A stretch of 64,000 bases of DNA from Deltaproteobacteria bacterium. GTDB taxonomy: Bacteria > Desulfobacterota > Binatia > UTPRO1. Of this stretch, positions 1 through 64,000 are shown one piece after another. The stretch's first letter is position 1. Each line of letters opens with the position of its first letter. A model generated the notes under the pieces. That model searched no databases and was not told the origin of the DNA. It saw only the letters and a program-made list of their open reading frames with translations. The stretch lies in the NCBI GenBank assembly GCA_029262315.1, contig JAJCZP010000108.1, positions 1 through 64,000 on the forward strand, read 5' to 3'. Made by a program: the position numbers and the translations under genes.

Positions 1-2342
1 GTGCCCTTGGCCGCCCAGTCGCGCGAGCTCCCCGAGCCGTACTCCTTCCCCGCAAGAACGATGAGGGGCGTGCCCGCTTGCTGGTACCGTTCGGCGGCTT
101 CGAAGATGCGAAGTTCCTCGCCGGTCGTGTGGTCTATCGTCCAGTCGCCCTCACGTGTCGGGGTCAGGGTGTTTCGCAAACGCACGTTTCCAAACGTGCC
201 TCGCATCATTACCTCGTGATTCCCGCGCCGGGAACCGAAGCTGTTGAAATCGCGTTGCTCGACATCGTGGGCAAGGAGATAGCGTCCGGCGGGTCCGTCC
301 TCGGCGATGGAGCCCGCCGGTGAGATGTGGTCGGTCGTGACCGAGTCGCCCAGCACGACGAGCGTACGCGCGCCGAGGATCTCCGCGAGCGGCGCCGGCT
401 CGGGGGCGAGATCGGTGAAGAACGGTGGCTCCTGCACGTAGGTGGACGCGTCGTTCCAGGCGTAGCTTTCCCCTTCGGGCACGGGGAGTTGCTGCCACAT
501 CTCGTCCCCCTCGAAGACCTTGCCGTAGGCATCGCGGAAAAGCTCTGGCTTCACGACATCGGCCAACACGCGTTGAACGTCCTCGGCGCTTGGCCACAGG
601 TCGCGCAGATAGACCGGCGTCCCGTTGCTGTCGTTTCCGAGGGGATCGGATGACAGATCGAGGTCCACCGTGCCGGCCAGGGCGTAGGCGACGACCAGTG
701 GTGGCGAGGCAAGGTAGGCGGCGCGTACTTGCGCGTGCACCCGACCCTCGAAGTTGCGATTGCCGGATAGTACCGCCGAGACGACGAGGCCGTGCTCGGT
801 GATGGCGCTCGCGACTGCCTCCGGTAGGGGGCCGCTGTTGCCGATACACGTGGTGCAACCATAGCCGACTACGTTGAACCGGAGAGCATTCAGGGGTTCG
901 AGGAGTCCCGCCGCTTCGAGATAGTCGGTGACGACTCGTGAGCCGGGCGCCATGCTCGTCTTGACGTAGGGTTTCGGCGTCATTCCTCGCTCGAGGGCTC
1001 GCTTGGCGAGCAGCCCGGCGGCGATCATCACCGAGGGGTTCGAGGTGTTGGTGCAGCTCGTGATGGCGGCGATCACGACCGAGCCGTACGCAAGCTTCGC
1101 CTGCGTGCCGTCGATCTCGATCGTGGCGGTGGCCTCGGTGCCCGCGGGGAAGCCGTCGCGGAGGCTGGCGGGTACTTGGGCCAGCGTGCTTCGATCTTGC
1201 GGACGCTTCGGTCCGGCGAGACTGGGCTGGACCATGCTGAGATCGAGGGCGATCTCCTCCGAGAAGTGCGGCCGGGGGCTGGTCGCGGTACGGAACAGCC
1301 CCTGCTCCTTCGTGTAGCGCTCGACGAGATCGACGCGCGCTTCGTCGCGGCCAGTGGCGCGCAAGTACCGCAGTGTTTCGTCGTCGACGGGAAATAGTCC
1401 GACGGTCGCGCCGTATTCGGGAGCCATGTTGGCGATGGTCGCGCGGTCGGCAAGCGAGAGCTCGGCCACGCCGGGGCCCGTGAACTCGACGAACTTTCCG
1501 ACGACGCCGTGCGCGCGTAGGAGCTCGGTGACGGTGAGGACGAGGTCGGTTGCTGTGGTCCCCGTTGGCAAGCGTCCGTGGAGTGCGCAGCCGACGACCA
1601 CTGGAGAGAGGAGATACAGCGGTTGTCCGAGGAGTACCGCTTCCGCCTCAATGCCGCCGACACCCCAGCCGACGACGCCGAGTCCGTTGATCATGGTCGT
1701 GTGTGAATCGGTACCCACCAGCGTGTCGGGGAAGGCGACCTCTGCGCCATCGTGCTCGCGGAGTTGGACGACACTGGCGAGGAACTCCAGATTCACTTGA
1801 TGGACGATCCCCGTACCCGGCGGCACGACGCGGAAGTTTTCGAAGGCCCCCTGCGCCCACCGAAGCAGCATGTACCGTTCCCGGTTGCGCTCGTATTCGC
1901 GGGCTACGTTGGCCGAGAAGGCGCTCGCCGTGCCAAACTGATCGACCTGCACCGAGTGGTCGATGACGAGATCCGCGGGGACCTGGGGATTGATCTGCTT
2001 GGGGTCGCCACCGGCACGGGCGACGGCGGTGCGCATCGCGGCGAGGTCGACCACCGCGGGCACACCGGTGAAATCCTGCAGCACGACGCGGCCCGGCATG
2101 AACGGCAACTCGGCCTCGATTGGTTCCGGTGTCCATCGCGCCAGGGTGAGTACGTCGGCCGGGTCGGCGAAGTCGGCGTTCTGATGCCGCAGCGTATTCT
2201 CGAGGAGGATCTTCACCGTGTAGGGCAGGGTGTCGAGATCGACGCCTTGTTGGTCGGCCAGTGCCGCGAGCCGGTAGTAGGTGACAGATCCTCCCGTGGT
2301 AGGGAGCACGCTCCGCGCGCCGTAGTCGTCCTTCGCTGTCAT
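1..2342 (-). CDS. acnA: aconitate hydratase AcnA, C-terminus off the left edge
   Basis: TCA-cycle enzyme of the cytoplasm that isomerises citrate and isocitrate through a [4Fe-4S] cluster. The frame is open from an ATG at 2342 to the window edge, giving 780 codons; the family is about 890-930 residues, so the last 110-150 are missing. The three cluster cysteines are visible at about residues 430 (in [10 protein letters not shown]), 496 and 499 (in [10 protein letters not shown]), matching E. coli AcnA spacing. The segment [16 protein letters not shown] near the edge is the swivel-domain signature. The start is followed by the normal AcnA N-terminus and preceded by a GAAGGG ribosome site. It stands alone here, divergent from the beta-helix lipoprotein. 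Family assignment is secure. Confidence 0.96.
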
Positions 2343-2569
2343 CGAAAATCCCTTCGTGGTGGGCCTGTGAAGCCGTGAGCGGGCTTCGGGTCGGGCTGAA
2401 GATGCCGCGCTCTCGGGACACGCGCAAGCGGACCCGGGGGACGGCCCATCGCGCCCCGGTTTCTCTCCGGGTTCCTGCCGCAGCGGTATCGCAGGGGTCC
2501 CCAGAGCTTGTGCTTCCCGTCGTAGGCCCCTGGTGCCCGCCGTCCCCGAACGCGCTATGGTGCCGCGCC

Positions 2570-3694
2570 ATGTCGTGGAAACCGGAGCCTGCCCGCAGAC
2601 GGGTCCGATCGATGCGGATCGCGGTCGCGCTGAGTTTCTTTGCCGCTGCCGGGGCTTGTCGCTCGGCGAGCGTCCCGGAACCTGTGGCAACGCCGGCGGC
2701 GAGCGCGGCCGTGCCCCAGCCCACCAGTACGGCGATCCCGCGCGAAGGGTTCGGCGCCGCAACGTTGGGTGGAGCGAACGGCAAGATCCTGAGGGTGGCC
2801 GAGGCGTCGACCAAGGTTCTCCGCGAGGTGTTTTCGCAGGCGCGCGTCGGCAACGTGACCATCGAGCTTCCGAAGAACGCCAAGATCGTTCTCGAGAAGA
2901 TGATCCCACAGGTGACGGGCGCTTCGATCACCATCGAGGGCAACGGCGCCACGATCGACGGTCGGCGTCTCGAACAAGACGTGGCGCTCCTCGACATCCG
3001 GGGTCATGACATCATCGTGCGCAATCTCCGTCTGCGAAACGGCTACGACAACCTGCGCGTGAAGGGCTCCGAGGCGTTCAATGTCGTCATCGACCATGTC
3101 TCTTCTACGGGCGCGCGGGACGATGGCATGACGATTACGCACGGGGCGCACGACGTCACCGTTCAGCACAGTTACATCGCCGGCAATACCCGTGGGTTCT
3201 TCAGCAAGTACGAGGGGACGCACAACGTCTCTTTGCATCACACCTTGCTGCAGAAGAACTGGATGCGGAGCCCGCTCTTCGACGGCACGACCGGTGTCGA
3301 CATGCGAAACGTCATCGTCGAGGACTGGGGGCTGTGGGGCGCGCGTTTCGAGGGCGGCGCGAGCGGGAACGTCGTGGCATCGCTCTTTGCGCTCTCGCCG
3401 TACGCGGTGAGCATCGGTGGGAAGAAGGGCTCGGCGCTTTGGTTGAAGAATCCCGCCACGGTCTATGCCGCCGACAACGTCTTTCGCGACCAAGCCGAGG
3501 CAGGGACATCGGGGAGGGCTGCGTCCCCGTTCGCGGCTCCGCCAGTCCAGACGTCGACCGTCGCGGCGATGGAGAAGGTCGTGCGCGCGGGCGCGGGGTG
3601 TCTCCCGCGTGACAACATCGACCGTGCCTATCTCGGGCTCCGGCAGGGATGGAAGGTCAGTGAGTCCGAGCCCTTCCGCGTGCGCCTGGAATGA
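2570..3694 (+). CDS. pectate-lyase-like right-handed beta-helix lipoprotein
   Basis: A 374-residue exported protein. A short hydrophobic signal ending in AAAGAC looks like a lipobox, so it is probably a lipoprotein. After a Pro/Ala-rich linker the rest is a single-stranded beta-helix of the pectate lyase / Amb allergen type: the pattern of short strands with N, D, G and H turns (for example [16 protein letters not shown], then [15 protein letters not shown]) covers roughly residues 90-330. I cannot point to a complete catalytic set, so lyase activity is not claimed; polysaccharide binding or cleavage is the likely role. An alternative ATG at 2612 would give a tighter lipoprotein signal; neither start has a strong ribosome site. 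Confidence 0.75.
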
Positions 3695-3776
3695 CGCGTG
3701 CGCTTTCCGAGATTTGCCCCGCCGCCGCGGCGTTGTATGTACCTAGTCGTGAACGAGTCGTTCGGATGAGGCGTCT

Positions 3777-4958
3777 ATGACTGGCATGAGGCTGGCGCTG
3801 GTCGCAGTGGTCGTCGCGCTGATCGCCGGCGCGTGTGCGATCGTGCCCTATACGGGTCGTCGCCAACTCTCGATGGTGTCGGCGAGCGACGAGCTTCGCC
3901 AGGGCGAACATTTGTACGCGATCGCCCGGCGGCGCTCCCGCATCTCGCACGACACCGTGACCTCGAACATTCTACAGGACGTCGGCCGACGCATCGCGAC
4001 AGTGTCCGGGCAGCCGCAATGGCGATGGGAATTCACGTTGTTCGATGACGACGAACAGGTGAATGCCTGGGCGCTTCCGGGGGGCAAGGTCGGTATCTAC
4101 ACCGGCATTCTCCCGGTCGCGAAGGACGAGGCGGGACTCGCCAGTGTGATCGGTCACGAGGTCGCGCACGCGATCGCCCACCACGGCGCCGAGCGTGCGA
4201 GCCAGGGGCAGTTGGTCTCGATTCTGGGCATGGGCCTCGCTGTTGCTGCCGGCAGCACGACGAGTGGTGCGACGTCCGACCTGCTGATGCAGGCGTACGG
4301 TCTCGGCGCCCACATGGGTGTGATGCTTCCGTTCGGTCGCGCCCAGGAGTCCGAGGCCGACGAGATCGGCCTCATCCTGATGGCGAAGGCGGGCTACGAT
4401 CCCCATGCCGCGATCGGTATCTGGCAGCGCATGAGTCAACTGAAGGGCGCGCAGGCAGCGCCGCCCGAGTTCCTCTCGACCCACCCCAGTCATGGTACGC
4501 GCATTCGGCGCATCGAAGCCACGCTCCCGCGTGCGCTGGAGTTCTACGAGCCTGGGCGCGTCTCGAATCGCAAGCTCCCGTCGCTGAAACAGCTTCGCGG
4601 TGGCGATGCCGGCGAGGAAGCGCTCCTGGACGCGGTCGTGAAGATCGACCGCCTGGCGGCGAAGTCAGGTTCGAAGGAGACGATCGCGACCGAGATCGGT
4701 CGCGCGTTCGATATCCAGCCGGAGTCGGTCCTCCGCTTTTCGAGCCAGGCATCGTTGTCTCCCGGCGAGGCCACCCTCGCCTTCGCGCTGCTGCGCTCGA
4801 CCAAGATCTCGCCCGAGCGTCTCGTCGACGATCTCCGCCGCGGGAGCAGCTGGTGGGGCATCATTCGCCAAGCGGGTGCTTCTCCGCGCCGACTCGCGGG
4901 CGATCTCGAGCGCGTCTCGAGTCGCCTGGCTGGTCAGCGTCCCCGCGCGGCGCGCTGA
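3777..4958 (+). CDS. M48-family metalloprotease lipoprotein (LoiP/YggG-like)
   Basis: Zinc metallopeptidase expected in the periplasm, anchored by a lipobox (IAGAC, Cys20). The zinc motif HEVAH is at residues 127-131 (His127, Glu128, His131), and the third ligand is in the ESEADEIG segment near Glu193. The 393 residues comprise the M48 domain (about 30-250) plus an alpha-helical C-terminal tail that I do not recognise. Relatives process or degrade misfolded envelope proteins. An ATG at 3786 is an equally possible start. It follows the beta-helix lipoprotein on the same strand after 82 bases, and no terminator is visible between them. Confidence 0.9.
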   Translation: MTGMRLALVAVVVALIAGACAIVPYTGRRQLSMVSASDELRQGEHLYAIARRRSRISHDTVTSNILQDVGRRIATVSGQPQWRWEFTLFDDDEQVNAWALPGGKVGIYTGILPVAKDEAGLASVIGHEVAHAIAHHGAERASQGQLVSILGMGLAVAAGSTTSGATSDLLMQAYGLGAHMGVMLPFGRAQESEADEIGLILMAKAGYDPHAAIGIWQRMSQLKGAQAAPPEFLSTHPSHGTRIRRIEATLPRALEFYEPGRVSNRKLPSLKQLRGGDAGEEALLDAVVKIDRLAAKSGSKETIATEIGRAFDIQPESVLRFSSQASLSPGEATLAFALLRSTKISPERLVDDLRRGSSWWGIIRQAGASPRRLAGDLERVSSRLAGQRPRAAR

Positions 4959-5096
4959 GGACAGAAGCTTCTCGGTGGTGGGCACGGACACGCGCCGGGC
5001 GATCTCGCTCTCTGACCGCAGGGTGCGACCGGGCCTGGCGCCAGCCTGGCATGGCGGTACCCGTCTCGGCCCGTCGGGTGAGCGGGTTCTCCGCGC

Positions 5097-6650
5097 CTAG
5101 TTCTTCAAGCGCCGGGTCCGCAGTACGAAAACTGCTGTCAGCGTGAGGCATCCCCACGCGAATGCGTCGCCCCAGCGAGCGTAGACGGTCTCGATCTCGA
5201 GCCGCGGTACGCGAACGAGTTCCGTACCTGGTGACAGCCCGTCGGTCATGACCGTCGCGATGCCGTCGGGCATGACGACGGCGGTCGGTCCGCGGTTCGC
5301 GGCTCTGACCAGGGCTCGGCGTACTTCGACGGCCCGCAAGCGCCCGAAGAGGAAGTGCTGTGCGGGGCCTGCTCCCGGTTGGAACCAGGAGTCGTTGCTG
5401 ATGTTGAAGAGCAGCTCGGCTCCTTCGCGGACGGCGGTGCGCGCCAGCTCCGGAAAGATGAACTCGTAACAGACGAGTGGCCCGAAGCGGAGACGTTGCG
5501 TCGCCAACATCGACGGGCCAGCTCCAGGTACGAAGCCCTGCGCCGCTCCGAGCCCCCCGCCTCCGAACGCCGGCATCGTTTCGGCGAGCGCAAGGAGTCG
5601 GTGCTTGTCGTAGACGCCGCGGATGCCCGTGTGATCGATCAGGAAGGCCGCCGCCTGCAGGGCCGGACGCCCCCGCACTTCGGTCATGCGCGGTGCGCCC
5701 ACGAGCTGGGGCGTATCACCGCCGCGAGCGGCAATGCGTCGCACGATGTCTGGATTTTCCTCGAGGAGAAACGCGACGGCGTTCTCAGGCCATACGATCA
5801 GATCCAATCCCCGGGTTTCGCTGGGGACGAGCGCCAGGTAGCGCTCGATATTGGCAAGGCCGCGCGCTGGATCTTGCCGGTCCGTATTGACGATGTCTGC
5901 ATGAATGAGGGCGATCTCCGCGTGGGGCGCCGCTGCGGTCTGCGCGGCGATATCGGTGCGCCTCCACTCGCCGTACCACAGCGCCGCCGCGACGAGGGCC
6001 CCAGCCAGCGCAACGGCGGGAAGGCGCGCACGGACACTGGCAGCGCCGTTGGAGGGCAAGTCGCCTTCCACGGCAGGCTGTTGAGGCGGCCACGTCGAGC
6101 GCGCCTCGCGCCACGCGTCAGCGAGCTCGGCGAGAGCGGCGCTGACTGCCGCGGCCAGAAACGACACCGCGTACGGGCCGCCGAGGTCCGCGACTTGAAT
6201 GACGGCCGGTGTTTCGGCCAACGCCAAGCCGAGCAGGGCCCACGGTGTGCCGAAGGGGACGTGCGCGCGGAGGTACTCGACGCTGACCCACGCCGCAGCG
6301 GTGTAGAGGACTCGCTGGATCGGACGTTTCGGCCGACCAGCATGGAGCAGAAATCCGAGCAGCGCGAAGGGGATGCCTGCCTGACAGACCAGAAACAGGA
6401 GGCCGGCCGTACCGAGGAGCGACAGATCGAAGAGCGCGCCGAGCGCCGACGTCATCCACGGAGTGACGACGCCGAGCGCCCACAGCGTTCCAAAGAACCA
6501 GACCGCAGCAGCGGCCCGCGTGGCACTTGGCGCGGGGAACATCGCGAGCACGGGGAGCGGTGCGATCCAGGTGAGCCAGGAGAATCCGAAGGGCGGATAG
6601 ATCAAGACGTGGCACCCGGCGCCAAGAGTTGCCAGAATCACGGCACGCAT
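5097..6650 (-). CDS. lnt: apolipoprotein N-acyltransferase Lnt
   Basis: Inner-membrane enzyme that adds the third acyl chain to the N-terminal cysteine of lipoproteins, the last maturation step. The 517 residues have hydrophobic segments in the first 225 and a nitrilase domain after about 245. The catalytic triad is present: Glu289 in VWPEN, Lys349 in YDKH and Cys394 in VCYE. A last TM helix lies near 495-510. The chosen ATG at 6650 gives the normal N-terminus; upstream extensions are Arg-rich and implausible. Its first base pairs are shared with the start of the divergent histidine kinase, so no intergenic promoter exists. Lipoproteins that could be substrates are encoded nearby. Confidence 0.95.
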   Translation of the reverse strand: MRAVILATLGAGCHVLIYPPFGFSWLTWIAPLPVLAMFPAPSATRAAAAVWFFGTLWALGVVTPWMTSALGALFDLSLLGTAGLLFLVCQAGIPFALLGFLLHAGRPKRPIQRVLYTAAAWVSVEYLRAHVPFGTPWALLGLALAETPAVIQVADLGGPYAVSFLAAAVSAALAELADAWREARSTWPPQQPAVEGDLPSNGAASVRARLPAVALAGALVAAALWYGEWRRTDIAAQTAAAPHAEIALIHADIVNTDRQDPARGLANIERYLALVPSETRGLDLIVWPENAVAFLLEENPDIVRRIAARGGDTPQLVGAPRMTEVRGRPALQAAAFLIDHTGIRGVYDKHRLLALAETMPAFGGGGLGAAQGFVPGAGPSMLATQRLRFGPLVCYEFIFPELARTAVREGAELLFNISNDSWFQPGAGPAQHFLFGRLRAVEVRRALVRAANRGPTAVVMPDGIATVMTDGLSPGTELVRVPRLEIETVYARWGDAFAWGCLTLTAVFVLRTRRLKN

Positions 6651-9177
6651 GGCCCATTCACGTCCCGATCCGGTCGGCACGCCGTCCCCACGTCCGCGTC
6701 CGGCGTTGCTCGTCCTCTGTGCCCTACCTCTCATCGGAGCCATCGCGCTCACCTGCACGTTCGACGCAGCCGCGCGTCTCGGCCGGCCGTATCCCGGCTT
6801 CTTCCTGTGGGCAAACAACTTCGTCCCGGCGATCGGGATCGGAGACGCTGCCGCAAGCAGAGCGGGCCTTCGCTATCAGTCGCATCTGTTGTCGATGAAC
6901 GGAGCGACGGTCAGCGACCGGGCCGCCGTCGAACGGGTGATACGAAATCACGTACCGGGTAGTCCGGTGCGGTACACGTTTGCCAAGGCTGGAGAGGTGT
7001 TCACAGTAGAACTTCCCGCCCAACGGCTCGGGGTCTGGACGTTTGCCCTGACGCTCGGGAACTATCTGCTGAACGGGTTGATTCTGCTCGCCCTCGGCAT
7101 CGCCGTCATCTTCCTCGAGCCGGCGAGCCGAGGTGCGCGCATCTTTTTTCTGTTCACGAGCAACTACGGGTTGTACTTGTTCACATCGACCGACCTCGTC
7201 GGGGCGGGCCGATTCGAGGAGCTGTACTTCTTCCTCCTGGCGCTCGCTCCGGCGACGGCGTTGCATATGGTCGTCGCGTTCCCAGCGATGCCGGCGGAGA
7301 TTTCCGGGATGCGCCGGTTCAGTGCCGCCGGGTACTCCATCGCTTTGGTATTGGGCGCGGCGTCGGTCGTAGCCTTTCATACATCGCTTGCCGTCCTGCT
7401 GATCCTCGATCAGATCACACACGTCCTTTGGGGCGCGGCCTTCCTGACGGCTTTCGTGCTCGTGTTGCGTGCGTTTGGCCGGGCGACCTCGCCGGCCGCG
7501 GGACAGCAGCTGAAGATATTCCTCGGCGGATTGATCGGGGCCGCGCTCGTTCCTGCGGTCGCGCTCCTCACGGTCTATGTCGCCGGAGCGCAAGTTCCGC
7601 TCAACTATTTGACGCTCGGCTTTGCGATCTTCCCGGCGGCCATCGCCTACGCCATTGCGCGACACGATCTGTTTGGCGTCGACCGGATCATTCGGCGCAC
7701 CGTCGGCTACGTGGTCGTGACGGCAGTGATCCTCCTGATCTACGCGGCCCTGCTGGCGTTCATCGACTACGTGATCCTCCCTGACATGTACGCCTCGCCC
7801 GCCGTGCACGGACTGGTCACCATGCTCTTGGTGGTCGTGTTCAATCCACTGCGCAGCCGCATTCAGGCGCTCATCGACTACCTCTACTTTCGCGCGCCGT
7901 ACGACTACCGATCGACGGTTGCCGCGGCGAGCCGTGCGTTGGCGTCGATTCTCGACGTCGACACGCTCGTCACGCGTTTGACCGGGATCATCACCGATCA
8001 GATGCAGGTGACGCGTGCGGATGTCTGGCTGCTGGACAAGGCGCGCGCTGCCTACGTCGGGACTGACGGTGCCCGTCCGTTGGCGGCGGACGCACCCTTG
8101 GTTCGGTATCTTGCGTTGCCCTCCACCCGGACCCTCCATATCGCCATTGGAAGAATGAGCGGTCGTGTGAGTAACGAGGTTCTCACCGACATGGTTGCCA
8201 TCGATGCAGTCCTCGCGATTCCCATGCATTTCGAGCAGCGTCTCGTTGGTTTTTTGGCCCTGGATGAGAAGGAGTCCGGCCGCTTCTATTCGACCGAGGA
8301 TCTCGAGCTGTTGACCACGCTCGCCAGTCAGGCGGCGGTGGCCCTGGAGAACGCGTGGGCCTATCACGCGCTTGCCGAGACCAACCGCGAACTCCGCGAG
8401 GCCCGCGATCAGCTGGTAGAGGCCGAGCGATTGGCCGCCATCGGTGAGCTTTCGGCGGCGGTGGCCCATGGCATTCGCAACCCCGTTGCCAGCATCAAGG
8501 CCGCGGCTGAGCTGGCGGCAAGTGAGGCCCCGCCTGGTCATCCTCTTCGGGAGAGTTTCACAGACATCCTGGGTGAGGCTGACGCATTGGAAGCGCGCAT
8601 CAGCGAACTCCTCGATTTCGCGCGGCCGTTCGAGCCGAACCACGCACCTGCCGACTTGAACCAGATCGTGCACGGCGCCTTACATCTCCTTCGCCGTCAG
8701 ATCAGCGGTCGCGACATCACGGTTGACGTTGCACTGGCTCCCGCGTTGCCGGGGCATGAGATGGACGCCGCGCAGATCGAGCAGGTGTGCCTCGCGCTTC
8801 TGACGAACGCGATCGAGGCGATGACGGACGGTGGCGTCCTGACGGTGACGACGGACCTCCTGCGTCTTGACGAGGCTCGGCCGCCTGTCGCGGGCACATC
8901 GGACTCGGAGCCTCTCCTCGATATCCGCGTGAAGGATACCGGTCAGGGGATTCCAGCTGATCAGCTGGGGAACGTCTTCCGCTTGTTCTACACCCGGAAG
9001 GCACGCGGGACGGGTGTCGGTCTCGCAACGGTCAAGCGGATCGTCGAGGGGCATCACGGCGTCATCACCGTCGAGAGCGAGAGCGGGCGTGGCACCGAGT
9101 TCCGAATCCTCCTGCCGCTTACCGGAAGCGGCCGCGTGCCCCCTCCCTTTGCGACGGGCACGCACGTGTTGATGTAG
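6649..9177 (+). CDS. multi-TM GAF sensor histidine kinase
   Basis: An 842-residue membrane sensor kinase. An N-terminal TM helix (about 15-40) is followed by an extracytoplasmic segment of about 100 residues with a PDZ-like tone. Then come about eight TM helices (roughly 125-400), a GAF domain (about 425-570), a coiled-coil linker, a HisKA domain and a HATPase_c domain (about 665-830; N box LTNAIEAM, G1 DTGQGIP, G2 GTGVGLA). The H-box reads VAHGIRNP with His607; most relatives have Glu where Gly follows the His. No response regulator is adjacent, so the partner is unknown. The start ATG overlaps the lnt start codon on the other strand, and no better in-frame start precedes the first TM helix. 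Confidence 0.9.
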   Translation: MAHSRPDPVGTPSPRPRPALLVLCALPLIGAIALTCTFDAAARLGRPYPGFFLWANNFVPAIGIGDAAASRAGLRYQSHLLSMNGATVSDRAAVERVIRNHVPGSPVRYTFAKAGEVFTVELPAQRLGVWTFALTLGNYLLNGLILLALGIAVIFLEPASRGARIFFLFTSNYGLYLFTSTDLVGAGRFEELYFFLLALAPATALHMVVAFPAMPAEISGMRRFSAAGYSIALVLGAASVVAFHTSLAVLLILDQITHVLWGAAFLTAFVLVLRAFGRATSPAAGQQLKIFLGGLIGAALVPAVALLTVYVAGAQVPLNYLTLGFAIFPAAIAYAIARHDLFGVDRIIRRTVGYVVVTAVILLIYAALLAFIDYVILPDMYASPAVHGLVTMLLVVVFNPLRSRIQALIDYLYFRAPYDYRSTVAAASRALASILDVDTLVTRLTGIITDQMQVTRADVWLLDKARAAYVGTDGARPLAADAPLVRYLALPSTRTLHIAIGRMSGRVSNEVLTDMVAIDAVLAIPMHFEQRLVGFLALDEKESGRFYSTEDLELLTTLASQAAVALENAWAYHALAETNRELREARDQLVEAERLAAIGELSAAVAHGIRNPVASIKAAAELAASEAPPGHPLRESFTDILGEADALEARISELLDFARPFEPNHAPADLNQIVHGALHLLRRQISGRDITVDVALAPALPGHEMDAAQIEQVCLALLTNAIEAMTDGGVLTVTTDLLRLDEARPPVAGTSDSEPLLDIRVKDTGQGIPADQLGNVFRLFYTRKARGTGVGLATVKRIVEGHHGVITVESESGRGTEFRILLPLTGSGRVPPPFATGTHVLM

Positions 9178-9200
9178 GCGCGCGAGGAACGGGTGTGCTC

Positions 9201-9220
9201 GCGGGGCCGTCGCGCCCCGT
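9201..9220. terminator. hairpin between convergent genes
   Basis: CGGGGC and GCCCCG form a 6-bp stem around a 6-base loop, plus a closing G-T pair. It lies between the convergent stop codons of the histidine kinase and the beta-helix protein. No T-run follows, so it is only a candidate bidirectional terminator. Confidence 0.4.
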
Positions 9221-9231
9221 GCGGCGTGTCG

Positions 9232-11379
9232 TTACTCGACGAGAACCGGGCCGAGCCGGTTGTCGCTGACATCGTTGGTCCCTGGCGGACTCTGGACACC
9301 CGCGGCGGCATCGAAGTCTGCGGTTGCGTCGCGAATGTGCATGCCCCAGCCGCCGTTGCCGCTGAGATCGTTGCCGTCGACCAGCATGCCCGTCGAGTCC
9401 TTTACGCGCAGCCCGTCACCGTGGTTGCCGGCCGCGCGGTTGTTCGCCAGGAGGCCGCCGACGGTGTCCGAGATCCCGACGCCACGTCCAAAGTTGCCGC
9501 CACTGCGGTTGCCGGTGATGATCGGATCGTTGGCGTCGGCCGCTACTATACCGTCGTCGCCATTCAAGAGCAGGCGGTTGTCGGTCACGACGGCATCCGT
9601 CGCCAAGGAGACGAGGATACCCGCAAGGCTGTTTCCGCTGCTGAGACTATCGGTTACGGTCGCAGTGGCGGTGATGCGAAAACCGTCACCGCCGTTGGCG
9701 CGTGCGATACAGCGCTCGGCGGTGGCTCCGGTGGCCGTGAGTTCGATGCCCGTCCCCAGATTGGCCCAGGCCTCGACGTCGCGGAGCGTGACCGGGTTCT
9801 GCACGCTGATACCTGACGTTCCACCGCTCGCGGTTAGGGCATCGACGAGCGCATCGTCGTCTTGAACCGTCAACGCCGGTCCGAGGCCCTGCGCGTCGAT
9901 CACGGTACGTCCGAGTCCGGATCCTCGCAGCTCGATCGCTCGATTGACGAGCACCGTCTCGCGAAAGATTCCCTCTGCGACCTCGATCGTGATGCGACCG
10001 TCGAGGTCGGTGTCGACGGCCGCTCCGACGGCGACCGCGATGCTCTCGAAGTCACCCCGCTTGCCGCCGACGATGGCGTCGGCCCCACGCTTGTTGCGCT
10101 CGGGCCGACTTGCGTATGCGAACTGCTGGCAGCGTGCCCCACCCACAGTGACGCGCAGGGTTCCCGTACCGGCGCCGGTTGCCGTCAGTTTCACGCTCTT
10201 GCCTTTGGCCCGGTTCAACTCGATCGTTTCGCGTTGGGGGTCGCCGTCGCGATCCGGTTTCAGAGTCAGCGGTCCGTCGACACTGACCCTTGCCGTCAGT
10301 GCCTGTGCCCCGGGGCCGGTGTGATTCCCGAAGCGGTCGACGGGCACGATCTGGAGCTTCGCCTTGCGAGCGCTCCCCTCAGTGCCGAGTACGAGCGCGC
10401 GTGGGACCGCGGGTACCTTGTGCTTCCCGATCGGCTTCCGATCGACGGCTCGCGCACACGTCGGCGCGCCTGCCAGGGCCAGGGCCGTATCTATCGTCGG
10501 ACTCGATCCGTTGGCCGGAAGCGCCAGGTCCAAGGCACCGCCGGGCACGGGCAATCCGGCAGCCCGGGGCTCCGGATTCAGGGTACCGCCGATCTCGAGC
10601 GGCCCGGGATCCGTCATGAACCGGGTGGGGTCTGGCTCCGGGAGGAACGGCTGTGCGGTGGTGATGCCGGGTCCCGTCGGCACATGACCGTCGAGAAAGT
10701 CCGGATCGGATGGGCCGGTGAAGGCCAGGGCGGTCCCGACCAGGGTCAGGCCCTTGTTCTTCAGCGGTGCGCCGCTGGTCACCACGACGCTGCCCGTCGC
10801 GATACCACCGCTGAACAGGGCGACTTCGCGGCCGACCGGCTCGAGCTCGGCGAGCGCGCGCACCTGGTTCTCGGGGCGCTTTCCCTTCTTCACGTTGCTC
10901 GGCCCGATCAGCCCGTCGCCGTCGCGATCCGCGAACAACAAGACAATGACGGCGTGTCCGTCCATGTCGGGCGCGGTCAGCAGATTGCCATAGGGAGCCG
11001 CCGCGGAGACGGCACCGTCAGACAGGTACGCAGTGAACGGAATCGGTGTGCCGATACCGAGCGGGCCCGCAACGCCTGTGAAAACAGCGTTGCGTTTCTT
11101 CGCCGGATCCGGAATGCCCGCCTGGGTCACCGCGCCGAGTCGGAGGACGAGATCGATGTCTCCGAGCGTTCCCGGGTCTACGATGTCATCGGCCGTGGCG
11201 AAATACCCGTCTGGCCCAGGCGTGACAAGTGGCTGGCCAGGCAGAATCTGGTACGGCTCGCCCGTCCCGGGATCGATCGGATCTCCATCGAACACGACGC
11301 TTGCCGCGCGCGCGACCATTGGGCAGGCGAGCACGAGCAGGGCGAGCAGCGCGGTCGCTCGATGGACACACGGCCTCAC
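9232..11379 (-). CDS. secreted parallel beta-helix (NosD/PbH1-type) protein
   Basis: A 715-residue exported protein with a Sec signal peptide (cleavage probably after VARA, near residue 25). The first half contains calcium-style acidic loops (DRDGDGLIG near 150) and Ig-like beta stretches. The last 230 residues are repeating beta-helix rungs with GNxxxGI and NxxxGNGGDG turns typical of NosD/PbH1 repeats. No catalytic motif is seen; a surface, adhesion or polysaccharide-binding role is inferred. The start overlaps the stop of the preceding gene (ATGA), so it is translationally coupled to it and belongs to the unit headed by the NtrC-family activator. Confidence 0.75.
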   Translation of the reverse strand: MRPCVHRATALLALLVLACPMVARAASVVFDGDPIDPGTGEPYQILPGQPLVTPGPDGYFATADDIVDPGTLGDIDLVLRLGAVTQAGIPDPAKKRNAVFTGVAGPLGIGTPIPFTAYLSDGAVSAAAPYGNLLTAPDMDGHAVIVLLFADRDGDGLIGPSNVKKGKRPENQVRALAELEPVGREVALFSGGIATGSVVVTSGAPLKNKGLTLVGTALAFTGPSDPDFLDGHVPTGPGITTAQPFLPEPDPTRFMTDPGPLEIGGTLNPEPRAAGLPVPGGALDLALPANGSSPTIDTALALAGAPTCARAVDRKPIGKHKVPAVPRALVLGTEGSARKAKLQIVPVDRFGNHTGPGAQALTARVSVDGPLTLKPDRDGDPQRETIELNRAKGKSVKLTATGAGTGTLRVTVGGARCQQFAYASRPERNKRGADAIVGGKRGDFESIAVAVGAAVDTDLDGRITIEVAEGIFRETVLVNRAIELRGSGLGRTVIDAQGLGPALTVQDDDALVDALTASGGTSGISVQNPVTLRDVEAWANLGTGIELTATGATAERCIARANGGDGFRITATATVTDSLSSGNSLAGILVSLATDAVVTDNRLLLNGDDGIVAADANDPIITGNRSGGNFGRGVGISDTVGGLLANNRAAGNHGDGLRVKDSTGMLVDGNDLSGNGGWGMHIRDATADFDAAAGVQSPPGTNDVSDNRLGPVLVE

Positions 11380-11831
11380 CAGGTCACCTCGATCGCGTTA
11401 CTGTTGAGCGTGGTCTCGTCGAAGGTGGCCTCGAGGTGCAACGTGGCGCTCGTGCCACCGGCGGTGATCGCGACCGGGATCACCGCGATGATCGATGCGC
11501 GCTCGATGGCGATTACGCCGGATGCGCCAGGCTGCGGGACCGGCGCGCCTCCGCCGACGGTCACAGTTACCGTTCCGGCGAGGTCGAGGCGCGCGACGGT
11601 TCCACCCTGGGTGAGAACGAGTTCCAGAGGATAGCCGAGCCGGGTGTAGTTGCCGTAGTCGAAGTTGGCGAGCGTCTCGAGGGTCACGACCCCGTCCTCG
11701 AGGCTGGTCGTCGCGTCAGTGAGCGCGAGATCAGGCTCGGTCGAGCCGGCGCGTGCACCGACGACCGTCGTCAGCATGAGGGCTGTCAGCACGAGGAAAG
11801 TAGCGAGGAGGCGTGTCGGCACGGTGCTCAC
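11376..11831 (-). CDS. small secreted protein of unknown function
   Basis: A 151-residue protein not assigned to a family. The GTG start at 11831 overlaps the stop of the activator gene (GTGA) and leads straight into a signal peptide (LLATFLVLTALMLTTVVGARA). The mature part is Thr/Val/Gly-rich and looks all-beta, with alternating hydrophobic residues suggesting an Ig-like or beta-sandwich fold. No cysteines are seen in the mature part. Coupling on both sides ties it to the activator upstream and the beta-helix protein downstream, so it may be a partner or chaperone of the latter. That is inference from context only. Confidence 0.6.
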   Translation of the reverse strand: MSTVPTRLLATFLVLTALMLTTVVGARAGSTEPDLALTDATTSLEDGVVTLETLANFDYGNYTRLGYPLELVLTQGGTVARLDLAGTVTVTVGGGAPVPQPGASGVIAIERASIIAVIPVAITAGGTSATLHLEATFDETTLNSNAIEVTW

Positions 11832-13351
11832 GATGTTCGTACTCCATGCTTCTCCATGCGGTAGCGGAGGGCGTCGCGGGACAGGCCGAGCAGCCTCGCC
11901 GCGCGTACCTGATTGCCGTTTTCTTGGGCGAGCGCTTGCTCGATGAGACTCTTCTCGAGCTCCGCCCAAACGATCCCTTGAGGGGGAAACGTCACCCGAA
12001 ACTCGCCAGTGGAACTCGAGTTCGCCACCTCACTGGGATTGCTTCGCTCGCTTTTTGGGGCGAGCAACGCAAGGTCGCTCGGCTCGAGTACCTGGCGTTC
12101 ACTCAGTAGGACGGCGCGCTCCAGCACGTTGGCAACCTCGCGAACGTTTCCAGGCCACCGATAGCTGCGGAGGGTCGCCTTCGTCGCGACGCTGAGCGCA
12201 GGTGTTGGGACGCCGTAACGCGCCGCGTGTGCCGCAACGAAGTGCTCCGCAAGCTCGATGACGTCGTCGACGCGATCGCGTAGTGGGGGTACGGGGATCT
12301 CCAGCACGCGCAGCCGGTAGTAGAGGTCCTCGCGGAATTCTTGACGCTCGATGGCGCCCAGGAGATCCCGATTCGTCGCCGCAACGATCCAGACGTCGGT
12401 CGCCCGATCTCGGACGCTACCGAGGCGACGGACGGTGCTGTTCTCGATCACCTTCAGCAGCTTCGCCTGGATGGCGGCGCTCACATGCCCGATCTCGTCG
12501 AGGAAGAGTGTGCCGCCCTCTGCGGCCTCGATCAGCCCCGGCTTGGCGTGTCGAGCGTCGGTGATGGCGCCTTTTTCGTGGCCGAAGAGTTCAGACTCGA
12601 GCAACGTCTCCGGAATGGCCGTGCAGTTGACGTCGATGAAGGGTCCGGAGCAGCGTGCGCTCGCCGCATGCAGCATGCGCGCGAGCAGGCCTTTGCCAGT
12701 GCCGGTCTCGCCGGTGATCAACACAGTCGGGCCGCCGCCGCGCGTGCTTTGGATGTTGGAAAGTCGGTCGATGGTGCGCCGTACATCGTCCATGGCGGGG
12801 GAGCTGCCGACGAGTTCGGAGCTCCCTGGTCCGCTGGACCGGCCACGGTGATACCGCAGCTCTTGCTGGAGACGGTCGCTTTGCACGGCGCGCTGAATCG
12901 CGAGCTCGAGTTCGGCCAATCCGACCGGCTTCCGGACGAAGTCGGCTGCCCCCAGGCGCATTGCGTCGATGGCATCCTCGAGGGTAGCAAACGCGGTCAT
13001 CATCACGACGAGGATCGAGGCGTCGTGATCGCGCAGCGCGCGAAGCGTATCGATTCCGCTCATGCCTGGAAGGCGGTTGTCGAGCAATACGAGATCAGGC
13101 CGGCTCGATCGGATATGTGTGAGCGCATCCTCACCGCTCTCGACCGCTTGCACGTGGTGCCCGGCCTTCTCGAGGGAACGGCAAAGATTCTTTGCCAGCA
13201 CGGGTTCGTCCTCGACGAGCAGGATGTGAATTCCGGTCACGCGTGCGCGCGAGGCGGTCCGTCCTGCGGTCGTGGCGCAATCGCTCGATGGAGTGGTCAT
13301 TTCAAAAAAGCTCGGGACGCTGCTCGGTACGTCACTGTGTAGGGGAAACAC
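11828..13351 (-). CDS. NtrC-family response regulator with variant GAFTGA loop
   Basis: A 507-residue transcription activator. It has a receiver domain (about 42-155; phospho-acceptor Asp91, Lys141), an AAA+ sigma-54-interaction domain (about 180-410; Walker A GETGTGKG 214-221, Walker B TLFLDEIG 281-288, arginine-finger region REDLYYRL) and a Fis-type HTH (about 465-505). The loop that normally reads GAFTGA and contacts sigma-54 reads GAITDA (261-266). The GTG start at 13351 is preceded by GGGAGAGG at good spacing; an ATG at 13300 is the alternative. It is divergent from the repeat-protein gene at 13951, which carries a sigma-54-type promoter, so that gene is the obvious candidate target. No histidine kinase is adjacent. 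Confidence 0.92.
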   Translation of the reverse strand: MFPLHSDVPSSVPSFFEMTTPSSDCATTAGRTASRARVTGIHILLVEDEPVLAKNLCRSLEKAGHHVQAVESGEDALTHIRSSRPDLVLLDNRLPGMSGIDTLRALRDHDASILVVMMTAFATLEDAIDAMRLGAADFVRKPVGLAELELAIQRAVQSDRLQQELRYHRGRSSGPGSSELVGSSPAMDDVRRTIDRLSNIQSTRGGGPTVLITGETGTGKGLLARMLHAASARCSGPFIDVNCTAIPETLLESELFGHEKGAITDARHAKPGLIEAAEGGTLFLDEIGHVSAAIQAKLLKVIENSTVRRLGSVRDRATDVWIVAATNRDLLGAIERQEFREDLYYRLRVLEIPVPPLRDRVDDVIELAEHFVAAHAARYGVPTPALSVATKATLRSYRWPGNVREVANVLERAVLLSERQVLEPSDLALLAPKSERSNPSEVANSSSTGEFRVTFPPQGIVWAELEKSLIEQALAQENGNQVRAARLLGLSRDALRYRMEKHGVRTS

Positions 13352-13950
13352 CGGTCAACCTCTCCCAACGAAGCCGAGCCACTGACGGCTGCCGAGTACG
13401 GCCTCCGCCCGCAGCACGGGAAACCGTACCAAACGGCGGCGGCTGGATCGACTACCCGGCACCTCCGTGCCGCTGTTCGATGTGGCGGATGGTGCGCCGG
13501 TCACGCGGTCTCGCGGTACGCCGATCGAAGAGCATAGGGGTGCCCGATGCGGGCCCAACCCTGGGGCTGTCCGACGACGGGCGCCACTTTCGTGTCCCCA
13601 GTCTCTAGTTTCGGGGCTCGTCGCCGCGCTGAGTTCTGGCCCAACCACATCCACGAACTCAGCAAACAACGCACCAGAAAAGAGGTCTAGCCTAATCAGG
13701 TAGTTGTAGCCCATGAAGATGCTGGCCTGGGTGAAATGCCGCAGCGAGGCGAGCAACCGGCACCCCGAATGGGTCATATCGCGCAGTTGTCCTCCGATTG
13801 CGCGTGAGCCCCCATCACTGGGTCTTTTCACGCACCACATATCCGACTCAAGTATTGAATATCGTGGCGTATTCCCTCTGGCAGAGCCTTTGCAATGCTC
13901 TGATCCAAAAGCGCACGGATGCGCTCGAACCAACAGGGAGGAGAGTCAGC
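13352..13950. other. 600-base intergenic region between divergent genes
   Basis: Spacer between the NtrC-family activator and the repeat-protein gene. It holds the sigma-54-type promoter at 13879-13894 and is less GC-rich than its surroundings from about 13660 to 13900. A 192-codon open frame on the minus strand (13355-13933) has no ribosome site, an Arg/Ser-rich composition and no family resemblance, so I treat it as non-coding. I see no RNA gene. Binding sites for the activator probably lie here, but I could not pick out a convincing dyad. Confidence 0.5.
13879..13894 (+). promoter_or_regulatory. sigma-54 (-24/-12) promoter
   Basis: The sequence TGGCAGAGCCTTTGCA matches the consensus TGGCACGN4TTGCW at 10 of 12 defined positions, with the invariant GG and GC exactly ten bases apart. 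Predicted transcription start is about 13905, giving a leader of about 45 bases to the ATG at 13951, which has a GGGAGGAGAG ribosome site. The adjacent divergent NtrC-family activator supports the call. Confidence 0.75.
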
Positions 13951-15771
13951 ATGAAGCAATCGCAAGTCGTGGGAACGGTGCTCGCAGCGCTCGTCGCTCT
14001 GGCCTGGGGAAGCAGCCCGGCCATCGCAGCGTCGTCAAAGAGCAAGATCAAGGTGGAGTTCGAGAACACGGGAATTCTGGCGGATGCGAGCGGTAAGGGG
14101 GTGGCCACGATCAAGGAGACCCGTTCCAAGATGTCGATGAAGTTCAAGGATCTCGCGTCCGACACGACCTATTCACTCGTCGTCGGAGGCCTGACGGAGG
14201 CGACTTTCACAACCTCGGGGAGCGGGAAAGGCAAGGTCAAGTTCGCCTGGCCACCGAAACCAGGGAGGAACGCGCTCGACTTCGAACCGCGCGGTGCGCT
14301 CATCGCGGTGCACGACGGAGTGTCCGACGTACTTGGGGTCGTGTTCTCCGGTGTAGGGGAACCAGACGACATCCTGGTCGATGAGCGCGTGCTGCTGACG
14401 CCGACGGCGATCGCGCCCGCTGCCAAGGTCGAGGCCCGATTCCGCATCAAGAAGGATGGCCGGACCCGCTTCACGGTGAAACTGCAGCGAGTTGCTCCCG
14501 GCGACTACGATCTCTTCGTCGATGGTGTGCTGCGAGCAACGATCGTGGCCACCGGCACTGGCAAGGGCCAGGTCGAGTTCGACTCGCAGATCGAGCCCGG
14601 GAAGATTCTGCTCGACTTCGATCCGCGGGGATTGCCGATCGACATCAGCCAGGGGGCGAACGTAATTGCCACCGGCGACCTGGTCGCGCCGGGTGAAGGC
14701 ATTACCCAGTGCGTGTTCAGTGAGGATGAGAGTGCGCTCGCGGCCACGGGTGCCGATCCGGACGGCACCGGGAAGGCACGTTTCCGCGTCCGCGACGACT
14801 GCGATCGCGACTTCCGGGTCGAAATCGAAGACGTCCCACTCGGCGACTATGATGTGCTGGTCGGTGGCGCGCTGCGGGGAACCTTGACCGTCGTCGACAC
14901 CGGAACGGAAATCGAAGGCGAGGTCGAGTTCGACACCGATCCGGACGATCCAGGGGAGTTGCTGCTCGACTTCGATCCGGTCGGCCAAAGCGTCCAGGTC
15001 GTACAAGTCGGGACCGGGACGGTGTTCTTTGACGACACGTTCACGCTCGGGGGTGGTCCGGGAGGCGGCACGAGCTGTACGCCCACCGAGACCGAGCTCC
15101 CGCTCCTGAACACGGGTCCCGATCCGGACGCGCATGGCGATGCTCGTTACCGCGTACGCGATGATTGCGACGAGGACTTTCGTGTAGAGATCGAGGATCT
15201 CCCGCTCGGCGACTACAACTTGCTGGTCGGCGGTGTGAACCGTGGGAGTATCACCGTCGCCCTCGTCCTGGGTGAAGCCGAGGGCGAGCTCGAGTTCGAC
15301 ACCAATCCCGACGATCCCGGCGAGGTTCTGCTCGACTTCGATCCGCGGGGAGAGCTCATCGAGATCGAACAGGGTGGCACGATCTTCCTGAGCCGCATCT
15401 TCGACGACGGCTCGGGCGGCGGAACGCCGCCCGTGTGCAGCAACTTCGATCAGGAGCCGGATCTCGTGAACGTTGGGCCCGATCCCGATGCGAAGGGGAA
15501 GGCGCGGTATCGCGAGGAGGTCGACTGTGATGCCGACTTTCGGGTGGAGATCGAGGATCTCCCGCTCGGTGACTACGATCTGGTGGTCGGCGGTGTGAAC
15601 CGTGGGACCATCACGGTTGCGCTGGTCCTCGGCGAACCGGAGGGCGAGCTCGACTTTGACACCGACCCCGATCAGCCGGGCGAGGTCTTGTTGACCTTCG
15701 ATCCTCGCGGGCAGCTCATCGAAGTGGTCCAGGGGGGCACCGTCTTCCTGAGTCTCGATTTTCCGAGCTGA
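13951..15771 (+). CDS. secreted acidic five-repeat protein, function unknown
   Basis: A 606-residue exported protein with a Sec signal peptide (cleavage after SPAIA, near residue 27). The mature chain is five tandem repeats of about 105-120 residues; repeats 4 and 5 are nearly identical and repeats 1-2 have diverged. Each repeat has a basic-acidic core ending in VEIEDLPLGDYDLLVGG or a variant, then an acidic strand and a LLDFDPRG block. Repeats 3-5 each carry two cysteines that could form an intra-repeat disulfide. The composition is strongly Asp/Glu-rich. I do not recognise the family; a surface, matrix or metal-binding structural protein is plausible. Expression is probably sigma-54 dependent from the promoter just upstream. 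Confidence 0.8.
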   Translation: MKQSQVVGTVLAALVALAWGSSPAIAASSKSKIKVEFENTGILADASGKGVATIKETRSKMSMKFKDLASDTTYSLVVGGLTEATFTTSGSGKGKVKFAWPPKPGRNALDFEPRGALIAVHDGVSDVLGVVFSGVGEPDDILVDERVLLTPTAIAPAAKVEARFRIKKDGRTRFTVKLQRVAPGDYDLFVDGVLRATIVATGTGKGQVEFDSQIEPGKILLDFDPRGLPIDISQGANVIATGDLVAPGEGITQCVFSEDESALAATGADPDGTGKARFRVRDDCDRDFRVEIEDVPLGDYDVLVGGALRGTLTVVDTGTEIEGEVEFDTDPDDPGELLLDFDPVGQSVQVVQVGTGTVFFDDTFTLGGGPGGGTSCTPTETELPLLNTGPDPDAHGDARYRVRDDCDEDFRVEIEDLPLGDYNLLVGGVNRGSITVALVLGEAEGELEFDTNPDDPGEVLLDFDPRGELIEIEQGGTIFLSRIFDDGSGGGTPPVCSNFDQEPDLVNVGPDPDAKGKARYREEVDCDADFRVEIEDLPLGDYDLVVGGVNRGTITVALVLGEPEGELDFDTDPDQPGEVLLTFDPRGQLIEVVQGGTVFLSLDFPS

Positions 15772-15794
15772 GCGGGCCAGCACTCTAGAGAGGG

Positions 15795-15864
15795 GACTCC
15801 GATGAGCATCTTTCGCGCCGAGACGAGCCCGCGCCGATCGGGCGGTACGCGAAACATCGGAGTC
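15795..15864. terminator. long three-tier hairpin between convergent genes
   Basis: GACTCCGATG (15795-15804) pairs perfectly with CATCGGAGTC (15855-15864). Inside it TTTCGCG (15811-15817) pairs with CGCGAAA (15848-15854), and at the tip GCCCG pairs with CGGGC around a 7-base loop. The only irregularities are a 6-base bulge on the left arm and unpaired bases near the tip. It sits between the stops of the repeat protein and DUF2333 genes, so it could terminate both. It is larger than a usual terminator; a small RNA or mobile-element relic are alternatives. Confidence 0.55.
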
Positions 15865-15995
15865 TCCCGCTCGCTCTTCTCAGCCTGAGCTCCCCTGCCG
15901 AGGTGGTCACTCGCGTCTCGAGGGCTTTCCCGACTTTCTGCTGACACTGCGCACCCACGAGGCGAGCGGACGGCCTCCCCGTGCTGTGGTGACCC

Positions 15996-16913
15996 CTACT
16001 TCTCCAGCTCCTCCCGGATCGAGTACATCTTCTGGCGCGCCTCGGTGATGTACGAGTCGAGGTTGCGGCGGTGGTTGGCGAACAGGCCGGCCGGTCGGTC
16101 GTCGATGACTACGAGCGGCTTGAGCGGGGCTGCCGCGTCGAGCGACTGTCTTACCTCTGCGATGAGGTCGGCGAGAATCGGTCGCTCGTCGAGTGCGGGT
16201 GCGTAGTCGTGCTCGATGGCCTTGAGGCAGTGCGCCATGGCATGCGCGAAGCCCTGCGCGCGGTAAAAGAGATCATCGGTCTCCCAGGGGCGGATCCGCG
16301 TCTCGTTGATCTCGCGCCGATAGAGGTTGGCGTGGGCGGCGCCGAGGAGATCGGTCCAGGCCTGGAAGAGTCGCATCAACTCCATGTGGCGCTGATTGAT
16401 GGGCTTTGAGATTGCGAGTTGCGGCTGCAGCCCGCGCACGTATTCGTGAAGGTGTTCGACGCCTTTCCGGTAGCGGCTCTCGGCCGAAGGCATCCACAGG
16501 CGCTCGGCATCGTTCCGGAACATGGTGTCCGCTTCCTGGAGATTCGCGTCGAACTCGTCGCTCGAAATCTTGGTGAGGTGGTCTTTCATCACGCGGATGG
16601 TCTCGCGGACGGTTTGGAGAATGCCGAGCTGGCGATTGGCGTTGTTGTCCGCCCACAAGCGCGGACCCCACAGGAAGAAGTCATTCGGGCGCCAGCCGAA
16701 GCCATGTTGCAACTCGTGGTCGATCAGGGTGGCCACGGTCGTCGCTAGCGCGGTGCCGGGTACCAGCGTCTCGCCGACTTCGGCGGTTTCACCAAGATCG
16801 ACGTGGAGTTCGTTGTGACGCTTCTGACCGTAGTGCAGGCCAACGATCGAGGCCAGCCAGAGCAGGGCGATGATGCCAGATCGGCTGAGAAGCAGACGTC
16901 GTAGCAGAGCCAT
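15996..16913 (-). CDS. DUF2333 family protein
   Basis: A 305-residue protein with one N-terminal TM helix (about 13-30) and a mostly alpha-helical remainder, matching DUF2333, a family of unknown function seen in many Gram-negatives. Recognisable stretches include HGFGWRPNDFFLWGPRLWADN near residue 70 and the charged C-terminal end MYSIREELEK. It is 39 bases downstream of the VWA protein gene on the same strand with an AGGAGGTAGG ribosome site, so the MoxR ATPase, VWA protein and DUF2333 form one probable transcription unit. A role in envelope or complex assembly would fit but is inferred. Confidence 0.8.
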   Translation of the reverse strand: MALLRRLLLSRSGIIALLWLASIVGLHYGQKRHNELHVDLGETAEVGETLVPGTALATTVATLIDHELQHGFGWRPNDFFLWGPRLWADNNANRQLGILQTVRETIRVMKDHLTKISSDEFDANLQEADTMFRNDAERLWMPSAESRYRKGVEHLHEYVRGLQPQLAISKPINQRHMELMRLFQAWTDLLGAAHANLYRREINETRIRPWETDDLFYRAQGFAHAMAHCLKAIEHDYAPALDERPILADLIAEVRQSLDAAAPLKPLVVIDDRPAGLFANHRRNLDSYITEARQKMYSIREELEK

Positions 16914-16952
16914 CCTACCTCCTAAGATTGCGGTGTGCCCCGGCGCGATCGC

Positions 16953-19900
16953 TCAGGGCTTGACGAAACGCTGATAGATCTTCGGCAGCTCGCGCGGTAG
17001 GGCCGTGATATCGTCGATGACGATGTAGCGCGAGGCGTCGCAGATATCCTTCAGATAGTCGTGGCCGGCCTTGTCGACCGTGATGCAGAACGGCATGATG
17101 CCCGCGCGCATGGCCTCCTGGAAGGCCATCATGGTGTCCTGAATCCCGTAGACGTTCGAGCGGCGGTCGTCGCCGTAATCCAGATCCTGCGGAAAGCCGT
17201 CCGACAGCAGAATGATGTGCTTGGAGCGCGCGCCGACCGCCCGCAGGCGCGCCACAGCGTGGCGGAGTGCCGTGCCCATACGGGTTGAACGTTTCGGCTC
17301 GATCGCACCGACCCGGCCCTTGATTGCCGGGCTGAGGGGCTCGTTGAACTGCTTGACGAGGTACAGCTCCACCTGCTGACGGCCGTGTCCCGAGAAGCCG
17401 TAGATGCCATAGGCATCACCGATCTCCTCGAGAGCCTCGGTCATCACGACCAGCGCTTCCTTCGTGATGTCGATCACCCGGCGCTCGGGTGCTTCGGGCG
17501 CCGGCTCGTCCGTCGAGGCGCTCATGTCGATCAGGAAGAGCGTCGCGACGTCGCGCTCCTCTCGCTGGCGCGCTTGATAGAGCTTGGGTGACGGTGCGTG
17601 TCCGGCGCGTCGGTCGGCGCGTGCATCGATGACCGCATTCAGGTCGAACTCTTCACCATCTTCGAGCGCGTGTACGATCCGATAGCGTTCGGGGCGGATC
17701 TGCTGGAACTGACGGCGTACCTCCGGCAGCAGCTCGGCATGCGCCGCGAGTGTCCGTTGGAAGAACTCACCCGTATCGCTTGCGAGCGGAATCTCGGCGA
17801 GACGGCACCACGCGTGGCGATAGTCGCCGATGGTATGATCCCACTCGTCGTAGACGAAGGCGCCGTCACCGATACCGACGGCCACCTGGGCCAGGGCGCT
17901 GTGTGCCTGGCGGAGGTGCGCCTTCAATTCCTGCAAGCGCTCGCGCGGCAGCTTACCACCGAGGTCCGAGATGTAGAGGCCAAGTGCCTCGACGTGCTCA
18001 CCGCCGGCACCTTGCTTGATCGAGATCGAGGCGCCCTCCTTCAGCATCTTGAGGAGCGCCTCGGGATCGATCGGGACTCCGGGTCCGCCTTCGTCTTCGT
18101 CGGGATCGAGTTCCAGTCCTTCGGGGCGTTCGTCGATTGGGGCGGCATCGCTGCCAGGATCGGCGTTCGGTGACTGGTCGCCCGATAGCGACTCCGCGCC
18201 GCCGTCGAGCTCGAGGCGTGCGTCGACCATCTCGGAGTCGGCCATCATGTCCGCGAACCCCGTGGGATCGGCGGACGAGAGCCGTACGAAGTCGCCGCGC
18301 AGAACTTCTTGATAGACGGCGCGGGTGGCATCGACGCTGTCCTGCACGGTCGCCGTCGGCGCCGCCAGGCGCTCGGCGATGGCGGGGAGTCGGCGGACGA
18401 TGTCGGGGCGGCGCGCGTGGCGCAGGACGGTCGTGAAGTGCTCGACTGTTCCTGGGAGCCTGATTTCGCTCCGCGCGCAGTCGTGTCCGAGCGCGTCAAG
18501 ATCGGCGGCCAGACCTCGGTAAGCCCGGGCGATGCACGCATCGAGGCGCACGCCCTCGAAGATCGCGAGCAACTCGGTCGCGATCTCCGGGTGATCGAAG
18601 CCCGCAAGAAACTCGCCTACGGGCGGTTCCATCGTGTCGGTACCGAACTCGCGACGGCCCGCGTGGTGTGCCGCGACCAATCGAAAGAGGCGGAGGTTGG
18701 CTTCGGCGGTTGGGAAGATGTCGACGCGCAGTGGGAAGATCGCTTCGCCCTCGTGCTCCGGATCGATCGCGAAGGGTGGTCGATAGCTCGCGTGCGCGTC
18801 GCCGGCGACGCGCCAGCCCTTCGTTGGTGAGCAGGGCGAGCTGGGCGGCCCGCTTTGCCTCGTCGAGCCGGTCAGCATCTGGAGATAGCGGCGCATCAGT
18901 CCTTCCACTTCGACGAAGTCGACGGCAGTCGATTCCGTCGTCAGGACGGCGCGGCTCGTGCGCGAGTCGAGGCCGAAGAAGGCGTGACCGGCGCTCGGGC
19001 TGTCATCGGCAACCTGTAGCCCGCGCTCGACCCAACGTTCGAGACCCTCGAGGCCGGTGCGCTCGAGGAGCCGGGGGAGGACGCGATAGAAGGGCACGAC
19101 GCCTTCGGGGAATCGTAAGGCGATCGTGCTCGCCAGGCGCAGCACGTCGCGGCGGATCGCGTCCGGTGTTGCTTCGAGAATGACGCGGAGGACCGGGAGA
19201 AGTTCGCGGAGGCCGAAAGGTGCGGCCGCCGCGACGGGCGCGACACTGCTATTTAGAGCGTCGCGCTCGTCGTCGTGGAGCGCTTCGAGCACCGTCGGTA
19301 GTGAGAAGTAGAGCTCCAGGGCGACGACCGGTGCGGATGCAGCAGCCGCGCACGCGACGTTGAGCGCCGCGCCACGATCCCGTTCCGGAAGCGCGTGCGC
19401 CGCAGCGGGCACCGAAGCGAACAGCTCGGATCGCGCCGAGCCGAGGCGTTCGACGGCGCGCGCCAACGTGGCCCAGGCGGCGTAGTCGTCGGGCATCAGT
19501 AGCGGCACGACCAGCCCTGTCGCCTCGAAGAAGTGCAATGCCAGAATCTCCGCTTCCCAGGAATCTTTGCCGAGGAGCGACAGGCCTTCGTCCACCCAGC
19601 GCCGCAGTCGATCGGCCGGCCGATCGAGCGTGCCGAGGATCGCACCGCTCTCTGCCACGAAGACTTCACCGAGCCGGCGCGAGGTCTCGAGCACACGTTC
19701 TCCGAGCGCGATCCAGCGTTCGATCTCGGCATTCGGTACCGCGGCGAGGTCCGCTGGCTCGAGGGCGAAGTATGCCGCCGCCGCGGCGCGCGAGCCGGTA
19801 TCGACGCGTGCGAGCCGCTCGCCGCATGACACCCAGTGGCGGAACCAATCGATACCGTGATCGAGTGCGGCGGGCGCACGGCGGCAGTACCGTTGCGCCA

Positions 19901-20048
19901 GCGTGAGCGAGACGTCGGCGAGGCGATCGCCGGTCGTCAACATTTCCTCACGCGCGCTCTCGGCGAGCGCCGCGATCTCGTCGTGCAGATCAGGAGCGCC
20001 AGCGGCCAGGTGCCGGCTATCGAACCACAGGCCGCGCAGCCGACTCAT
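16953..20048 (-). CDS. VWA-domain protein, NorD/CbbO type
   Basis: A 1031-residue partner of a MoxR-type ATPase. The C-terminal 220 residues form a von Willebrand A domain with a MIDAS motif (DMSAST, followed by a later Thr and an Asp in LLSDGFP). The N-terminal 750 residues are helical and repetitive, as in NorD and CbbO, with an acidic Asp/Glu/Pro-rich stretch around 640-690. NorD/CbbO proteins act with NorQ/CbbQ to remodel or insert cofactors into nitric-oxide reductase or Rubisco. It is longer than typical NorD (about 630) or CbbO (about 780). No norBC or Rubisco gene is in the window, so its client is unknown. ATG 20048 was chosen because upstream codons are not conserved in style. Confidence 0.82.
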   Translation of the reverse strand: MSRLRGLWFDSRHLAAGAPDLHDEIAALAESAREEMLTTGDRLADVSLTLAQRYCRRAPAALDHGIDWFRHWVSCGERLARVDTGSRAAAAAYFALEPADLAAVPNAEIERWIALGERVLETSRRLGEVFVAESGAILGTLDRPADRLRRWVDEGLSLLGKDSWEAEILALHFFEATGLVVPLLMPDDYAAWATLARAVERLGSARSELFASVPAAAHALPERDRGAALNVACAAAASAPVVALELYFSLPTVLEALHDDERDALNSSVAPVAAAAPFGLRELLPVLRVILEATPDAIRRDVLRLASTIALRFPEGVVPFYRVLPRLLERTGLEGLERWVERGLQVADDSPSAGHAFFGLDSRTSRAVLTTESTAVDFVEVEGLMRRYLQMLTGSTRQSGPPSSPCSPTKGWRVAGDAHASYRPPFAIDPEHEGEAIFPLRVDIFPTAEANLRLFRLVAAHHAGRREFGTDTMEPPVGEFLAGFDHPEIATELLAIFEGVRLDACIARAYRGLAADLDALGHDCARSEIRLPGTVEHFTTVLRHARRPDIVRRLPAIAERLAAPTATVQDSVDATRAVYQEVLRGDFVRLSSADPTGFADMMADSEMVDARLELDGGAESLSGDQSPNADPGSDAAPIDERPEGLELDPDEDEGGPGVPIDPEALLKMLKEGASISIKQGAGGEHVEALGLYISDLGGKLPRERLQELKAHLRQAHSALAQVAVGIGDGAFVYDEWDHTIGDYRHAWCRLAEIPLASDTGEFFQRTLAAHAELLPEVRRQFQQIRPERYRIVHALEDGEEFDLNAVIDARADRRAGHAPSPKLYQARQREERDVATLFLIDMSASTDEPAPEAPERRVIDITKEALVVMTEALEEIGDAYGIYGFSGHGRQQVELYLVKQFNEPLSPAIKGRVGAIEPKRSTRMGTALRHAVARLRAVGARSKHIILLSDGFPQDLDYGDDRRSNVYGIQDTMMAFQEAMRAGIMPFCITVDKAGHDYLKDICDASRYIVIDDITALPRELPKIYQRFVKP

Positions 20049-20085
20049 GAGGCCGCCGGCCGGCACATCCTGAGCATCCTGGAGC

Positions 20086-20880
20086 TCAAGGAAAGATCGA
20101 TCCGACCATCTCGTCGAGTGCCCGACGGAGTTCGACGTCGTCGGTGAGTGACCGGCTGATGGCTGCGGTGCACGCCCGTCGTGGAGCAATGCCACCCGCG
20201 ATCAGTTGCGCCGCGTAGATCAAGAGCCGGGTGCTGACGCCTTCCGAGAGCCCACCCGCTCCGAGGTTGCGGATCTTCTCCCCGAGGGTGGCGAGCTCCA
20301 GTGCCGTTCGCATCTCGGCTGGCCCTTCGTGGGCGATGATCTGTGCTTCTTTGTCGCGGGGCGGGTACTCGAACTCGAGGCTGACGAAGCGTTGGCGGGT
20401 CGACTGTTTCAAATCCTTCAGCACGCTCTGGTACCCGGGGTTGTACGAGATCACGAGGAGGAAGTCGGCGTGCGCTGGCAGGATCTCGCCCTTCTTGTCG
20501 ATGGGGAGAATCCGGCGGTGATCGGTAAGCGGGTGAATCAGGACGATCGTGTCCTTCCGCGCTTCCACGATTTCGTCGAGGTAGCAGATCGCGCCACGCT
20601 TCACGGCCTGGGTCAGCGGACCGTCGATCCACACGGTCTGATCACCTTCGATGAGGTAGCGACCAACCAGGTCGCTGCCGGTCAGGTCCTCGTGGCAGGC
20701 GACGGTGACGAGTGGCTCGGCGTCGGTCCCGCCAGGGTGGAGCGTCGCGGCCATGTACTCGACAAAGCGCGTCTTTCCGCAGCCGGTTGGTCCTTTGAGC
20801 AGCACCGGGAGCCGCTTCTCATAGGCCGTCTGGAAGATCTCTACTTCGTCGCCGATTGGAAGGTAGTAAGGAGAGTTCAT
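20086..20880 (-). CDS. MoxR-type AAA+ ATPase, NorQ/CbbQ family
   Basis: A 264-residue cytoplasmic ATPase with Walker A GPTGCGKT (about 31-38), Walker B CYLDEI (about 98-103) and the CbbQ/NirQ/NorQ C-terminal domain. The family forms hexamers that couple ATP hydrolysis to activation of a client enzyme through a VWA partner, here the gene 37 bases downstream. The first gene of the unit, it is divergent from the arsR operon across a 124-base spacer. Substrate cannot be told from sequence alone because neither nor nor cbb structural genes are present. Confidence 0.9.
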
Positions 20881-20965
20881 AGGTCGCGAGGGATTCTAAG
20901 AGGGGGGTGGGGGCGAAGCAAACTCCCGGAAATCGAAGGGTTGTGGCCTAGGTGCACTTTACGAC

Positions 20966-20971
20966 TTGACT
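20966..20971 (+). promoter_or_regulatory. candidate -35 box of the arsR operon
   Basis: TTGACT lies 39 bases before the arsR ATG. AACTAA at 20989-20994, after a 17-base spacer, would be a poor -10, and it falls inside the palindromic operator, so binding would block the polymerase. The -10 is weak, hence the modest confidence. Confidence 0.4.
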
Positions 20972-20981
20972 CACGTGGGCG

Positions 20982-21007
20982 CATAGTTAACTAAGTCGTT
21001 AACTATG
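20982..21007 (+). promoter_or_regulatory. perfect palindromic operator over the arsR start codon
   Basis: CATAGTTAAC and GTTAACTATG are perfect 10-base inverted arms around a 6-base spacer (TAAGTC). The right arm contains the ATG of the regulator gene. AT-rich imperfect or perfect dyads at the promoter are typical ArsR/SmtB operators, so this is very probably the autoregulatory site. It may also affect the divergent norQ-like gene 100 bases away. Confidence 0.85.
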
Positions 21008-21349
21008 TACGAGCAGCTCGATACTACGTTTAGTGCTCTCGCCCATCCCGCACGCCGCGCGATTCTCACGCAGCTCCGGGCCGGCGAGGCGAATGTCACT
21101 ACGCTCGCCGAGCCCTACGGCATGTCGCTTCCAGCCATCTCGCGGCATCTCAAGGTGCTCGAGGGGGCGGGTCTGATCGCGCGAACCGTCAACGGACGGT
21201 TTCATCGTTGTCGGCTCGTCCCCGAGGCAGCGAACGAGGCGGGTGATTGGCTCCAGAATCACCGCCGTTTCTGGACCGACCGCCTCGATTCGCTCGCCGA
21301 CTACGTCGACAAGCTCAACAAGGATTCCCAAGGAGACAACGATGAGTAA
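21005..21349 (+). CDS. ArsR-family winged-helix repressor
   Basis: A 114-residue DNA-binding regulator. The HTH spans about residues 8-80, with the recognition region around AEPYGMSLPAISRHLKVLE. No metal-binding cysteines are seen, so it belongs to the non-metal branch that commonly precedes an SRPBCC/AHSA1 gene. Its stop overlaps the start of that gene by eight bases, and a perfect palindrome covers its own start codon, implying autoregulation of the three-gene operon. The signal sensed is unknown. Confidence 0.93.
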   Translation: MYEQLDTTFSALAHPARRAILTQLRAGEANVTTLAEPYGMSLPAISRHLKVLEGAGLIARTVNGRFHRCRLVPEAANEAGDWLQNHRRFWTDRLDSLADYVDKLNKDSQGDNDE

Positions 21350-21830
21350 TGCCGCGTCCAATCTGTCAGAACCGGTCGCATCCGAGCCGCAATCCCTCGA
21401 GCTGAAGCGCACGTTTCCGGCGTCGTGCGAGCAGCTGTACCGTTGCTTCATCGACCGCGAGCACGTGGCGCAGTGGTTCGGGCCCACAGGAGTCACGTGC
21501 ACGGACGTCGCGATCGATGCTCGCCCAGGCGGTCAGTACCGCATCGCGATGGCTAATGCGGCCGGAAACCCCGTCGTCGTCCTTGGCCGTTTTCTCGAGC
21601 TCGATCCGCCCCGGAAGATTTGCATGACCTGGGCGTGGGAGAGTCAACCGCAGGCCGAGACGCGCGTCACGGTACGCTTCGATCCAGTCGGAGACGGATC
21701 GCTTCTTACCCTGAGGCACGAACAATTCGAGACTGCCTCTGCGAGCCGCGCACACACCGAGGGCTGGGAGAGTTCGTTCGATTGTCTCGCCGCGCACCTC
21801 GGCGCAGCGAGCGGGGCCGACGGCGCATGA
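21342..21830 (+). CDS. SRPBCC / AHSA1-domain protein
   Basis: A 162-residue START-like (Bet v1 fold) protein with the AHSA1 signature: an N-terminal strand LELKRTFPASCEQLYRCF, the motif VAQWFGP near residue 45, the central W-rich strand and the C-terminal long helix beginning HTEGWESSFDCLAAHL. Members bind hydrophobic ligands; ArsR-AHSA1 pairs are widespread and often function in stress response. The start ATG sits behind AAGGAGA and inside the end of the arsR gene. The stop overlaps the GST start (ATGA), so all three are coupled. Confidence 0.88.
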   Translation: MSNAASNLSEPVASEPQSLELKRTFPASCEQLYRCFIDREHVAQWFGPTGVTCTDVAIDARPGGQYRIAMANAAGNPVVVLGRFLELDPPRKICMTWAWESQPQAETRVTVRFDPVGDGSLLTLRHEQFETASASRAHTEGWESSFDCLAAHLGAASGADGA

Positions 21831-22444
21831 AGCTCTACGAGATCGGGGCGCCGAATCCCCGGCGCGTGCGCATCTTTCTCTCGGAGAAGAACGCCGACAT
21901 CGAGTGCAGCACGGTCGACGTCATGGCGGGCGAGAACAGGAGCGCGGATTTCCTCGCGAAGAATTCGCTCGGGCTGCTGCCCGTGCTCGAGTTGGATGAT
22001 GGTACGTGTATCGCCGAGAGCGTCGCCATCTGTCGGTTCCTCGAAGCGCAGTACCCGGAGCCGCCGTTGCTCGGTGTCGGGCCGCTCCAGCAAGCCATCG
22101 TCGAAATGTGGAATCGCCGCGTGGAACTCGGTTTGTTCCGCAGCACGGCTGACTATTTCCAGCACACGATTCCCTTCTTCAAAGAGAGGATCGTGCAGAT
22201 CCCAGCCTACGCCGAAACCGCGAAGGCGAGCGCGCGGAATCACCTCGACTGGCTGAACGGTGCCCTCGCCGACCGGAAGTTTCTCGCCGGCGACGACTAC
22301 ACGATCGCCGACATCACGGCCCAGGTCGCCCTCGATCTCGGTACACCCTCGGTGTTCGCCGTGGAGCCACGGCACGAGCACCTGTCGCGCTGGTTCGCGG
22401 AGGTTTCAGCCCGCCCAAGCGCGAGCGTGCTCGGAAAGTCGTAG
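21827..22444 (+). CDS. glutathione S-transferase family protein
   Basis: A 205-residue cytosolic GST. The thioredoxin-like N-terminal domain is residues 1-78, with the glutathione-binding LPVLEL and ESVAIC motifs (Glu-Ser pair near 61-62). The all-helical C-terminal domain includes the N-capping box FLAGDDYTIADITAQV. It is the last gene of the arsR-SRPBCC operon and coupled by an ATGA overlap, suggesting detoxification of an electrophile that the repressor or SRPBCC protein senses. Substrate cannot be inferred. Confidence 0.9.
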   Translation: MKLYEIGAPNPRRVRIFLSEKNADIECSTVDVMAGENRSADFLAKNSLGLLPVLELDDGTCIAESVAICRFLEAQYPEPPLLGVGPLQQAIVEMWNRRVELGLFRSTADYFQHTIPFFKERIVQIPAYAETAKASARNHLDWLNGALADRKFLAGDDYTIADITAQVALDLGTPSVFAVEPRHEHLSRWFAEVSARPSASVLGKS

Positions 22445-22461
22445 GGTCGCATCCAACTTGA

Positions 22462-22629
22462 CTCGCCAGCAATACGATCACGGGAATGCTCGAGGTCGAG
22501 CTCTTCGATGCCGACGGAAGCGGCACCAGCACGCGCTCGTGCATGATCCCGCTGTCGTTCCAGCTTGGCGCGATCGACTGCGATCTGCTCGACGACGGCA
22601 ACGCGAACGGGTCCTGCTCCGTCTGGTAG
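22462..22629 (+). pseudogene. possible remnant of a secreted protein C-terminus
   Basis: A 55-codon open stretch follows an in-frame TGA (22459-22461) and ends at TAG. It reads with natural-looking composition (MLEVELFDADGSGTSTRSC, later LLDDGNANGSCSVW), including three cysteines and Asp/Gly/Asn loops like the end of an exported protein. There is no ribosome site, so it is more likely a relic than a small gene. I cannot name the parent family. Confidence 0.3.
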
Positions 22630-22643
22630 CCGGACTCGCGGGT

Positions 22644-22772
22644 TCAGCCGAGGAAGTCGATGTCACGACCTACGCTGCGTGCCCCCGCGGCGGTTTCCGG
22701 CGATCTCATTGGCTCGATCGGAATTCCGAACTCGCGCGCCATGCGTTCGGAGAAGGCAGCCGGATCCTTGGG
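22644..22772 (-). pseudogene. possible remnant resembling ornithine cyclodeaminase
   Basis: Forty-two codons on the minus strand read PKDPAAFSERMAREFGIPIE, then PMRSPETAAGARSVGRDIDF, ending LG and a stop. This resembles the segment of the ornithine cyclodeaminase / mu-crystallin family where an ERFA-x-x-M...LGI run precedes a SPEEAVRGADIV run. In that family the segment is internal, so the stop would be premature and the rest is gone. The resemblance is from memory of the family and is short; the call is tentative. Confidence 0.3.
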
Positions 22773-22791
22773 GCCCGAACGCATACGGTGT

Positions 22792-23742
22792 TTACCGCGG
22801 TGATGGATCTTGCTTGGAATCGCTCGCCACGATGTAGAGCGGGCGACCTTTTACCTCGTCGAAGATGCGCGTGACGTAGGCACCGAGAATGCCGATAGCG
22901 ACGAGTTGCACTCCCGCGAGAAACGCGACCGCGACGAAGACCGAGGTCCAGCCGGCTGGGGCTTGACCGCCCGCGAGTCGGCTGATGAGGGCGAAGCCTA
23001 CGAGCCCCAGACTGAGCGCCGAGACGGCGAAGCCGAGATAGGTGACGAGTTGCAGCGGGACGGCGGAGAAGCTCGTCATGCCGTCGAGCGCGAGTTGGAT
23101 GAGCTTCGTGTACGGATACTTCGTCTGGCCGGCAAAGCGCCCAGCACGTCGGTAGCGTACCTCGCTGTGTTTGAAGCCAACCCAGCGGACCAGTCCGCGG
23201 ACGTAGCGGTTCCGCTCCGGGAGCCGGTTCAGGGCATCGGCCACGCGACGATCGATCAATCGGAAGTCACCGACGTCTGGTGTGAGGTCGACCGACGACA
23301 TGCGGCGAATCAGCTGGTAGAAGATCCGGATCAAGGCCAGGCGAATCGGGCTTTCGCCCTCGCGCACGCTACGGACCGCGGACACGACTTGAGAGCCGGC
23401 GCGCCACTCGGCCAGGAGATCGGGAATCACTTCCGGGGGGTCTTGCAGGTCGGCATCGATGATGACGATCGCGGCGCCCGCGGCATGCTCGATGCCGGCT
23501 GTCACCGCGGCCTGATGTCCGAAATTTCTACTGAAGCGGAGCACGCGGATCTTGGGATCGGCGTCGGAGGCGGCTAGGAGGATGGCCGGCGACTCGTCGC
23601 TCGAGCCGTCATCGACGAAAACTATCTCATGCGCAGGCGCACACTCGGCCAGTACGGTCGACAGGCGTCGCTGCAGTTCCGGGAGGACAGCGGCCTCGTT
23701 GAAGACCGGTACGACGACTGACAGTTCCGGTGTCTCAGCCAT
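22792..23742 (-). CDS. GT2 glycosyltransferase, DPM1/GtrB/ArnC-like
   Basis: A 316-residue membrane-anchored glycosyltransferase. The GT-A domain (about 1-230) has VVVPVFNE, VDDGSSDE and the DXD-containing DADLQDPPE motif. Two TM helices (about 235-258 and 270-297) close the protein, as in polyprenyl-phosphate mannose or glucose synthases. Such enzymes load a sugar onto a lipid carrier at the cytoplasmic face. It follows a methyltransferase gene by five bases, so the two are probably co-transcribed and may act on the same glycan or lipid. Confidence 0.88.
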   Translation of the reverse strand: MAETPELSVVVPVFNEAAVLPELQRRLSTVLAECAPAHEIVFVDDGSSDESPAILLAASDADPKIRVLRFSRNFGHQAAVTAGIEHAAGAAIVIIDADLQDPPEVIPDLLAEWRAGSQVVSAVRSVREGESPIRLALIRIFYQLIRRMSSVDLTPDVGDFRLIDRRVADALNRLPERNRYVRGLVRWVGFKHSEVRYRRAGRFAGQTKYPYTKLIQLALDGMTSFSAVPLQLVTYLGFAVSALSLGLVGFALISRLAGGQAPAGWTSVFVAVAFLAGVQLVAIGILGAYVTRIFDEVKGRPLYIVASDSKQDPSPR

Positions 23743-23747
23743 GTTTC

Positions 23748-24494
23748 TCAAGTCCGCTCGGCGAGGCAGAGCAGTGAGACCCCGACGGGCAACCGCCAGC
23801 GGGTGAGCAGCCGTCCTTCGGCGCCGAACACATGGGTGAGCGTATCGTTGACGAGGCCGGGTTTGGTCATGGTGAAGTCCGACTTTGGCATCTCGCCGTC
23901 GTGCGATTCGCCGCGCAGACGCCGCGCGACACGCACGGCTGCGACGATCGGAAACAGCAGCGAATTGAAGTAGCTGAGCGTGACGATGCGGAGCCCGACG
24001 CCCTCCACGCTGCGTTGCAGTTGGCCGAGGCGGTAGCGGCGCTTGTGGTGGCTGACGACGTCCTGATTCCCCCAGAGGAGTTGGAAGGCGGGCACCGTGA
24101 GGAGTACGTGACCCCCGGGTTTGCACACCCGGGCCAACTCGGCGAGCGCGCCCTGTTCGTCGTCCACATGCTCCACGATATCGAACGCGGTCACCAGGTC
24201 GAGGGTGCCGTCAGCGAGGGGCACTTTCGTGATGTCGCCGAGCAGCATCGGGCGGTCGCAGCGTGTGCGCGCGAAGCGAATCGCCTCCGCCGACATGTCC
24301 ATGCCGATGACCGCGCCATAGCGAGCGAGGAACGTCAGCATTGCCCCCGTGCCAAAGCCGATGTCGAGAATGCGCATCGGCTCGTCACGCGCCGCCATCG
24401 GGGCCAGCACCCGCTCGAAGATCTTCCGGCGCCCACGGAACCACCAATGGGTGTCCTCGATGACGGCGTATTCAGCGAAGAAGTCCTGATCCAT
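23748..24494 (-). CDS. class I SAM-dependent methyltransferase
   Basis: A 248-residue methyltransferase. Motif I is ILDIGFGTGAM near residue 42, followed by VIGMDMS (motif II region) and FDIVEHVDDEQGAL (motif IV). The N-terminal segment HWWFRGRRKIFERVL is typical of the group often encoded beside GT2 glycosyltransferases. The C-terminal third carries the LLWGNQDVVSHHKRRY stretch seen in that group. Downstream of the TPR gene by 14 bases and just upstream of the GT2 gene. Acceptor is unknown; a cell-envelope glycan or polyprenyl-linked intermediate is plausible. Confidence 0.85.
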   Translation of the reverse strand: MDQDFFAEYAVIEDTHWWFRGRRKIFERVLAPMAARDEPMRILDIGFGTGAMLTFLARYGAVIGMDMSAEAIRFARTRCDRPMLLGDITKVPLADGTLDLVTAFDIVEHVDDEQGALAELARVCKPGGHVLLTVPAFQLLWGNQDVVSHHKRRYRLGQLQRSVEGVGLRIVTLSYFNSLLFPIVAAVRVARRLRGESHDGEMPKSDFTMTKPGLVNDTLTHVFGAEGRLLTRWRLPVGVSLLCLAERT

Positions 24495-24508
24495 GGTGTC
24501 GTGTGGTG

Positions 24509-25747
24509 CTACTGCGTTGCGCGATCCATTACTGTATCGGATGCCGCGTCGACGAGTTCGATCGTGCGCTCCTCCGCGATTTCGAACTGCTCCTTGGCAT
24601 CGTAGATGATTGTCTCGAGGCGCCCGCGGAAGAGATTGCGAACCGAATCCGGCATCTTGTCCATCGGGAACTTCTCGACAAGGACGCGCACGCGGGTATC
24701 GTCCGGCCACTCGAAACGGGTGATCTTGAGCCCTAGGATGGGATGGGCGCGGAGCCCCTGCTCCACTGCGGCGCGGTAGTTCTCGGCTGCTGCGTTCGGT
24801 GCGCCGTCAGTCGCGGCGGCTGGCGCCCCACCCGGTCCTCCGCCGGGCGCTCCACCTGGCGTTCCGGCGGGCGGGCTCCCTGGTTGTGCGCCCGGGGCGC
24901 GGTTCTCCAACTCCTCGACCACGCGGTCGATGCGCACTCGGGTTTTGTCGTCCGTGGCGAGTTCTCGCGCTTTGCCGATTGCTGCGAGTGCCTGCTCGCG
25001 ATCGCCCTTGGCCTCGTAGGCTAGGCCGAGGTTGAACTGTGCCTGCAAGAAATCGGGGCGGGCGGCGATGATGTCCTTGTACGCGGCAATCGCGCGGTCG
25101 ATTTCCTGACGATAGAGATACGTCGTCGCGAGATCGGTGCGCACGTTCGTGTCGTCGGGTCGAAGCTCGAGGTAGCGCTCGTACTGGGCTGAGGCTTCCG
25201 CGTACAGCTTCTGATCGTAGAAGACGTTGGCCAGGGCACGAATCGTGTCGGCGTCGTCGGGCCTGAGATTCAGCACGTGGCGGAACGATTCCGCCGCGCG
25301 CACGCCGTACGAGGGATCGAGCGCCGCGGCACGTGCTTGCACTTGGGCGAGATTCGTCCACGCGGCTGGATCGGACGGCGCGGCTTCAGCCTTGGCCGTC
25401 AGTTGCTCGAGAAACTGTTTCGCCTCGTCGGTGAGGCCGACAGGCGGGTGGTCGGACGGCATACTCCCGTCGCCAGCGCCCGCAGGGGGTCCGGGTGGTC
25501 GGGGTGCTGTCGCCGACCTGGGTCCTGTATCTTGGAGCACGCCGATCCAGAGGACGAGTCCCGCAACCAGAAACGTCGTCAGCACGGCCAATCCGGGCAG
25601 CTGCTCGCGCCACGAACGCGGGACCGTGTCGCTCGGAGTGCTCGATGCGCCGACGGCCGTGCCGCAGGCGGAGCAAAAACGCGCTCCTGTGCCGAGGGCC
25701 GCGCCGCACTTGGAGCAGAACTTCGCGGTTGTGGGTTCGCTGGTCAT
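24509..25747 (-). CDS. zinc-ribbon, single-TM, TPR-repeat protein
   Basis: A 412-residue protein of mixed architecture. A double zinc-ribbon at the N-terminus (CSKCGAAL, then CSACGTAV; residues about 11-31) precedes a TM helix (about 50-72) and a Pro/Gly linker. At least four TPR units follow (about 105-260), then a Gly/Pro/Ala-rich linker and a C-terminal alpha-beta domain of about 100 residues that I do not recognise. The zinc ribbon would be cytoplasmic and the TPRs periplasmic. The start overlaps the stop of the upstream methyltransferase gene (ATGA), so it is coupled to it. Probably a scaffold for an envelope process. Confidence 0.75.
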   Translation of the reverse strand: MTSEPTTAKFCSKCGAALGTGARFCSACGTAVGASSTPSDTVPRSWREQLPGLAVLTTFLVAGLVLWIGVLQDTGPRSATAPRPPGPPAGAGDGSMPSDHPPVGLTDEAKQFLEQLTAKAEAAPSDPAAWTNLAQVQARAAALDPSYGVRAAESFRHVLNLRPDDADTIRALANVFYDQKLYAEASAQYERYLELRPDDTNVRTDLATTYLYRQEIDRAIAAYKDIIAARPDFLQAQFNLGLAYEAKGDREQALAAIGKARELATDDKTRVRIDRVVEELENRAPGAQPGSPPAGTPGGAPGGGPGGAPAAATDGAPNAAAENYRAAVEQGLRAHPILGLKITRFEWPDDTRVRVLVEKFPMDKMPDSVRNLFRGRLETIIYDAKEQFEIAEERTIELVDAASDTVMDRATQ

Positions 25748-26763
25748 TTGTAGGCCACCACCAAACTGGACGCGAGCCCAGGCGGGAGCGCGTCGACTTC
25801 TACGCGTTCGAAGCCAGCCTCGACGAGCCAATCGCGAACTTCCGGGAAGCTGTAATCGCGTCCGCGCGTGAAGAGCAACATGGTGATGCTGAAGATCGCG
25901 GCCACGGCCGGACTGGTCCCGGACTCGTCGGTGATATGGTCCTTGATCAAGATGCGTCCCCCCGGGTTAAGTGCGTCGAAAACGCGCCGCATGAGGGCAC
26001 GGTTGGTGGCGTCGTCCTCGCCATGGATCACGTTCGACAGCAAAGCGACGTCGCAGTTCGATGGTAGCGGATCGCGCCGATAGTCGCACGGCACGAGGGT
26101 GATGCGATCTTCGAGCCCGCTGGCGGCCACGTACCGCTGCGTGACTGCGAGGGTGCCCGGTAGGTCCGCGATCGTCGCTTTCAGGTTGGGGTGGCGCCGG
26201 CAAAGCTCGATCGGGTACGTCCCCGGTCCCGAGCCGACGTCGAGGATGTGTGTGGCCCCAGCGAGGTCGAGATGTTCGGCCAGAATACTCGCATCGCCGC
26301 GCGCGCGTACGAGGCTGTCCATGGCGCCGATGAATCGAGCAGTGTCGTCCGTATTCGACTGAAATGCGTCAGGTTCGCGTGCCGGAGTGCCTCTGCGTAT
26401 GGTGTCGGGCAAACGGTCCCACAACGGCCACAACGCGGAATCGAAGCGCACCATGTTGGCGTACGACGTCGGGGCCTCGCTCGTGAGCATCGTTCGCGAA
26501 ACGTCGGTCTCGCGAAATGTGTCACGACTCTTACGGACCAGGCGCATCGCGACTAGCGCGTTCAGCAGTAGTTCGGTGGCGCCGGAGTCGGTGTCGAGTC
26601 GCGTGGCGAGCTCGGGAGCGGTATGGCCGGATGCGTCGAGCGCGTCGAAGATCCCGAGTTCCACGGCAGTGTGTAGAATTCGGGCCTCGGCGTAGCCGCC
26701 GTTGATGCGCGCAAGCTCGCGAAATTCCATCCAAAGGGTACTTATCAACTCGTTTTGGGGCAC
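25744..26763 (-). CDS. O-methyltransferase, acetylserotonin-MT-like
   Basis: A 339-residue SAM-dependent methyltransferase with an N-terminal winged-helix dimerisation domain (about 15-100: LGIFDALDASGHTAPELA) and a Rossmann domain with motif I HILDVGSGPGTYPIELC near 167. The later motif GGRILIKDHI is also typical. The catalytic-base position reads NVIHGEDD, as in bacterial O-methyltransferases of small phenolic, polyketide or quinone substrates. The GTG start at 26763 is preceded by GGGAAG; an ATG at 26730 is the alternative. First gene of a four-gene unit on the minus strand, divergent from DUF1329. Confidence 0.82.
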   Translation of the reverse strand: MPQNELISTLWMEFRELARINGGYAEARILHTAVELGIFDALDASGHTAPELATRLDTDSGATELLLNALVAMRLVRKSRDTFRETDVSRTMLTSEAPTSYANMVRFDSALWPLWDRLPDTIRRGTPAREPDAFQSNTDDTARFIGAMDSLVRARGDASILAEHLDLAGATHILDVGSGPGTYPIELCRRHPNLKATIADLPGTLAVTQRYVAASGLEDRITLVPCDYRRDPLPSNCDVALLSNVIHGEDDATNRALMRRVFDALNPGGRILIKDHITDESGTSPAVAAIFSITMLLFTRGRDYSFPEVRDWLVEAGFERVEVDALPPGLASSLVVAYK

Positions 26764-26918
26764 GCCAGGCTGCTTCCCGCGGCGTGGTGTCGGATCCTTG
26801 ACACACGACCGAGCTGGGCAGGGCGATTTCGTGGCTAGACGGTCCGCGATGCCTGCCTGACAATTCGCGTACGTACCTGAGGCGCCGCAATCCGGTTCGC
26901 GGTAGGGGAGGAGAAGTC

Positions 26919-28199
26919 ATGGACCACATGCTCCGCATTGCGAGCATCGTGATGCTGTTTGGGCTCGCCCCCGGAGTCCACGCGGATGTCGTTCCAGGCG
27001 ACACCGTCGATGCGCGCAACATCGAGAAGGTCGCTGATCTCGTGTCACCGGCCATCAAGTGGTGCGTGCGCAACGGCATGACGATGAAGATCATCGAGCC
27101 GAAGCGCATCACCTGGCCGCAGGCCTACGTTGCCGCCACCGAGAAGTACGCGGGGCAGGTCAGTCTTTCCGAGAACGGCCTGGCGCTCGAGAATCACGTC
27201 GCCGGCGCGCCGTTCCCGAACATCGATACCAAAGACCCCGCAGCGGCCGTCAAGATCATGTGGAACTATGAGTATCGTCCGTTCCCTGGCACGGACGATT
27301 TCGTCGAATACGACTTCCCGGCAGATACGGGTGCCGTCGGTCAGGGAAAGCCGATGGACGTCGAGCGTCGCTATTGGATCGGTGAGTCGCGGCGCCTGTA
27401 CTACAACGCGCGTTTGCGCATCGATCCGAAGCCCGAGCTTCCCAACCCCGACGGCATTCGATTCAAAGAAGTGCTCGGCCCGTTGGTCGCACCCTTCGAC
27501 CTCAAGGGCATCGGCGCGCTCTCGTATCGGTACATCGATGCGGAGAAACAGGACGACACGTGGCTGTACGTGCCCACGCTCCGCCGGGTACGTCGGCTAT
27601 CGACCGCGCAGCGTTCCGACGCGTTGTTCGGCCAGGACACCGATCCGGATTCCTACTGGGGCTACAACGGGCACATCGCCTGGTCCGACTGGAAGTTTCT
27701 TGGTGAGAGGGAGATGCTCGGTGTGTTGCACGGCGAGCACTACCCGATGCAGCGGTGTCCCGGCGCGGCGAACTTCCTCTTCTGTGACGCCTGGGAGAAA
27801 CGCACGATGTATGTGATCGAGGGCGTGTCCAAGCTGCCGCAGTACGCGTATGGCAAGCGTGTGATCTTCATTGACAAAGAGTCGATGGTCGTGTCGTATT
27901 CGGACATCTACGATCGCAACCACGAGCTCTGGAAGGTGTGGATCGACAACCACCAGTTCAAGCGCTCGGCGTTTCCCGGGGCGACCGTGTATGAGGAAGA
28001 GAAGGACTTCTACGCAGGATTGGCGATGGTAGACATGCAGCTCCTGCACGCCACTTACGTGCCGCATCCCGGCCCCAAGCCCGCTCGACACGAGGGGTGG
28101 TACTTCGATTCTGGCGCGGGCTCTGCGACACAATACAAGCCGTCGGGTGGGATGCCCGCGTCGTTCAGCGTCGCCAAACTCATCGAGCAAGGGCGGTAA
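26919..28199 (+). CDS. DUF1329 outer-membrane lipid-associated protein
   Basis: A 426-residue exported protein with a Sec signal peptide (MDHMLRIASIVMLFGLAPGVHA). The body matches DUF1329, a LolB-like family often found with hydrophobic-substrate uptake or efflux genes (known members occur with RND transporters and steroid or hydrocarbon genes). Typical stretches are RRYWIGESRRLYYNARLRI, DDTWLYVPTLRRVRRLS and DPDSYWGYNGHIAWSDWKF. A GGGGAGGAG ribosome site precedes the ATG. The enoyl-CoA hydratase gene starts two bases after its stop, so a link to lipid or hydrophobic-compound metabolism is reasonable. The molecular function is unknown. Confidence 0.85.
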   Translation: MDHMLRIASIVMLFGLAPGVHADVVPGDTVDARNIEKVADLVSPAIKWCVRNGMTMKIIEPKRITWPQAYVAATEKYAGQVSLSENGLALENHVAGAPFPNIDTKDPAAAVKIMWNYEYRPFPGTDDFVEYDFPADTGAVGQGKPMDVERRYWIGESRRLYYNARLRIDPKPELPNPDGIRFKEVLGPLVAPFDLKGIGALSYRYIDAEKQDDTWLYVPTLRRVRRLSTAQRSDALFGQDTDPDSYWGYNGHIAWSDWKFLGEREMLGVLHGEHYPMQRCPGAANFLFCDAWEKRTMYVIEGVSKLPQYAYGKRVIFIDKESMVVSYSDIYDRNHELWKVWIDNHQFKRSAFPGATVYEEEKDFYAGLAMVDMQLLHATYVPHPGPKPARHEGWYFDSGAGSATQYKPSGGMPASFSVAKLIEQGR

Positions 28200-28201
28200 G
28201 C

Positions 28202-28963
28202 GTGGCCGAGCCCCTCGTTCTGTATGAGCGGCGGGGTGCCGCGGCGCTCATGACGATCAATCGTCCCGAGGTGCGAAACTGCGTCAACGGCGATACCGCG
28301 CGCGGACTGCTTGAAAGCTATCGACAGTTCGAGAGCGATGCGGATGCGAAGGTGCTCGTGCTCACGGGTGCGGGCGAGCAGGCATTTTGTGCGGGCGCCG
28401 ACCTCAAAGCCGTCGAGACGTTGAAAGACCGCGCCGAGGGGCCGCTCGGCATTTCACGCCTCATTCCGTCGAAGCCGACGATCGCCGCCGTCTCGGGGTA
28501 CTGCGTGGCAGGTGGGATCGAGCTCGCGCTCTGGTGTGATCTCCGGATCGTCGCGCGTGGGGCGACTTTCGGCTGCTTCGAGCGTCGCTTCGGCGTCCCC
28601 CTCGTCGATGGTGGCACGCAGCGCTTGCCGCGCGTCGTCGGTCTCGGGCGTGCCCTCGAGATGATCCTCACCGGACGTCCCGTCGATGCCGAGGAAGCTC
28701 ATCACATCGGTCTCGCCAACGAGGTTGTCGAGCCCGGCACGCACGTCACACGTGCGCTCGAACTCGCGGAGACCCTGGCGCGCTTTCCATGGCCGACGCT
28801 TCTGTCCGATCGCGCCGCGGTTTACGAGGGTCTCGGCGCCTCGCTCGAGCATGGCCTCACCATCGAGGCCCGCCACGGTCGTGCGGTTTTCGACGAAGCG
28901 AGTCGTGGTGCGGCGCGCTTTACCGGCGGCGAAGGCCGCTCCGGCGCCGGCGTCAAGCGCTGA
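28202..28963 (+). CDS. enoyl-CoA hydratase/isomerase (crotonase) family
   Basis: A 253-residue crotonase-fold enzyme acting on acyl-CoA thioesters. The oxyanion-hole segments AFCAGADLK (near residue 65) and YCVAGGIELAL are intact. Both catalytic glutamates appear: one in GGIELAL and one in CFERRFGVPLVDGGTQRL. The last motif (PLVDGGTQRL) is typical of a proteobacterial enoyl-CoA hydratase subgroup. The GTG start lies two bases after the DUF1329 stop, so the genes are coupled. Exact substrate unknown. Confidence 0.9.
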   Translation: MAEPLVLYERRGAAALMTINRPEVRNCVNGDTARGLLESYRQFESDADAKVLVLTGAGEQAFCAGADLKAVETLKDRAEGPLGISRLIPSKPTIAAVSGYCVAGGIELALWCDLRIVARGATFGCFERRFGVPLVDGGTQRLPRVVGLGRALEMILTGRPVDAEEAHHIGLANEVVEPGTHVTRALELAETLARFPWPTLLSDRAAVYEGLGASLEHGLTIEARHGRAVFDEASRGAARFTGGEGRSGAGVKR

Positions 28964-28979
28964 ATCCTCCCGTCGACGC

Positions 28980-28995
28980 CGGGTCCCGTGACCCG
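28980..28995 (+). terminator. short hairpin after enoyl-CoA hydratase
   Basis: CGGGTC and GACCCG form a 6-bp stem with a CCGT loop, 17 bases after the stop. No T-run follows. A plausible terminator isolating this operon from the sigma-54-type promoter downstream. Confidence 0.35.
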
Positions 28996-29021
28996 CGCCC
29001 ATCTGTGACTGATTCCGAGTC

Positions 29022-29041
29022 TTGAGAATACGAAGTCTCAA
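29022..29041 (+). promoter_or_regulatory. dyad upstream of CBS-gene promoter
   Basis: TTGAGA and TCTCAA are perfect inverted arms with an 8-base spacer, centred about 63 bases before the predicted start of transcription at 29095. The position suits an activator site for the sigma-54-type promoter that follows. Confidence 0.4.
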
Positions 29042-29068
29042 TGGCCCCGAACGTGGGTTGCGACGAGT

Positions 29069-29084
29069 GGGCACGTCGTTTGCT
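29069..29084 (+). promoter_or_regulatory. sigma-54 (-24/-12) promoter of CBS gene
   Basis: GGGCACGTCGTTTGCT matches TGGCACGN4TTGCW at 11 of 12 defined positions, with GG and GC exactly ten bases apart. Predicted start is about 29095, leaving an 18-base leader that contains an AGGAACGGGAG ribosome site before the ATG at 29113. Confidence 0.75.
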
Positions 29085-29112
29085 GTTGTCCTAGCAGGAA
29101 CGGGAGACGCCA

Positions 29113-29610
29113 ATGGACGACGCAATCCGCACCGCACGCGACGTGATGCAAACCAACTTGCTGACAATCTCGGCCGACGCGTCGCTCGTCGAGCTAGAAC
29201 GGTTTCTGCTCCAACATCAGGTGGGAGGTGCTCCCGTCGTTGACGACCAGCAGCTCGTTGGGGTCGTCTCGCGCTCGGACATCGTCCGCCAGCTCGATCT
29301 CGATCGGGGTCTCGCGGACATCCTGGTGGACTATCAACACGATGGCGCACTGCACGCGCCGCGCGCCGCGCTCCGTGAGGACGAATGGATCACGAGCGCC
29401 GCAACCGACCACTTCCGTGGCCTGCGGGTGCGCGATGTCATGATCCGGGACGTGATCACGGCGAGCCCAGATGCGTCCGTGCAGCAGGTCACGCGCACGA
29501 TGCTCGACAATGGCGTGCATCGTGTCCTCATCACCGAAGATGAATTCCTCGTTGGCATCGTGACCAGCACCGACCTGATGCGCCTCGTCGTCGAGTACAC
29601 ATCCCGATAG
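29113..29610 (+). CDS. CBS-domain pair protein
   Basis: A 165-residue protein made of two CBS motifs (about 5-60 and 105-160) separated by an unusually long 40-residue linker. Each half shows the DVM...T...L...V.L..VVSRSDI pattern, the second ending GIVTSTDLMRLV. Stand-alone CBS pairs bind adenine nucleotides (AMP, ADP, ATP) or SAM and signal energy state. It is monocistronic, lying between a hairpin after the hydratase and convergent mtrB-like gene. A strong sigma-54-type promoter precedes it. One of seven CBS pairs in this window. Confidence 0.92.
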   Translation: MDDAIRTARDVMQTNLLTISADASLVELERFLLQHQVGGAPVVDDQQLVGVVSRSDIVRQLDLDRGLADILVDYQHDGALHAPRAALREDEWITSAATDHFRGLRVRDVMIRDVITASPDASVQQVTRTMLDNGVHRVLITEDEFLVGIVTSTDLMRLVVEYTSR

Positions 29611-29625
29611 CGGGTTGCTGCCCGC
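29610..29625. terminator. hairpin at the CBS gene stop
   Basis: GCGGG and CCCGC pair around a TTGCTG loop, beginning in the stop codon. It lies between convergent genes and could serve the CBS gene; there is no T-run. Confidence 0.35.
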
Positions 29626-29668
29626 CGTCGGTCTCGTCGACGCGATCGGGGGACGTCGTGTGTACGCC

Positions 29669-31615
29669 TCAGCCGGCGGAGAATGCGAGCTGCACGGCAA
29701 CCCACCCGAGATGGGCGTCGTAGTCGCGGCCATCGTACAGCCCCTGGTCGAAGCTGAGGTATGCGTAGCCGCCGGTAAAGCTCAGGCGGTCGTTGACCCG
29801 ATAGCCGCCGTCGAGGAACAGCCGGTGCGTCAGGTTGTCGAGCGAGCCGCCCGCGTCGACCAGCGTATAGCGTCCGCCGAGCGTCGTCTGGTCGTTCACG
29901 CGATATCGTGCCGCCAGCGCCGTGCTCAACGACCGTCCGCGAAACTCGATCGGTGCAAAGGCGCCCAGATCGCGCCGTGGCGTGCCGACCTCGTACTTCC
30001 GGTTCACGAACGAGAGCATGCTGGTCACGACCAGGCCCGGTGCGGGGACGGTCACGGCACGCAACTGGCCAATCTGCACATTCACGGAGGTCGTGGAATC
30101 CCCACCAATGTCCGTCCGCTCGTAGTCCTCGTGCGCGAACTCGCCGCGCGCTTCGAAAGTCGTGATTCGGCCCCATCGATACCGTCCCCCGAGGAATCCG
30201 GTGTGGGTCTCGCGGTGTCGATCCCCCAACGTATACTCGTTCAGGAGTTCGTCACGGTCCTCGTCGATGTCCTCGCGGCGGTACCGGTACCCGGCCTTGA
30301 CGAGCAGCGAGCGGTCGGCCCGGATACGCGCCTCGAGCAACAACCGGTGCACGTCGCGCTTCTGGTCCGTTTCCTGAATTCGATCGATCCCGCTCAGGGG
30401 ATCGGTGGCAGCCCCGAGCATCGACACGTCGAGATCACGATGTGCGTGTTCGTACCGATACATCCCGCGAAGCCGGGTCCGCGTCAGGCCCGTATAGCTC
30501 ACATCCAGACGTGCGCGCTGCCGAGTCAGTTGCTTGTCCGTATCGCTCTCGACCACGCTCGTTCCACGCCGCCTCGTTTCCGACCCGTCGCCATCGCGAT
30601 GCTGATCGACGATGGTATAGGTCGTACGAACGCGCAGGTGGCGCGCTGGTGAGAACGCCAGGCCGCTGTGACCGGCGTGGCTCTGTTGCGTCACGGAGAT
30701 GCCGTTTGCCGTCCGCTCGAGGACGGAATCTGACTGCTGCGACGCATCGGCGTCCGCGTCCACCCAATAGTACCGGTAGCCCGCATGTCCGAGCACGTTC
30801 CACGTCGTCGGGGTGGCGATGTCGGCCCCCGCGTGCACCGTGGTCGTGTCGATATCGTCCGTGAAGCGCACGGCCTCCTGCGTCAGGTCGGTACGTACGT
30901 TCGTTTGATGCGTGGTGCTGCGACTCGACGCGTCGGTCCAGCCGGCCAGCAATCGCACATCAAACGGACCGGCCGGAAACACCCCCTCGAAATCGAGGGT
31001 ATCGGAGCGAGTGTCGATGGCCTGGAACGCCGGAAACCGGAAGGCATACGGACTCAAGCTCTCGACGACCGAGGCCTTGAGCAGATTTTCGTCGCCGTCG
31101 CTCGCGCGATGCGCGTAGGTGAGGCGCAGGTTGCTACGGGGGCCGAGTCGCACATCCGCGGCCACATCGGCGTTCGTCCGCACCAGCTCGAACTCCCGCC
31201 CCAGCTGCCCGGGCGCCGCTCTGCCAGCACCCGGACGGCGCAGATGATCGTCGAAGAAGCTTTGCGAACGGCTGAACGCGCCCGTCAGGGTGTAGAGGCC
31301 CCGGCGGCCCCCACGCACATGGATCGTGGCGCCGCCGACGCCGCGGGCATCCTCGATACCTTGGATGCTCGCGGCACCCTCGAAGTAGTTGCCACGCTCG
31401 TCGTGCCCGTCGAAACGGGTTTCGGCGCCGCCCCCGCTGCCGAGGGTGTCGTAGTCCTCACGGAATGCGCCCTCGCTCCCATCGACGCCGGTACCGCGCC
31501 CGACGGCGCGCCCGGTCATACTCATCGTCCACGTCGACCCATCCGTCCCGTCGGGCTCCGCGACCACGGAAGCTGGAAGCCCGAGCACCAGGACGACGAG
31601 CAGGATCCACATCAT
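29669..31615 (-). CDS. MtrB/PioB-like outer-membrane porin
   Basis: A 648-residue beta-barrel. After a signal peptide (MMWILLVVLVLGLPASVVA) the chain alternates short loops and amphipathic strands to a C-terminal strand ending LGWVAVQLAFSAG, as in MtrB/PioB barrels (about 26-28 strands) that sheath a multiheme cytochrome through the outer membrane. I see no cysteine in the mature protein, so the N-terminal CXXC motif of Shewanella MtrB is absent. Its start overlaps the stop of the decaheme gene (ATGA), the coupling expected for an MtrA-MtrB pair. Last gene of the cytochrome cluster. Confidence 0.82.
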   Translation of the reverse strand: MMWILLVVLVLGLPASVVAEPDGTDGSTWTMSMTGRAVGRGTGVDGSEGAFREDYDTLGSGGGAETRFDGHDERGNYFEGAASIQGIEDARGVGGATIHVRGGRRGLYTLTGAFSRSQSFFDDHLRRPGAGRAAPGQLGREFELVRTNADVAADVRLGPRSNLRLTYAHRASDGDENLLKASVVESLSPYAFRFPAFQAIDTRSDTLDFEGVFPAGPFDVRLLAGWTDASSRSTTHQTNVRTDLTQEAVRFTDDIDTTTVHAGADIATPTTWNVLGHAGYRYYWVDADADASQQSDSVLERTANGISVTQQSHAGHSGLAFSPARHLRVRTTYTIVDQHRDGDGSETRRRGTSVVESDTDKQLTRQRARLDVSYTGLTRTRLRGMYRYEHAHRDLDVSMLGAATDPLSGIDRIQETDQKRDVHRLLLEARIRADRSLLVKAGYRYRREDIDEDRDELLNEYTLGDRHRETHTGFLGGRYRWGRITTFEARGEFAHEDYERTDIGGDSTTSVNVQIGQLRAVTVPAPGLVVTSMLSFVNRKYEVGTPRRDLGAFAPIEFRGRSLSTALAARYRVNDQTTLGGRYTLVDAGGSLDNLTHRLFLDGGYRVNDRLSFTGGYAYLSFDQGLYDGRDYDAHLGWVAVQLAFSAG

Positions 31616-32637
31616 GGGTGCCGTCCCCCGCGGAGGAGCTCCTCGATCCCGAGCGGACTGAAGTTCTCGTTCGTGTTCGAGCCGTGCACCTCGAAGTGGC
31701 AGTCGAAACATCGGGCGCCTGCGGACAAGAAGCCGGTGTGATCGACAGCGCCGATCAGCGGGAAGTTCGCATCGAAATGGCACTGCTCGCACAGGCCGTT
31801 GTCGGCCTGGACCAGGAGCTTCTCGACGACCGAGCCGTGCGGATTGTGACAGACCACGCACCCCTCCTCGAGCGCGAAATGCTCGAAGAGGAAGGGCCCG
31901 CGGACCTCCTGATGACACTCGAAGCAACGGGCATCATCACCCTCGAGCTGCCCCCAGCGCGCGGAGGCATGGATGTCGTGGCAATCCGTGCAGCGCATCG
32001 TCCCTTCGGCGACGGGATGGTGGTACTGCAAGGCGAAATCGGCGGCGACCTCTCCGTGGCACTGCACGCAGAACTCCATCTCGCGTGGGCCCTCCCCCAC
32101 CGTCACGTGCGGGTCCGCATCGCGATGCGCTGACATCGCCCGCCAGCTGTACTCGACCACGGGCACGAGTTCCGTCGCCGGGGGACGGGTGTGGAGGGCA
32201 TCGGCGTGGCAGTCCCAGCACGAGACGCCGGCATCGCCGTGCGCACTGGCTTCGAACGACCCGGCCTGCCCGCGGTGACAGTCGAGACAGAGTGTCGAGC
32301 GCTGCATCGGATCGAGTCCTCGCAAGACGTCGTTCCCAAGAATGTCGGCGATCTCGAGCGTGTCGACGTGGCGACTTCCCGCCCCGTGACAGACTTCGCA
32401 GGAGTGCTCGCGCGTCTGCATGACATGGGCGTGCGGGGTGCCAGCGTAGGCCTCGAGCGTTTCCTCGTGACACTCGAGGCACGCCGCCGTCCCGGCCATG
32501 GTTGCGTTCTCGATGACGGGGATCGGCTGCGGCGCGTCGTCTCGCAGCAACGGGCACGCGCACAAGGTCGCGAGGCCGAACGCCACACCGACACGTCGGA
32601 GACGCCTCCCCATGACCAGCTGGATCAGCTGCCGCAT
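31612..32637 (-). CDS. decaheme c-type cytochrome, MtrA/DmsE-like
   Basis: A 341-residue multiheme cytochrome with exactly ten CXXCH motifs, spread from about residue 53 to 320, the size and heme count of MtrA/DmsE/PioA. The N-terminal signal ends in LCAC, suggesting a lipoprotein form. It would carry electrons through the porin encoded by the coupled downstream gene, linking periplasm and cell exterior. An ATG at 32613 is an alternative start. The gene is 15 bases after the nine-heme cytochrome gene, in the same orientation. Direction of electron flow (metal reduction or oxidation) cannot be read from sequence. Confidence 0.9.
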   Translation of the reverse strand: MRQLIQLVMGRRLRRVGVAFGLATLCACPLLRDDAPQPIPVIENATMAGTAACLECHEETLEAYAGTPHAHVMQTREHSCEVCHGAGSRHVDTLEIADILGNDVLRGLDPMQRSTLCLDCHRGQAGSFEASAHGDAGVSCWDCHADALHTRPPATELVPVVEYSWRAMSAHRDADPHVTVGEGPREMEFCVQCHGEVAADFALQYHHPVAEGTMRCTDCHDIHASARWGQLEGDDARCFECHQEVRGPFLFEHFALEEGCVVCHNPHGSVVEKLLVQADNGLCEQCHFDANFPLIGAVDHTGFLSAGARCFDCHFEVHGSNTNENFSPLGIEELLRGGRHP

Positions 32638-32652
32638 CCGCGCCCGTCGATC

Positions 32653-33939
32653 CTACAACTCGCTCAACTTCTCCAACGACGCCTCGAGCAGCCGACGCAT
32701 CCGACTCGGGTTGTGCACGCCGTGACTCTTGTCATTCTCGAAGGTCTCGAGATTGAAGAGTGCGCCCTGGTACTCTTCGCTACCCCGTTTCGCTTCCGGC
32801 ACGGCGTCGAGCGCGGTACCTAGTTCGGCCGCCAGCGGATCGATCTCCGCTCGAAAGGCCGTGAAGATCGTCGCAGTATCGGCGTGACAGTCCGCGCAGT
32901 TCGAGAAGTCGCGCTCCTCCGTCGCCTCGTCGATCACCGGAATCGGCTCGAAGGTGTGTCCGACCTGGGCCGGAATCGGGAACTCGCCTCCCTGAAACGG
33001 ACGCGTCACGACGTGGCAGGTGACGCAGATATCGGGATTCAGCGTCAGGTCGCCGTGCGTCGAGGCGCCGGGGAATACCTCGCCCGGGAACTCGAAGCCG
33101 GCCTCGCCCAGCAGCACATCACGCTGGGGATGGTGTGGCGTCTCGCCGATCATCGTCGGGCCCTGATTGTGGCACTGCCCGCACACGATGGGCTCGTCGC
33201 CGACGACGCGTACCTGGTGCTCGTTGCCGTTCCCGTGTGGGTCGTGACAGGCGACGCAGTTGATCGGTTCGGGATTGGTGGTGATGATCTGCTCGTCGCC
33301 GTCAGTCTCGACGAATCGAATGAACGACTGCGTCACGTGGCAGTACGCACACGCGGGGTCGCCGGCGACGTTCAAGCCGAACGCCTGGCCCGAAAGATGG
33401 GACTCGGAATGTGCCGACTCCATCCATTCTTCCACAAACGGATGATGCGCGGCTTGGTGACACTCGCCGCAGCCATCGTTGAGCGACACGGTAATGCTGG
33501 CGTCGGGATGATCCTTCACATCGGCGACATGCATCGCCCCCGGGCCATGACAGTTCTCGCACTGCACGTTGTGGAGCTCGGCAACGGGAGTTCCGACGAA
33601 GCCCGCCATCGGGTCCATGAGTGTGTTCCCGTTCTCGCTGATGTTGTGACACGGGGCGCAGGAAAGCTCGGAACTCTCGCGGCCGATCGCGGCCAGCGTG
33701 TCGAAAGCTACGGCGTGCCCGGTCAGCGCCCAGCGCCCCTGCTCGTTCGCATGACACTCCCCGCACTGGGTGACGTTTTGGCTGACGTTCACCAACCCGA
33801 GGAAGCCGTCCGGGAACGGACCCGTCTCGGGGCTGCCGTCGCCACTACCACCCCCACACTGCCACATCGCCGACGTCATCGTTGCAACGCAGGCAACCAC
33901 CAACACGCGTCGCCACCACCCAGTCGCTTGCTCGCTCAT
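32653..33939 (-). CDS. nine-heme c-type cytochrome lipoprotein
   Basis: A 428-residue exported cytochrome with nine CXXCH motifs (first at about residue 59, last at about 350). The signal region ends at a Cys-Gly-Gly-Gly (MWQCGGG), a plausible lipobox, so it may sit on the outer membrane. The C-terminal 70 residues are heme-free and helical. It is not an OmcA/MtrC homologue that I can recognise, but its position directly before MtrA- and MtrB-like genes suggests an extracellular or periplasmic terminal of the conduit. An AT-richer spacer of about 175 bases precedes it and probably holds its promoter; I could not define the boxes. Confidence 0.82.
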   Translation of the reverse strand: MSEQATGWWRRVLVVACVATMTSAMWQCGGGSGDGSPETGPFPDGFLGLVNVSQNVTQCGECHANEQGRWALTGHAVAFDTLAAIGRESSELSCAPCHNISENGNTLMDPMAGFVGTPVAELHNVQCENCHGPGAMHVADVKDHPDASITVSLNDGCGECHQAAHHPFVEEWMESAHSESHLSGQAFGLNVAGDPACAYCHVTQSFIRFVETDGDEQIITTNPEPINCVACHDPHGNGNEHQVRVVGDEPIVCGQCHNQGPTMIGETPHHPQRDVLLGEAGFEFPGEVFPGASTHGDLTLNPDICVTCHVVTRPFQGGEFPIPAQVGHTFEPIPVIDEATEERDFSNCADCHADTATIFTAFRAEIDPLAAELGTALDAVPEAKRGSEEYQGALFNLETFENDKSHGVHNPSRMRRLLEASLEKLSEL

Positions 33940-34113
33940 CGTGCGCGTCCTCCACCTTGCATCCTGAGGGATGTTGCTGCCGACGCATCAGCGTCACTGG
34001 CAGTATTCTCTCACATAGATTGTGACACGGCTCGAGTGCAAGAAGAACCTGCTCTGAAAAACGAAGTTCTTACTCTTTGGAATTCTCGATCATGGGAATT
34101 CCGCGCGTCTCCG

Positions 34114-34308
34114 CTACGCTCGCGTGGCAACGGCGTACAGGTAGAGGGCGATTCCCGCACCCGCGAGCAACGCACCCGCGCCGCCGAACACGATGAACGA
34201 CAAGGCACCATTCCAGTACAGCGAACCGAGCTCCACGATGAGACCCGCTCCAACGAGAGTAGCCGCTCCGCGCACACGCCCTGCCAGCATGCGCAACGTC
34301 GGACTCAC
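34114..34308 (-). CDS. small two-TM membrane protein
   Basis: A 64-residue hydrophobic protein with two probable TM helices (about 15-32 and 36-58) and a short basic N-terminus. Its GTG start overlaps the stop of the tetraheme quinol oxidase gene (GTGA), so it is coupled to it and probably supports or anchors that cytochrome. No family recognised. Confidence 0.6.
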   Translation of the reverse strand: MSPTLRMLAGRVRGAATLVGAGLIVELGSLYWNGALSFIVFGGAGALLAGAGIALYLYAVATRA

Positions 34309-34898
34309 GCTCCTGCTCCATCCGAACTCGCCTCGCCGAGCAGGTGCCCGACGTCGTGGCAGTCGAGGCAGGACGTCTCATTGGCGGTCAACGCCTCGCG
34401 CTCATCGACATGCATGTCGTTCTCCTCGAACGACTTGGCCCCGGTATGACAATGGAGACACTCCCGATTGTTGTACGGCCGGTAGAGTTCCAGCTCGTCC
34501 GGAATGGTACCGAGATAGTTCACGTACAGATGTAGGAGCCCGCCGAGCTTCGCCTGGAAATCGCCGAACATGGCGTATGTCGTATGGCACGAGTAGCAGG
34601 CCTCATCCGCGTCGATGCGGCGATTCTGGAAATGCTGGGCTGGGAGCGAGTCGGCATCGTCGACATGCAAACTCTCGCCGTACGGCGTCATCACGTGGCA
34701 GGACAGACAGAAGCTGGTCGTCTTCGACTCCTCCAAATGCAGCGAAAAGCCCCGCGAAAGGGCGATTCCGGGCAGGAGGAACAGGGCGACGAACGCCACT
34801 ACGCGGCCCGCGACCCTGCCCAGATGGCTCGGCCGCGCAAGCACGAACGCAATGAGTCCGAGGTTGAGCAGAATCAGCGCTGTGAGCGTATACTTCAC
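34305..34898 (-). CDS. NapC/NirT-type membrane tetraheme cytochrome c
   Basis: A 197-residue cytochrome with four CXXCH motifs (FCLSCHVMTPYG near 65, CYSCH, CLHCH, CLDCH) of the NapC/NirT/NrfH type. These proteins oxidise membrane quinol and pass electrons to periplasmic acceptors. Two N-terminal TM helices are predicted (about 5-22 and 32-50) rather than the usual one. It sits upstream of the nine-heme, decaheme and porin genes and downstream of a monoheme cytochrome, so it is the likely entry point from the quinone pool, like CymA in Shewanella. Family good, exact partner inferred. Confidence 0.85.
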   Translation of the reverse strand: MKYTLTALILLNLGLIAFVLARPSHLGRVAGRVVAFVALFLLPGIALSRGFSLHLEESKTTSFCLSCHVMTPYGESLHVDDADSLPAQHFQNRRIDADEACYSCHTTYAMFGDFQAKLGGLLHLYVNYLGTIPDELELYRPYNNRECLHCHTGAKSFEENDMHVDEREALTANETSCLDCHDVGHLLGEASSDGAGA

Positions 34899-34917
34899 GG
34901 GTCGACCGCCTTCGCCG

Positions 34918-35244
34918 TCAGTTTCCCTTCAATCCGGCAACCCACTCGGCGATCGCCCCGAGCTCCTCGTCGCTGCCCTTGAAGCTCCCCTTGTGCTTCT
35001 TGCCATCGAGCAGCTCCTGCTTGGTCACGAGCCGAACGATCCAAGCGGCATCATGCTTCGGACTCGCCTCTGCGAGATCGGGTCCCCGCATCTTCTCGGA
35101 TTTGGCCGTCGCTGTGATACCGTGCGTCGACACGGCATGACATTTGTCGCAGCCGTACGACACGAAGAGCGCCTGGCCGTCGGCAGCACGAGCGTACCCC
35201 GACGACAGGACGATGAAGAGCATGCTTGCAGCGAGGCGTCTCAT
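34918..35244 (-). CDS. class I monoheme cytochrome c
   Basis: A 108-residue periplasmic electron carrier. A signal peptide (cleavage after ARA, near residue 20) precedes one CXXCH (CDKCHAVS, near 32); a later Met in KMRGPDL is the probable sixth ligand. The C-terminal helix EELGAIAEWVAGLKG is the standard cytochrome c ending. An AAAGGAG ribosome site precedes the ATG. First gene of the cytochrome cluster, followed after 19 bases by the tetraheme gene. Confidence 0.88.
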   Translation of the reverse strand: MRRLAASMLFIVLSSGYARAADGQALFVSYGCDKCHAVSTHGITATAKSEKMRGPDLAEASPKHDAAWIVRLVTKQELLDGKKHKGSFKGSDEELGAIAEWVAGLKGN

Positions 35245-35327
35245 CCATTGCTCCTTTGCCTGTCGTGCGACCCGATGTCGCCTTCGCCCAGATAGCGAGT
35301 CGTGACCATGCAGGCAACCGGCGCAGC

Positions 35328-36377
35328 TCAGCCCGCGCGATCACGGACGACGTAGAAGAGGCAATCCTGGACCGCGATGCGAATATCGGTCGTCATCATG
35401 ATTGGTACGAGCGCGGCGCGGGTCCTCAAACGATCATCGACGATCTCGAACAGATCGGAGGCGCGATCGTCGCCAGCAGCACCGCGCGCCTCGATTGGTA
35501 GCTGGATTGATGGTCGTACCCACCCGAGCACCGTTCCGGCCTCGAGGAGGGAGAAATTGTGCTGGTCGACACCTGACGTGAGCGTGAGGTCGGCATCGAC
35601 AGCCGGCGCCTCGGCAAACGCGAGGCGCACGCCCGGTCGCACACCGACGCGCATTGGCTCCTCGAACACCTGAAACCCCGAGGGAACCGCATCGAGCGGT
35701 AGCCGGACGGCCTCGACGAACCGCGTGAGTCCCGCGAGCGCAATCGCGTCCGACGCAGGATCACCGGCGCGTCCGCATTCAATGGTCACCGCAGGGAGTT
35801 CATCGGCCAAGACCTCGGTCAGGGCGCCAAGGGTCAGATCGCTCAGGACCACGCGTTCAGCGAAGAGGGTGACGAGGCCCAACTCGGGGGCGCCAGCGCG
35901 CATCGCGACGCCATACGCTGGATTGTGCCCGGTGTTGTTGTGCAGATCGACCAGCGCCTCCGGGCGTGAACTCCGCACCATGCGGACGATGGCTTCGGCG
36001 AGGACGCCCCCGGTACCGACGAATGGCGGACGGAAGCAGCGGTTCAGGTCGCGCTCTTCTGGCAGCATGCGGTGCGAGAACGCGGGCGGCCGCCGCGCGG
36101 CGGCGACAGCTGCAACCACGCAGAGAACATCCACGGCGGGTGTGGGGCCAGAGCGGAGCCACGAGTGCAGGGCACGCAGACCCGACGGCTCGTTGCCGTG
36201 TAGCAGCGTTACGAGCGCGCGCGTGCGTGTTCTGTCACGGCCCGGAATCCTGAACACTGTCGGGCCGTCGAGCATGGCGAGAAAGTCCTCGGCGGACGCT
36301 CCGACGTCCTCGCGCCTCGGGGCGTCCCTGTATCGAAGCGGCCCCCCACTCACGTCGTATACTTTCCGGGCTCCCAT
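35328..36377 (-). CDS. aspartoacylase / succinylglutamate desuccinylase-like zinc hydrolase
   Basis: A 349-residue M14-fold zinc deacylase. The zinc ligands are His and Glu of LLHGNEPSG (near residue 60) and His of VDLHNNTGH (near 145). The catalytic Glu is probably in VTIECGRAG. The C-terminal 100 residues form the beta-rich domain of the AstE/AspA superfamily. It shares 28 bases with the end of the upstream GCS2 gene, so the pair is probably coupled and may act on related amide or gamma-glutamyl compounds. Substrate unknown. Confidence 0.82.
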   Translation of the reverse strand: MGARKVYDVSGGPLRYRDAPRREDVGASAEDFLAMLDGPTVFRIPGRDRTRTRALVTLLHGNEPSGLRALHSWLRSGPTPAVDVLCVVAAVAAARRPPAFSHRMLPEERDLNRCFRPPFVGTGGVLAEAIVRMVRSSRPEALVDLHNNTGHNPAYGVAMRAGAPELGLVTLFAERVVLSDLTLGALTEVLADELPAVTIECGRAGDPASDAIALAGLTRFVEAVRLPLDAVPSGFQVFEEPMRVGVRPGVRLAFAEAPAVDADLTLTSGVDQHNFSLLEAGTVLGWVRPSIQLPIEARGAAGDDRASDLFEIVDDRLRTRAALVPIMMTTDIRIAVQDCLFYVVRDRAG

Positions 36378-37846
36378 AGATGGACGGGGACGTTCGAGGC
36401 CGCGTTCTGTCGGTACCGTGCAAGCATCGCTCTCGTCGCCTCGCGCCGACTGGTCCCCGCCTCGAGCGCTGCCAGCGCGCGTTGCTGCCAGCGCGCACCG
36501 GTGACGCCCGCAGCGACGCGGCGGGCGATCGTATCGAGCAAGCCATCGGCTTCGTCGGCATCCACGCCGGCGGCGACGAGTCCGCGTCGTGCAACCGGCA
36601 ACAGCTCCTCCACGACCGCGATGGCAGTCCGGGGGTGCGGTGAGTCCCCGGCCGCGGACGGCCAGAGCAGCTCCGCATCGAGGCCGTGGCGTGCGGCCGC
36701 GTAGAAGTTCCGCCGCGCGTGGCCGAAGGTCATGCCGCGTAGCCAGCGCTCGATGTCGGGCGCCATCCCGAGAGTCGCGCCGAGCAGAAACGCGGCGTTC
36801 GCCGTCATGTCAGCAACGGTCGGTCCGGCGGGCAACGCACGCAACTCGATCCGGAGGTGGCCGCCGGCGGCGGCGTCGTAGACCGCGCGGTTCCAGTGCC
36901 ACACCGTGCCATGGTGGAGGCGCAGCTCGTCCAGCGTTGGAATCTCGCCCCGACGGACGCAGGCCTCGGGATCCTCGGGGCCGATCGCCGGTAGGACCGG
37001 GGCATGAAACGCGACGCTCTCGGCGAACAGCTCGAGCGCACCCGCACGCACCCAGCCGTGTCCGAACGAGACACGCGCCGGCCGCCAATCGTCGTCTGTG
37101 GGCCCACGGCGATCGTCCACCGACTGGCGAAAAAGTGCGATGCGCGTCTCTTCCCACAGCCGTTGCCCCAGAAAGATCGGCGAGTTCGTCGCAACGGCCA
37201 AGGCCGGCGCGGTCGCGATCTGTGCCGCATTGAAGGTTGCCGCAAACTGCGCTGGTGCCACCCGCAAATGGAGCTGCAGCGAGGTGTTCGCCCCCTGCAG
37301 CGTGACGTCATCGTAGGCCACCGCCAATCGATCGAGACCCTCGATATGGACATCGAACGGCGCACGACGGAGCGCGCGCAGGCCCGCCGACAACGCACGG
37401 AAGCGCCGTGAATCGGTGAGCGCCGCCGACGTCAGGTCGCTCGCCGCCAACGTCGGGACGATCCCGATGGTGACGACACGGCCCCCATGGTCGGCCGCTG
37501 CGCGGCCGATGGCATTGATCCCACGAGTCAGTTCCTCGCCAAGGGCCGTGAACGGCTTGCCAGCAAGCGCCACCGGCTGCGTATTGATCTCGAGATTGAA
37601 ACGGTCGACCTCGAGCGTCACGTTCGGATCGAGCGTCGCGGCGAGGACCGTCCGATTGATGGGCAGTGGAGCACCCGCCTCATCCACCAGCGAGACCTCG
37701 AGCTCGGCGCCGATGGACGCCGGGCCGACTCCGAAGTCCGACCGGCGGAGTAGTGCCTCCAGGGCGCTCAACCCCTGCGCGAGCTTCGCTTGGAAGCGCG
37801 AGCGGTCGCTGGCGTCGAAGTGCTCGCGATCGATGTCGAGTCCCAT
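36350..37846 (-). CDS. GCS2-family glutamate-cysteine ligase-like enzyme
   Basis: A 498-residue ATP-dependent carboxylate-amine ligase of the GCS2 superfamily. Visible motifs are IGAELEVSLVD (near 45; metal- and substrate-binding Glu), FNLEINTQPV (near 82), and the late block GHLRIELRALPAGPTVADMTAN. The enzyme would form gamma-glutamyl or similar amide bonds. It is longer than YbdK-type ligases (about 370). No gshB is in the window. The divergent CBS gene lies across a 149-base spacer carrying a sigma-54-like site for that gene; nothing equivalent is seen on this strand. Confidence 0.8.
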   Translation of the reverse strand: MGLDIDREHFDASDRSRFQAKLAQGLSALEALLRRSDFGVGPASIGAELEVSLVDEAGAPLPINRTVLAATLDPNVTLEVDRFNLEINTQPVALAGKPFTALGEELTRGINAIGRAAADHGGRVVTIGIVPTLAASDLTSAALTDSRRFRALSAGLRALRRAPFDVHIEGLDRLAVAYDDVTLQGANTSLQLHLRVAPAQFAATFNAAQIATAPALAVATNSPIFLGQRLWEETRIALFRQSVDDRRGPTDDDWRPARVSFGHGWVRAGALELFAESVAFHAPVLPAIGPEDPEACVRRGEIPTLDELRLHHGTVWHWNRAVYDAAAGGHLRIELRALPAGPTVADMTANAAFLLGATLGMAPDIERWLRGMTFGHARRNFYAAARHGLDAELLWPSAAGDSPHPRTAIAVVEELLPVARRGLVAAGVDADEADGLLDTIARRVAAGVTGARWQQRALAALEAGTSRREATRAMLARYRQNAASNVPVHLWEPGKYTT

Positions 37847-37922
37847 AAGGCCGCTTCAACCTCAGCATGCGCCGTCGTGGCCCGCAAGCGGCTCTCAGCC
37901 CTGGGAACGGCACTCGAAGGCT

Positions 37923-37938
37923 TTCTCACCCGTGAGAA
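37923..37938 (+). promoter_or_regulatory. palindrome upstream of CBS-gene promoter
   Basis: TTCTCAC and GTGAGAA are perfect 7-base arms around CC. The centre lies about 63 bases before the predicted start at 37994, the same distance as the dyad before the CBS gene at 29113. A candidate activator site. Confidence 0.45.
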
Positions 37939-37967
37939 CCGACGGCCTGATTGTGAGCACGGAGGCC

Positions 37968-37983
37968 CGGCGCGGCTCTTGCT
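37968..37983 (+). promoter_or_regulatory. sigma-54-like promoter of CBS-sugar operon
   Basis: CGGCGCGGCTCTTGCT matches TGGCACGN4TTGCW at 10 of 12 positions with correct GG-N10-GC spacing. The predicted start, about 37994, is only two bases before the ATG, so the mRNA would be essentially leaderless; this lowers confidence. Confidence 0.5.
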
Positions 37984-37995
37984 CTGCCTGAAGGT

Positions 37996-38418
37996 ATGAA
38001 TGCCAAGATCGACGATGTCATGATCGCGAACGCGATCGTCGCCACACCCGACGTCACCGTTGGAGAGATCCGCCGGCGAATGTTGGGCGAAGAGATTCAC
38101 GCGCTCCCGGTCGTCAGTCCAGAGGGCGAGCCCATCGGCATCGTTACCTCCACCGACCTCGTCGCGGAGCCACCCGCCGATACGCCCGTTGCGCACATCA
38201 TGAGCACGGGCGTGTTCACCGTGCCGCGCTACGCCGACGTGCACATCGCGGCCCGCATCATGCGGAACCACGGGTTGCACCATGTTGTCGTAACGCACGA
38301 GAAGCAGGTCGTCGGCATCGTGAGTTCGTTCGATCTCATCAAACTCGTCGAGGATCACCGCTTCGTCATGAAGAACGGGCCGACCGAGCCTCGTCGCCGT
38401 TCGCCGCAGCGATCCTAG
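37996..38418 (+). CDS. CBS-domain pair protein
   Basis: A 140-residue stand-alone CBS pair (about 1-58 and 62-120) with DVMIANAIVATPDVTVGEI and IMSTGVFTVPRYADVHIA starts and GIVTSTDLV / GIVSSFDLIKLV ends. A short basic tail follows. Adenine-nucleotide sensing is the family role. It heads an apparent four-gene operon with a glycosidase, ROK kinase and sugar-phosphate isomerase (six-base gap to the next gene), suggesting it ties sugar use to energy state. No Shine-Dalgarno is evident before the ATG. Confidence 0.92.
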   Translation: MNAKIDDVMIANAIVATPDVTVGEIRRRMLGEEIHALPVVSPEGEPIGIVTSTDLVAEPPADTPVAHIMSTGVFTVPRYADVHIAARIMRNHGLHHVVVTHEKQVVGIVSSFDLIKLVEDHRFVMKNGPTEPRRRSPQRS

Positions 38419-38424
38419 ACGCGC

Positions 38425-40533
38425 GTGATTCCTACGGTCGAGGACCTGACGAGTGCGCCGCTGACGCACCGGTTCGGGGACCTCTTCAATCCACCCGCGC
38501 TCACCAATTTTCGCGGCAGCGTGCAGGCTGCGATCGACATCACCGCCATCCGGTGTCTGAACTTCCCGCCGTTCGCCACTTCCGACACGTTTCCACCCGT
38601 GACGTGGTCCGATTCGGTGACGGGCGCGCTCTTCGTCGACGGTCGGTACTTCGCGTCCACCGGCCAGCCGGTCACTTTCGTCTGGCGTCCGGACCGCATC
38701 GTGCGCCGATCCACGTACGACGGCCTCCGGCTACGCTCCGACACGGTGCTTCCCATGGGGAGGACCGCGGCGATCGTTCGCTTACGGGTGAGAAACGTTA
38801 GCGGCGCGTCACGCCGCGTGCATCTGCGGTTCGGGTTCAAGGCGACGATCACGATGAACACGTCGGACTGGGACCGCCCGATCGCACCCGCCGAGTTCGA
38901 CAACGAGGTGAGTGCCGATGCGACGCGCAAGGCACTGCTGTTCGAGGCGCGCCATAGCACGGCGGTCAGTCTCCAAGGATGCGTGCCACTGGCGGACGCG
39001 GTGCGGGCGCACGGCGTCGAGGTCTCCCGCACCCTGCGATCGGGCGCCGTCTGGGAGCTGTACTACCTGAACGTCATCGCCGAAGACGGCGACGAGGCGC
39101 GTGCGACCTACGACGCACTGGCACAGGCGCCAGAGCACGCCTTCGCGCGCGCACGCGACGACTGGAATGCCGAACTCGCGGCGGCGTTCACGCCGGGCAA
39201 CGATCGCTACTCTGGCGCCCTGCCTCGCCTCGAGACCGCCGACGAGGACCTGCAGCACCTCTACCATCAAGGCATGCTCGGGGTCGTCTACTTCAAGCGT
39301 GAGACCCCGCGCGCCGTGACGTCACGTACGTATACGACGCTGATGCCGCGCTACTGGCAAACAATCAGCTGGCTCTGGGACCATCAGCTCTCGTCCATCG
39401 CCCACGTCATGCTCGACCCGTCCGTGACACGAGCAATGTGCGAGCAGTGGATGGCGCTCGACATCCACCAGATCATGGGAACCAACTGGATGACGGGACA
39501 GGGGCTCGGCTCGGCTTACGCGATCAACGACTACGCGATCATCAAGATCGCCCACGACTACGTGCGATGGTCTGGCGACGAGGGCTGGCTCGGCCGCGAC
39601 GTAACGACGGCCGCCGGCACCTCGCACGCCATCATCGACCGGTTGCAGAGCTACGCTGAGCACTGGCAGACACTCCGCACTCCTGCCGGGCTCGCCGACT
39701 ACGGTGGTTTGAGCAACCTGCTCGAGTGCGTGGCCGCCTACACCCACGAGGTGGCGGGTCTGAACGCCGCAAACGTGTACGGACTCCGGGCCGTGGCGGC
39801 CATGCTCGCCGCGACGGGTCGCTCCGCCGACGCGCGTCGACTCGTGGACGAGGCCGAGCGACTCCTCCCGCGAATCCAGACCCTGTACCGGGAGGGTGAG
39901 GGATTCTGGTGCGCACGCCACCGCGACGGCCGCCTCGAGCCGGTGCGACACTGCTTCGATTTCCACACGATCCTGAACACCATCGGCGGTGATCTCAGCG
40001 CCCGCCAGCGAGACGAGATGGTCCGCTTCTTCCGCGAAGACCTGCAAACCCCCACCTGGATGCACGCGCTCTCCCCGCGCGATGCCGACGCCATCTTCGA
40101 CATCCGGCCTGACCATCAGTGGACCGGTGCCTACGTCGCATGGCCCGCCGAGGCGGCCACGGCACTGTTGGGCGCAGGCGAGGTCACCCTCGCACGAGAC
40201 TGGATCCGTGGCCTCGCTCGTACTGCGCGACAGGGCCCGTTCGGCCAGGCGCACTTCGTCGAGGCCGCTGTCGCCCCTGAGGCGGACGGGGCTCGCAAGG
40301 CTCCATCCGAGTTCCCGTTTCTCACTGATTGGGCATGCGTCGCGGGAGGCTCCTGGGTACGTCTCATCGTCGAGGGCATCTTCGGCGTCGACGCCAGCCT
40401 GCGTGAGGGGCTCTCGGCACAGCCACGCATCAAAGCCTTCGATCCCGCGGCCCGCCTGCGAAACGTCCCCTATCAGGGGCGGCTCTACACGATCGATGCC
40501 TCGGGCGTGCACGCACAGGAGCGCGCCGTGTGA
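38425..40533 (+). CDS. six-hairpin glycosidase, GH15/GH63/amylo-1,6-glucosidase-like
   Basis: A 702-residue protein with a beta-rich N-terminal domain (about 1-250) and an (alpha/alpha)6 barrel (about 270-690), the layout of glycogen-debranching, trehalase-like and GH15/GH63 enzymes. Candidate catalytic regions are the WDHQLSSIAHVM and DADAIFDIRPDHQWTGAYVAW stretches; I cannot name the acid and base with certainty. No signal peptide, so intracellular. The GTG start follows the CBS gene by six bases, and its stop overlaps the kinase start. Role in alpha-glucan, trehalose or glucoside turnover is inferred. Confidence 0.65.
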   Translation: MIPTVEDLTSAPLTHRFGDLFNPPALTNFRGSVQAAIDITAIRCLNFPPFATSDTFPPVTWSDSVTGALFVDGRYFASTGQPVTFVWRPDRIVRRSTYDGLRLRSDTVLPMGRTAAIVRLRVRNVSGASRRVHLRFGFKATITMNTSDWDRPIAPAEFDNEVSADATRKALLFEARHSTAVSLQGCVPLADAVRAHGVEVSRTLRSGAVWELYYLNVIAEDGDEARATYDALAQAPEHAFARARDDWNAELAAAFTPGNDRYSGALPRLETADEDLQHLYHQGMLGVVYFKRETPRAVTSRTYTTLMPRYWQTISWLWDHQLSSIAHVMLDPSVTRAMCEQWMALDIHQIMGTNWMTGQGLGSAYAINDYAIIKIAHDYVRWSGDEGWLGRDVTTAAGTSHAIIDRLQSYAEHWQTLRTPAGLADYGGLSNLLECVAAYTHEVAGLNAANVYGLRAVAAMLAATGRSADARRLVDEAERLLPRIQTLYREGEGFWCARHRDGRLEPVRHCFDFHTILNTIGGDLSARQRDEMVRFFREDLQTPTWMHALSPRDADAIFDIRPDHQWTGAYVAWPAEAATALLGAGEVTLARDWIRGLARTARQGPFGQAHFVEAAVAPEADGARKAPSEFPFLTDWACVAGGSWVRLIVEGIFGVDASLREGLSAQPRIKAFDPAARLRNVPYQGRLYTIDASGVHAQERAV

Positions 40534-41480
40534 CCGAGTCAGCAGCCTCACGTGTCCTCACCTTCGATCTCGGGGGCACACGTCTCAAGAGCGGTATCGT
40601 CGAAGGCGGAACGGGAGTCGTGACTGGCTTCGAAGTGACGGAATCGGCACCCGACGTCGAGTCGGCGCTGGCCGCGGTCGGCACCGTGGGCGACCGCCTA
40701 CGCACGGCGACGACGGTCGACGCCGTCGGCCTCTGCCTCCCGGGCCTGCTGGCCGACGACGGCCGCGTCCTCGCTCTGCCCGGCAAGCTCGCTGGTATCG
40801 AGGGACGGAACATCTCCGACTGGCTCCGCCAGCGTTTCGGTCTGACACCGACGGTGCGCAATGACGCGATCGCGTTCGGGGTTGGCGAGGCACGCTACGG
40901 CGCCGCCTGCGGACACGAGCGTGCCGTGGTGGTGACGATCGGAACCGGTATCGGCTGCTGCGTGCTTCAGCACGGCACGCCGATTGGTTCAGGGGCACTC
41001 GGTGGCGGCCTTCTCGGGGGACAGATTCCAATCGCGCCGGCCACGGGCGGGCCAGCAGATACGAGCGGGAGGCATGGTACGATCGAGGCGTTGTGTGCCG
41101 CGGCGCGCATCGTCGACCATGTACGCGCAGCGGGGGGATCCGCAACGTCCGTACCCGCCGTGTACACTGCCTGGCAAGCCGGGGAAGAGGCGGCGCGTCG
41201 TGGCATCGCCGCGTATCAGCGTGATCTCGCACGCGCGCTCGTGGCGCTCGCACACGCGCACACACCGTCGGTAGTCGTGCTCGGTGGTGGTCCAGCCCTC
41301 CCAGAGGCACCGCTTCTGGTCGGTCTCGAGGCGCAGGTGAACGCCGCACTCTGGCCCGGGTACTCCGTCGCAGTCGTGCCGGCGATCCTCGGTGATCGCG
41401 CCGCGTTGGTGGGTCTCGCCGCGCTGGCCTGTTTGCCCGACGCACGCGATCGGCCAGGCGCGACCGCACCCATCCAATGA
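40530..41480 (+). CDS. ROK-family sugar kinase
   Basis: A 316-residue ASKHA-fold kinase with the phosphate-1 motif FDLGGTRLKSGIVEGG (near 10), the catalytic VRNDAIAFGVGEA segment (Asp near 112), and VVTIGTGIGCCVLQHG for ATP binding. The zinc-binding CXCGXXGC motif of classical ROK repressors and glucokinases is not present. Overlaps both neighbours by four bases (GTGA and ATGA), so it is translationally coupled to the glycosidase and isomerase genes. Likely phosphorylates glucose, mannose or a related hexose. Confidence 0.85.
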   Translation: MTESAASRVLTFDLGGTRLKSGIVEGGTGVVTGFEVTESAPDVESALAAVGTVGDRLRTATTVDAVGLCLPGLLADDGRVLALPGKLAGIEGRNISDWLRQRFGLTPTVRNDAIAFGVGEARYGAACGHERAVVVTIGTGIGCCVLQHGTPIGSGALGGGLLGGQIPIAPATGGPADTSGRHGTIEALCAAARIVDHVRAAGGSATSVPAVYTAWQAGEEAARRGIAAYQRDLARALVALAHAHTPSVVVLGGGPALPEAPLLVGLEAQVNAALWPGYSVAVVPAILGDRAALVGLAALACLPDARDRPGATAPIQ

Positions 41481-43234
41481 CGGCGCCAGCACATCGGACA
41501 GGACGGGCATCGAACTACGACAAGCACCCCGTTCTTCCCGGCGGCCCCGCCAGTGCGTGCACGGTTGGGTGGCCGGCGATTGCGGCGCGCCTCCTGGCCA
41601 CCCAAGCTCGGGTCATCACGATCGAGGCGTACGACGGAATACGAGACGCCGACCTGCGGCAACTCGCGGGCATGTTGCAGGCTGCTCTCGTCGTTCGCGC
41701 CAGCGACGCCTTTCGTTCGGAAGACGCCATCGACAAGATGCTCCAAAATACTCTCACCGACGATCCGGTCTTTGGGCGCATGACCGATCGCACGCTCGAC
41801 GACCTGTTCGACCCCGCTTCCTTGGCCGTGATGCGAACGCGCGTGGCAGCAAGCTCTGGGCGAGTGGTTGTCTACGGCGTGGGCGCCACCTTGATCACTC
41901 CCGGCGACGTGTTGGTATACGCCGACCTTGCACGGTGGGAGATCCAACAGCGCCAGCGGCGCGGTGAGGCAGCCAGCCTTGGAAGCACCCGCGTCGACGC
42001 GCGACCGGCCACCAAGTACAAGCGCGGCTACTTCGTCGACTGGCGCCTCTGCGACCGCCAGAAGCAGGCGCTGTTCGATCGCATCGACTTCCTGCTCGAT
42101 ACGACCTTGGACGGAGAACCACACCTCGTCGGCTGGAGCACGATCCGTCGCGCTCTACGAGTGGCGGCTCGTCGACCCCTACGCGTCGTCCCGTTCTTCG
42201 ATCCCGCGCCGTGGGGTGGTCAGTGGATGAAGGAAGTGTGCGACCTCCCTCGCGCGACCGCGAACTATGGCTGGTGTTTCGACTGCGTCCCGGAGGAGAA
42301 TGCCCTTCTGCTCGCGTTCGGCCGTCACCGCGTTGAGATTCCCGCCATCGACCTGGTCTTCGCCGAGCCGGAAGCGCTCTTGGGGGCGCGAACGCGCGCG
42401 CGCTTTGGTGACGAGTTCCCCATTCGCTTCGACCTTCTCGACACCATGGGCGGTGGCAATCTGTCGCTACAGGTCCATCCAGAAGCGTCCTACATGCATA
42501 CGCACTTCGGCGTGCCCTATACCCAGGACGAGTCGTACTATCTTCTCGACGCGGAAAAGGACGCGAGCGTGTTCCTCGGCCTGCGTCCGCAGGTCGACCC
42601 CGCGGCGATGCTCTCCGATCTCCGCGCCGCTCAGGATGGCGGGCCAGCCTTCCCCGTGGAGCGATACGCCAACCGATTTCCAGCCGCCCGCCACGACCAC
42701 TTCCTGATTCCCGCGGGCACTGTTCATGGCTCCGGTGCCGGCAGTCTGGTCCTCGAGATCAGCGCGACCCCGTTCATCTTTACGTTCAAGCTCTGGGATT
42801 GGAATCGGCTCGGCCTCGACGGTCGACCGCGGCCCGTCCATCTGGACCACGGAGCGCGCAACATTCGGTTCGAACGTGACACTGCCTACGCTCGTCTCCA
42901 ACTCATCAACAGGATCGTGCCCTTGGACGCGGGCGACGGTTGGACAGCGGAACGAACCGGCCTGCACGAAGCGGAGTTCATCGAGACGCACCGCCACTGG
43001 TTCCGGAAACGCGTCACACACGACACGCACGGTGAGGTGCAGGTACTGAATCTCGTCGCAGGCGATGAGGCCACTGTCGAATCGCCCGACGGAGCGTTCG
43101 CCCCTTTCGTCGTGCACTACGCCGAGACCTTCATCATCCCGGGCGCGGTGGGACCCTACACGCTGCGCCCCTCCGGCCCGCGATCCGGGACGCGTCACGG
43201 AACGATCAAAGCATTCGTTCGGTTCCCGTCCTGA
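41477..43234 (+). CDS. class I mannose-6-phosphate isomerase with N-terminal extension
   Basis: A 585-residue protein. The C-terminal two thirds is a cupin sugar-phosphate isomerase of the type I PMI family: LSLQVHPEASYMHTHFG gives the zinc His residues, then LIPAGTVHGSG and the late C-terminal cupin. The N-terminal 230 residues are an additional domain (ARVITIEAYDG..., VVVYGVGATLITPGDVLVYADLARWE) that I recognise as occurring in long class I isomerases but cannot assign. With the ROK kinase it could feed mannose or a related hexose into central metabolism. The start overlaps the kinase stop (ATGA). Confidence 0.78.
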   Translation: MTAPAHRTGRASNYDKHPVLPGGPASACTVGWPAIAARLLATQARVITIEAYDGIRDADLRQLAGMLQAALVVRASDAFRSEDAIDKMLQNTLTDDPVFGRMTDRTLDDLFDPASLAVMRTRVAASSGRVVVYGVGATLITPGDVLVYADLARWEIQQRQRRGEAASLGSTRVDARPATKYKRGYFVDWRLCDRQKQALFDRIDFLLDTTLDGEPHLVGWSTIRRALRVAARRPLRVVPFFDPAPWGGQWMKEVCDLPRATANYGWCFDCVPEENALLLAFGRHRVEIPAIDLVFAEPEALLGARTRARFGDEFPIRFDLLDTMGGGNLSLQVHPEASYMHTHFGVPYTQDESYYLLDAEKDASVFLGLRPQVDPAAMLSDLRAAQDGGPAFPVERYANRFPAARHDHFLIPAGTVHGSGAGSLVLEISATPFIFTFKLWDWNRLGLDGRPRPVHLDHGARNIRFERDTAYARLQLINRIVPLDAGDGWTAERTGLHEAEFIETHRHWFRKRVTHDTHGEVQVLNLVAGDEATVESPDGAFAPFVVHYAETFIIPGAVGPYTLRPSGPRSGTRHGTIKAFVRFPS

Positions 43235-43297
43235 GATCCCGCGCGGCACCCCGCCGGAACATGCTCGCAGGTTCGGAATGTCAGCCCTACGGGGATC

Positions 43298-43311
43298 TCG
43301 CAGTTCTGCGA
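43298..43311 (+). promoter_or_regulatory. palindrome upstream of HhH-gene promoter
   Basis: TCGCAG and CTGCGA are perfect arms around TT, ending 40 bases before the sigma-54-type element. The core CGCAGTTCTGCGA matches, at 11 of 13 bases, CGCATTTCCGCGA found upstream of the hemerythrin-CBS operon on the other strand (48727-48739). A candidate shared activator site. Confidence 0.45.
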
Positions 43312-43350
43312 AAATCGGCGATCTTTCCCATGGCGGTCCGGCTTTCAACG

Positions 43351-43366
43351 TGGCGCGCCTCTTGCA
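43351..43366 (+). promoter_or_regulatory. sigma-54 (-24/-12) promoter of HhH gene
   Basis: TGGCGCGCCTCTTGCA matches TGGCACGN4TTGCW at 11 of 12 positions with exact spacing. Predicted start about 43377, giving a 15-base leader that includes an AGGGAGG ribosome site before the ATG at 43392. Confidence 0.75.
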
Positions 43367-43391
43367 GCTTACCGTACAGGGAGGCCGTACG

Positions 43392-44396
43392 ATGATTGCA
43401 GTCGCTCGCAATGTAGACGTGGATTTCCAATCGACACCGGCCGCACCCCTCCCAGAGAACGAGTTGGTTGCCCGAGTGCTCGACGAGGTTGCGGATCTCC
43501 TCGCGACCCAGGAGGCGAAGCCCTACCGTTCCCAAGCCTTTCGCCGCGGCGCCGCCACGGTGCGTTCGCTCGACATGCCCGTCGCCGACGTGCTCGAGGC
43601 GCGTGGTAGCGAGGGGTTGGCGCGCCTCCCACACATCGGTGCGGGTTTGGCCCGCGCCATTGCCGAGTTCGTTTCGACCGGACGTCTACGCCGGCTCGAG
43701 TGGCTTCGGGGACACGTCGACACCGAGGCCCTGCTTACGACCATTCCTGGCGTCGGCCCGGCGCTGGCTCATCGCATCCACGAACACCTCGGAGTGCATA
43801 GTCTCGAGGAACTCGAGAGCGCGGCCCACGATGGCAGGCTCGCTCACCTCGCCGGCCTCGGCCCGCGACGGGTGCAGAGCCTCAAAGATTCGCTCGCACA
43901 ACGCCTGCGGCGAGCACGCCTGCACGGACTCCGCCCCAGCGCGGCGCTGCCGATCGCGGAACTGCTCGACGTCGACCGCGAGTATCGCAGTCGTGCCGCA
44001 GCGGGCAACCTACACCTCGTCACACCTCGGCGATTCAATCCTCAGCATCGGGCATGGCTACCGATACTCCACACCGAGCGCGGTGACCGTCGCTATACCG
44101 CCTTGTTCTCGAACACCGCGCGTGCGCACACGCTCAACAAGACGCACGACTGGGTCATCATCTACGCCGAGGACGAGGGTGCGGACCGCCAGGCGACTGT
44201 GGTCACGGAGCGTAGCGGCCCACTCGAGGGTTCGCGTGTCGTCCGTGGCCGGGAGCGCGAATCGTTGCAGTACTATCGCACGGACGCAGCCGTGGCGGCC
44301 GAAACCGCACGCGCGCGGAAGGCCGCGGAGGCCATGCGGGCACAGCTCGAGCCAATGTTCCGCGCACACGCCGAGCGGGAGTCAGGTCTGCACTGA
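43392..44396 (+). CDS. helix-hairpin-helix DNA-binding protein, PolX N-domain-like
   Basis: A 334-residue protein whose first 180 residues match the N-terminal half of family X DNA polymerases: a 8-kDa-like helical domain (ENELVARVLDEVADLLATQEAKPYRSQAFRRGA) followed by HhH motifs (LARLPHIGAGLARAIAEFV, LTTIPGVGPALAHRIHEHL, LAHLAGLGPRRVQSLKDSL). The nucleotidyltransferase domain is missing; the remainder, including FNPQHRAWLPILHTERGDRRYTALFSNTARAH, is not a domain I can name. Probably binds nicked or gapped DNA without polymerising. A strong sigma-54-type promoter and ribosome site precede the ATG; the CBS gene 64 bases downstream may be co-transcribed. Confidence 0.75.
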   Translation: MIAVARNVDVDFQSTPAAPLPENELVARVLDEVADLLATQEAKPYRSQAFRRGAATVRSLDMPVADVLEARGSEGLARLPHIGAGLARAIAEFVSTGRLRRLEWLRGHVDTEALLTTIPGVGPALAHRIHEHLGVHSLEELESAAHDGRLAHLAGLGPRRVQSLKDSLAQRLRRARLHGLRPSAALPIAELLDVDREYRSRAAAGNLHLVTPRRFNPQHRAWLPILHTERGDRRYTALFSNTARAHTLNKTHDWVIIYAEDEGADRQATVVTERSGPLEGSRVVRGRERESLQYYRTDAAVAAETARARKAAEAMRAQLEPMFRAHAERESGLH

Positions 44397-44460
44397 GCAG
44401 CGCGCGTTGAACCTGCGCACGCCTTTCTCGTTGGCGGGATCGGCGTGATAGCCTCGGGCC

Positions 44461-45084
44461 ATGTTCTCTATCTGGGGAGTAGGGACAGCCGCCAGCCCCT
44501 ACCTGCCAAAGAGTCCCGAGCGCCGACTGCGCGTCGCCCCGGCCAGCCGAAGCCTTCCTGCCAGACAACACGTCGCCGGAGATGCGACCTCGGAGACGTC
44601 ACAGCGTGGGGCCTCCGCCGGTGCGCCGCGTCACTCCAAGCACGCCGCAGCCTATGAAGCAGCAAGCGAGACGCATCCGAAGCGGCGTCCAGCAGCGACC
44701 GCCGCCGATTTGATGTCGGCTCCGGTCATCACCTTGGCATCCGAAGCGTCTCTCCGAACCGCCGTAGCGCTGTTCCGCGAGCATCGTTTCCGCCACGTGC
44801 CGGTATGCGAACCCTCCGGCATGCTCGTCGGTATCCTCTCGGATCGTGACCTTCTGCGCGACGGCGTGCTAGCCGATTCCGCGCTGATTGCCGAGGTCAT
44901 GACGACGCCGGTTCTTACTGCTCATCCCGAGACGGTGGTGCGGGAGATCGCACGGGTGATGTTCGAAGAGCATCTCGGTGCGATTCCGATCGTTGACGTT
45001 GCTGGAGCCTTGGTGGGGATCATCACGCGAAGCGACATCCTCCGCGCGTTGATCAACCGCGCTCCGCTCGAACTCTGGGTGTAG
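44461..45084 (+). CDS. CBS-domain pair protein with disordered N-terminus
   Basis: A 207-residue protein. Residues 1-80 are low-complexity, Ser/Arg/Pro-rich and probably disordered; the CBS pair is residues 82-200 (DLMSAPVITLASEASLRTAV and EVMTTPVLTAHPETVVREI starts; GILSDRDLLRDG and GIITRSDILRALI ends). A later in-frame start would remove most of the odd N-terminus; no internal ATG with a ribosome site stands out, and an ATG at 44713 falls too close to the first CBS motif. Same strand as the HhH gene. Adenine-nucleotide binding is the family expectation. Confidence 0.85.
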   Translation: MFSIWGVGTAASPYLPKSPERRLRVAPASRSLPARQHVAGDATSETSQRGASAGAPRHSKHAAAYEAASETHPKRRPAATAADLMSAPVITLASEASLRTAVALFREHRFRHVPVCEPSGMLVGILSDRDLLRDGVLADSALIAEVMTTPVLTAHPETVVREIARVMFEEHLGAIPIVDVAGALVGIITRSDILRALINRAPLELWV

Positions 45085-45131
45085 CGATTCGAAAACGGAG
45101 GAATGAGCGATCACGACCCCGCGCGAGCACG

Positions 45132-46595
45132 CTAGCGACGGCCTGACCCAGTTCCGCCGCCCCCGGGGGTAGGCACTGGCGACGGTGACACGTTTTGCAA
45201 CTGCGCGAACTCCTCCTCGACGGCGCCGACGAGATCGTGCAAGTCCGGCATCGCCTCCCAGTCGGCGTTCAGGCCCCAGTGCAATCCGCCATCGTAGCTG
45301 AACAGCGCGATACCGAGCGCCTGGCCGCCAAACAGCGGTACCAGAGGATAGATTTCGACCATACGCGCCCCGAGCAGATACAGCGGGCACGGGGGGCCGG
45401 GAACGTTGGTCACGACCAGGTTGTAGGCGCGCTGATTGGCCGCGAACCGGACGAGCTGCACAATGAGTCCGGTGGCGACGCGATCGCCGATTTCCTCGAT
45501 CAGTTCCGCTCCGTGCGCGACCCGCGAATGCTTCAAGCGCGCCGTCACTTCGATCGTACGTTGCAATCGTCTCACAGGGGACGACTCCCCGATGGGAATT
45601 GGCGCCAGAAAGTTTACGACGCGATTGCCGGGCATGCCGCGTTCCTCGGACCCTCGAATGCTGACCGGCACCATGACGCGAAAGACGCTCTCGGGAGTCG
45701 CCCGGTGTCCCCGCCAGCCAAGAAAGCGGCGCACCGCCCCAGCGACGGTCGCCAGCACGACATCGTTCAAGGTTCCTCCAGCCGCCTTGCCGAGCGCGCG
45801 CGCTTCCGCGATGTCGAACCGTGTCCAGTCGTAGCGCCGATAGGGACCGATGTCCGCGTTGAGCGGCGTATCGGTCGTACCCGAGAAGCCGGCGGCCATG
45901 GTTTCGCCCACGCTGAGGACGGATTCCCGAACCGAGTTCGCGACTTCGATCGGCCGACTGAGTGCTCGGGGCACCGCGCAGGCCACGTCGAACGGTAGCG
46001 ACGCGCGACGCCAGATCTCGTCGCCAAGTAGACGACTCCGACTGGGTTGCGGCTGCGGAATCCAGGGATGCTTCGGCGGCATTGCGGTCCCGGGTTCCAG
46101 TCGGAGGATGGCGGCCAGGATGTCGATGCCCGCGATGCCGTCGACCATGCAGTGGTGCGCCTTCAAGACGAGCGCGAAGCGTCCGTTTCGCAGTCCTTCG
46201 ACGACCCACATCTCCCAGAGGGGCTTGCCGCGATCGAGTTTCTGCGAGAAGAGTCGCGCCGCCATGCGCTTCAACTGACGGACGTCTCCAGGCGGCGGCA
46301 GTGCGGTATGGCGCACGTGGTAGCGCAGGTTGAACCGGGGATCGTCGACCCAGACCGGGTGTTCGAAGCGCGGAATCCACGCGAGCTTCTGACGGAACCG
46401 CGGGGCATCATGCAGCGCGAGATCGATGAACGTCCGAATGCGTTCGGTGTCGATTGCGCCCGCCTCGGTCCGCAACGACTCGCCTTCGAAGATCGCCACG
46501 GCACCGACATGCATGTGCACGCTCGCGTCCTCGATCGCTAGGAACGCCGCATCGGTTGCCGATAGTCGGTCGTATCTCCGGTAGGCCATTGCCAT
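45132..46595 (-). CDS. wax ester synthase / diacylglycerol acyltransferase (WS/DGAT)
   Basis: A 487-residue acyl-CoA:alcohol/diacylglycerol acyltransferase that makes wax esters or triacylglycerol for storage granules. The catalytic HHxxxDG motif is HHCMVDG at 147-153. The N-terminal LSATDAAFLAIED and the later PLNADIGPYRRYDW and NDVVLATVAGAVRRFL blocks match the family, as does NLVVTNVPGPPCPLYLLGA. Ends in a Gly/Pro-rich tail. Convergent with the CBS gene at 44461 and followed upstream by an SDR gene on the same strand. Substrate preference cannot be read from sequence. Confidence 0.93.
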   Translation of the reverse strand: MAMAYRRYDRLSATDAAFLAIEDASVHMHVGAVAIFEGESLRTEAGAIDTERIRTFIDLALHDAPRFRQKLAWIPRFEHPVWVDDPRFNLRYHVRHTALPPPGDVRQLKRMAARLFSQKLDRGKPLWEMWVVEGLRNGRFALVLKAHHCMVDGIAGIDILAAILRLEPGTAMPPKHPWIPQPQPSRSRLLGDEIWRRASLPFDVACAVPRALSRPIEVANSVRESVLSVGETMAAGFSGTTDTPLNADIGPYRRYDWTRFDIAEARALGKAAGGTLNDVVLATVAGAVRRFLGWRGHRATPESVFRVMVPVSIRGSEERGMPGNRVVNFLAPIPIGESSPVRRLQRTIEVTARLKHSRVAHGAELIEEIGDRVATGLIVQLVRFAANQRAYNLVVTNVPGPPCPLYLLGARMVEIYPLVPLFGGQALGIALFSYDGGLHWGLNADWEAMPDLHDLVGAVEEEFAQLQNVSPSPVPTPGGGGTGSGRR

Positions 46596-46675
46596 CCGCT
46601 CGATCGCGCGTGTTCAGCGCGTGATGTGCGACTTCCTTCCGGAACGCGAGCGACGCCTCCCCGAAGGTCGGGCGA

Positions 46676-47533
46676 TCATCGACGGGGTTCCGTGGGCGAG
46701 TCCGACTCGCGACTTCCCGACAGCCAACGGGAGAACGACATGCCCCAGTGCAGGACCGAGTCTGTGAGGCCGGGCGTCAGGGCCGCTAGCTTTTCGAGCG
46801 TGGCCGCGCCGGGCGGCACGGCTAGCTCGACGAGACGGAAGCGCACCGCGGCGAAAATCGCCCAGACTACCCAGGCCGGCGACATGTCGAACATCGCAGG
46901 CCAAAGGGAGCGCACGACCTCGCTCTGGGTTGCCTGTTCGGCCATCGGGGTATCGACGACTCCCGGCATGATGAGCGCGACGTGCACGCGGCTATCGTGC
47001 AACTCGGTGCGCAGCGCCTCGGTCAAGCCCACGAGTGCGAACTTCGTCGCCGCGTAGCCGCCGAGGGGGCTGACCCCACGGCGCCCCGCGAGTGAGTCGA
47101 CGTTTACGACGACACCGCCGTCGGGCTGCGTTTGCATGATGGCGACCGCGTCCTGCATGACCGCCAGCGCGCCGAAGACGTTTACCGCCAACATCGCGTG
47201 CAGGTCTCCGGCCTCGAGATCGAGCACGGTCGCGGGAATCAGGACGCCAGCGTTGTTGACGACGATGTCGATACGCCCATAGTGGCGTTGCACTTCGTGA
47301 AGCGCGGCCCGTACCTCGGCACGGTCGGTTACATCGACGGGAACGACCAACGCATCGCCGCCGCGTTCTCTGATCGTCGTCGCAACGTCATCGAGTACTT
47401 CACGTCGGCGTGCGAGCAGGGCCACCCGTGCACCGGCGGCACCGAACGCCTGTGCCGTCTCACGCCCGATTCCACTGGAGGCGCCTGTGACAGCAACCAC
47501 CTTTCCGGCGAAGAATCCATCGAGCCATGCCAT
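46676..47533 (-). CDS. short-chain dehydrogenase/reductase (SDR)
   Basis: A 285-residue classical SDR: cofactor motif TGASSGIG (about 17-24), NNAG near 92, catalytic Ser in VNVDSLAGRRG and YAATK near 160. Arg residues after the second strand (LARRREVL) favour NADP(H). A C-terminal extension of about 80 residues with hydrophobic patches is typical of membrane-associated SDRs acting on lipids or long-chain aldehydes, which suits its place next to a WS/DGAT gene (supply of fatty alcohol is one inference). ATG 47533 chosen with AAGGGA upstream. Confidence 0.88.
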   Translation of the reverse strand: MAWLDGFFAGKVVAVTGASSGIGRETAQAFGAAGARVALLARRREVLDDVATTIRERGGDALVVPVDVTDRAEVRAALHEVQRHYGRIDIVVNNAGVLIPATVLDLEAGDLHAMLAVNVFGALAVMQDAVAIMQTQPDGGVVVNVDSLAGRRGVSPLGGYAATKFALVGLTEALRTELHDSRVHVALIMPGVVDTPMAEQATQSEVVRSLWPAMFDMSPAWVVWAIFAAVRFRLVELAVPPGAATLEKLAALTPGLTDSVLHWGMSFSRWLSGSRESDSPTEPRR

Positions 47534-47607
47534 CGTAGGATCGGTCCCTTCAGCCGTTGTCGATCTCATTCGGTGGTGGTCGGACGCGCGTGTCGAGAGT
47601 CGCCAGT

Positions 47608-47627
47608 ATGATCGCCGCGGCGATCAT
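47608..47627. terminator. 20-base perfect palindrome at the CBS gene end
   Basis: ATGATCGCCGCGGCGATCAT is its own reverse complement over 20 bases and overlaps the CBS stop codon. It could be a terminator stem (no loop, no T-run) or a dimeric-regulator site serving the SDR gene 75 bases downstream. Neither can be decided from sequence. Confidence 0.4.
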
Positions 47628-48097
47628 TCCGGGCTCGTGTCGTCGCCCGGTGTCCGCTCGACGAGCGCTAGCGCGATAAAGTCACTTTCGGTCACGATGC
47701 CCACGAGTTTTCCCGCGTCGACCACCGGGAGGCAGCCGATCTGGTGCTGCAACATGAGGGCGGCCGCCGTTGCAACAGGAGCGTCGGGGCGGATCGTGGT
47801 CACGTCGGTCGTCATGACCTCCTTGATCGCGAGGCTCGCCATCATCTTGTCCTGCGCAACCGTTCCGTAGCCGAGAGCCTTGGCGAGCGCCCCCCGAAAC
47901 ATGTCGCGTTGACTGAGGATGCCGACGACCGCACCGTCCTCGTCCAAGACGGGCAGGTGCCGAAAACGCTTCTGTGTCATAACCTGGTCGGCAAGCGAGA
48001 GTTCGTCGTTTCGTCCGAGCGTCTGGACCGCAGGAGCCATGAGGTCACGCACACGCATCCCGATCTTCTGTTCGTTCATCGCCGCATGGGCAGTCAT
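47624..48097 (-). CDS. CBS-domain pair protein
   Basis: A 157-residue CBS pair (about 13-70 and 88-148) with DLMAPAVQTLGRNDELSLA and EVMTTDVTTIRPDAPVATA starts and GILSQRDMFRGAL / GIVTESDFIALAL ends. Start ATG overlaps the stop of the hemerythrin gene (ATGA), so the two are made together from the sigma-54-like promoter at 48690-48705. Energy-state sensing is the family expectation; pairing with a hemerythrin suggests oxygen and energy signals are read together. Confidence 0.92.
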   Translation of the reverse strand: MTAHAAMNEQKIGMRVRDLMAPAVQTLGRNDELSLADQVMTQKRFRHLPVLDEDGAVVGILSQRDMFRGALAKALGYGTVAQDKMMASLAIKEVMTTDVTTIRPDAPVATAAALMLQHQIGCLPVVDAGKLVGIVTESDFIALALVERTPGDDTSPE

Positions 48098-48675
48098 GCT
48101 TCCCTCCTGAGGTGGCTCGCGAGCGCGAGCAAGCGGTCGTACCCGTCTTCGCCGTCCGCGGCGTGTCGATGCAGCAAGAAGCGATGCACGACATCGCGTT
48201 CGTCTTCCTCCGAAAGCTCCCTTTCGACCATCGGAAACAAGTAGCGAGCCTCCTGCTCCATGTGCGCGTTGAGATGCGCACAATAGGCCCGGGCAGCTTG
48301 CCGAAAGCGGGCGGCAACGTCCGGATCGTCTGAGGCGAGTTCGGGCAGAAGGTTGGCAATCGCGTCGAGCAACGCTGCCTCCTCCCGATGTTCCTCGATA
48401 GTGTTCTGGAGCGACGGCTCCGACGATGCTAGTCCCTGGCGCTCGAGGGCCGCGAGCAGGACGATGTTCTCCTTGGCATGGTGCTGAGCTGCGAACGACC
48501 GCAAAAACACGAGGGCGTCTCGCCAGACGTCTCGATCGACCTGGGCGGTCTTGTCGAGTCCATGCTCGAGGGTCTTGACGACATCCAGGATCAAGTCGTG
48601 CTCTGCGCTGAGGATCTCTGTAGGGGTCGCGCTCGCGCGACGGGGGCGTCGTCCCAGCGACTTTCCGGTCTCCAT
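48094..48675 (-). CDS. hemerythrin-like (HHE) di-iron protein
   Basis: A 193-residue four-helix-bundle protein. Iron ligands are visible: His26 (AEHDLI), His65 or His66 with Glu69 (QHHAKEN), His96 (EEHREE), His134, His138 and Glu142 (AHLNAHMEQE). These match the HHE cation-binding repeat pattern, used for oxygen or nitric-oxide sensing, transport or iron handling. The N-terminal 15 residues are basic. First gene of a two-gene unit with a CBS protein. No Shine-Dalgarno is clear, and the predicted transcription start is only about four bases upstream. Confidence 0.9.
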   Translation of the reverse strand: METGKSLGRRPRRASATPTEILSAEHDLILDVVKTLEHGLDKTAQVDRDVWRDALVFLRSFAAQHHAKENIVLLAALERQGLASSEPSLQNTIEEHREEAALLDAIANLLPELASDDPDVAARFRQAARAYCAHLNAHMEQEARYLFPMVERELSEEDERDVVHRFLLHRHAADGEDGYDRLLALASHLRREA

Positions 48676-48689
48676 AGCCGTCTAGCCAG

Positions 48690-48705
48690 TGCAGGAACCG
48701 TTCCA
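48690..48705 (-). promoter_or_regulatory. sigma-54-like promoter of hemerythrin-CBS operon
   Basis: On the minus strand TGGAACGGTTCCTGCA matches TGGCACGN4TTGCW at 10 of 12 positions with exact GG-N10-GC spacing. The predicted start (about 48679) is four bases before the ATG, implying a near-leaderless mRNA, which tempers the call. Confidence 0.5.
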
Positions 48706-48726
48706 CCGGCCGCTAACTACGGGTTG

Positions 48727-48739
48727 TCGCGGAAATGCG
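48727..48739 (-). promoter_or_regulatory. dyad upstream of hemerythrin-CBS promoter
   Basis: CGCATTTCCGCGA on the minus strand shares 11 of 13 bases with CGCAGTTCTGCGA in front of the HhH-gene promoter (43299-43311). A second small dyad, TCCCA-TTTC-TGGGA, lies at 48760-48773. Candidate activator sites. Confidence 0.4.
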
Positions 48740-48809
48740 GAGGCGTCGACACTCCACTCTCCCATTTCTGGGAATCGTGACTTCGGGGCGCGCTCGCGAC
48801 TATGCGACG

Positions 48810-49166
48810 CTAGCGCACCAGCCGGTGGATTTGCTGGTGCAGGTGATCGTAGTCGATGGGCTTGCTGAGCGTGTGCACGAAGTCGCGCCCTCGGTCGTCC
48901 GGCTCGGCGAAGCGCCCCCCGAGGTAGACACTCACCAGCAGAACGGGGAGCCGTGGATGTACGCGGTGGAAGCGATTGGCGAGTGCGATGCCGTGCTCCC
49001 CCGGCAGCAGATACTCGACAATGACCATTTCGACGTGGCGCAGATCTTCGAGCGGCGGTACATCTGCAGGCCTTGCGAAATCGAGAACCTGGTGCCCGTC
49101 GTCGCGCAGCATCTGAGCTAGACCAGTTCGGAACGGATCGTCGAAGTCGACGAGGACAATCGGCAT
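48810..49166 (-). CDS. stand-alone receiver protein with Asp-to-Glu phosphosite
   Basis: A 118-residue receiver domain with no output domain. The acidic pocket reads LVDFDDP (residues 5-11), the conserved Ser and Lys are in LVSVY and LSKPID. The phospho-acceptor position, normally Asp in a VLLD-x-x-LPG motif, is Glu51 (VIVEYLLPGEHG). Glu there often mimics the phosphorylated state, so the protein may be constitutively active or a phosphate-independent adaptor. It follows the PAS histidine kinase gene by four bases. ATG 49166 begins the first beta strand directly; upstream codons are not receiver sequence. Confidence 0.85.
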   Translation of the reverse strand: MPIVLVDFDDPFRTGLAQMLRDDGHQVLDFARPADVPPLEDLRHVEMVIVEYLLPGEHGIALANRFHRVHPRLPVLLVSVYLGGRFAEPDDRGRDFVHTLSKPIDYDHLHQQIHRLVR

Positions 49167-49170
49167 CTTG

Positions 49171-51006
49171 CTACAGGGTCGGACCATTCCGTGGCAACTC
49201 AACAGTGAAGACTGCTCCATTCGGCCTTACCGCAGCAAATTCGATGCCTCCGCCGTGTGCCACCGCGATTTCTTTGGCAATCGCAAGGCCGAGGCCGGTT
49301 CCGTCTGGCTTCGTCGTCTCGAACAGGTCGAAGACGTTCGCACCTTCGGGAATACCGGGCCCCGTGTCTTCCACAGAAATGCGAACGCGGTCCGGCGTCG
49401 ATACCGCGGCAGCCACCCCGATCCGTCCCGGCCCCTCGCCGATCGCTTCGAGGGCGTTCTTTGCCAGGTTGTCGAGCAGCCTCCGGAGCTGCGCGCGGTC
49501 GGCTTGGATGATCTGACCGTCGCCGGCCTGTCCAAGATCGAGTTCGATGCCGTGCGCCCGGGCTTCTGGCTGCCAGACCGACACCAGTTCTCGCAGGAGG
49601 TCGCCAAGATCCAAGTCCCGGATGTCGAGTCGCTGGTCGCGGACGAATGTCTTGAAATCTTCAATCAGCGTATCCAGTCGGCGCACCGTCGCGACCAGAT
49701 GCTCTGCCGGCGGCCGCACCGTTTCGAGAGGATCGTTCGGCGCTCGCGCCAGCCGACGTGCGATCTGCTGTGCGGACATGGAAAGGCCCGCCAACGGGTT
49801 TCCGAGATCGTGGACGATCTTGGACGTAAGAGCGCCCACGTCGGCCAAGCGCTCTTGCTGGTGCGCGGTGCGTTGCGCCTCCCTGAGCGCGCCTTCCGTC
49901 CGTTTTCGCTCCGAGATATCGCTCACGAAGGCAAGACCCAGCGGTCCATCGTCCGCCTCGATCGTGCTCAAGCTGACCTCGATCGGAAACTCCGTCCCGT
50001 CCTTCTTCTGGGCGACGAGATCGAGGCCCTGCCCCATCGGACGCACGCGAGGTGCGGCGAAGTAGCCGCTCCGATGGCGCTTGTGATTGCCGCGAAGGCG
50101 CTCGGGCAACAGCATTTCGAGTGGCTGGCCGAGGACCTCCTCGCGGTGGTAGCCGAACATCTCCTCCAGCCGCTGATTCACCTGGACGATGCGCCCGTCG
50201 CGAGCGATGGCCACTACCGTCTCGCCGACGCTCTCGAGAAACGCGCGCGCCTGCGCCTCGCTCTTGCGGAGCCCCTCCTCCGCACGCCGTCGCGCGGTCA
50301 CGTCGAGCATCGAGCCGACCGCCTTCGCCACCCGGCCGCTCCGATCCCGAACCGGCTGCCCAACGCTTTGCACGTAACGGACGCTCCCGTCCGGGCGTCG
50401 GATTCGGAAGGAGAAATCGAACGCGGTTCCGTCGCGTAGGCCGGCGCCGACATGCTCTTCGAAATGAGCGCGATCACCGGCATGGACGAGTTCCTGCGCG
50501 AACGCCTCGAGCGATAGTGGCGGCCGCGACGGATCCACTCCGACGATGCGATACATCTCGTCGGACCAGTAGTCGTCGGATGATGGTGGAATGCTGATCT
50601 CGAAGCCTCCGAGATGCGCAAGCTCTTGCGCGGTCTTGAGATTCGCCTCGCTCCGCTCGAGGGTTCTGTCGACGAAGCGCCGATTGAGCGTTCGCTGGTA
50701 GCGCAGGACGAAGTAGCCGGCGACAGTCACGAACGCAGACGTGAAGCAGATCGTCATCGCGTGCGAGCCCCATGCGCTCATCCCGGGAAACAGGCTTTCT
50801 TTGGTCATCTCGAACGCCACCATGACCCCGACCGTGGCGTAGGCCACGAGCGCCACAGGGCCGAGCAGGCGTTCGATCGAGGATCGAGGCACGCGCAAGA
50901 GTGTGCGGATAGGGTCCCCGACGTCAAGCACACGTACGGGAGCGCGACTCTTCCCAAGATCGCGAATCGCCTCCTGCGAGCTTCTCGAATCTCGGAGGAA
51001 GCCCAC
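49171..51006 (-). CDS. PAS-domain sensor histidine kinase
   Basis: A 611-residue kinase: two TM helices in the N-terminal 105 residues, two PAS domains (about 125-245 with a PAC motif, and 255-375), then HisKA (VHDLGNPLAGL, phospho-His) and HATPase_c with DNLAKNALEAI, EDTGPGIP and GTGLGLAI boxes. The extracytoplasmic loop between the TM helices is short (about 20 residues), so sensing is probably by the PAS domains (redox, oxygen or ligand). GTG start at 51006. Encoded divergently 43 bases from the WS/DGAT-CBS gene and directly before the atypical receiver, its likely partner. Confidence 0.9.
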   Translation of the reverse strand: MGFLRDSRSSQEAIRDLGKSRAPVRVLDVGDPIRTLLRVPRSSIERLLGPVALVAYATVGVMVAFEMTKESLFPGMSAWGSHAMTICFTSAFVTVAGYFVLRYQRTLNRRFVDRTLERSEANLKTAQELAHLGGFEISIPPSSDDYWSDEMYRIVGVDPSRPPLSLEAFAQELVHAGDRAHFEEHVGAGLRDGTAFDFSFRIRRPDGSVRYVQSVGQPVRDRSGRVAKAVGSMLDVTARRRAEEGLRKSEAQARAFLESVGETVVAIARDGRIVQVNQRLEEMFGYHREEVLGQPLEMLLPERLRGNHKRHRSGYFAAPRVRPMGQGLDLVAQKKDGTEFPIEVSLSTIEADDGPLGLAFVSDISERKRTEGALREAQRTAHQQERLADVGALTSKIVHDLGNPLAGLSMSAQQIARRLARAPNDPLETVRPPAEHLVATVRRLDTLIEDFKTFVRDQRLDIRDLDLGDLLRELVSVWQPEARAHGIELDLGQAGDGQIIQADRAQLRRLLDNLAKNALEAIGEGPGRIGVAAAVSTPDRVRISVEDTGPGIPEGANVFDLFETTKPDGTGLGLAIAKEIAVAHGGGIEFAAVRPNGAVFTVELPRNGPTL

Positions 51007-51049
51007 CGAACAATAAGGGATCTTACCATCCGCCGCGGCGGCATTCTCC

Positions 51050-52972
51050 GTGCTTAAGGTTTACGTGCTCGGCAATCTTCAGGCTCTGGATCCGCGTAAG
51101 GAGCGCTTGTCCCCGCTCGACGCGGCCTTTCTCTATCTCGAGCAGCAGCGACAGCCGATGCACGTCGGGTGTCTGGCGGTCCTCGACGGTTGCGTGCCGT
51201 TCGAGTCGTTCAGAGAGACGCAGGGGCAGCGCCTCGGCCGACTACGTCGCTACCGTCAGCGACCGATTCGACCACCGTTCGATCTGATCTTGCCTATCTG
51301 GGAAGCCGATCCAGCGTTCGATCCCAGCTACCACATTCGGCACGTGAGGCTACCGACGCCCGGGGGCGAGACCGAACTCCATCGGGTTGTCGACGAACTA
51401 TTCGCCGCTCCGTTCGATGCGCGGCGTCCCCTTTGGGAGATCTACTTGATCGACGGCTACGAGGGCGGTCGATCCGCGATGCTGATGAAGGTGCATCACT
51501 GCATGATCGACGGCGTCAGCGGCGCGCAGGTCTTGGAAGTGATGACCGACGCCACGCCGGACGCGTCTACGGCTCCGTCGCCGGTTCGAGGCAACGGTCG
51601 GGGGCATAGCAGCGGATTGGTGTCGTCGAGTGTCTCGACGTTGTCGCGGTGGCAGAGCGCTGCGGCCGCTGCCCCGGCAGACGTTCTCCACTTCGCACGC
51701 AGCGCCCTGGGGGCCGTCGGCGTCGTAGGGGAATTTGCGCGCCAGCCCATCTCGCGTCTTCCGATCAACGGTCCGCTTTCGCACGGCCGGCGAGTCGTCT
51801 GGGCGACCTTTCCCCTCGACGACTTCCTGGCCATGCGCGGGGCCGCCACCTGCAAGGTGAACGACATCGTGCTGACGGTGATCGCCGGCGCCCTGCGGAG
51901 CTACCTGGGGCGCCACGGCGCAACGATCGACGAGCGCGGCGTACGTGCGCTCGTGCCGGTCAGCGTTCGCAGCGCGGGCGAGCACCTCACGCTCGGCAAC
52001 CGGGTGAGCGCGATGATCACCACCCTGCCTCTCGATATCGCGGATCCCCTCGAACGCTTGCAGGCGATCGCCCGTGAAACGCGCGCACTGAAGGACCGCG
52101 GACAGCGGGAAGCGTTCGACTTTTTACTCGCCGCGGCCGGGGTGTTCCCAGCTCCCGTCGGGGCATCGCTGGCGCGCCTCGCCGAATCCTGGCCGGTCGT
52201 GCACACCGTGTGCACGAATGTGCCAGGGTCTCCGCACGTTCGCTACGTCCTGGGGTGCCCCGTGCGCGAGATGCACCCCATCGTCCCCCTGGGCGTCGGC
52301 GTCGGCCTCGGTTTCGCGATCTTGAGCTACGGCGGCACGCTCTCGATCTGCGCGACCGCGGATGCCGGACTCGTCCCTGACGCCGACGCGATTGCAGATG
52401 CCCTCGCGTACTCCGCGGCCGAACTGCGCGCACGTCTCGACGTCGAGCCCGCGAACGCTCCGGCTCCCACGCTTGCTGACCTGACTCCAACGATCGCCGC
52501 TCTGATGACGCGGGATACGGTTACGCTCGAACCCGAAGATCCGGTGTCCTGGGCCTGGGAGACGATGAACCGTCATCGGATCCGTCACCTCCCGGTGATC
52601 GACCACACGAGACGCCTCGTCGGCGTCGTCACGCATCGAGACTTGCTGGCGGCGGCCGACAGCACGCTCTCTTCTCCCGAGGGCTCGGCACGTCCGAGGC
52701 TGCGGCCCTGGGTGCGCGTGGAGGACGTCATGGAGGCCCACGTGAGTACCGTCACGGCTGACGACTCGGCGGCCGAGGCCGGGCGTCGCATGGTCCGCCA
52801 CAAAATTGGTTGTCTCCCCGTCGTCGGAGCTGGCGGGGAACTGAAGGGCATCATCACCGAGGAAGACTTCATGCGCTGGGCGACTGAACACATGGGCGGC
52901 CCTCTCCCGGCGGCGAACGCGCGCAATGCCCATGGCGAAGGAGTGAGCACATGTCGATCGAAACCTACATGA
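51050..52972 (+). CDS. WS/DGAT acyltransferase fused to a CBS pair
   Basis: A 640-residue fusion. Residues about 15-475 are a WS/DGAT acyltransferase (LSPLDAAFLYLEQ; catalytic HHCMIDG at 149-155; CTNVPGSPHVRYVLG; VGLGFAILSYGGTLSI). After an Ala/Pro linker, residues about 485-620 are a CBS pair (LMTRDTVTLEPEDPVSWA... and VMEAHVSTVTADDSAAEA..., ending GIITEEDFMRWA). Frame and composition are continuous, so it is not two genes. GTG 51050 is the longest start; GTG 51065 is equally possible and coincides with the start predicted from a weaker -24/-12 match at 51039-51054. The architecture suggests nucleotide-controlled storage-lipid synthesis. Confidence 0.9.
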   Translation: MLKVYVLGNLQALDPRKERLSPLDAAFLYLEQQRQPMHVGCLAVLDGCVPFESFRETQGQRLGRLRRYRQRPIRPPFDLILPIWEADPAFDPSYHIRHVRLPTPGGETELHRVVDELFAAPFDARRPLWEIYLIDGYEGGRSAMLMKVHHCMIDGVSGAQVLEVMTDATPDASTAPSPVRGNGRGHSSGLVSSSVSTLSRWQSAAAAAPADVLHFARSALGAVGVVGEFARQPISRLPINGPLSHGRRVVWATFPLDDFLAMRGAATCKVNDIVLTVIAGALRSYLGRHGATIDERGVRALVPVSVRSAGEHLTLGNRVSAMITTLPLDIADPLERLQAIARETRALKDRGQREAFDFLLAAAGVFPAPVGASLARLAESWPVVHTVCTNVPGSPHVRYVLGCPVREMHPIVPLGVGVGLGFAILSYGGTLSICATADAGLVPDADAIADALAYSAAELRARLDVEPANAPAPTLADLTPTIAALMTRDTVTLEPEDPVSWAWETMNRHRIRHLPVIDHTRRLVGVVTHRDLLAAADSTLSSPEGSARPRLRPWVRVEDVMEAHVSTVTADDSAAEAGRRMVRHKIGCLPVVGAGGELKGIITEEDFMRWATEHMGGPLPAANARNAHGEGVSTCRSKPT

Positions 52973-53388
52973 CGCACCCAGTACATGGCGTAAAGCCGCT
53001 GGATACGATCCAGCATGCACGTGAGTTGATGGTGCAGCACCGGGTCAACCAACTACCCGTGCTCGTCGATCAGCGACTCGTCGGTATCGTGACCGATCGT
53101 GATCTGCGGGATGCCTTTCCGTCAGTATTCCGGGATGGGAAGCCACCGGGAGCCGATGCCGACCCGAGTCGGATCAGCGTCGAGACCGTGATGACGGCGA
53201 ACGTCCTCACCCTGACGCTCGAAGACTCGATGGCGGATGCCGCACGTCTCATGCGCAGGGAGCGCGTCGGCGCTATTCCCATCGTTGCCGACGGGCGGCT
53301 CGTGGGCATGGTGGCGCGCAGCGACGTCCTGGACGCATACGTAGGATTGGCGCAATTGGCCGCGAGCACGCAGGCCGCCGCCTCGTAG
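52951..53388 (+). CDS. CBS-domain pair protein
   Basis: A 145-residue CBS pair (about 1-55 and 75-130) with TYMTHPVHGVKPLDTIQHA and VMTANVLTLTLEDSMADAA starts and GIVTDRDLRDAF / GMVARSDVLDAYV ends; an inter-CBS stretch is Pro/Asp-rich. It overlaps the end of the WS/DGAT-CBS gene by 22 bases in another frame and has a GAAGGAG ribosome site inside that gene, so it is co-expressed with the lipid synthase. A lone CBS pair next to a CBS-fused enzyme could form a mixed dimer with it. Confidence 0.92.
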   Translation: MSIETYMTHPVHGVKPLDTIQHARELMVQHRVNQLPVLVDQRLVGIVTDRDLRDAFPSVFRDGKPPGADADPSRISVETVMTANVLTLTLEDSMADAARLMRRERVGAIPIVADGRLVGMVARSDVLDAYVGLAQLAASTQAAAS

Positions 53389-53410
53389 ATAGCCGGCGTC
53401 GTGACCTGTC

Positions 53411-53923
53411 GTGCGCGCGACCTCGGATCCGCATATTCGTTCGCTCGCTCGACTCTTCCGTGAGCATCCCGCCTGGCGTGCGGCCGCGCAGCACATCGCG
53501 GAAGGCGCGTCGAGCAAGGTGTTCTTCAGTCATCGGCCCGACGACCACTGGCATCTCGTGCGTCGAGACGGCCAGAGCCTGATCCTGCCCGGCGCGGCGC
53601 ATGATCCCGATCTCGCTTTTCGCTTCACGCCGATCGCGATTCAGCGCCTGGCCGAGGCGCAGGGAGACCTGGCCGACATCGCCGTCGTGCTGTTTGATCT
53701 GATCGCCAACGATGATGAGGACGTACGTATCGGTTTTCGCGTGGTGGCTCCGTTCTGGCGTCTGGCCCGACACGGCTACCTAGGCCTACTCGTGATCGCC
53801 GGACCGAAGCTCGTCGCCTACGGGGTCCGGCACGGCCTACGCACGCTTGCCGACTTGCAACGGCTGATCGCAGCCTCCCAGGCCTCCGCGCCCGCGGAGT
53901 GGGAGCGCGAGGCACCGTCCTAG
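53411..53923 (+). CDS. SCP2-like sterol/lipid-carrier domain protein (tentative)
   Basis: A 170-residue cytoplasmic protein that I only tentatively place. The centre (SKVFFSHRPDDHWHLVRRDGQ, then DPDLAFRFTPIAIQRLAEAQGDLAD) has the strand-strand-helix pattern of SCP2-like lipid-carrier domains. A hydrophobic segment (GYLGLLVIAGPKLVAYGVRHG, about 125-146) follows. It comes 22 bases after a CBS gene in the lipid-synthase unit, which fits a lipid-binding role. GTG start without a strong ribosome site. Confidence 0.5.
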   Translation: MRATSDPHIRSLARLFREHPAWRAAAQHIAEGASSKVFFSHRPDDHWHLVRRDGQSLILPGAAHDPDLAFRFTPIAIQRLAEAQGDLADIAVVLFDLIANDDEDVRIGFRVVAPFWRLARHGYLGLLVIAGPKLVAYGVRHGLRTLADLQRLIAASQASAPAEWEREAPS

Positions 53924-54023
53924 TTTGGCGCTTGGCGTTCCGTGCTTGCAGTCGTTCGTTCATACGGGGACACTCAGGTGGGATGCGAACGGGGATTGGC
54001 CGGTGAATTCAGGGAAGCAGCGA

Positions 54024-54437
54024 ATGCTAGTGATTGCAGTGGCCTTGCTCGCGCTCGGCGCCGGCGCCAACCCCGAGACCGTGACGCTCAAGTATCTCGA
54101 GGGCAAACGCGCGCCGGTCGTATTGCCGCACCAGGCCCACGTGGTCGACTACAAGGGTCCCGGTGGAGCCACCATCGCGTGCCGGGATTGTCACCACACG
54201 CTCACCGCCGACGATGCCGAGGTCAAACCGTGCGTTAGCTGCCATGCCCTACCGAATCAGCCGATGGCGACGCACGGGGGCGTCGAGCCGCCACGATACG
54301 CCGTCGAGAAGAAGCCCGGCGTCTTCGACATCAAGACACTGGTTGCGCACACCCAATGTTTCGAAGGATGCCACAAGCAGCTCCCCGCTCGCCAAGCCAA
54401 AGCGTTGAAGAAGTGCGCGGCGTGCCATCCCAAGTAG
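54024..54437 (+). CDS. c3-like tetraheme cytochrome with one CX3CH site
   Basis: A 137-residue periplasmic cytochrome. A short signal peptide (MLVIAVALLALGAGA) precedes four heme sites: CRDCH, CVSCH, CFEGCH and CAACH. The third has three residues between the cysteines (CX3CH), rarer than CXXCH. Extra His residues in DYKG...CHHTL and LPHQAHVV are probable distal ligands, as in class III (c3/c7) cytochromes. ATG 54024 was chosen for its AGGGAAG ribosome site; a GTG lies 21 bases upstream. It could shuttle electrons between NQR, quinone oxidase and the Mtr-like conduit, by analogy only. Confidence 0.85.
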   Translation: MLVIAVALLALGAGANPETVTLKYLEGKRAPVVLPHQAHVVDYKGPGGATIACRDCHHTLTADDAEVKPCVSCHALPNQPMATHGGVEPPRYAVEKKPGVFDIKTLVAHTQCFEGCHKQLPARQAKALKKCAACHPK

Positions 54438-54443
54438 CCACGT

Positions 54444-54465
54444 AGCACCGACCCGATGTCGTGCT
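54444..54465. terminator. hairpin between convergent cytochrome and apbE genes
   Basis: AGCACCGAC and GTCGTGCT pair (one bulged C) around a CCGAT loop, seven bases after the cytochrome stop and touching the apbE stop. No T-run. Candidate bidirectional terminator. Confidence 0.4.
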
Positions 54466-55484
54466 CACCGTGCACGCGGATCCGTCGTTCTCACGCGCTC
54501 CAACAATGTCGCGGCGCCCCGCACCTCGAAGGTGCCATCTAGGGTGATCATCGCCGCCAGGTCCTCGCGCGCCTGCGCGAGCGCCAGTCCCTTTCGTGGG
54601 CCGGCCACAAACACCGCGGTCGCGTAGGCGTCGGCAAGCATACAGCTCGAGGCGCGCACCGTGACCGATGCCAGACCACGAGCAGGGAGGCCGGTCCCGG
54701 GGTCCAACAGATGATGGTAGCGCTTGCCGTCCCTGATGAAGAAGCGCTCGTAGTTGCCGCTCGTGGCCAGGGCCTCGTCTTCGATCTCGATACTCCCGTA
54801 CAGGTTGTCGCCGCGTGGATCCCTAATGCCCACGCGCCACCGCTCTTTCCCGTTGCGTCCCGAGGCGTACACGTCACCACCGGCTTCGATGAGGTGGTCT
54901 CGATAGCCCGACCCACGCAGGCTCGCACTCGCGCGGTCGATCGCGTACCCCTTGGCGATCCCCCCCAGCGCAAGCTTCATCCCCTCGCGAGCCAGGCGCA
55001 CGGTTCGCGCCTGGGCATCCAGTTCCACCCATCGGTAGTTGATCAGCGCGACGCGCTCCGCGAGCTCGGCGGCGGTGGGGATCCGCGCATCCTGCCACCG
55101 GAAATCCCAGGCGCCCCACAGCGCGCCGATCGTCACGTCGAAGGAGCCACCAGAATCCACAGACACACGCTGGGCGACTCGGAGGACGTCGAAGACGTCG
55201 GGCCCCACGCTGACGGCCTGTCCCCCAGCCTGCGCGTTGATCCTGGCGACGTCCGTGCCGGGTTTCCACTCCGACAGCGCCGCCTCCACACGCGCGATCT
55301 CGCCAAAGGCACCGTCGATCGCGCGCAGTACCTCTGACGTCCGAGGCGCGGTTACAGTGATGGTGACCCATGTCGCCATGTGCTCCTGGCGACGTACGAC
55401 ACTGGCAAAGTCGCCCCACGCCGGCGCATCGGCGAGCGTAAGGGCGACCAGCAGCATCAACGACGCTTGTGCTCGGGTACCCAT
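54465..55484 (-). CDS. apbE: FAD:protein FMN transferase ApbE
   Basis: A 339-residue periplasmic flavin transferase that attaches FMN from FAD to Thr in S/TGAT motifs of NqrB, NqrC and RnfG-type proteins. A signal peptide (residues 1-24, ending APAWG) is present. Family motifs are WVTITV, GGSFDVTIGAL, LALGGIAKGYAIDRA, EAGGDVYASG and the FAD/Mg region LLDPGTGLPARGLASVTV. Overlaps the CBS gene upstream by 28 bases and closes the nqr operon, which supplies its substrate NqrC (TGAT, Thr237). Start ATG 55484 gives the full signal peptide. Confidence 0.93.
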   Translation of the reverse strand: MGTRAQASLMLLVALTLADAPAWGDFASVVRRQEHMATWVTITVTAPRTSEVLRAIDGAFGEIARVEAALSEWKPGTDVARINAQAGGQAVSVGPDVFDVLRVAQRVSVDSGGSFDVTIGALWGAWDFRWQDARIPTAAELAERVALINYRWVELDAQARTVRLAREGMKLALGGIAKGYAIDRASASLRGSGYRDHLIEAGGDVYASGRNGKERWRVGIRDPRGDNLYGSIEIEDEALATSGNYERFFIRDGKRYHHLLDPGTGLPARGLASVTVRASSCMLADAYATAVFVAGPRKGLALAQAREDLAAMITLDGTFEVRGAATLLERVRTTDPRAR

Positions 55485-55870
55485 TGATCGACGAGGGCTT
55501 GCAGCACGTCGGTACGGCAGATCAGCCCCACGAGCTGCCCATCGCGCAGGACTGGAAAACGTCGGTACGGGCCGGCCAGGAATTTCTCGATCGCTTCGAT
55601 CAGGGTGGCATCGGGATGCAGGGTCTCCACATCTTTCGTCATGTACTCGGCGACCGTGCCGCCCCAGTCGCGATGATAGCTCGCGTTGAAGGCGACCCGC
55701 AGACAATCCTTCTTGGAGAGCACGCCCACCAGCCGCGCCCGATCGTCTACGACAGGCGCACCCGAGATGTGCTCGGCGAGCAACACCCCCATGGCCTTGT
55801 TGATCTCCATGTCCGCCGTCAGTGTGACGAGATCGGTCGCCATGCAATCGGCGACGGTCGGTGTCTCCAT
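55457..55870 (-). CDS. CBS-domain pair protein inside the nqr operon
   Basis: A 137-residue CBS pair (about 1-60 and 73-130) with DCMATDLVTLTADMEINKA and YMTKDVETLHPDATLIEA starts and GVLSKKDCLRVAF / GLICRTDVLQALV ends. The ATG is the base next to the nqrM stop and it overlaps apbE by 28 bases, so it is certainly co-transcribed with both. A CBS protein between nqrM and apbE is not part of usual nqr operons; regulation of the pump by adenylate charge is an inference. Confidence 0.92.
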   Translation of the reverse strand: METPTVADCMATDLVTLTADMEINKAMGVLLAEHISGAPVVDDRARLVGVLSKKDCLRVAFNASYHRDWGGTVAEYMTKDVETLHPDATLIEAIEKFLAGPYRRFPVLRDGQLVGLICRTDVLQALVDQWVPEHKRR

Positions 55871-56032
55871 CTATCCGTGCTCCTTGCAGGGCTTGGGGCA
55901 GGCCTCACAGGCCCCCAAGACCGCCAGCCCGCCGCACGTACCCCGAAGGGGGGCACGCCCGAACAACACCCCGATGCTCAGGCCGCCCACGGAGAGCAGC
56001 ACGATGATGAGCGCGAAAAAAACCGTCGTCAT
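55871..56032 (-). CDS. nqrM: NqrM, NQR maturation factor
   Basis: A 53-residue membrane protein required to assemble the iron centre between NqrD and NqrE. An N-terminal TM helix (about 4-25) is followed by the four conserved cysteines Cys33, Cys42, Cys45 and Cys49 (CGGLAVLGACEACPKPC). An AGGAGGAAGG ribosome site precedes the ATG, 18 bases after nqrF. Size and cysteine pattern match the family well. Confidence 0.92.
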   Translation of the reverse strand: MTTVFFALIIVLLSVGGLSIGVLFGRAPLRGTCGGLAVLGACEACPKPCKEHG

Positions 56033-56050
56033 GTCCTTCCTCCTGATCTT

Positions 56051-57268
56051 CTAGTTGCCAAAGTCATCGAAGTAGATCTGCTCGCGCTCCACACCAAGAT
56101 CATCCAACATGGCCAGCACGGCCTTGGCCATCAACGGGGGCCCGCAGAGGTAGTACTCGCAGTCTTCCGGAGCAGGGTGATCGTCGAGGTGCTGTGCCAG
56201 CACGACTTCGTGGATGAACCCCGTGGCCCCCTCCCATCCGTCCTCGGGCTTTGGCTCGGACAGGGCGACCGTCCAGCTGAAGTTCTCGTGCCGGCGCTGC
56301 AGCGCGTCGAACTCCTCGATGTAGAAGAGCTCTACTCGGCTACGGGCACCGTACCAGTACGTCATTTTTCGTCGTGTGCCGACGCTTTCGAGTTGCTCGT
56401 GAACGATCGCCCGCAGCGGCGCCATGCCGGCCCCGCCTCCGATCAGCACCATCTCGCGCTCCGTCGGCTGCACGTGAAACGTCCCGAACGGTCCCGATGC
56501 CGTTACTGCGTCGCCAACATGCAGGCTGAACAAGAAGGATGAAACGACGCCGGGGGGTGCACTGCTTCCGGGCGGCGGCAGGGCCAGGCGAACGTCGAGC
56601 ACAAGGGCTCCTTCGTCCGCGGGGCGGTTGGCCAAAGAGTAGGCGCGGGTCGTCGGCGTTGGATTGTCGATCGCCAACTCCCGCAATCCGTAGCGCTGCC
56701 AGACGGCTTCGTGCTCGGGGGACACCTCAAAGCTCGCGAATGACGCGGCGTACGGTGGCGCCGCGATTTCCACGAAGGCCCCGGCGCGAAAGGTCATCTC
56801 GGCGTCTGGTGGAAGCTCGAGCACGAGCTCTCGAATGAACGGCGCGACAGTATACGCCGAACGAATCACGCATTCCCAGGACGCCACTCCGAACAACTCT
56901 TCGGGCACGCGCACCGCCAGCGCACTGTGGACGGACACCTGGCACGCCAGCCGACAGCCCGCTCTGGCTTCCGCGTGCGTGATACGCGAGCGCTCGATGG
57001 GCGCCAGCTCGCCACCGCCGCCGGGGATCGTCACGCGACAGAGCCCGCACGTGCCCGCGCCACCACAGGCCGAAGGCACGCGTATCCCGCCGTCGTTCAG
57101 TACCGCCAGCAGCTTCTGACCGACCTCGGCTGGTAGCGCAGTGTCATCGTTGACCGTCACCGTGACGGACCCCTGCGGCCGCAACACGCGGCGCGCACCT
57201 CGCACGAGCAACACCAGCACGATGACGATGCTGGTAAACAGCACGCTCCCCGACACGATAGCGGTCAC
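56051..57268 (-). CDS. nqrF: NQR subunit F, NADH-oxidising flavoprotein
   Basis: A 405-residue subunit that takes electrons from NADH. A TM helix (about 5-25) precedes a [2Fe-2S] domain (Cys residues in [11 protein letters not shown] and CRLAC), an FAD domain with RAYSLAN (family RxYS) and an NADH domain with [10 protein letters not shown] and YLCGPPLM; it ends in the usual aromatic-rich tail YFDDFGN. The GTG start at 57268 overlaps the nqrE stop (GTGA) and gives the normal N-terminus; a longer frame upstream lies inside nqrE and is not real. Confidence 0.96.
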
Positions 57269-57867
57269 GGCAATGCGATCCCTGCGAACGCCGCGAATCC
57301 CAATGACATGAGCCCTGCCAGGATGAACGACATGCCCAGCCCTTGCAGGCCCCCTGGGATGTCGGCGTAGCGAATGCGCTCGCGGATTGCGGCCAGGGCG
57401 ATCACCGCCAGGGCCCAGCCCGCACCGGTCCCCGCGCCGTACACCACGCTCTGTCCGAACGTGTAGTTGCGCTCCACCATGAACAGGCTGCCGCCTAGCA
57501 CGGCGCAGTTGACGGTGATCAGCGGCAGGAAGATTCCCAGTGCGCGATGCAGGCGCGGCACGTACGACTCGAGGAGCATCTCGAGGATCTGCACCATAGC
57601 CGCGATTACACCGATGAAGCTGATGAGCTTGAGGAACCGAAGATCGAGGTCTGGAAGCCCGGCCCACGCCCACGCCCCCTGGTCGAGCAGATGCGTGTAG
57701 ATCAGATTGTTCACGGGCACGGTCAGCGCTTGCACGACGATGACGGCTGCTCCAAGCCCCAAGGCCGTATCGACGCGATTGGACACCGCGAGGAACGTGC
57801 ACATACCCAGGAAGAGCGACAGCGCGAGGTTCTCCGCGAACGCGGCCTGCAGGAAGAGTTCGATCAT
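57265..57867 (-). CDS. nqrE: NQR subunit E
   Basis: A 200-residue integral membrane subunit with six TM helices. The conserved cysteine in GMCTFLAVS (Cys23) and the second in [10 protein letters not shown], which with NqrD cysteines hold the membrane iron centre, are both present. ATG 57867 overlaps the nqrD stop by four bases. It forms the Na+ channel core with NqrB and NqrD. Confidence 0.95.
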
Positions 57868-58523
57868 CGCTCTTCCCGACGTCCGCCGGTCCGCAGGACG
57901 AATTCGGTCGCCTCGATCTGCTCGGGTCGCCGGCTCCGCACCGCCCACACGATCAAGCCCAGCAGGAAGAACGCGCTCGAGGGCAGGAGCATCAGATCGA
58001 GAGGCCGATACCACCCGCCGTTTCCCGCGGCCGGTAGCACCGTCAACCCGAGTAGGGTTCCCGCACCGAGCAGCTCGCGGGTCGCCGCCACGGCGGCCAG
58101 GATGGCGCTGTACCCCAGGCCGTTGCCGAGGCCGTCGAGAAAGCTGGGCCAGGGTGGATTCTGCATCGCGAACGCCTCGGCCCGTCCCAAGACGATGCAG
58201 TTGGTGATGATCAGGCCCACGAACACCGACAGGCGCTTGCTCATGCCGAATGCGTAGGCCTGCAGCACCTGGTCGACGACGATCACGAGGGAGGCGATGA
58301 TCGTGATCTGCAGAATCAAGCGGATGGAGCGGGGAAGGTGGTGACGGATCGCACTGATGAGTGCGTTGGACGTGGCCAGCACCACCGTGAGCGCGACGCA
58401 CATCACGAGGGCGGTCGAGAGCGACGTGGTTACCGCCAAGGCCGAGCAGATGCCGAGGATCTGCATCGTGATGGGGTTGTTGCCGACGATCGGCTCGGTG
58501 AGGTGGCGCAGGTTGCCCGACAT
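57864..58523 (-). CDS. nqrD: NQR subunit D
   Basis: A 219-residue membrane subunit with six TM helices. The two iron-ligating cysteines are in [10 protein letters not shown] (Cys26) and [15 protein letters not shown]. The ATG shares one base with the nqrC stop. A hydrophilic tail of about 25 residues ends the protein. Family match is clear. Confidence 0.95.
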
Positions 58524-59326
58524 CACGACACGCCCCTCAGTCGCACCAGGAGCGGACCGAACCCGTGCGGCCCCAGCCAGTAGCGCAGCAGATGCGTCAC
58601 CCCCAGGCTGGTCCGGGTCGCTCCCGTGATTCCATCCACTCGATGCGGTCCCTGTCCCGCCCCCTCGGCAACCGCGATCGCCACGTCCCCCTCCGCGTCG
58701 AAGACGCGTTTTCCAGACCACAGGGCCTGCCACTTCGGTTCGGTAACGCGGGTGCCGACTCCAGGGGTTTCCTTCTGCTCGTAGAAGGTGAGGGCAGCAA
58801 TCGTATTCAGATCCCCTTCGAGGGCGAGGTAGCCGCGGAGCACCGATTGATAGCCCTTGCCGTAGACCGGGAGCACCACGGAGGCGAGCCTCTCGTCGTC
58901 GCGAATCAGATAGACGGTCGCGAACTTGGCGCGCCGGCCCAGTCTGGCCACGTCGAGTTCGGGGGGGATGGCGATGCTCGTCTGCTCATTTTCCGCGGCC
59001 CGGCGGGCGTCATAGGCGGTCGGATCCTGATCGGGGGCTAAGGCACCCGAAGCAAGGTCGACGACGCTCACCTCCAGCGCCTCGGCGCCGACTCCTTGCA
59101 ACAACTGTCCGATGCCGGGAGCCCCGCGCAGCATCTGCATCATGCGTGCACTGTTCTCCGCTTGCAGGTTCGCGTCCTGCCTGGGCTTCAGTAGTACCGC
59201 GCTCGCCGACACGACCACCGCACAGATCGCGGACACGAGGAGCGCCATACCGAACGTCTTCTCGGGGCTCTCGTTCGGCAGGGACAGGAACCGTCGCCAC
59301 CATGACGGTACGGGAATGCTAGGCAT
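58523..59326 (-). CDS. nqrC: NQR subunit C, FMN-carrying
   Basis: A 267-residue subunit with one N-terminal TM helix (about 25-46) and a periplasmic FMN domain. The flavinylation motif TGAT is at 234-237 in [11 protein letters not shown], so Thr237 should carry covalent FMN put there by ApbE. Typical blocks [17 protein letters not shown] and [14 protein letters not shown] are present. Overlaps the end of nqrAB by eight bases. Confidence 0.95.
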
Positions 59327-61397
59327 GGCGTTGGCGCCTCCACGCGCCGTGGCCTAGCACCACGAGGTGGTCGATGAGGGGCGCGAAGATTCCGCCCAAC
59401 AGCAACGCGGACACGACCGGAATGTCTCCCTGGGAGACCCCCAATCCCCACAAGACGCCGACCAGAAGGCCGTAGAGTACGCGCCCGATCCGCGTGACCG
59501 GAGAGGCGACGGGGTCGGTGCCCACGAAGACCGCGGCAAAGGTCAGCATATTGATGTCGAAGATGTCAGGAAGAAGTTCGATGGTTCCATAGGAGACGGC
59601 CACGGTCGCGGCGGCCATCGCGCCGAGCGTTCGCCAGGAGATGATCCCCGCCGCCACCAGCAGCACGGCTCCGGGTAGTGTCGCCGCCCACACCACATCG
59701 CCTCCGGCGCCATAGCCCAGATCCGGAAAGGAGAACGCCAAGAAGGCGAGGGCCACGACGGTGGGATGCAGGAAGTTGTACCCCCGGCCGCCGAAGATCT
59801 GTTCCCCCATCACGACGCCGAAGCTCGTTCCCAACGCCACCTGCCAGAGGGGCGCTTCGGGTGGCAGCATGAGCGCGATCGTCGCGGCGGTCGTGATCTG
59901 CGGCGCGACCGCGCCCACCGAGAACGGTCGGCGGCGTGCCCAGGTGAACAACAGCTGCCAACTTATGCTCGTGATGGCACTGACACCGAGGGCCGCCGCC
60001 AACGGGATGCCGGCTTGGCCGAATGCCCAGCCCAGCGGGGGCAGGAGGGCCAGCAGATAGAGCAACGTGACCCGCGCGTCGCTGTGGGCGGAGCGCACGT
60101 GGGGCGCCGCCGTCGTAGCGGGAAGCTTCTCGACGGTTGGCCTGGAAACGTCACGACCTGTACGGCTTTGCTCGAGCACTCCGCGCAGGAGTTGGCCGTA
60201 GTCGGTCTTGCTCGGACACAGATAGCTGAGCAGAGCGACGTCCTCTTCGACCATCTCCGACGAGCCCAAGCGCGCGGCCGACTCGGCATCGCCCACACTC
60301 AACGCCCGCAGCAGCGGAACCCCCGGAGCACGTAGACTCGGAGCGCGGTCGTGCGCCCGCAGGGGAACGATAGGACCGGGTGTCCCCCCAAGGGCTGTAG
60401 AGCTGGCCCGCCGACGGAACGACACCGCGACCGCCCGTTCCTCTTCGGGTAGGACGGTGACCTGTCGGTGGTAGCGACCGAGATGGGTCTGACGGCGCCC
60501 GTCCAGAACGGATCCCGACAGGATGCGGCTGGGCCCCGCCAGCAACTCGCCATCGACCAAGGCGTCGATGCTCGCGCCAAGACAGGTGCGCACGAGGCGG
60601 GGTGCGCGCACCGAAGGCCCCGCCAGGGACACCACGCGTTCGTTCCACACCGTGCCAGTCGAGATCAAATATCCGATCGCGATCGTGTCCTGGTAACCGA
60701 GATGCCACACCACCTGGCCCCCGCCCACGGGATGGAGATAGTGGATGTGGGTGCCGGGCAAGCCGGCGGGATGCGGCCCGGCGAATGCGACCGCGTTGTC
60801 ACCGAGGGCAGGGCCCGGTGCCTGGCAGATGTAGACGATACCATCGGTGAGGTGTTGGAGTGCGCGTGCGCCCGCACGAAACGCCTCGGCGTGCTCGGCA
60901 ATCACCACGGTTGGGTCTGCCGCGAGCGGCTGGGTGTCGAGGGCGGTGATGAAGATCGCGTCGGGGACGGCGTCCGGGTCGGGGATGTAGCCGAAGGGTC
61001 GGGCCTGGAAGGCCGGCCACAGGCCGTTCGCACAGAGAAGCTCTCGTAGTCCGCCCCGGGTCAGTGTACGTGGCGGTCTCGTGCCGCTCCGACCGTTGTT
61101 TCCCTCGACAGCGATCGTCACGCATTCAAGCGCGCGCCTCGGTCCGCGCTTGATCTCGTGAATTCGTCCGGACGCGGGAGCGGCGAACACGATCGCCGGA
61201 CGGCGACGATCGACGAAGATCGCCGTGCCGGTCTCGACCCAATCCCCCTGCCGCACGCGCAGGGCCGCGCGAATCCCAGGATAGTCCGCCCCCGTCAACC
61301 CGACGGTACCCACCTCCGGTCCACGATGGATTTGCTGACGAGGCGCGCCGTCGATCGGGACGTCGAAACCTCGGACTTTGATGGTGGTGCGTCTCAC
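59319..61397 (-). CDS. nqrAB: NqrA-NqrB fusion with shortened NqrB
   Basis: A 692-residue fusion of two normally separate subunits. Residues 1-412 match NqrA (GADYPGIRAALRV, GTHIHYLHPVGGG, LSYLCPSKTDYGQLLRGVLEQ at the end); residues about 425-692 match NqrB with about eight TM helices, against about 410 residues in usual NqrB. Where NqrB normally has a SGAT flavinylation motif after GDAVWTA-like sequence, this protein reads VVWAATLPGAVLL (575-578 PGAV), so the FMN-Thr is absent. The GTG start overlaps the P-type ATPase stop by four bases; upstream extensions lie in the ATPase gene. Confidence 0.9.
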   Translation of the reverse strand: MRRTTIKVRGFDVPIDGAPRQQIHRGPEVGTVGLTGADYPGIRAALRVRQGDWVETGTAIFVDRRRPAIVFAAPASGRIHEIKRGPRRALECVTIAVEGNNGRSGTRPPRTLTRGGLRELLCANGLWPAFQARPFGYIPDPDAVPDAIFITALDTQPLAADPTVVIAEHAEAFRAGARALQHLTDGIVYICQAPGPALGDNAVAFAGPHPAGLPGTHIHYLHPVGGGQVVWHLGYQDTIAIGYLISTGTVWNERVVSLAGPSVRAPRLVRTCLGASIDALVDGELLAGPSRILSGSVLDGRRQTHLGRYHRQVTVLPEEERAVAVSFRRRASSTALGGTPGPIVPLRAHDRAPSLRAPGVPLLRALSVGDAESAARLGSSEMVEEDVALLSYLCPSKTDYGQLLRGVLEQSRTGRDVSRPTVEKLPATTAAPHVRSAHSDARVTLLYLLALLPPLGWAFGQAGIPLAAALGVSAITSISWQLLFTWARRRPFSVGAVAPQITTAATIALMLPPEAPLWQVALGTSFGVVMGEQIFGGRGYNFLHPTVVALAFLAFSFPDLGYGAGGDVVWAATLPGAVLLVAAGIISWRTLGAMAAATVAVSYGTIELLPDIFDINMLTFAAVFVGTDPVASPVTRIGRVLYGLLVGVLWGLGVSQGDIPVVSALLLGGIFAPLIDHLVVLGHGAWRRQRHA

Positions 61398-64000
61398 GGC
61401 TCGGATGGTGTCACAGATCTGCTCGCACCCTCTCCTCTCGTGTCGGAACCCGCATTCTGTGCTGGTGTCGGCACTAGTCTTACCAGCTGCCCGATCAAGA
61501 GCGGCGTCCAGCTGAGACCTGCGATCACCGCCCACCCAGCGGCATCGGGGGGCTCGATGTCGAGCACGGCGGCGACGGGCGGGATGTACACCGCCGCGAC
61601 GAGCAGTGCGGTGCACAACGCCAGCGCTCCCCACACGTACGGGTTCCGTACGACATCATTCCGAAGGACACCGGATCGTCGTCCCCGCATGTTGAACACG
61701 TGCCAGAGTTGCGCGAAGGCCAGGGTGAGAAACGAGACGGTGACGGCGCCGCTGGGGCCGAGGTCGAGCACCCAGAGCGCGATCAGCATTGCCCCGAGCG
61801 TACAGAGTGTCAGGACGAGCGCGTAGCTGGCGATCGTGAGCCAGTGCCGACGGGCGAGAATCGGCTCTCTGGGATCACGCGGCGGCCGGCGGGCGATCGC
61901 AGGATCGCCCTCGCCGGCACCGAGCGCGAGCGCCGGAAACACGTCGGTGACGAGATTGAGGAACAGTATCTGCAACGGCGTAATGGGGAGCGGCATCTGT
62001 GCAACCGACGCGACGGCTATCACCATGACCTCGCTGACGTTACAGGAGAGAAGATAGAGCACGAACTTGCGGATGTTGTCGAAGATCACGCGCCCCTGCT
62101 CGATGGCCATGACGATCGTCGAGAAGGCGTCGTCAAGCAGCACGACGTCGGCCGCTTCGGCCGCGACCTGGGTCCCGCGCTTGCCCATGGCCACGCCCAC
62201 GTCCGCCTTCTTGAGTGCTGGAGCATCGTTCACTCCGTCGCCCGTCATCGCCACGATCGCCCCCTGCTCTTGGTGGGCGGCGATCAGATTCAGCTTCTGC
62301 TCGGGACTGACGCGGGCGAAGATGGCCGCGCCGAGAATGCGCCTCACCCCCTCGGGCGAGTGCCGGCTCAGCGTCTCGAGTTCGTCCCCGTGGACGACCG
62401 GAGCGCCGCCCTCGGCGACGAGGCCCAGAGCCCGCCCGATGGCCCGTGCCGTTCCCGCCTGATCGCCGGTGACCATGACGATGCGAATGCCCGCCGTCCG
62501 GCATGCGTCGATGGCGCCTCGCACGTCGTGGCGCGGGGGATCGAGCAAACCGACCAAGCCCACGAACACGAGATCCTCGTACGGCGCCTCGTCCGGCGAC
62601 GCGACCGTCTTGGTTGCCAGCGCGAGCACGCGGAGCCCGTCGTCGGCTAAGCGCGCATTGTGCTCGAGCCACTGCGCGCGTGCCCTCTGGTCGAGCGGGC
62701 GTTCCCCGTCGCCCGTCAGCACGCGCGACGACGATGAGAGGACGGCTTCGGGAGCGCCCTTGACCGCTACCCGGAAGGCACCGTCCTCGGCGTGAAAGGT
62801 CGCCATCTTTTTCGACTCGGGAAGGAAGGCCTCCTCGCGGACCTCCGGAGTGCGCTCGAGAAGCGTCGGCCGACGCACCCCTGCGCGGAGGCCCGCGACG
62901 AGGAGCGCCACTTCCATCGGGTCACCGGTGCCGCGGCTGTCGGCCGCGTCATCGGCTGCATCATCGGCCGCGTCGGGCACCTCGGCGTTGTTGCAGAGCA
63001 CTGCGATTTCCAACGTCCGCCGCAACAACGCTGACGCCCCGGCGTCGAGCGCCGCCCCAGCGCTCTCGAAGCGACCCCCCACAGCGGCGGTGTCATCGCG
63101 AACATCGATCTGGTGTTCGTCGACAATCACACGCGTTACCGTCATCCGATTCTCGGTGAGCGTCCCCGTCTTGTCTGTGCAGATGACCGTCGTCGCGCCG
63201 AGTGCCTCGACTGCTGATAGGCGATTGACGAGGGCGTTTCGCCGAGCCATGCGCCACATGCCACGCGCCAGAGCCAGCGTCGCCACGATCGGCAATCCTT
63301 CGGGAACCGTCGCCACGGCCAGCGCGATTCCCGTCTCGATCATCAACAGGATGTCCTTGCCGGCGAGGACGCCACTGCCGGCGACGATGACGGTCACTGC
63401 GAGAGTTACCCAGACGAGGCGCGCCCCCAGATGATCGAGGCGTCGCTCGAGCGGCGTCCGTTCGGTCTCTGCCTCCTCGACCAACGCCGCGATGCGTCCG
63501 ATTTCGGCCTGCATGCCGGTCGCGACGACGATTCCCTCTGCTGATCCGCGCGTGAGCGCCGTTCCCCGGTAGAGCATGTTGCTGCGCTCGGCGAGCGGGG
63601 TTTTCGAATCGAGCGCCTCCATCGCTTTGCTCACCGGCGCCGACTCGCCGGTGAGCATGGACTCATCCGCCTGGAGCTTCGACGCCGTGGCGAGTCGTAC
63701 GTCGGCCGGCACGAGATCGCCGGCCTCGAGGACTACGATATCGCCCGGAACCAGTTCCCAAGCGGCACGCTGAACAACCACACCCGCACGGCGCGTCCGC
63801 GCTTGCACCTCGCCAAGCCCCCGCAAGGCCTCCATCGACCGCACGGCTCTCAATTCTGTGACGAACCCGATCGCCGTATTGATCACGACGACGGCGGCGA
63901 TGGCTACGGCCTCGCGCGCCTCTCCGAACGCCAACGCCAACCCACCGGCGGCGAGCAATAACAGCACGATGAGGCTTTCGAGCTGGCGCACGAAGACCCG
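61394..64000 (-). CDS. P-type cation-transporting ATPase, start off the right edge
   Basis: P2A-type (SERCA/PMR1-like) ion pump; 868 codons to the edge, lacking about the first 50-90 residues. All core motifs are seen: MLTGES, VATVPEGLP (M4), CTDKTGT, KGAPE and MTGDGVNDAPALKKADVG. Ca2+-site residues appear intact: PEGL in M4, CNVSEV in M5 (Asn and Glu) and NLVTDVFPALALG in M6 (Asn, Thr, Asp). So Ca2+ is the likely ion, with other cations possible. The stop overlaps the nqrAB GTG, meaning the pump is translationally coupled to the Na+-NQR operon, an unusual neighbour. The promoter of the whole operon lies outside the window. Confidence 0.92.
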   Translation of the reverse strand, partial: RVFVRQLESLIVLLLLAAGGLALAFGEAREAVAIAAVVVINTAIGFVTELRAVRSMEALRGLGEVQARTRRAGVVVQRAAWELVPGDIVVLEAGDLVPADVRLATASKLQADESMLTGESAPVSKAMEALDSKTPLAERSNMLYRGTALTRGSAEGIVVATGMQAEIGRIAALVEEAETERTPLERRLDHLGARLVWVTLAVTVIVAGSGVLAGKDILLMIETGIALAVATVPEGLPIVATLALARGMWRMARRNALVNRLSAVEALGATTVICTDKTGTLTENRMTVTRVIVDEHQIDVRDDTAAVGGRFESAGAALDAGASALLRRTLEIAVLCNNAEVPDAADDAADDAADSRGTGDPMEVALLVAGLRAGVRRPTLLERTPEVREEAFLPESKKMATFHAEDGAFRVAVKGAPEAVLSSSSRVLTGDGERPLDQRARAQWLEHNARLADDGLRVLALATKTVASPDEAPYEDLVFVGLVGLLDPPRHDVRGAIDACRTAGIRIVMVTGDQAGTARAIGRALGLVAEGGAPVVHGDELETLSRHSPEGVRRILGAAIFARVSPEQKLNLIAAHQEQGAIVAMTGDGVNDAPALKKADVGVAMGKRGTQVAAEAADVVLLDDAFSTIVMAIEQGRVIFDNIRKFVLYLLSCNVSEVMVIAVASVAQMPLPITPLQILFLNLVTDVFPALALGAGEGDPAIARRPPRDPREPILARRHWLTIASYALVLTLCTLGAMLIALWVLDLGPSGAVTVSFLTLAFAQLWHVFNMRGRRSGVLRNDVVRNPYVWGALALCTALLVAAVYIPPVAAVLDIEPPDAAGWAVIAGLSWTPLLIGQLVRLVPTPAQNAGSDTRGEGASRSVTPSEP

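Follow-up and report, generated by a model that had tools for sequence, protein, structure and literature searches.

Judged from DNA sequence, the low-oxygen survival genes of this bacterium appear to be switched on through one activator that acts at paired sites upstream of sigma-54 promoters. Our main reading, held at a probability of roughly 0.7, is that contig C108 carries an RpoN-dependent low-oxygen or energy-stress island controlled by a single NtrC-family regulator, the best candidate being encoded on contig C43, through paired upstream sites (UAS). The island spans at least nine operons between 29 and 84 kb of C108 and extends past the window, by which we mean the whole 64,000-nucleotide stretch that was analyzed. 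Promoters, shared site, helical phasing, conservation, and gene content are all computational observations. The host is an uncultured, soil-type bacterium, and its lineage is known here from metagenome-assembled genomes (MAGs) alone.

Sigma-54 promoters upstream of CBS units

Promoters of the sigma-54 type require AAA+ activators bound upstream. An earlier note on this DNA had proposed four of them (A to D), and the four elements are present where it placed them, all with GG-N10-GC spacing and with matches to the consensus TGGCACG-N4-TTGCW at 11/12, 10/12, 11/12, and 10/12 positions, respectively. Also as described there, each lies upstream of a CBS unit (Pfam): the CBS gene at 29113 itself, the operon head at 37996, the gene at 44461 after an HhH gene, and the gene at 47624 after a hemerythrin gene. 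Promoter scores below are position weight matrix (PWM) bits out of a maximum of 19.8.

Units A and B:
29013-29028, +, enhancer (UAS) of A, TTCCGA-GTCT-TGAGAA, centre -74.5, UAS PWM 16.8
29069-29084, +, promoter A, GGGCACGTCGTTTGCT (-24/-12 GGGCACG-N4-TTGCT), 14.8 bits, best site upstream of 29113; predicted +1 at 29095, 18-nt leader to 29113
29113-29610, +, CBS-pair protein, 165 aa (Pfam CBS, 7.5e-29)
37892-37907, +, distal enhancer of B, CTCTCA-GCCC-TGGGAA, centre -94.5, UAS PWM 17.0
37923-37938, +, proximal enhancer of B, TTCTCA-CCCG-TGAGAA, perfect, centre -63.5, UAS PWM 17.5, 31 bp from the distal copy
37968-37983, +, promoter B, CGGCGCGGCTCTTGCT (CGGCGCG-N4-TTGCT), 12.2 bits; predicted +1 at 37994, 2-nt leader
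37996-38418, +, CBS-pair protein, 140 aa, heading sugar operon B (Pfam CBS)
38425-40533, +, 702-aa sugar-operon protein, no Pfam match
40530-41480, +, ROK-family sugar kinase/regulator of operon B (Pfam ROK, 4.8e-27)
41477-43234, +, 585-aa protein, final gene of operon B, no Pfam match

Units C and D:
43297-43312, +, enhancer of C, CTCGCA-GTTC-TGCGAA, centre -72.5, UAS PWM 15.4
43351-43366, +, promoter C, TGGCGCGCCTCTTGCA (TGGCGCG-N4-TTGCA), 17.2 bits; predicted +1 at 43377, 15-nt leader
43392-44396, +, HhH protein of unit C, 334 aa (Pfam HHH_8 and HHH_5)
44461-45084, +, CBS-pair protein, 207 aa, second gene of unit C (Pfam CBS)
45132-46589, -, wax ester synthase/DGAT (WS/DGAT), fourth gene of operon D (Pfam WS_DGAT)
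46676-47533, -, short-chain dehydrogenase, third gene of operon D (Pfam adh_short)
47624-48097, -, CBS-pair protein, 157 aa, after hemerythrin in operon D (Pfam CBS)
48094-48675, -, hemerythrin-domain protein of unit D, 193 aa (Pfam Hemerythrin, 6.6e-16), with weak homologues only within the family
48690-48705, -, promoter D, TGGAACGGTTCCTGCA (TGGAACG-N4-CTGCA), 13.9 bits; predicted +1 at 48679, 4-nt leader
48726-48741, -, weak second UAS copy in D, TCCGCA-TTTC-CGCGAC, three mismatches, centre -54.5
48759-48774, -, enhancer of D, TTCCCA-GAAA-TGGGAG, centre -87.5, UAS PWM 19.0

In a sample of this genome of about 1.37 Mb, the 200 bp preceding genes carried sites of at least 12 bits at a density of 0.56/kb versus 0.03/kb in coding DNA, a difference of about 20-fold, with absolute densities inflated because the sample was partly picked by sigma-54 pattern, bEBP, and CBS matches. 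The enrichment disappeared (0.01 to 0.09/kb) when the spacer was altered (2, 3, 5, or 6 instead of 4) or the matrix was permuted or reversed. A raw count over the whole genome gave 233 -24/-12 matches versus 255 for the reversed pattern. As the raw count showed no excess, only the positional analysis is informative for this signal, and we dropped the count as evidence.

Start codons fell 13 to 18 bases past the motif 13 times and 5 to 12 bases past it never (1 and 2 times, respectively, for the four altered spacers combined), and so cluster 2 to 7 bases past the predicted +1. Sites of at least 12 bits numbered 10 in the 88.7 kb of C108 versus 4 in 232 kb of contigs C40 and C71, and the genome encodes RpoN once (C265:96040-96513, E 1.5e-63). 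The four elements are, on this sequence evidence, almost certainly sigma-54 promoters.

A paired palindrome upstream of the promoters

The upstream dyads described in the earlier note are real and common to all four promoters, but their register was partly wrong. The shared element is TTCNCA-N4-TGNGAA, present once each in A, C, and D and twice in B as the enhancers listed above, and its best copies are centred at -63.5 to -94.5 rather than at about -54 to -72. In D, the dyad first singled out, CCGCATTTCCGCGA, is not the best copy, the one at 48759-48774 being stronger; the weak second D copy, read directly from the sequence, lies 33 bp from the strong one and under the PWM threshold. An exact inverted repeat in A, TTGAGA-N8-TCTCAA, is distinct from the shared element.

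Allowing at most one mismatch, the density of the UAS ahead of sigma-54 sites was 2.24/kb. When C108 was held out, the figures were 1.35/kb there versus 0.0125/kb in coding DNA, and in related genomes they were 3.43/kb versus 0.018/kb, so that enrichment exceeded 100-fold even in contigs unused in its discovery and in relatives; the element was also more than 10-fold denser upstream of sigma-54 sites than across intergenic DNA generally. Upstream of sigma-54 sites, the reversed pattern was found 0 times, and versions with N3 or N5 were absent or without clear enrichment. Known sites were rejected as the shared element: the FNR consensus TTGAT-N4-ATCAA was found 0 times upstream of 59 sigma-54 sites, no 20-bp DosR box was found ahead of sigma-54 sites even when five mismatches were allowed, and the NmpR consensus GCGCA-N5-TGCGC occurred 0 times in A to D and showed no clear enrichment ahead of sigma-54 sites.

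The UAS keep helical phase with the promoter, with a period of about 10.7 bp (p=2e-4, n=30); a small number of enhancers, the one at D (-87.5) among them, do not fit this grid. Among close pairs, 23 of about 39 were 29 to 34 bp apart, most pairs measuring 31 to 33 bp centre to centre, a gap of 15 to 17 nt. One pair is common to divergent promoters, and the UAS also occurs without a sigma-54 site, for example at C108:34083.

This geometry bears on the idea that the palindrome is a CRP/FNR-type site acting separately while the sigma-54 sites serve other activators. A 4-bp-spaced palindrome does resemble FNR-type sites, and a CRP-family gene on C46 has a UAS upstream. The FNR consensus is missing, however, and the UAS concentrate upstream of sigma-54 sites at -63 to -155, helically phased and in three-turn tandems. 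Since such positions, phasing, and spacing fit an enhancer protein and not a sigma-70 class I/II site, we regard the idea as very improbable.

In three same-family genomes, the promoter of the WS/DGAT homologue retains both enhancers and the -24/-12 element as conserved blocks. The PFOR genes of several relatives have a UAS and no good sigma-54 site, and in one genome (a single case) that lacks an orthologue of the C43 regulator the PFOR region has no UAS. Phylogenetic footprinting failed on operon B because its 702-aa protein turned up in none of 394 further phylum members that were searched; it was workable via PFOR instead. Could the elements simply be consensus-like strings, noticed near CBS genes by looking? 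Such a reading draws on the raw -24/-12 count, but positional enrichment, spacing specificity, start-codon clustering, the held-out enhancer enrichment, and the conserved blocks refute it.

Candidate activator

The likely activator is the C43 protein, a receiver-AAA+-Fis (NtrC-type) response regulator that carries GAFTGA and GESGVGKE. Its operon begins with a CBS gene, followed directly by the regulator and then by a bc-type complex, and has its own UAS pair and a near-leaderless promoter. Among the genome's other bEBP genes with scorable upstream DNA, none reached 9 bits for the UAS (best, 8.6). Orthologues at 59 to 76% identity are present in 14 of 16 genomes of the class (next matches, at most 55%), the recognition-helix stretch LSSLYRK is invariant among them, and in several a CBS or USP gene and the UAS lie just upstream. 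From these features we infer that the C43 protein binds the UAS.

It is decidedly unlikely, in our estimate, that a different bEBP binds the palindrome, for example a partner of the PAS kinase at 49171 or of the GAF kinase at C108:83870. About 26 proteins of this genome have a sigma-54 activator domain and C43 alone was traced through relatives; the protoglobin kinase that neighbours its orthologues is missing here, and the island contains kinase genes, one with its own sigma-54 site. Paired sites at the C43 operon only, among bEBP genes with scorable upstream DNA, and their recurrence ahead of several orthologues argue for C43 instead. The NtrC-like protein in the window (11828-13240) was rejected as activator, its GAFTGA loop being degenerate (GAITDA).

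Island content and the probable oxygen signal

Further island promoters on C108 lie at 49234 (-), within the window, and at 64598 (-), 72794 (-), 72951 (+), 79664 (+), and 83819 (+), all beyond it. The remaining island features in the window are as follows:
48810-49166, -, single receiver-domain protein (Pfam Response_reg)
49171-50931, -, PAS-PAS histidine kinase, candidate sensor (Pfam)
49234-49249, -, candidate sigma-54 promoter in the kinase gene, for the single receiver-domain protein, AGGCATC-N4-TTGCT, 11.3 bits
49337-49352, -, enhancer copy, centre -121.5 of the 49234 promoter
49370-49385, -, enhancer copy, centre -154.5 of the same promoter, 33 bp from the 49337 copy
50951-50966, +, enhancer copy upstream of the WS/DGAT-CBS fusion, centre -106.5 of the weak -24/-12
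51039-51054, +, weak putative -24/-12, CGGCATT-N4-GTGCT, 7.2 bits, with an in-frame GTG at its predicted +1 (51065)
51050-52972, +, WS/DGAT-CBS fusion protein, start uncertain (51050 or 51065) (Pfam)
56051-64000, -, Na+-NQR genes and P-type cation ATPase

The NQR operon has its promoter at C108:64598-64613, just beyond the window, and a UAS at 64735-64750. In relative G003, the orthologue of the WS/DGAT-CBS fusion has a sigma-54 site of 15.9 bits and a UAS pair at -64.5/-95.5, and in same-family genomes the homologue of the 49171 kinase sits after PFOR-DHOD. For the CBS genes at 52951 and 55457, the upstream site scan gave no sign of sigma-54 control, and Rfam found no RNA families in the window.

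That CBS genes, a hemerythrin, a sugar operon, and an HhH gene form one sigma-54 regulon is supported by the predicted activator sites they share; its size had been underestimated. Regulon members include a cbb3 oxidase, a bc-type complex, USP-CBS proteins, hemerythrins, PFOR, Na+-NQR, wax-ester synthases, PFK, trehalose synthase, and BON. CBS genes as such do not define membership; outside C108, only 3 of 22 are in detected regulon operons.

The oxygen or energy regulon proposed earlier is well supported, and the cbb3 oxidase, bc-type complex, PFOR, NQR, and USPs among its members fit such a signal; low oxygen would be the probable signal and activation the probable direction of regulation. 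In five relatives (G003, G004, G476, G179, and G477), the kinase adjoining the activator orthologue is a protoglobin-HisKA-HATPase protein, and when the G004 globin is aligned with the solved structure of a globin-coupled kinase (5OHE), its proximal-His position proves to be conserved. No protoglobin domain or kinase was found in this genome, and our guesses for its sensor are the two island kinases, PAS (49171) and GAF (C108:83870).

Alternatively, the signal could be nitrogen, carbon, or phosphate starvation and the genes a general dormancy set, which we consider unlikely. CBS, USP, and storage lipid genes belong to starvation responses as well, the island encodes glutamate dehydrogenase, and this genome offers no protoglobin kinase to name as sensor; respiratory complexes (cbb3, bc-type) and hemerythrins in the regulon, the globin-coupled kinase that relatives encode next to the activator, and the hypoxic induction of the parallel NmpR system speak for oxygen.

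Proposed mechanism

Under the low-oxygen reading, sigma-54 polymerase would wait at the -24/-12 promoter of each operon, and one NtrC-family response regulator would occupy the palindrome TTCNCA-N4-TGNGAA. As a rule, two of its dimers would bind, spaced by three helical turns and lying on the side of the DNA that also carries the promoter. Low oxygen would lead to phosphorylation, oligomerisation, and open-complex formation, with the C43 protein probably autoregulated through the paired sites of its own CBS-headed operon. One predicted output is high-affinity respiration, by the cbb3 oxidase and by the bc-type complex encoded with the activator. In addition, hemerythrins would bind oxygen, PFOR, PFK, and Na+-NQR would serve fermentation and maintenance, storage lipids would be made, and USP/CBS proteins would sense adenine nucleotides. 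A more speculative extension, which we think quite doubtful, is that CBS/USP proteins sense nucleotides and in turn modulate the AAA+ activator. Firing would then need both low oxygen and low energy charge, a class-wide two-input switch.

Comparison with known systems

The earlier note knew of no described regulon of this type, but the NmpR regulon of Myxococcus xanthus is closely similar (PMC11841059). NmpR is an NtrC-type regulator working with sigma-54, encoded in an autoregulated operon headed by a CBS gene; its targets include CBS, USP, a Cu P-ATPase with cbb3 oxidase, and hemerythrin, and the NmpRSTU sensor is the protoglobin histidine kinase NmpU (PMC11841059, PMC6211767). The regulon is induced by hypoxia, and tandem GCGCA-N5-TGCGC palindromes, 14 to 15 nt apart, lie upstream of its sigma-54 sites (PMC11841059).

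By operon layout, sites, and targets, this Myxococcus oxygen system is the closest studied relative. In both, a CBS gene opens the operon of a receiver-AAA+-Fis regulator, which has its own sites upstream. Both also have paired palindromes ahead of sigma-54 promoters (gap of 14 to 15 nt there, 15 to 17 nt here), the same CBS, USP, cbb3 oxidase, and hemerythrin targets with a Cu P-ATPase beside cbb3, and, at a promoter under self-regulation, a pair set wider apart (at nmpU there, at CBS-bEBP here). NmpRSTU further includes the hybrid kinase NmpS and the receiver protein NmpT; a single receiver protein, at 48810, is present here. The protoglobin kinase is a partial likeness, being beside the activator orthologue in the five relatives and absent from this genome. 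What is new relative to NmpR is a different predicted binding site and an apparently wider, DosR-like content, with PFOR, NQR, trehalose synthase, PFK, wax-ester synthases, and BON; the activator here also directly follows the CBS gene, ahead of the bc-type complex. Compared with five Myxococcota-labelled MAGs, the C43 regulator found best matches of 44 to 48% identity, which is paralogue level. NmpR may be one case of a broader sigma-54 low-oxygen strategy in which CBS proteins are tied to the activator operon.

DosR (DevR) of Mycobacterium tuberculosis is a NarL-type regulator that acts at sigma-70-family promoters, with hypoxia as the signal and heme kinases as sensors. Its gene set shares with ours CBS, USP, wax ester/TAG synthase, P-type ATPase, phosphofructokinase, and an APH-AAA protein; hypoxia is the probable signal here as well, and heme kinases are a further likeness. 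The regulators differ, with an NtrC-type candidate and sigma-54 here and the DosR box absent; a gene set like this dormancy set can apparently run on such machinery. For a lineage known from MAGs, we now have a defined, testable predicted binding site and a candidate activator for an oxygen/energy regulon.

The island shares with NtrC-type sigma-54 systems the -24/-12 elements, RpoN, GAFTGA-bearing AAA+ activators, paired dyads, and helical phasing, and differs in its close enhancers (often -63 to -106) and in leaders that are often 2 to 7 nt. Sigma-54 regulons of Planctomycetia, for which the accessible part of the source defines neither enhancer site nor activator, are similar in having UspA (COG0589) among the enriched predicted targets and CBS (COG0517) listed too (PMC12316311).

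Sigma-54 promoters

The earlier note had proposed, from the sequence alone, four sigma-54-type promoters with shared upstream dyads at transcription units containing CBS pairs. This observation was real and coherent, and both the promoters and a common enhancer are well supported. All four -24/-12 elements have the exact spacing and score 12.2 to 17.2 bits with a matrix hand-written from the published consensus and left untrained:

29069-29084, promoter A
37968-37983, promoter B
43351-43366, promoter C
48690-48705 (minus), promoter D, whose unit continues into a dehydrogenase and then a wax ester synthase

All four promoters stand, but their number was too low. When every gene of the 88.7-kb contig (C108), whose bases 1-64000 make up the window, was scanned, operon heads scored above 11 and nearly all remaining genes below 10, which revealed six further operon heads.

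Further sigma-54 operon heads on C108
48810, receiver protein (score >11)
C108:64598, 87-aa/P-ATPase/NQR operon
72794 (-), BON-like gene (named by eye)
72951 (+), USP-PFOR-DHOD-TreT operon
79664 (+), FNR-like/PFK operon (named by eye)
83819 (+), GAF kinase

Matches of this quality concentrate just upstream of genes. Across the 1.37 Mb of the 5.92-Mb draft genome covered by gene calling, the 200-bp stretches preceding genes contained 0.56 matches of at least 12 bits per kb, versus 0.03/kb in coding DNA; absolute densities are high because part of the sampled DNA was chosen by pattern, activator, or CBS hits. This enrichment was lost with control matrices (changed spacers, permuted columns, or reversed order), which gave 0.01 to 0.09/kb upstream of genes. 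Start codons lay 13 to 18 bases past the motif in 13 cases and 5 to 12 bases past it in none; four spacer controls together gave one and two, respectively. C108 held 10 sites of at least 12 bits in its 88.7 kb, versus 4 in 232 kb of two contigs sampled chiefly for length (C40 and C71). The genome has one copy of the RpoN gene.

Predicted leaders are just 2 to 7 nt at B, D, 72951 (+), 79664 (+), and C43:7747 (-) on another contig, and this lineage may often produce sigma-54 transcripts with almost no leader. Sigma-54-like sites at 13661-13676 (-) and 13879-13894 (+), one of them 57 bp ahead of a 606-aa gene without a Pfam match, lack the enhancer described below and presumably answer to another activator.

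A shared enhancer palindrome

Upstream sequences read by eye contained TTCNCA-N4-TGNGAA at promoters A to D and most other C108 promoters. Because the palindrome was spotted there by eye, the decisive tests leave out C108. With at most one mismatch, it occurred upstream of sigma-54 sites at 1.35/kb on other contigs (0.0125/kb in coding DNA) and at 3.43/kb in relatives (0.018/kb in coding DNA), so the dyads reflect a common element enriched well outside C108. In these scans, the reversed pattern had no matches upstream of sigma-54 sites, nor did N3 or N5 spacers; the genome-wide count was 104, versus 50 for the reversed control. Enhancer centers were helically phased to the predicted start (period ~10.7; P = 2e-4; n = 30, with pair members nonindependent). 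Pairs within 150 bp were 29 to 34 bp apart in 23 of ~39, with a second group at 41 to 42 bp, and a single pair serves both directions at the divergent promoters 72794 (-)/72951 (+) and at loci elsewhere.

The architecture is also conserved. At a wax ester synthase homolog in three same-family genomes, both enhancers and GGGCGCG-N4-TTGCT form conserved blocks separated by diverged DNA, with the start codon 17 to 18 bases past the motif. One of these genomes has a 15.9-bit site and enhancers at -64.5 and -95.5 at its WS/DGAT-CBS ortholog. In further families of the class, sigma-54 sites with enhancers also precede genes for PFOR, hemerythrin, and CBS proteins.

One enhancer copy (34083-34098; identical 16-mer at C48:1848) has no good sigma-54 site nearby. 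It sits upstream of a heme-protein cluster at 29669-34898 (-), where an outer-membrane beta-barrel-like protein lies beside 10-, 9-, and 4-heme cytochromes and a NapC-like protein, an arrangement resembling an outer-membrane electron conduit.

Regulon content

Promoter and enhancer occur together at several loci outside C108.

Loci outside C108 with promoter and enhancer
cbb3 oxidase operon
USP-CBS fusion
cytochrome-biogenesis gene
abhydrolase/WS-DGAT/acyltransferase operon
CBS gene adjoining a porin-like gene
diiron oxygenase-like genes
CRP-family regulator
candidate activator's own operon (C43)

CBS genes are enriched: 7 of 29 lie in regulon operons (hypergeometric P = 1.2e-4), or 3 of 22 with C108 excluded (P = 0.014). 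The genes read best as an oxygen/energy regulon, with a presumed low-oxygen or low-energy signal and a putative sensor. The mycobacterial DosR set matches this gene content; a consensus scan of these promoters found no DosR box. The AAA_33-kinase protein at C108:69953-71629 (-), whose AAA_33 portion is detected by Pfam, resembles by eye a DosR regulon member, mycobacterial Rv2004c. At 51050-52972 (+), a WS/DGAT fused to a CBS pair, found too in UTPRO1 and SJ588, has predicted domains that combine an enzyme of storage-lipid synthesis with a tail for sensing nucleotides.

Candidate activator and sensor

The C43 operon encodes a CBS protein and a receiver-AAA+-Fis protein with intact GAFTGA and Walker A motifs, followed by cytochrome c, Rieske, and cytochrome b genes. 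It has enhancers 41 bp apart, the promoter CGGCACG-N4-TTGGA, and a 2-nt predicted leader. This promoter form precedes orthologs in two same-family genomes, one with enhancers likewise 41 bp apart. The variant -12 element TTGGA, in place of TTGCA, lies at C43:7747-7762 (-) and in two relatives (L311:1466-1481 and L312:1070-1085), and perhaps makes the candidate activator's promoter weak by design. Of the 16 genomes of the class that were searched, 14 carry an ortholog (59 to 76% identity), and the recognition-helix stretch LSSLYRK is identical in every ortholog sequence inspected. Among the genome's other activator genes with scorable upstream DNA, no comparable site was found. The C43 protein is a strong candidate, on sequence grounds, for the regulon's activator. 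Tracing through relatives covered this protein alone, which leaves room for a different activator binding the palindrome. The NtrC-like response regulator at 11828-13240 (-) has a degenerate loop, GAITDA, and is probably unable to activate sigma-54.

In five genomes, a protoglobin histidine kinase adjoins the ortholog of the C43 candidate; one such globin domain, aligned to the globin-coupled kinase structure 5OHE, keeps the proximal-histidine position. A search of the present genome found no protoglobin domain, so the sensor has been replaced or lost here; either the PAS kinase at 49171 or the GAF kinase at C108:83870 may fill its role.

NCBI lists the same-family Polyangiaceae bacterium UTPRO1 under Myxococcota; GTDB places it in Binatia. 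The family also includes Deltaproteobacteria bacterium SJ588, and activator identity to a genome named Candidatus Binatia is 65%, typical of the class. We treat the source organism as an uncultured member of the UTPRO1/Binatia clade.

Comparison with NmpR

The suggestion that no regulon of this type had been described does not hold, as the oxygen-utilization regulon of the Myxococcus xanthus NtrC-type regulator NmpR works similarly (PMC11841059). Its operon opens with a CBS gene, its targets include USP, Cu P-ATPase/cbb3, and HemN/hemerythrin, and it binds GCGCA-N5-TGCGC palindromes that lie in pairs, separated by gaps of mostly 14 to 15 nt, ahead of sigma-54 sites (PMC11841059). The likeness is one of workings. 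Hypoxia induces mxan_4236, and the sensor, NmpU, contains a protoglobin domain (PMC11841059, PMC6211767). We keep the two systems apart because the NmpR consensus is absent from promoters A to D and shows no clear enrichment ahead of sigma-54 sites in general, and the protoglobin kinase of the NmpR system is missing from this genome.
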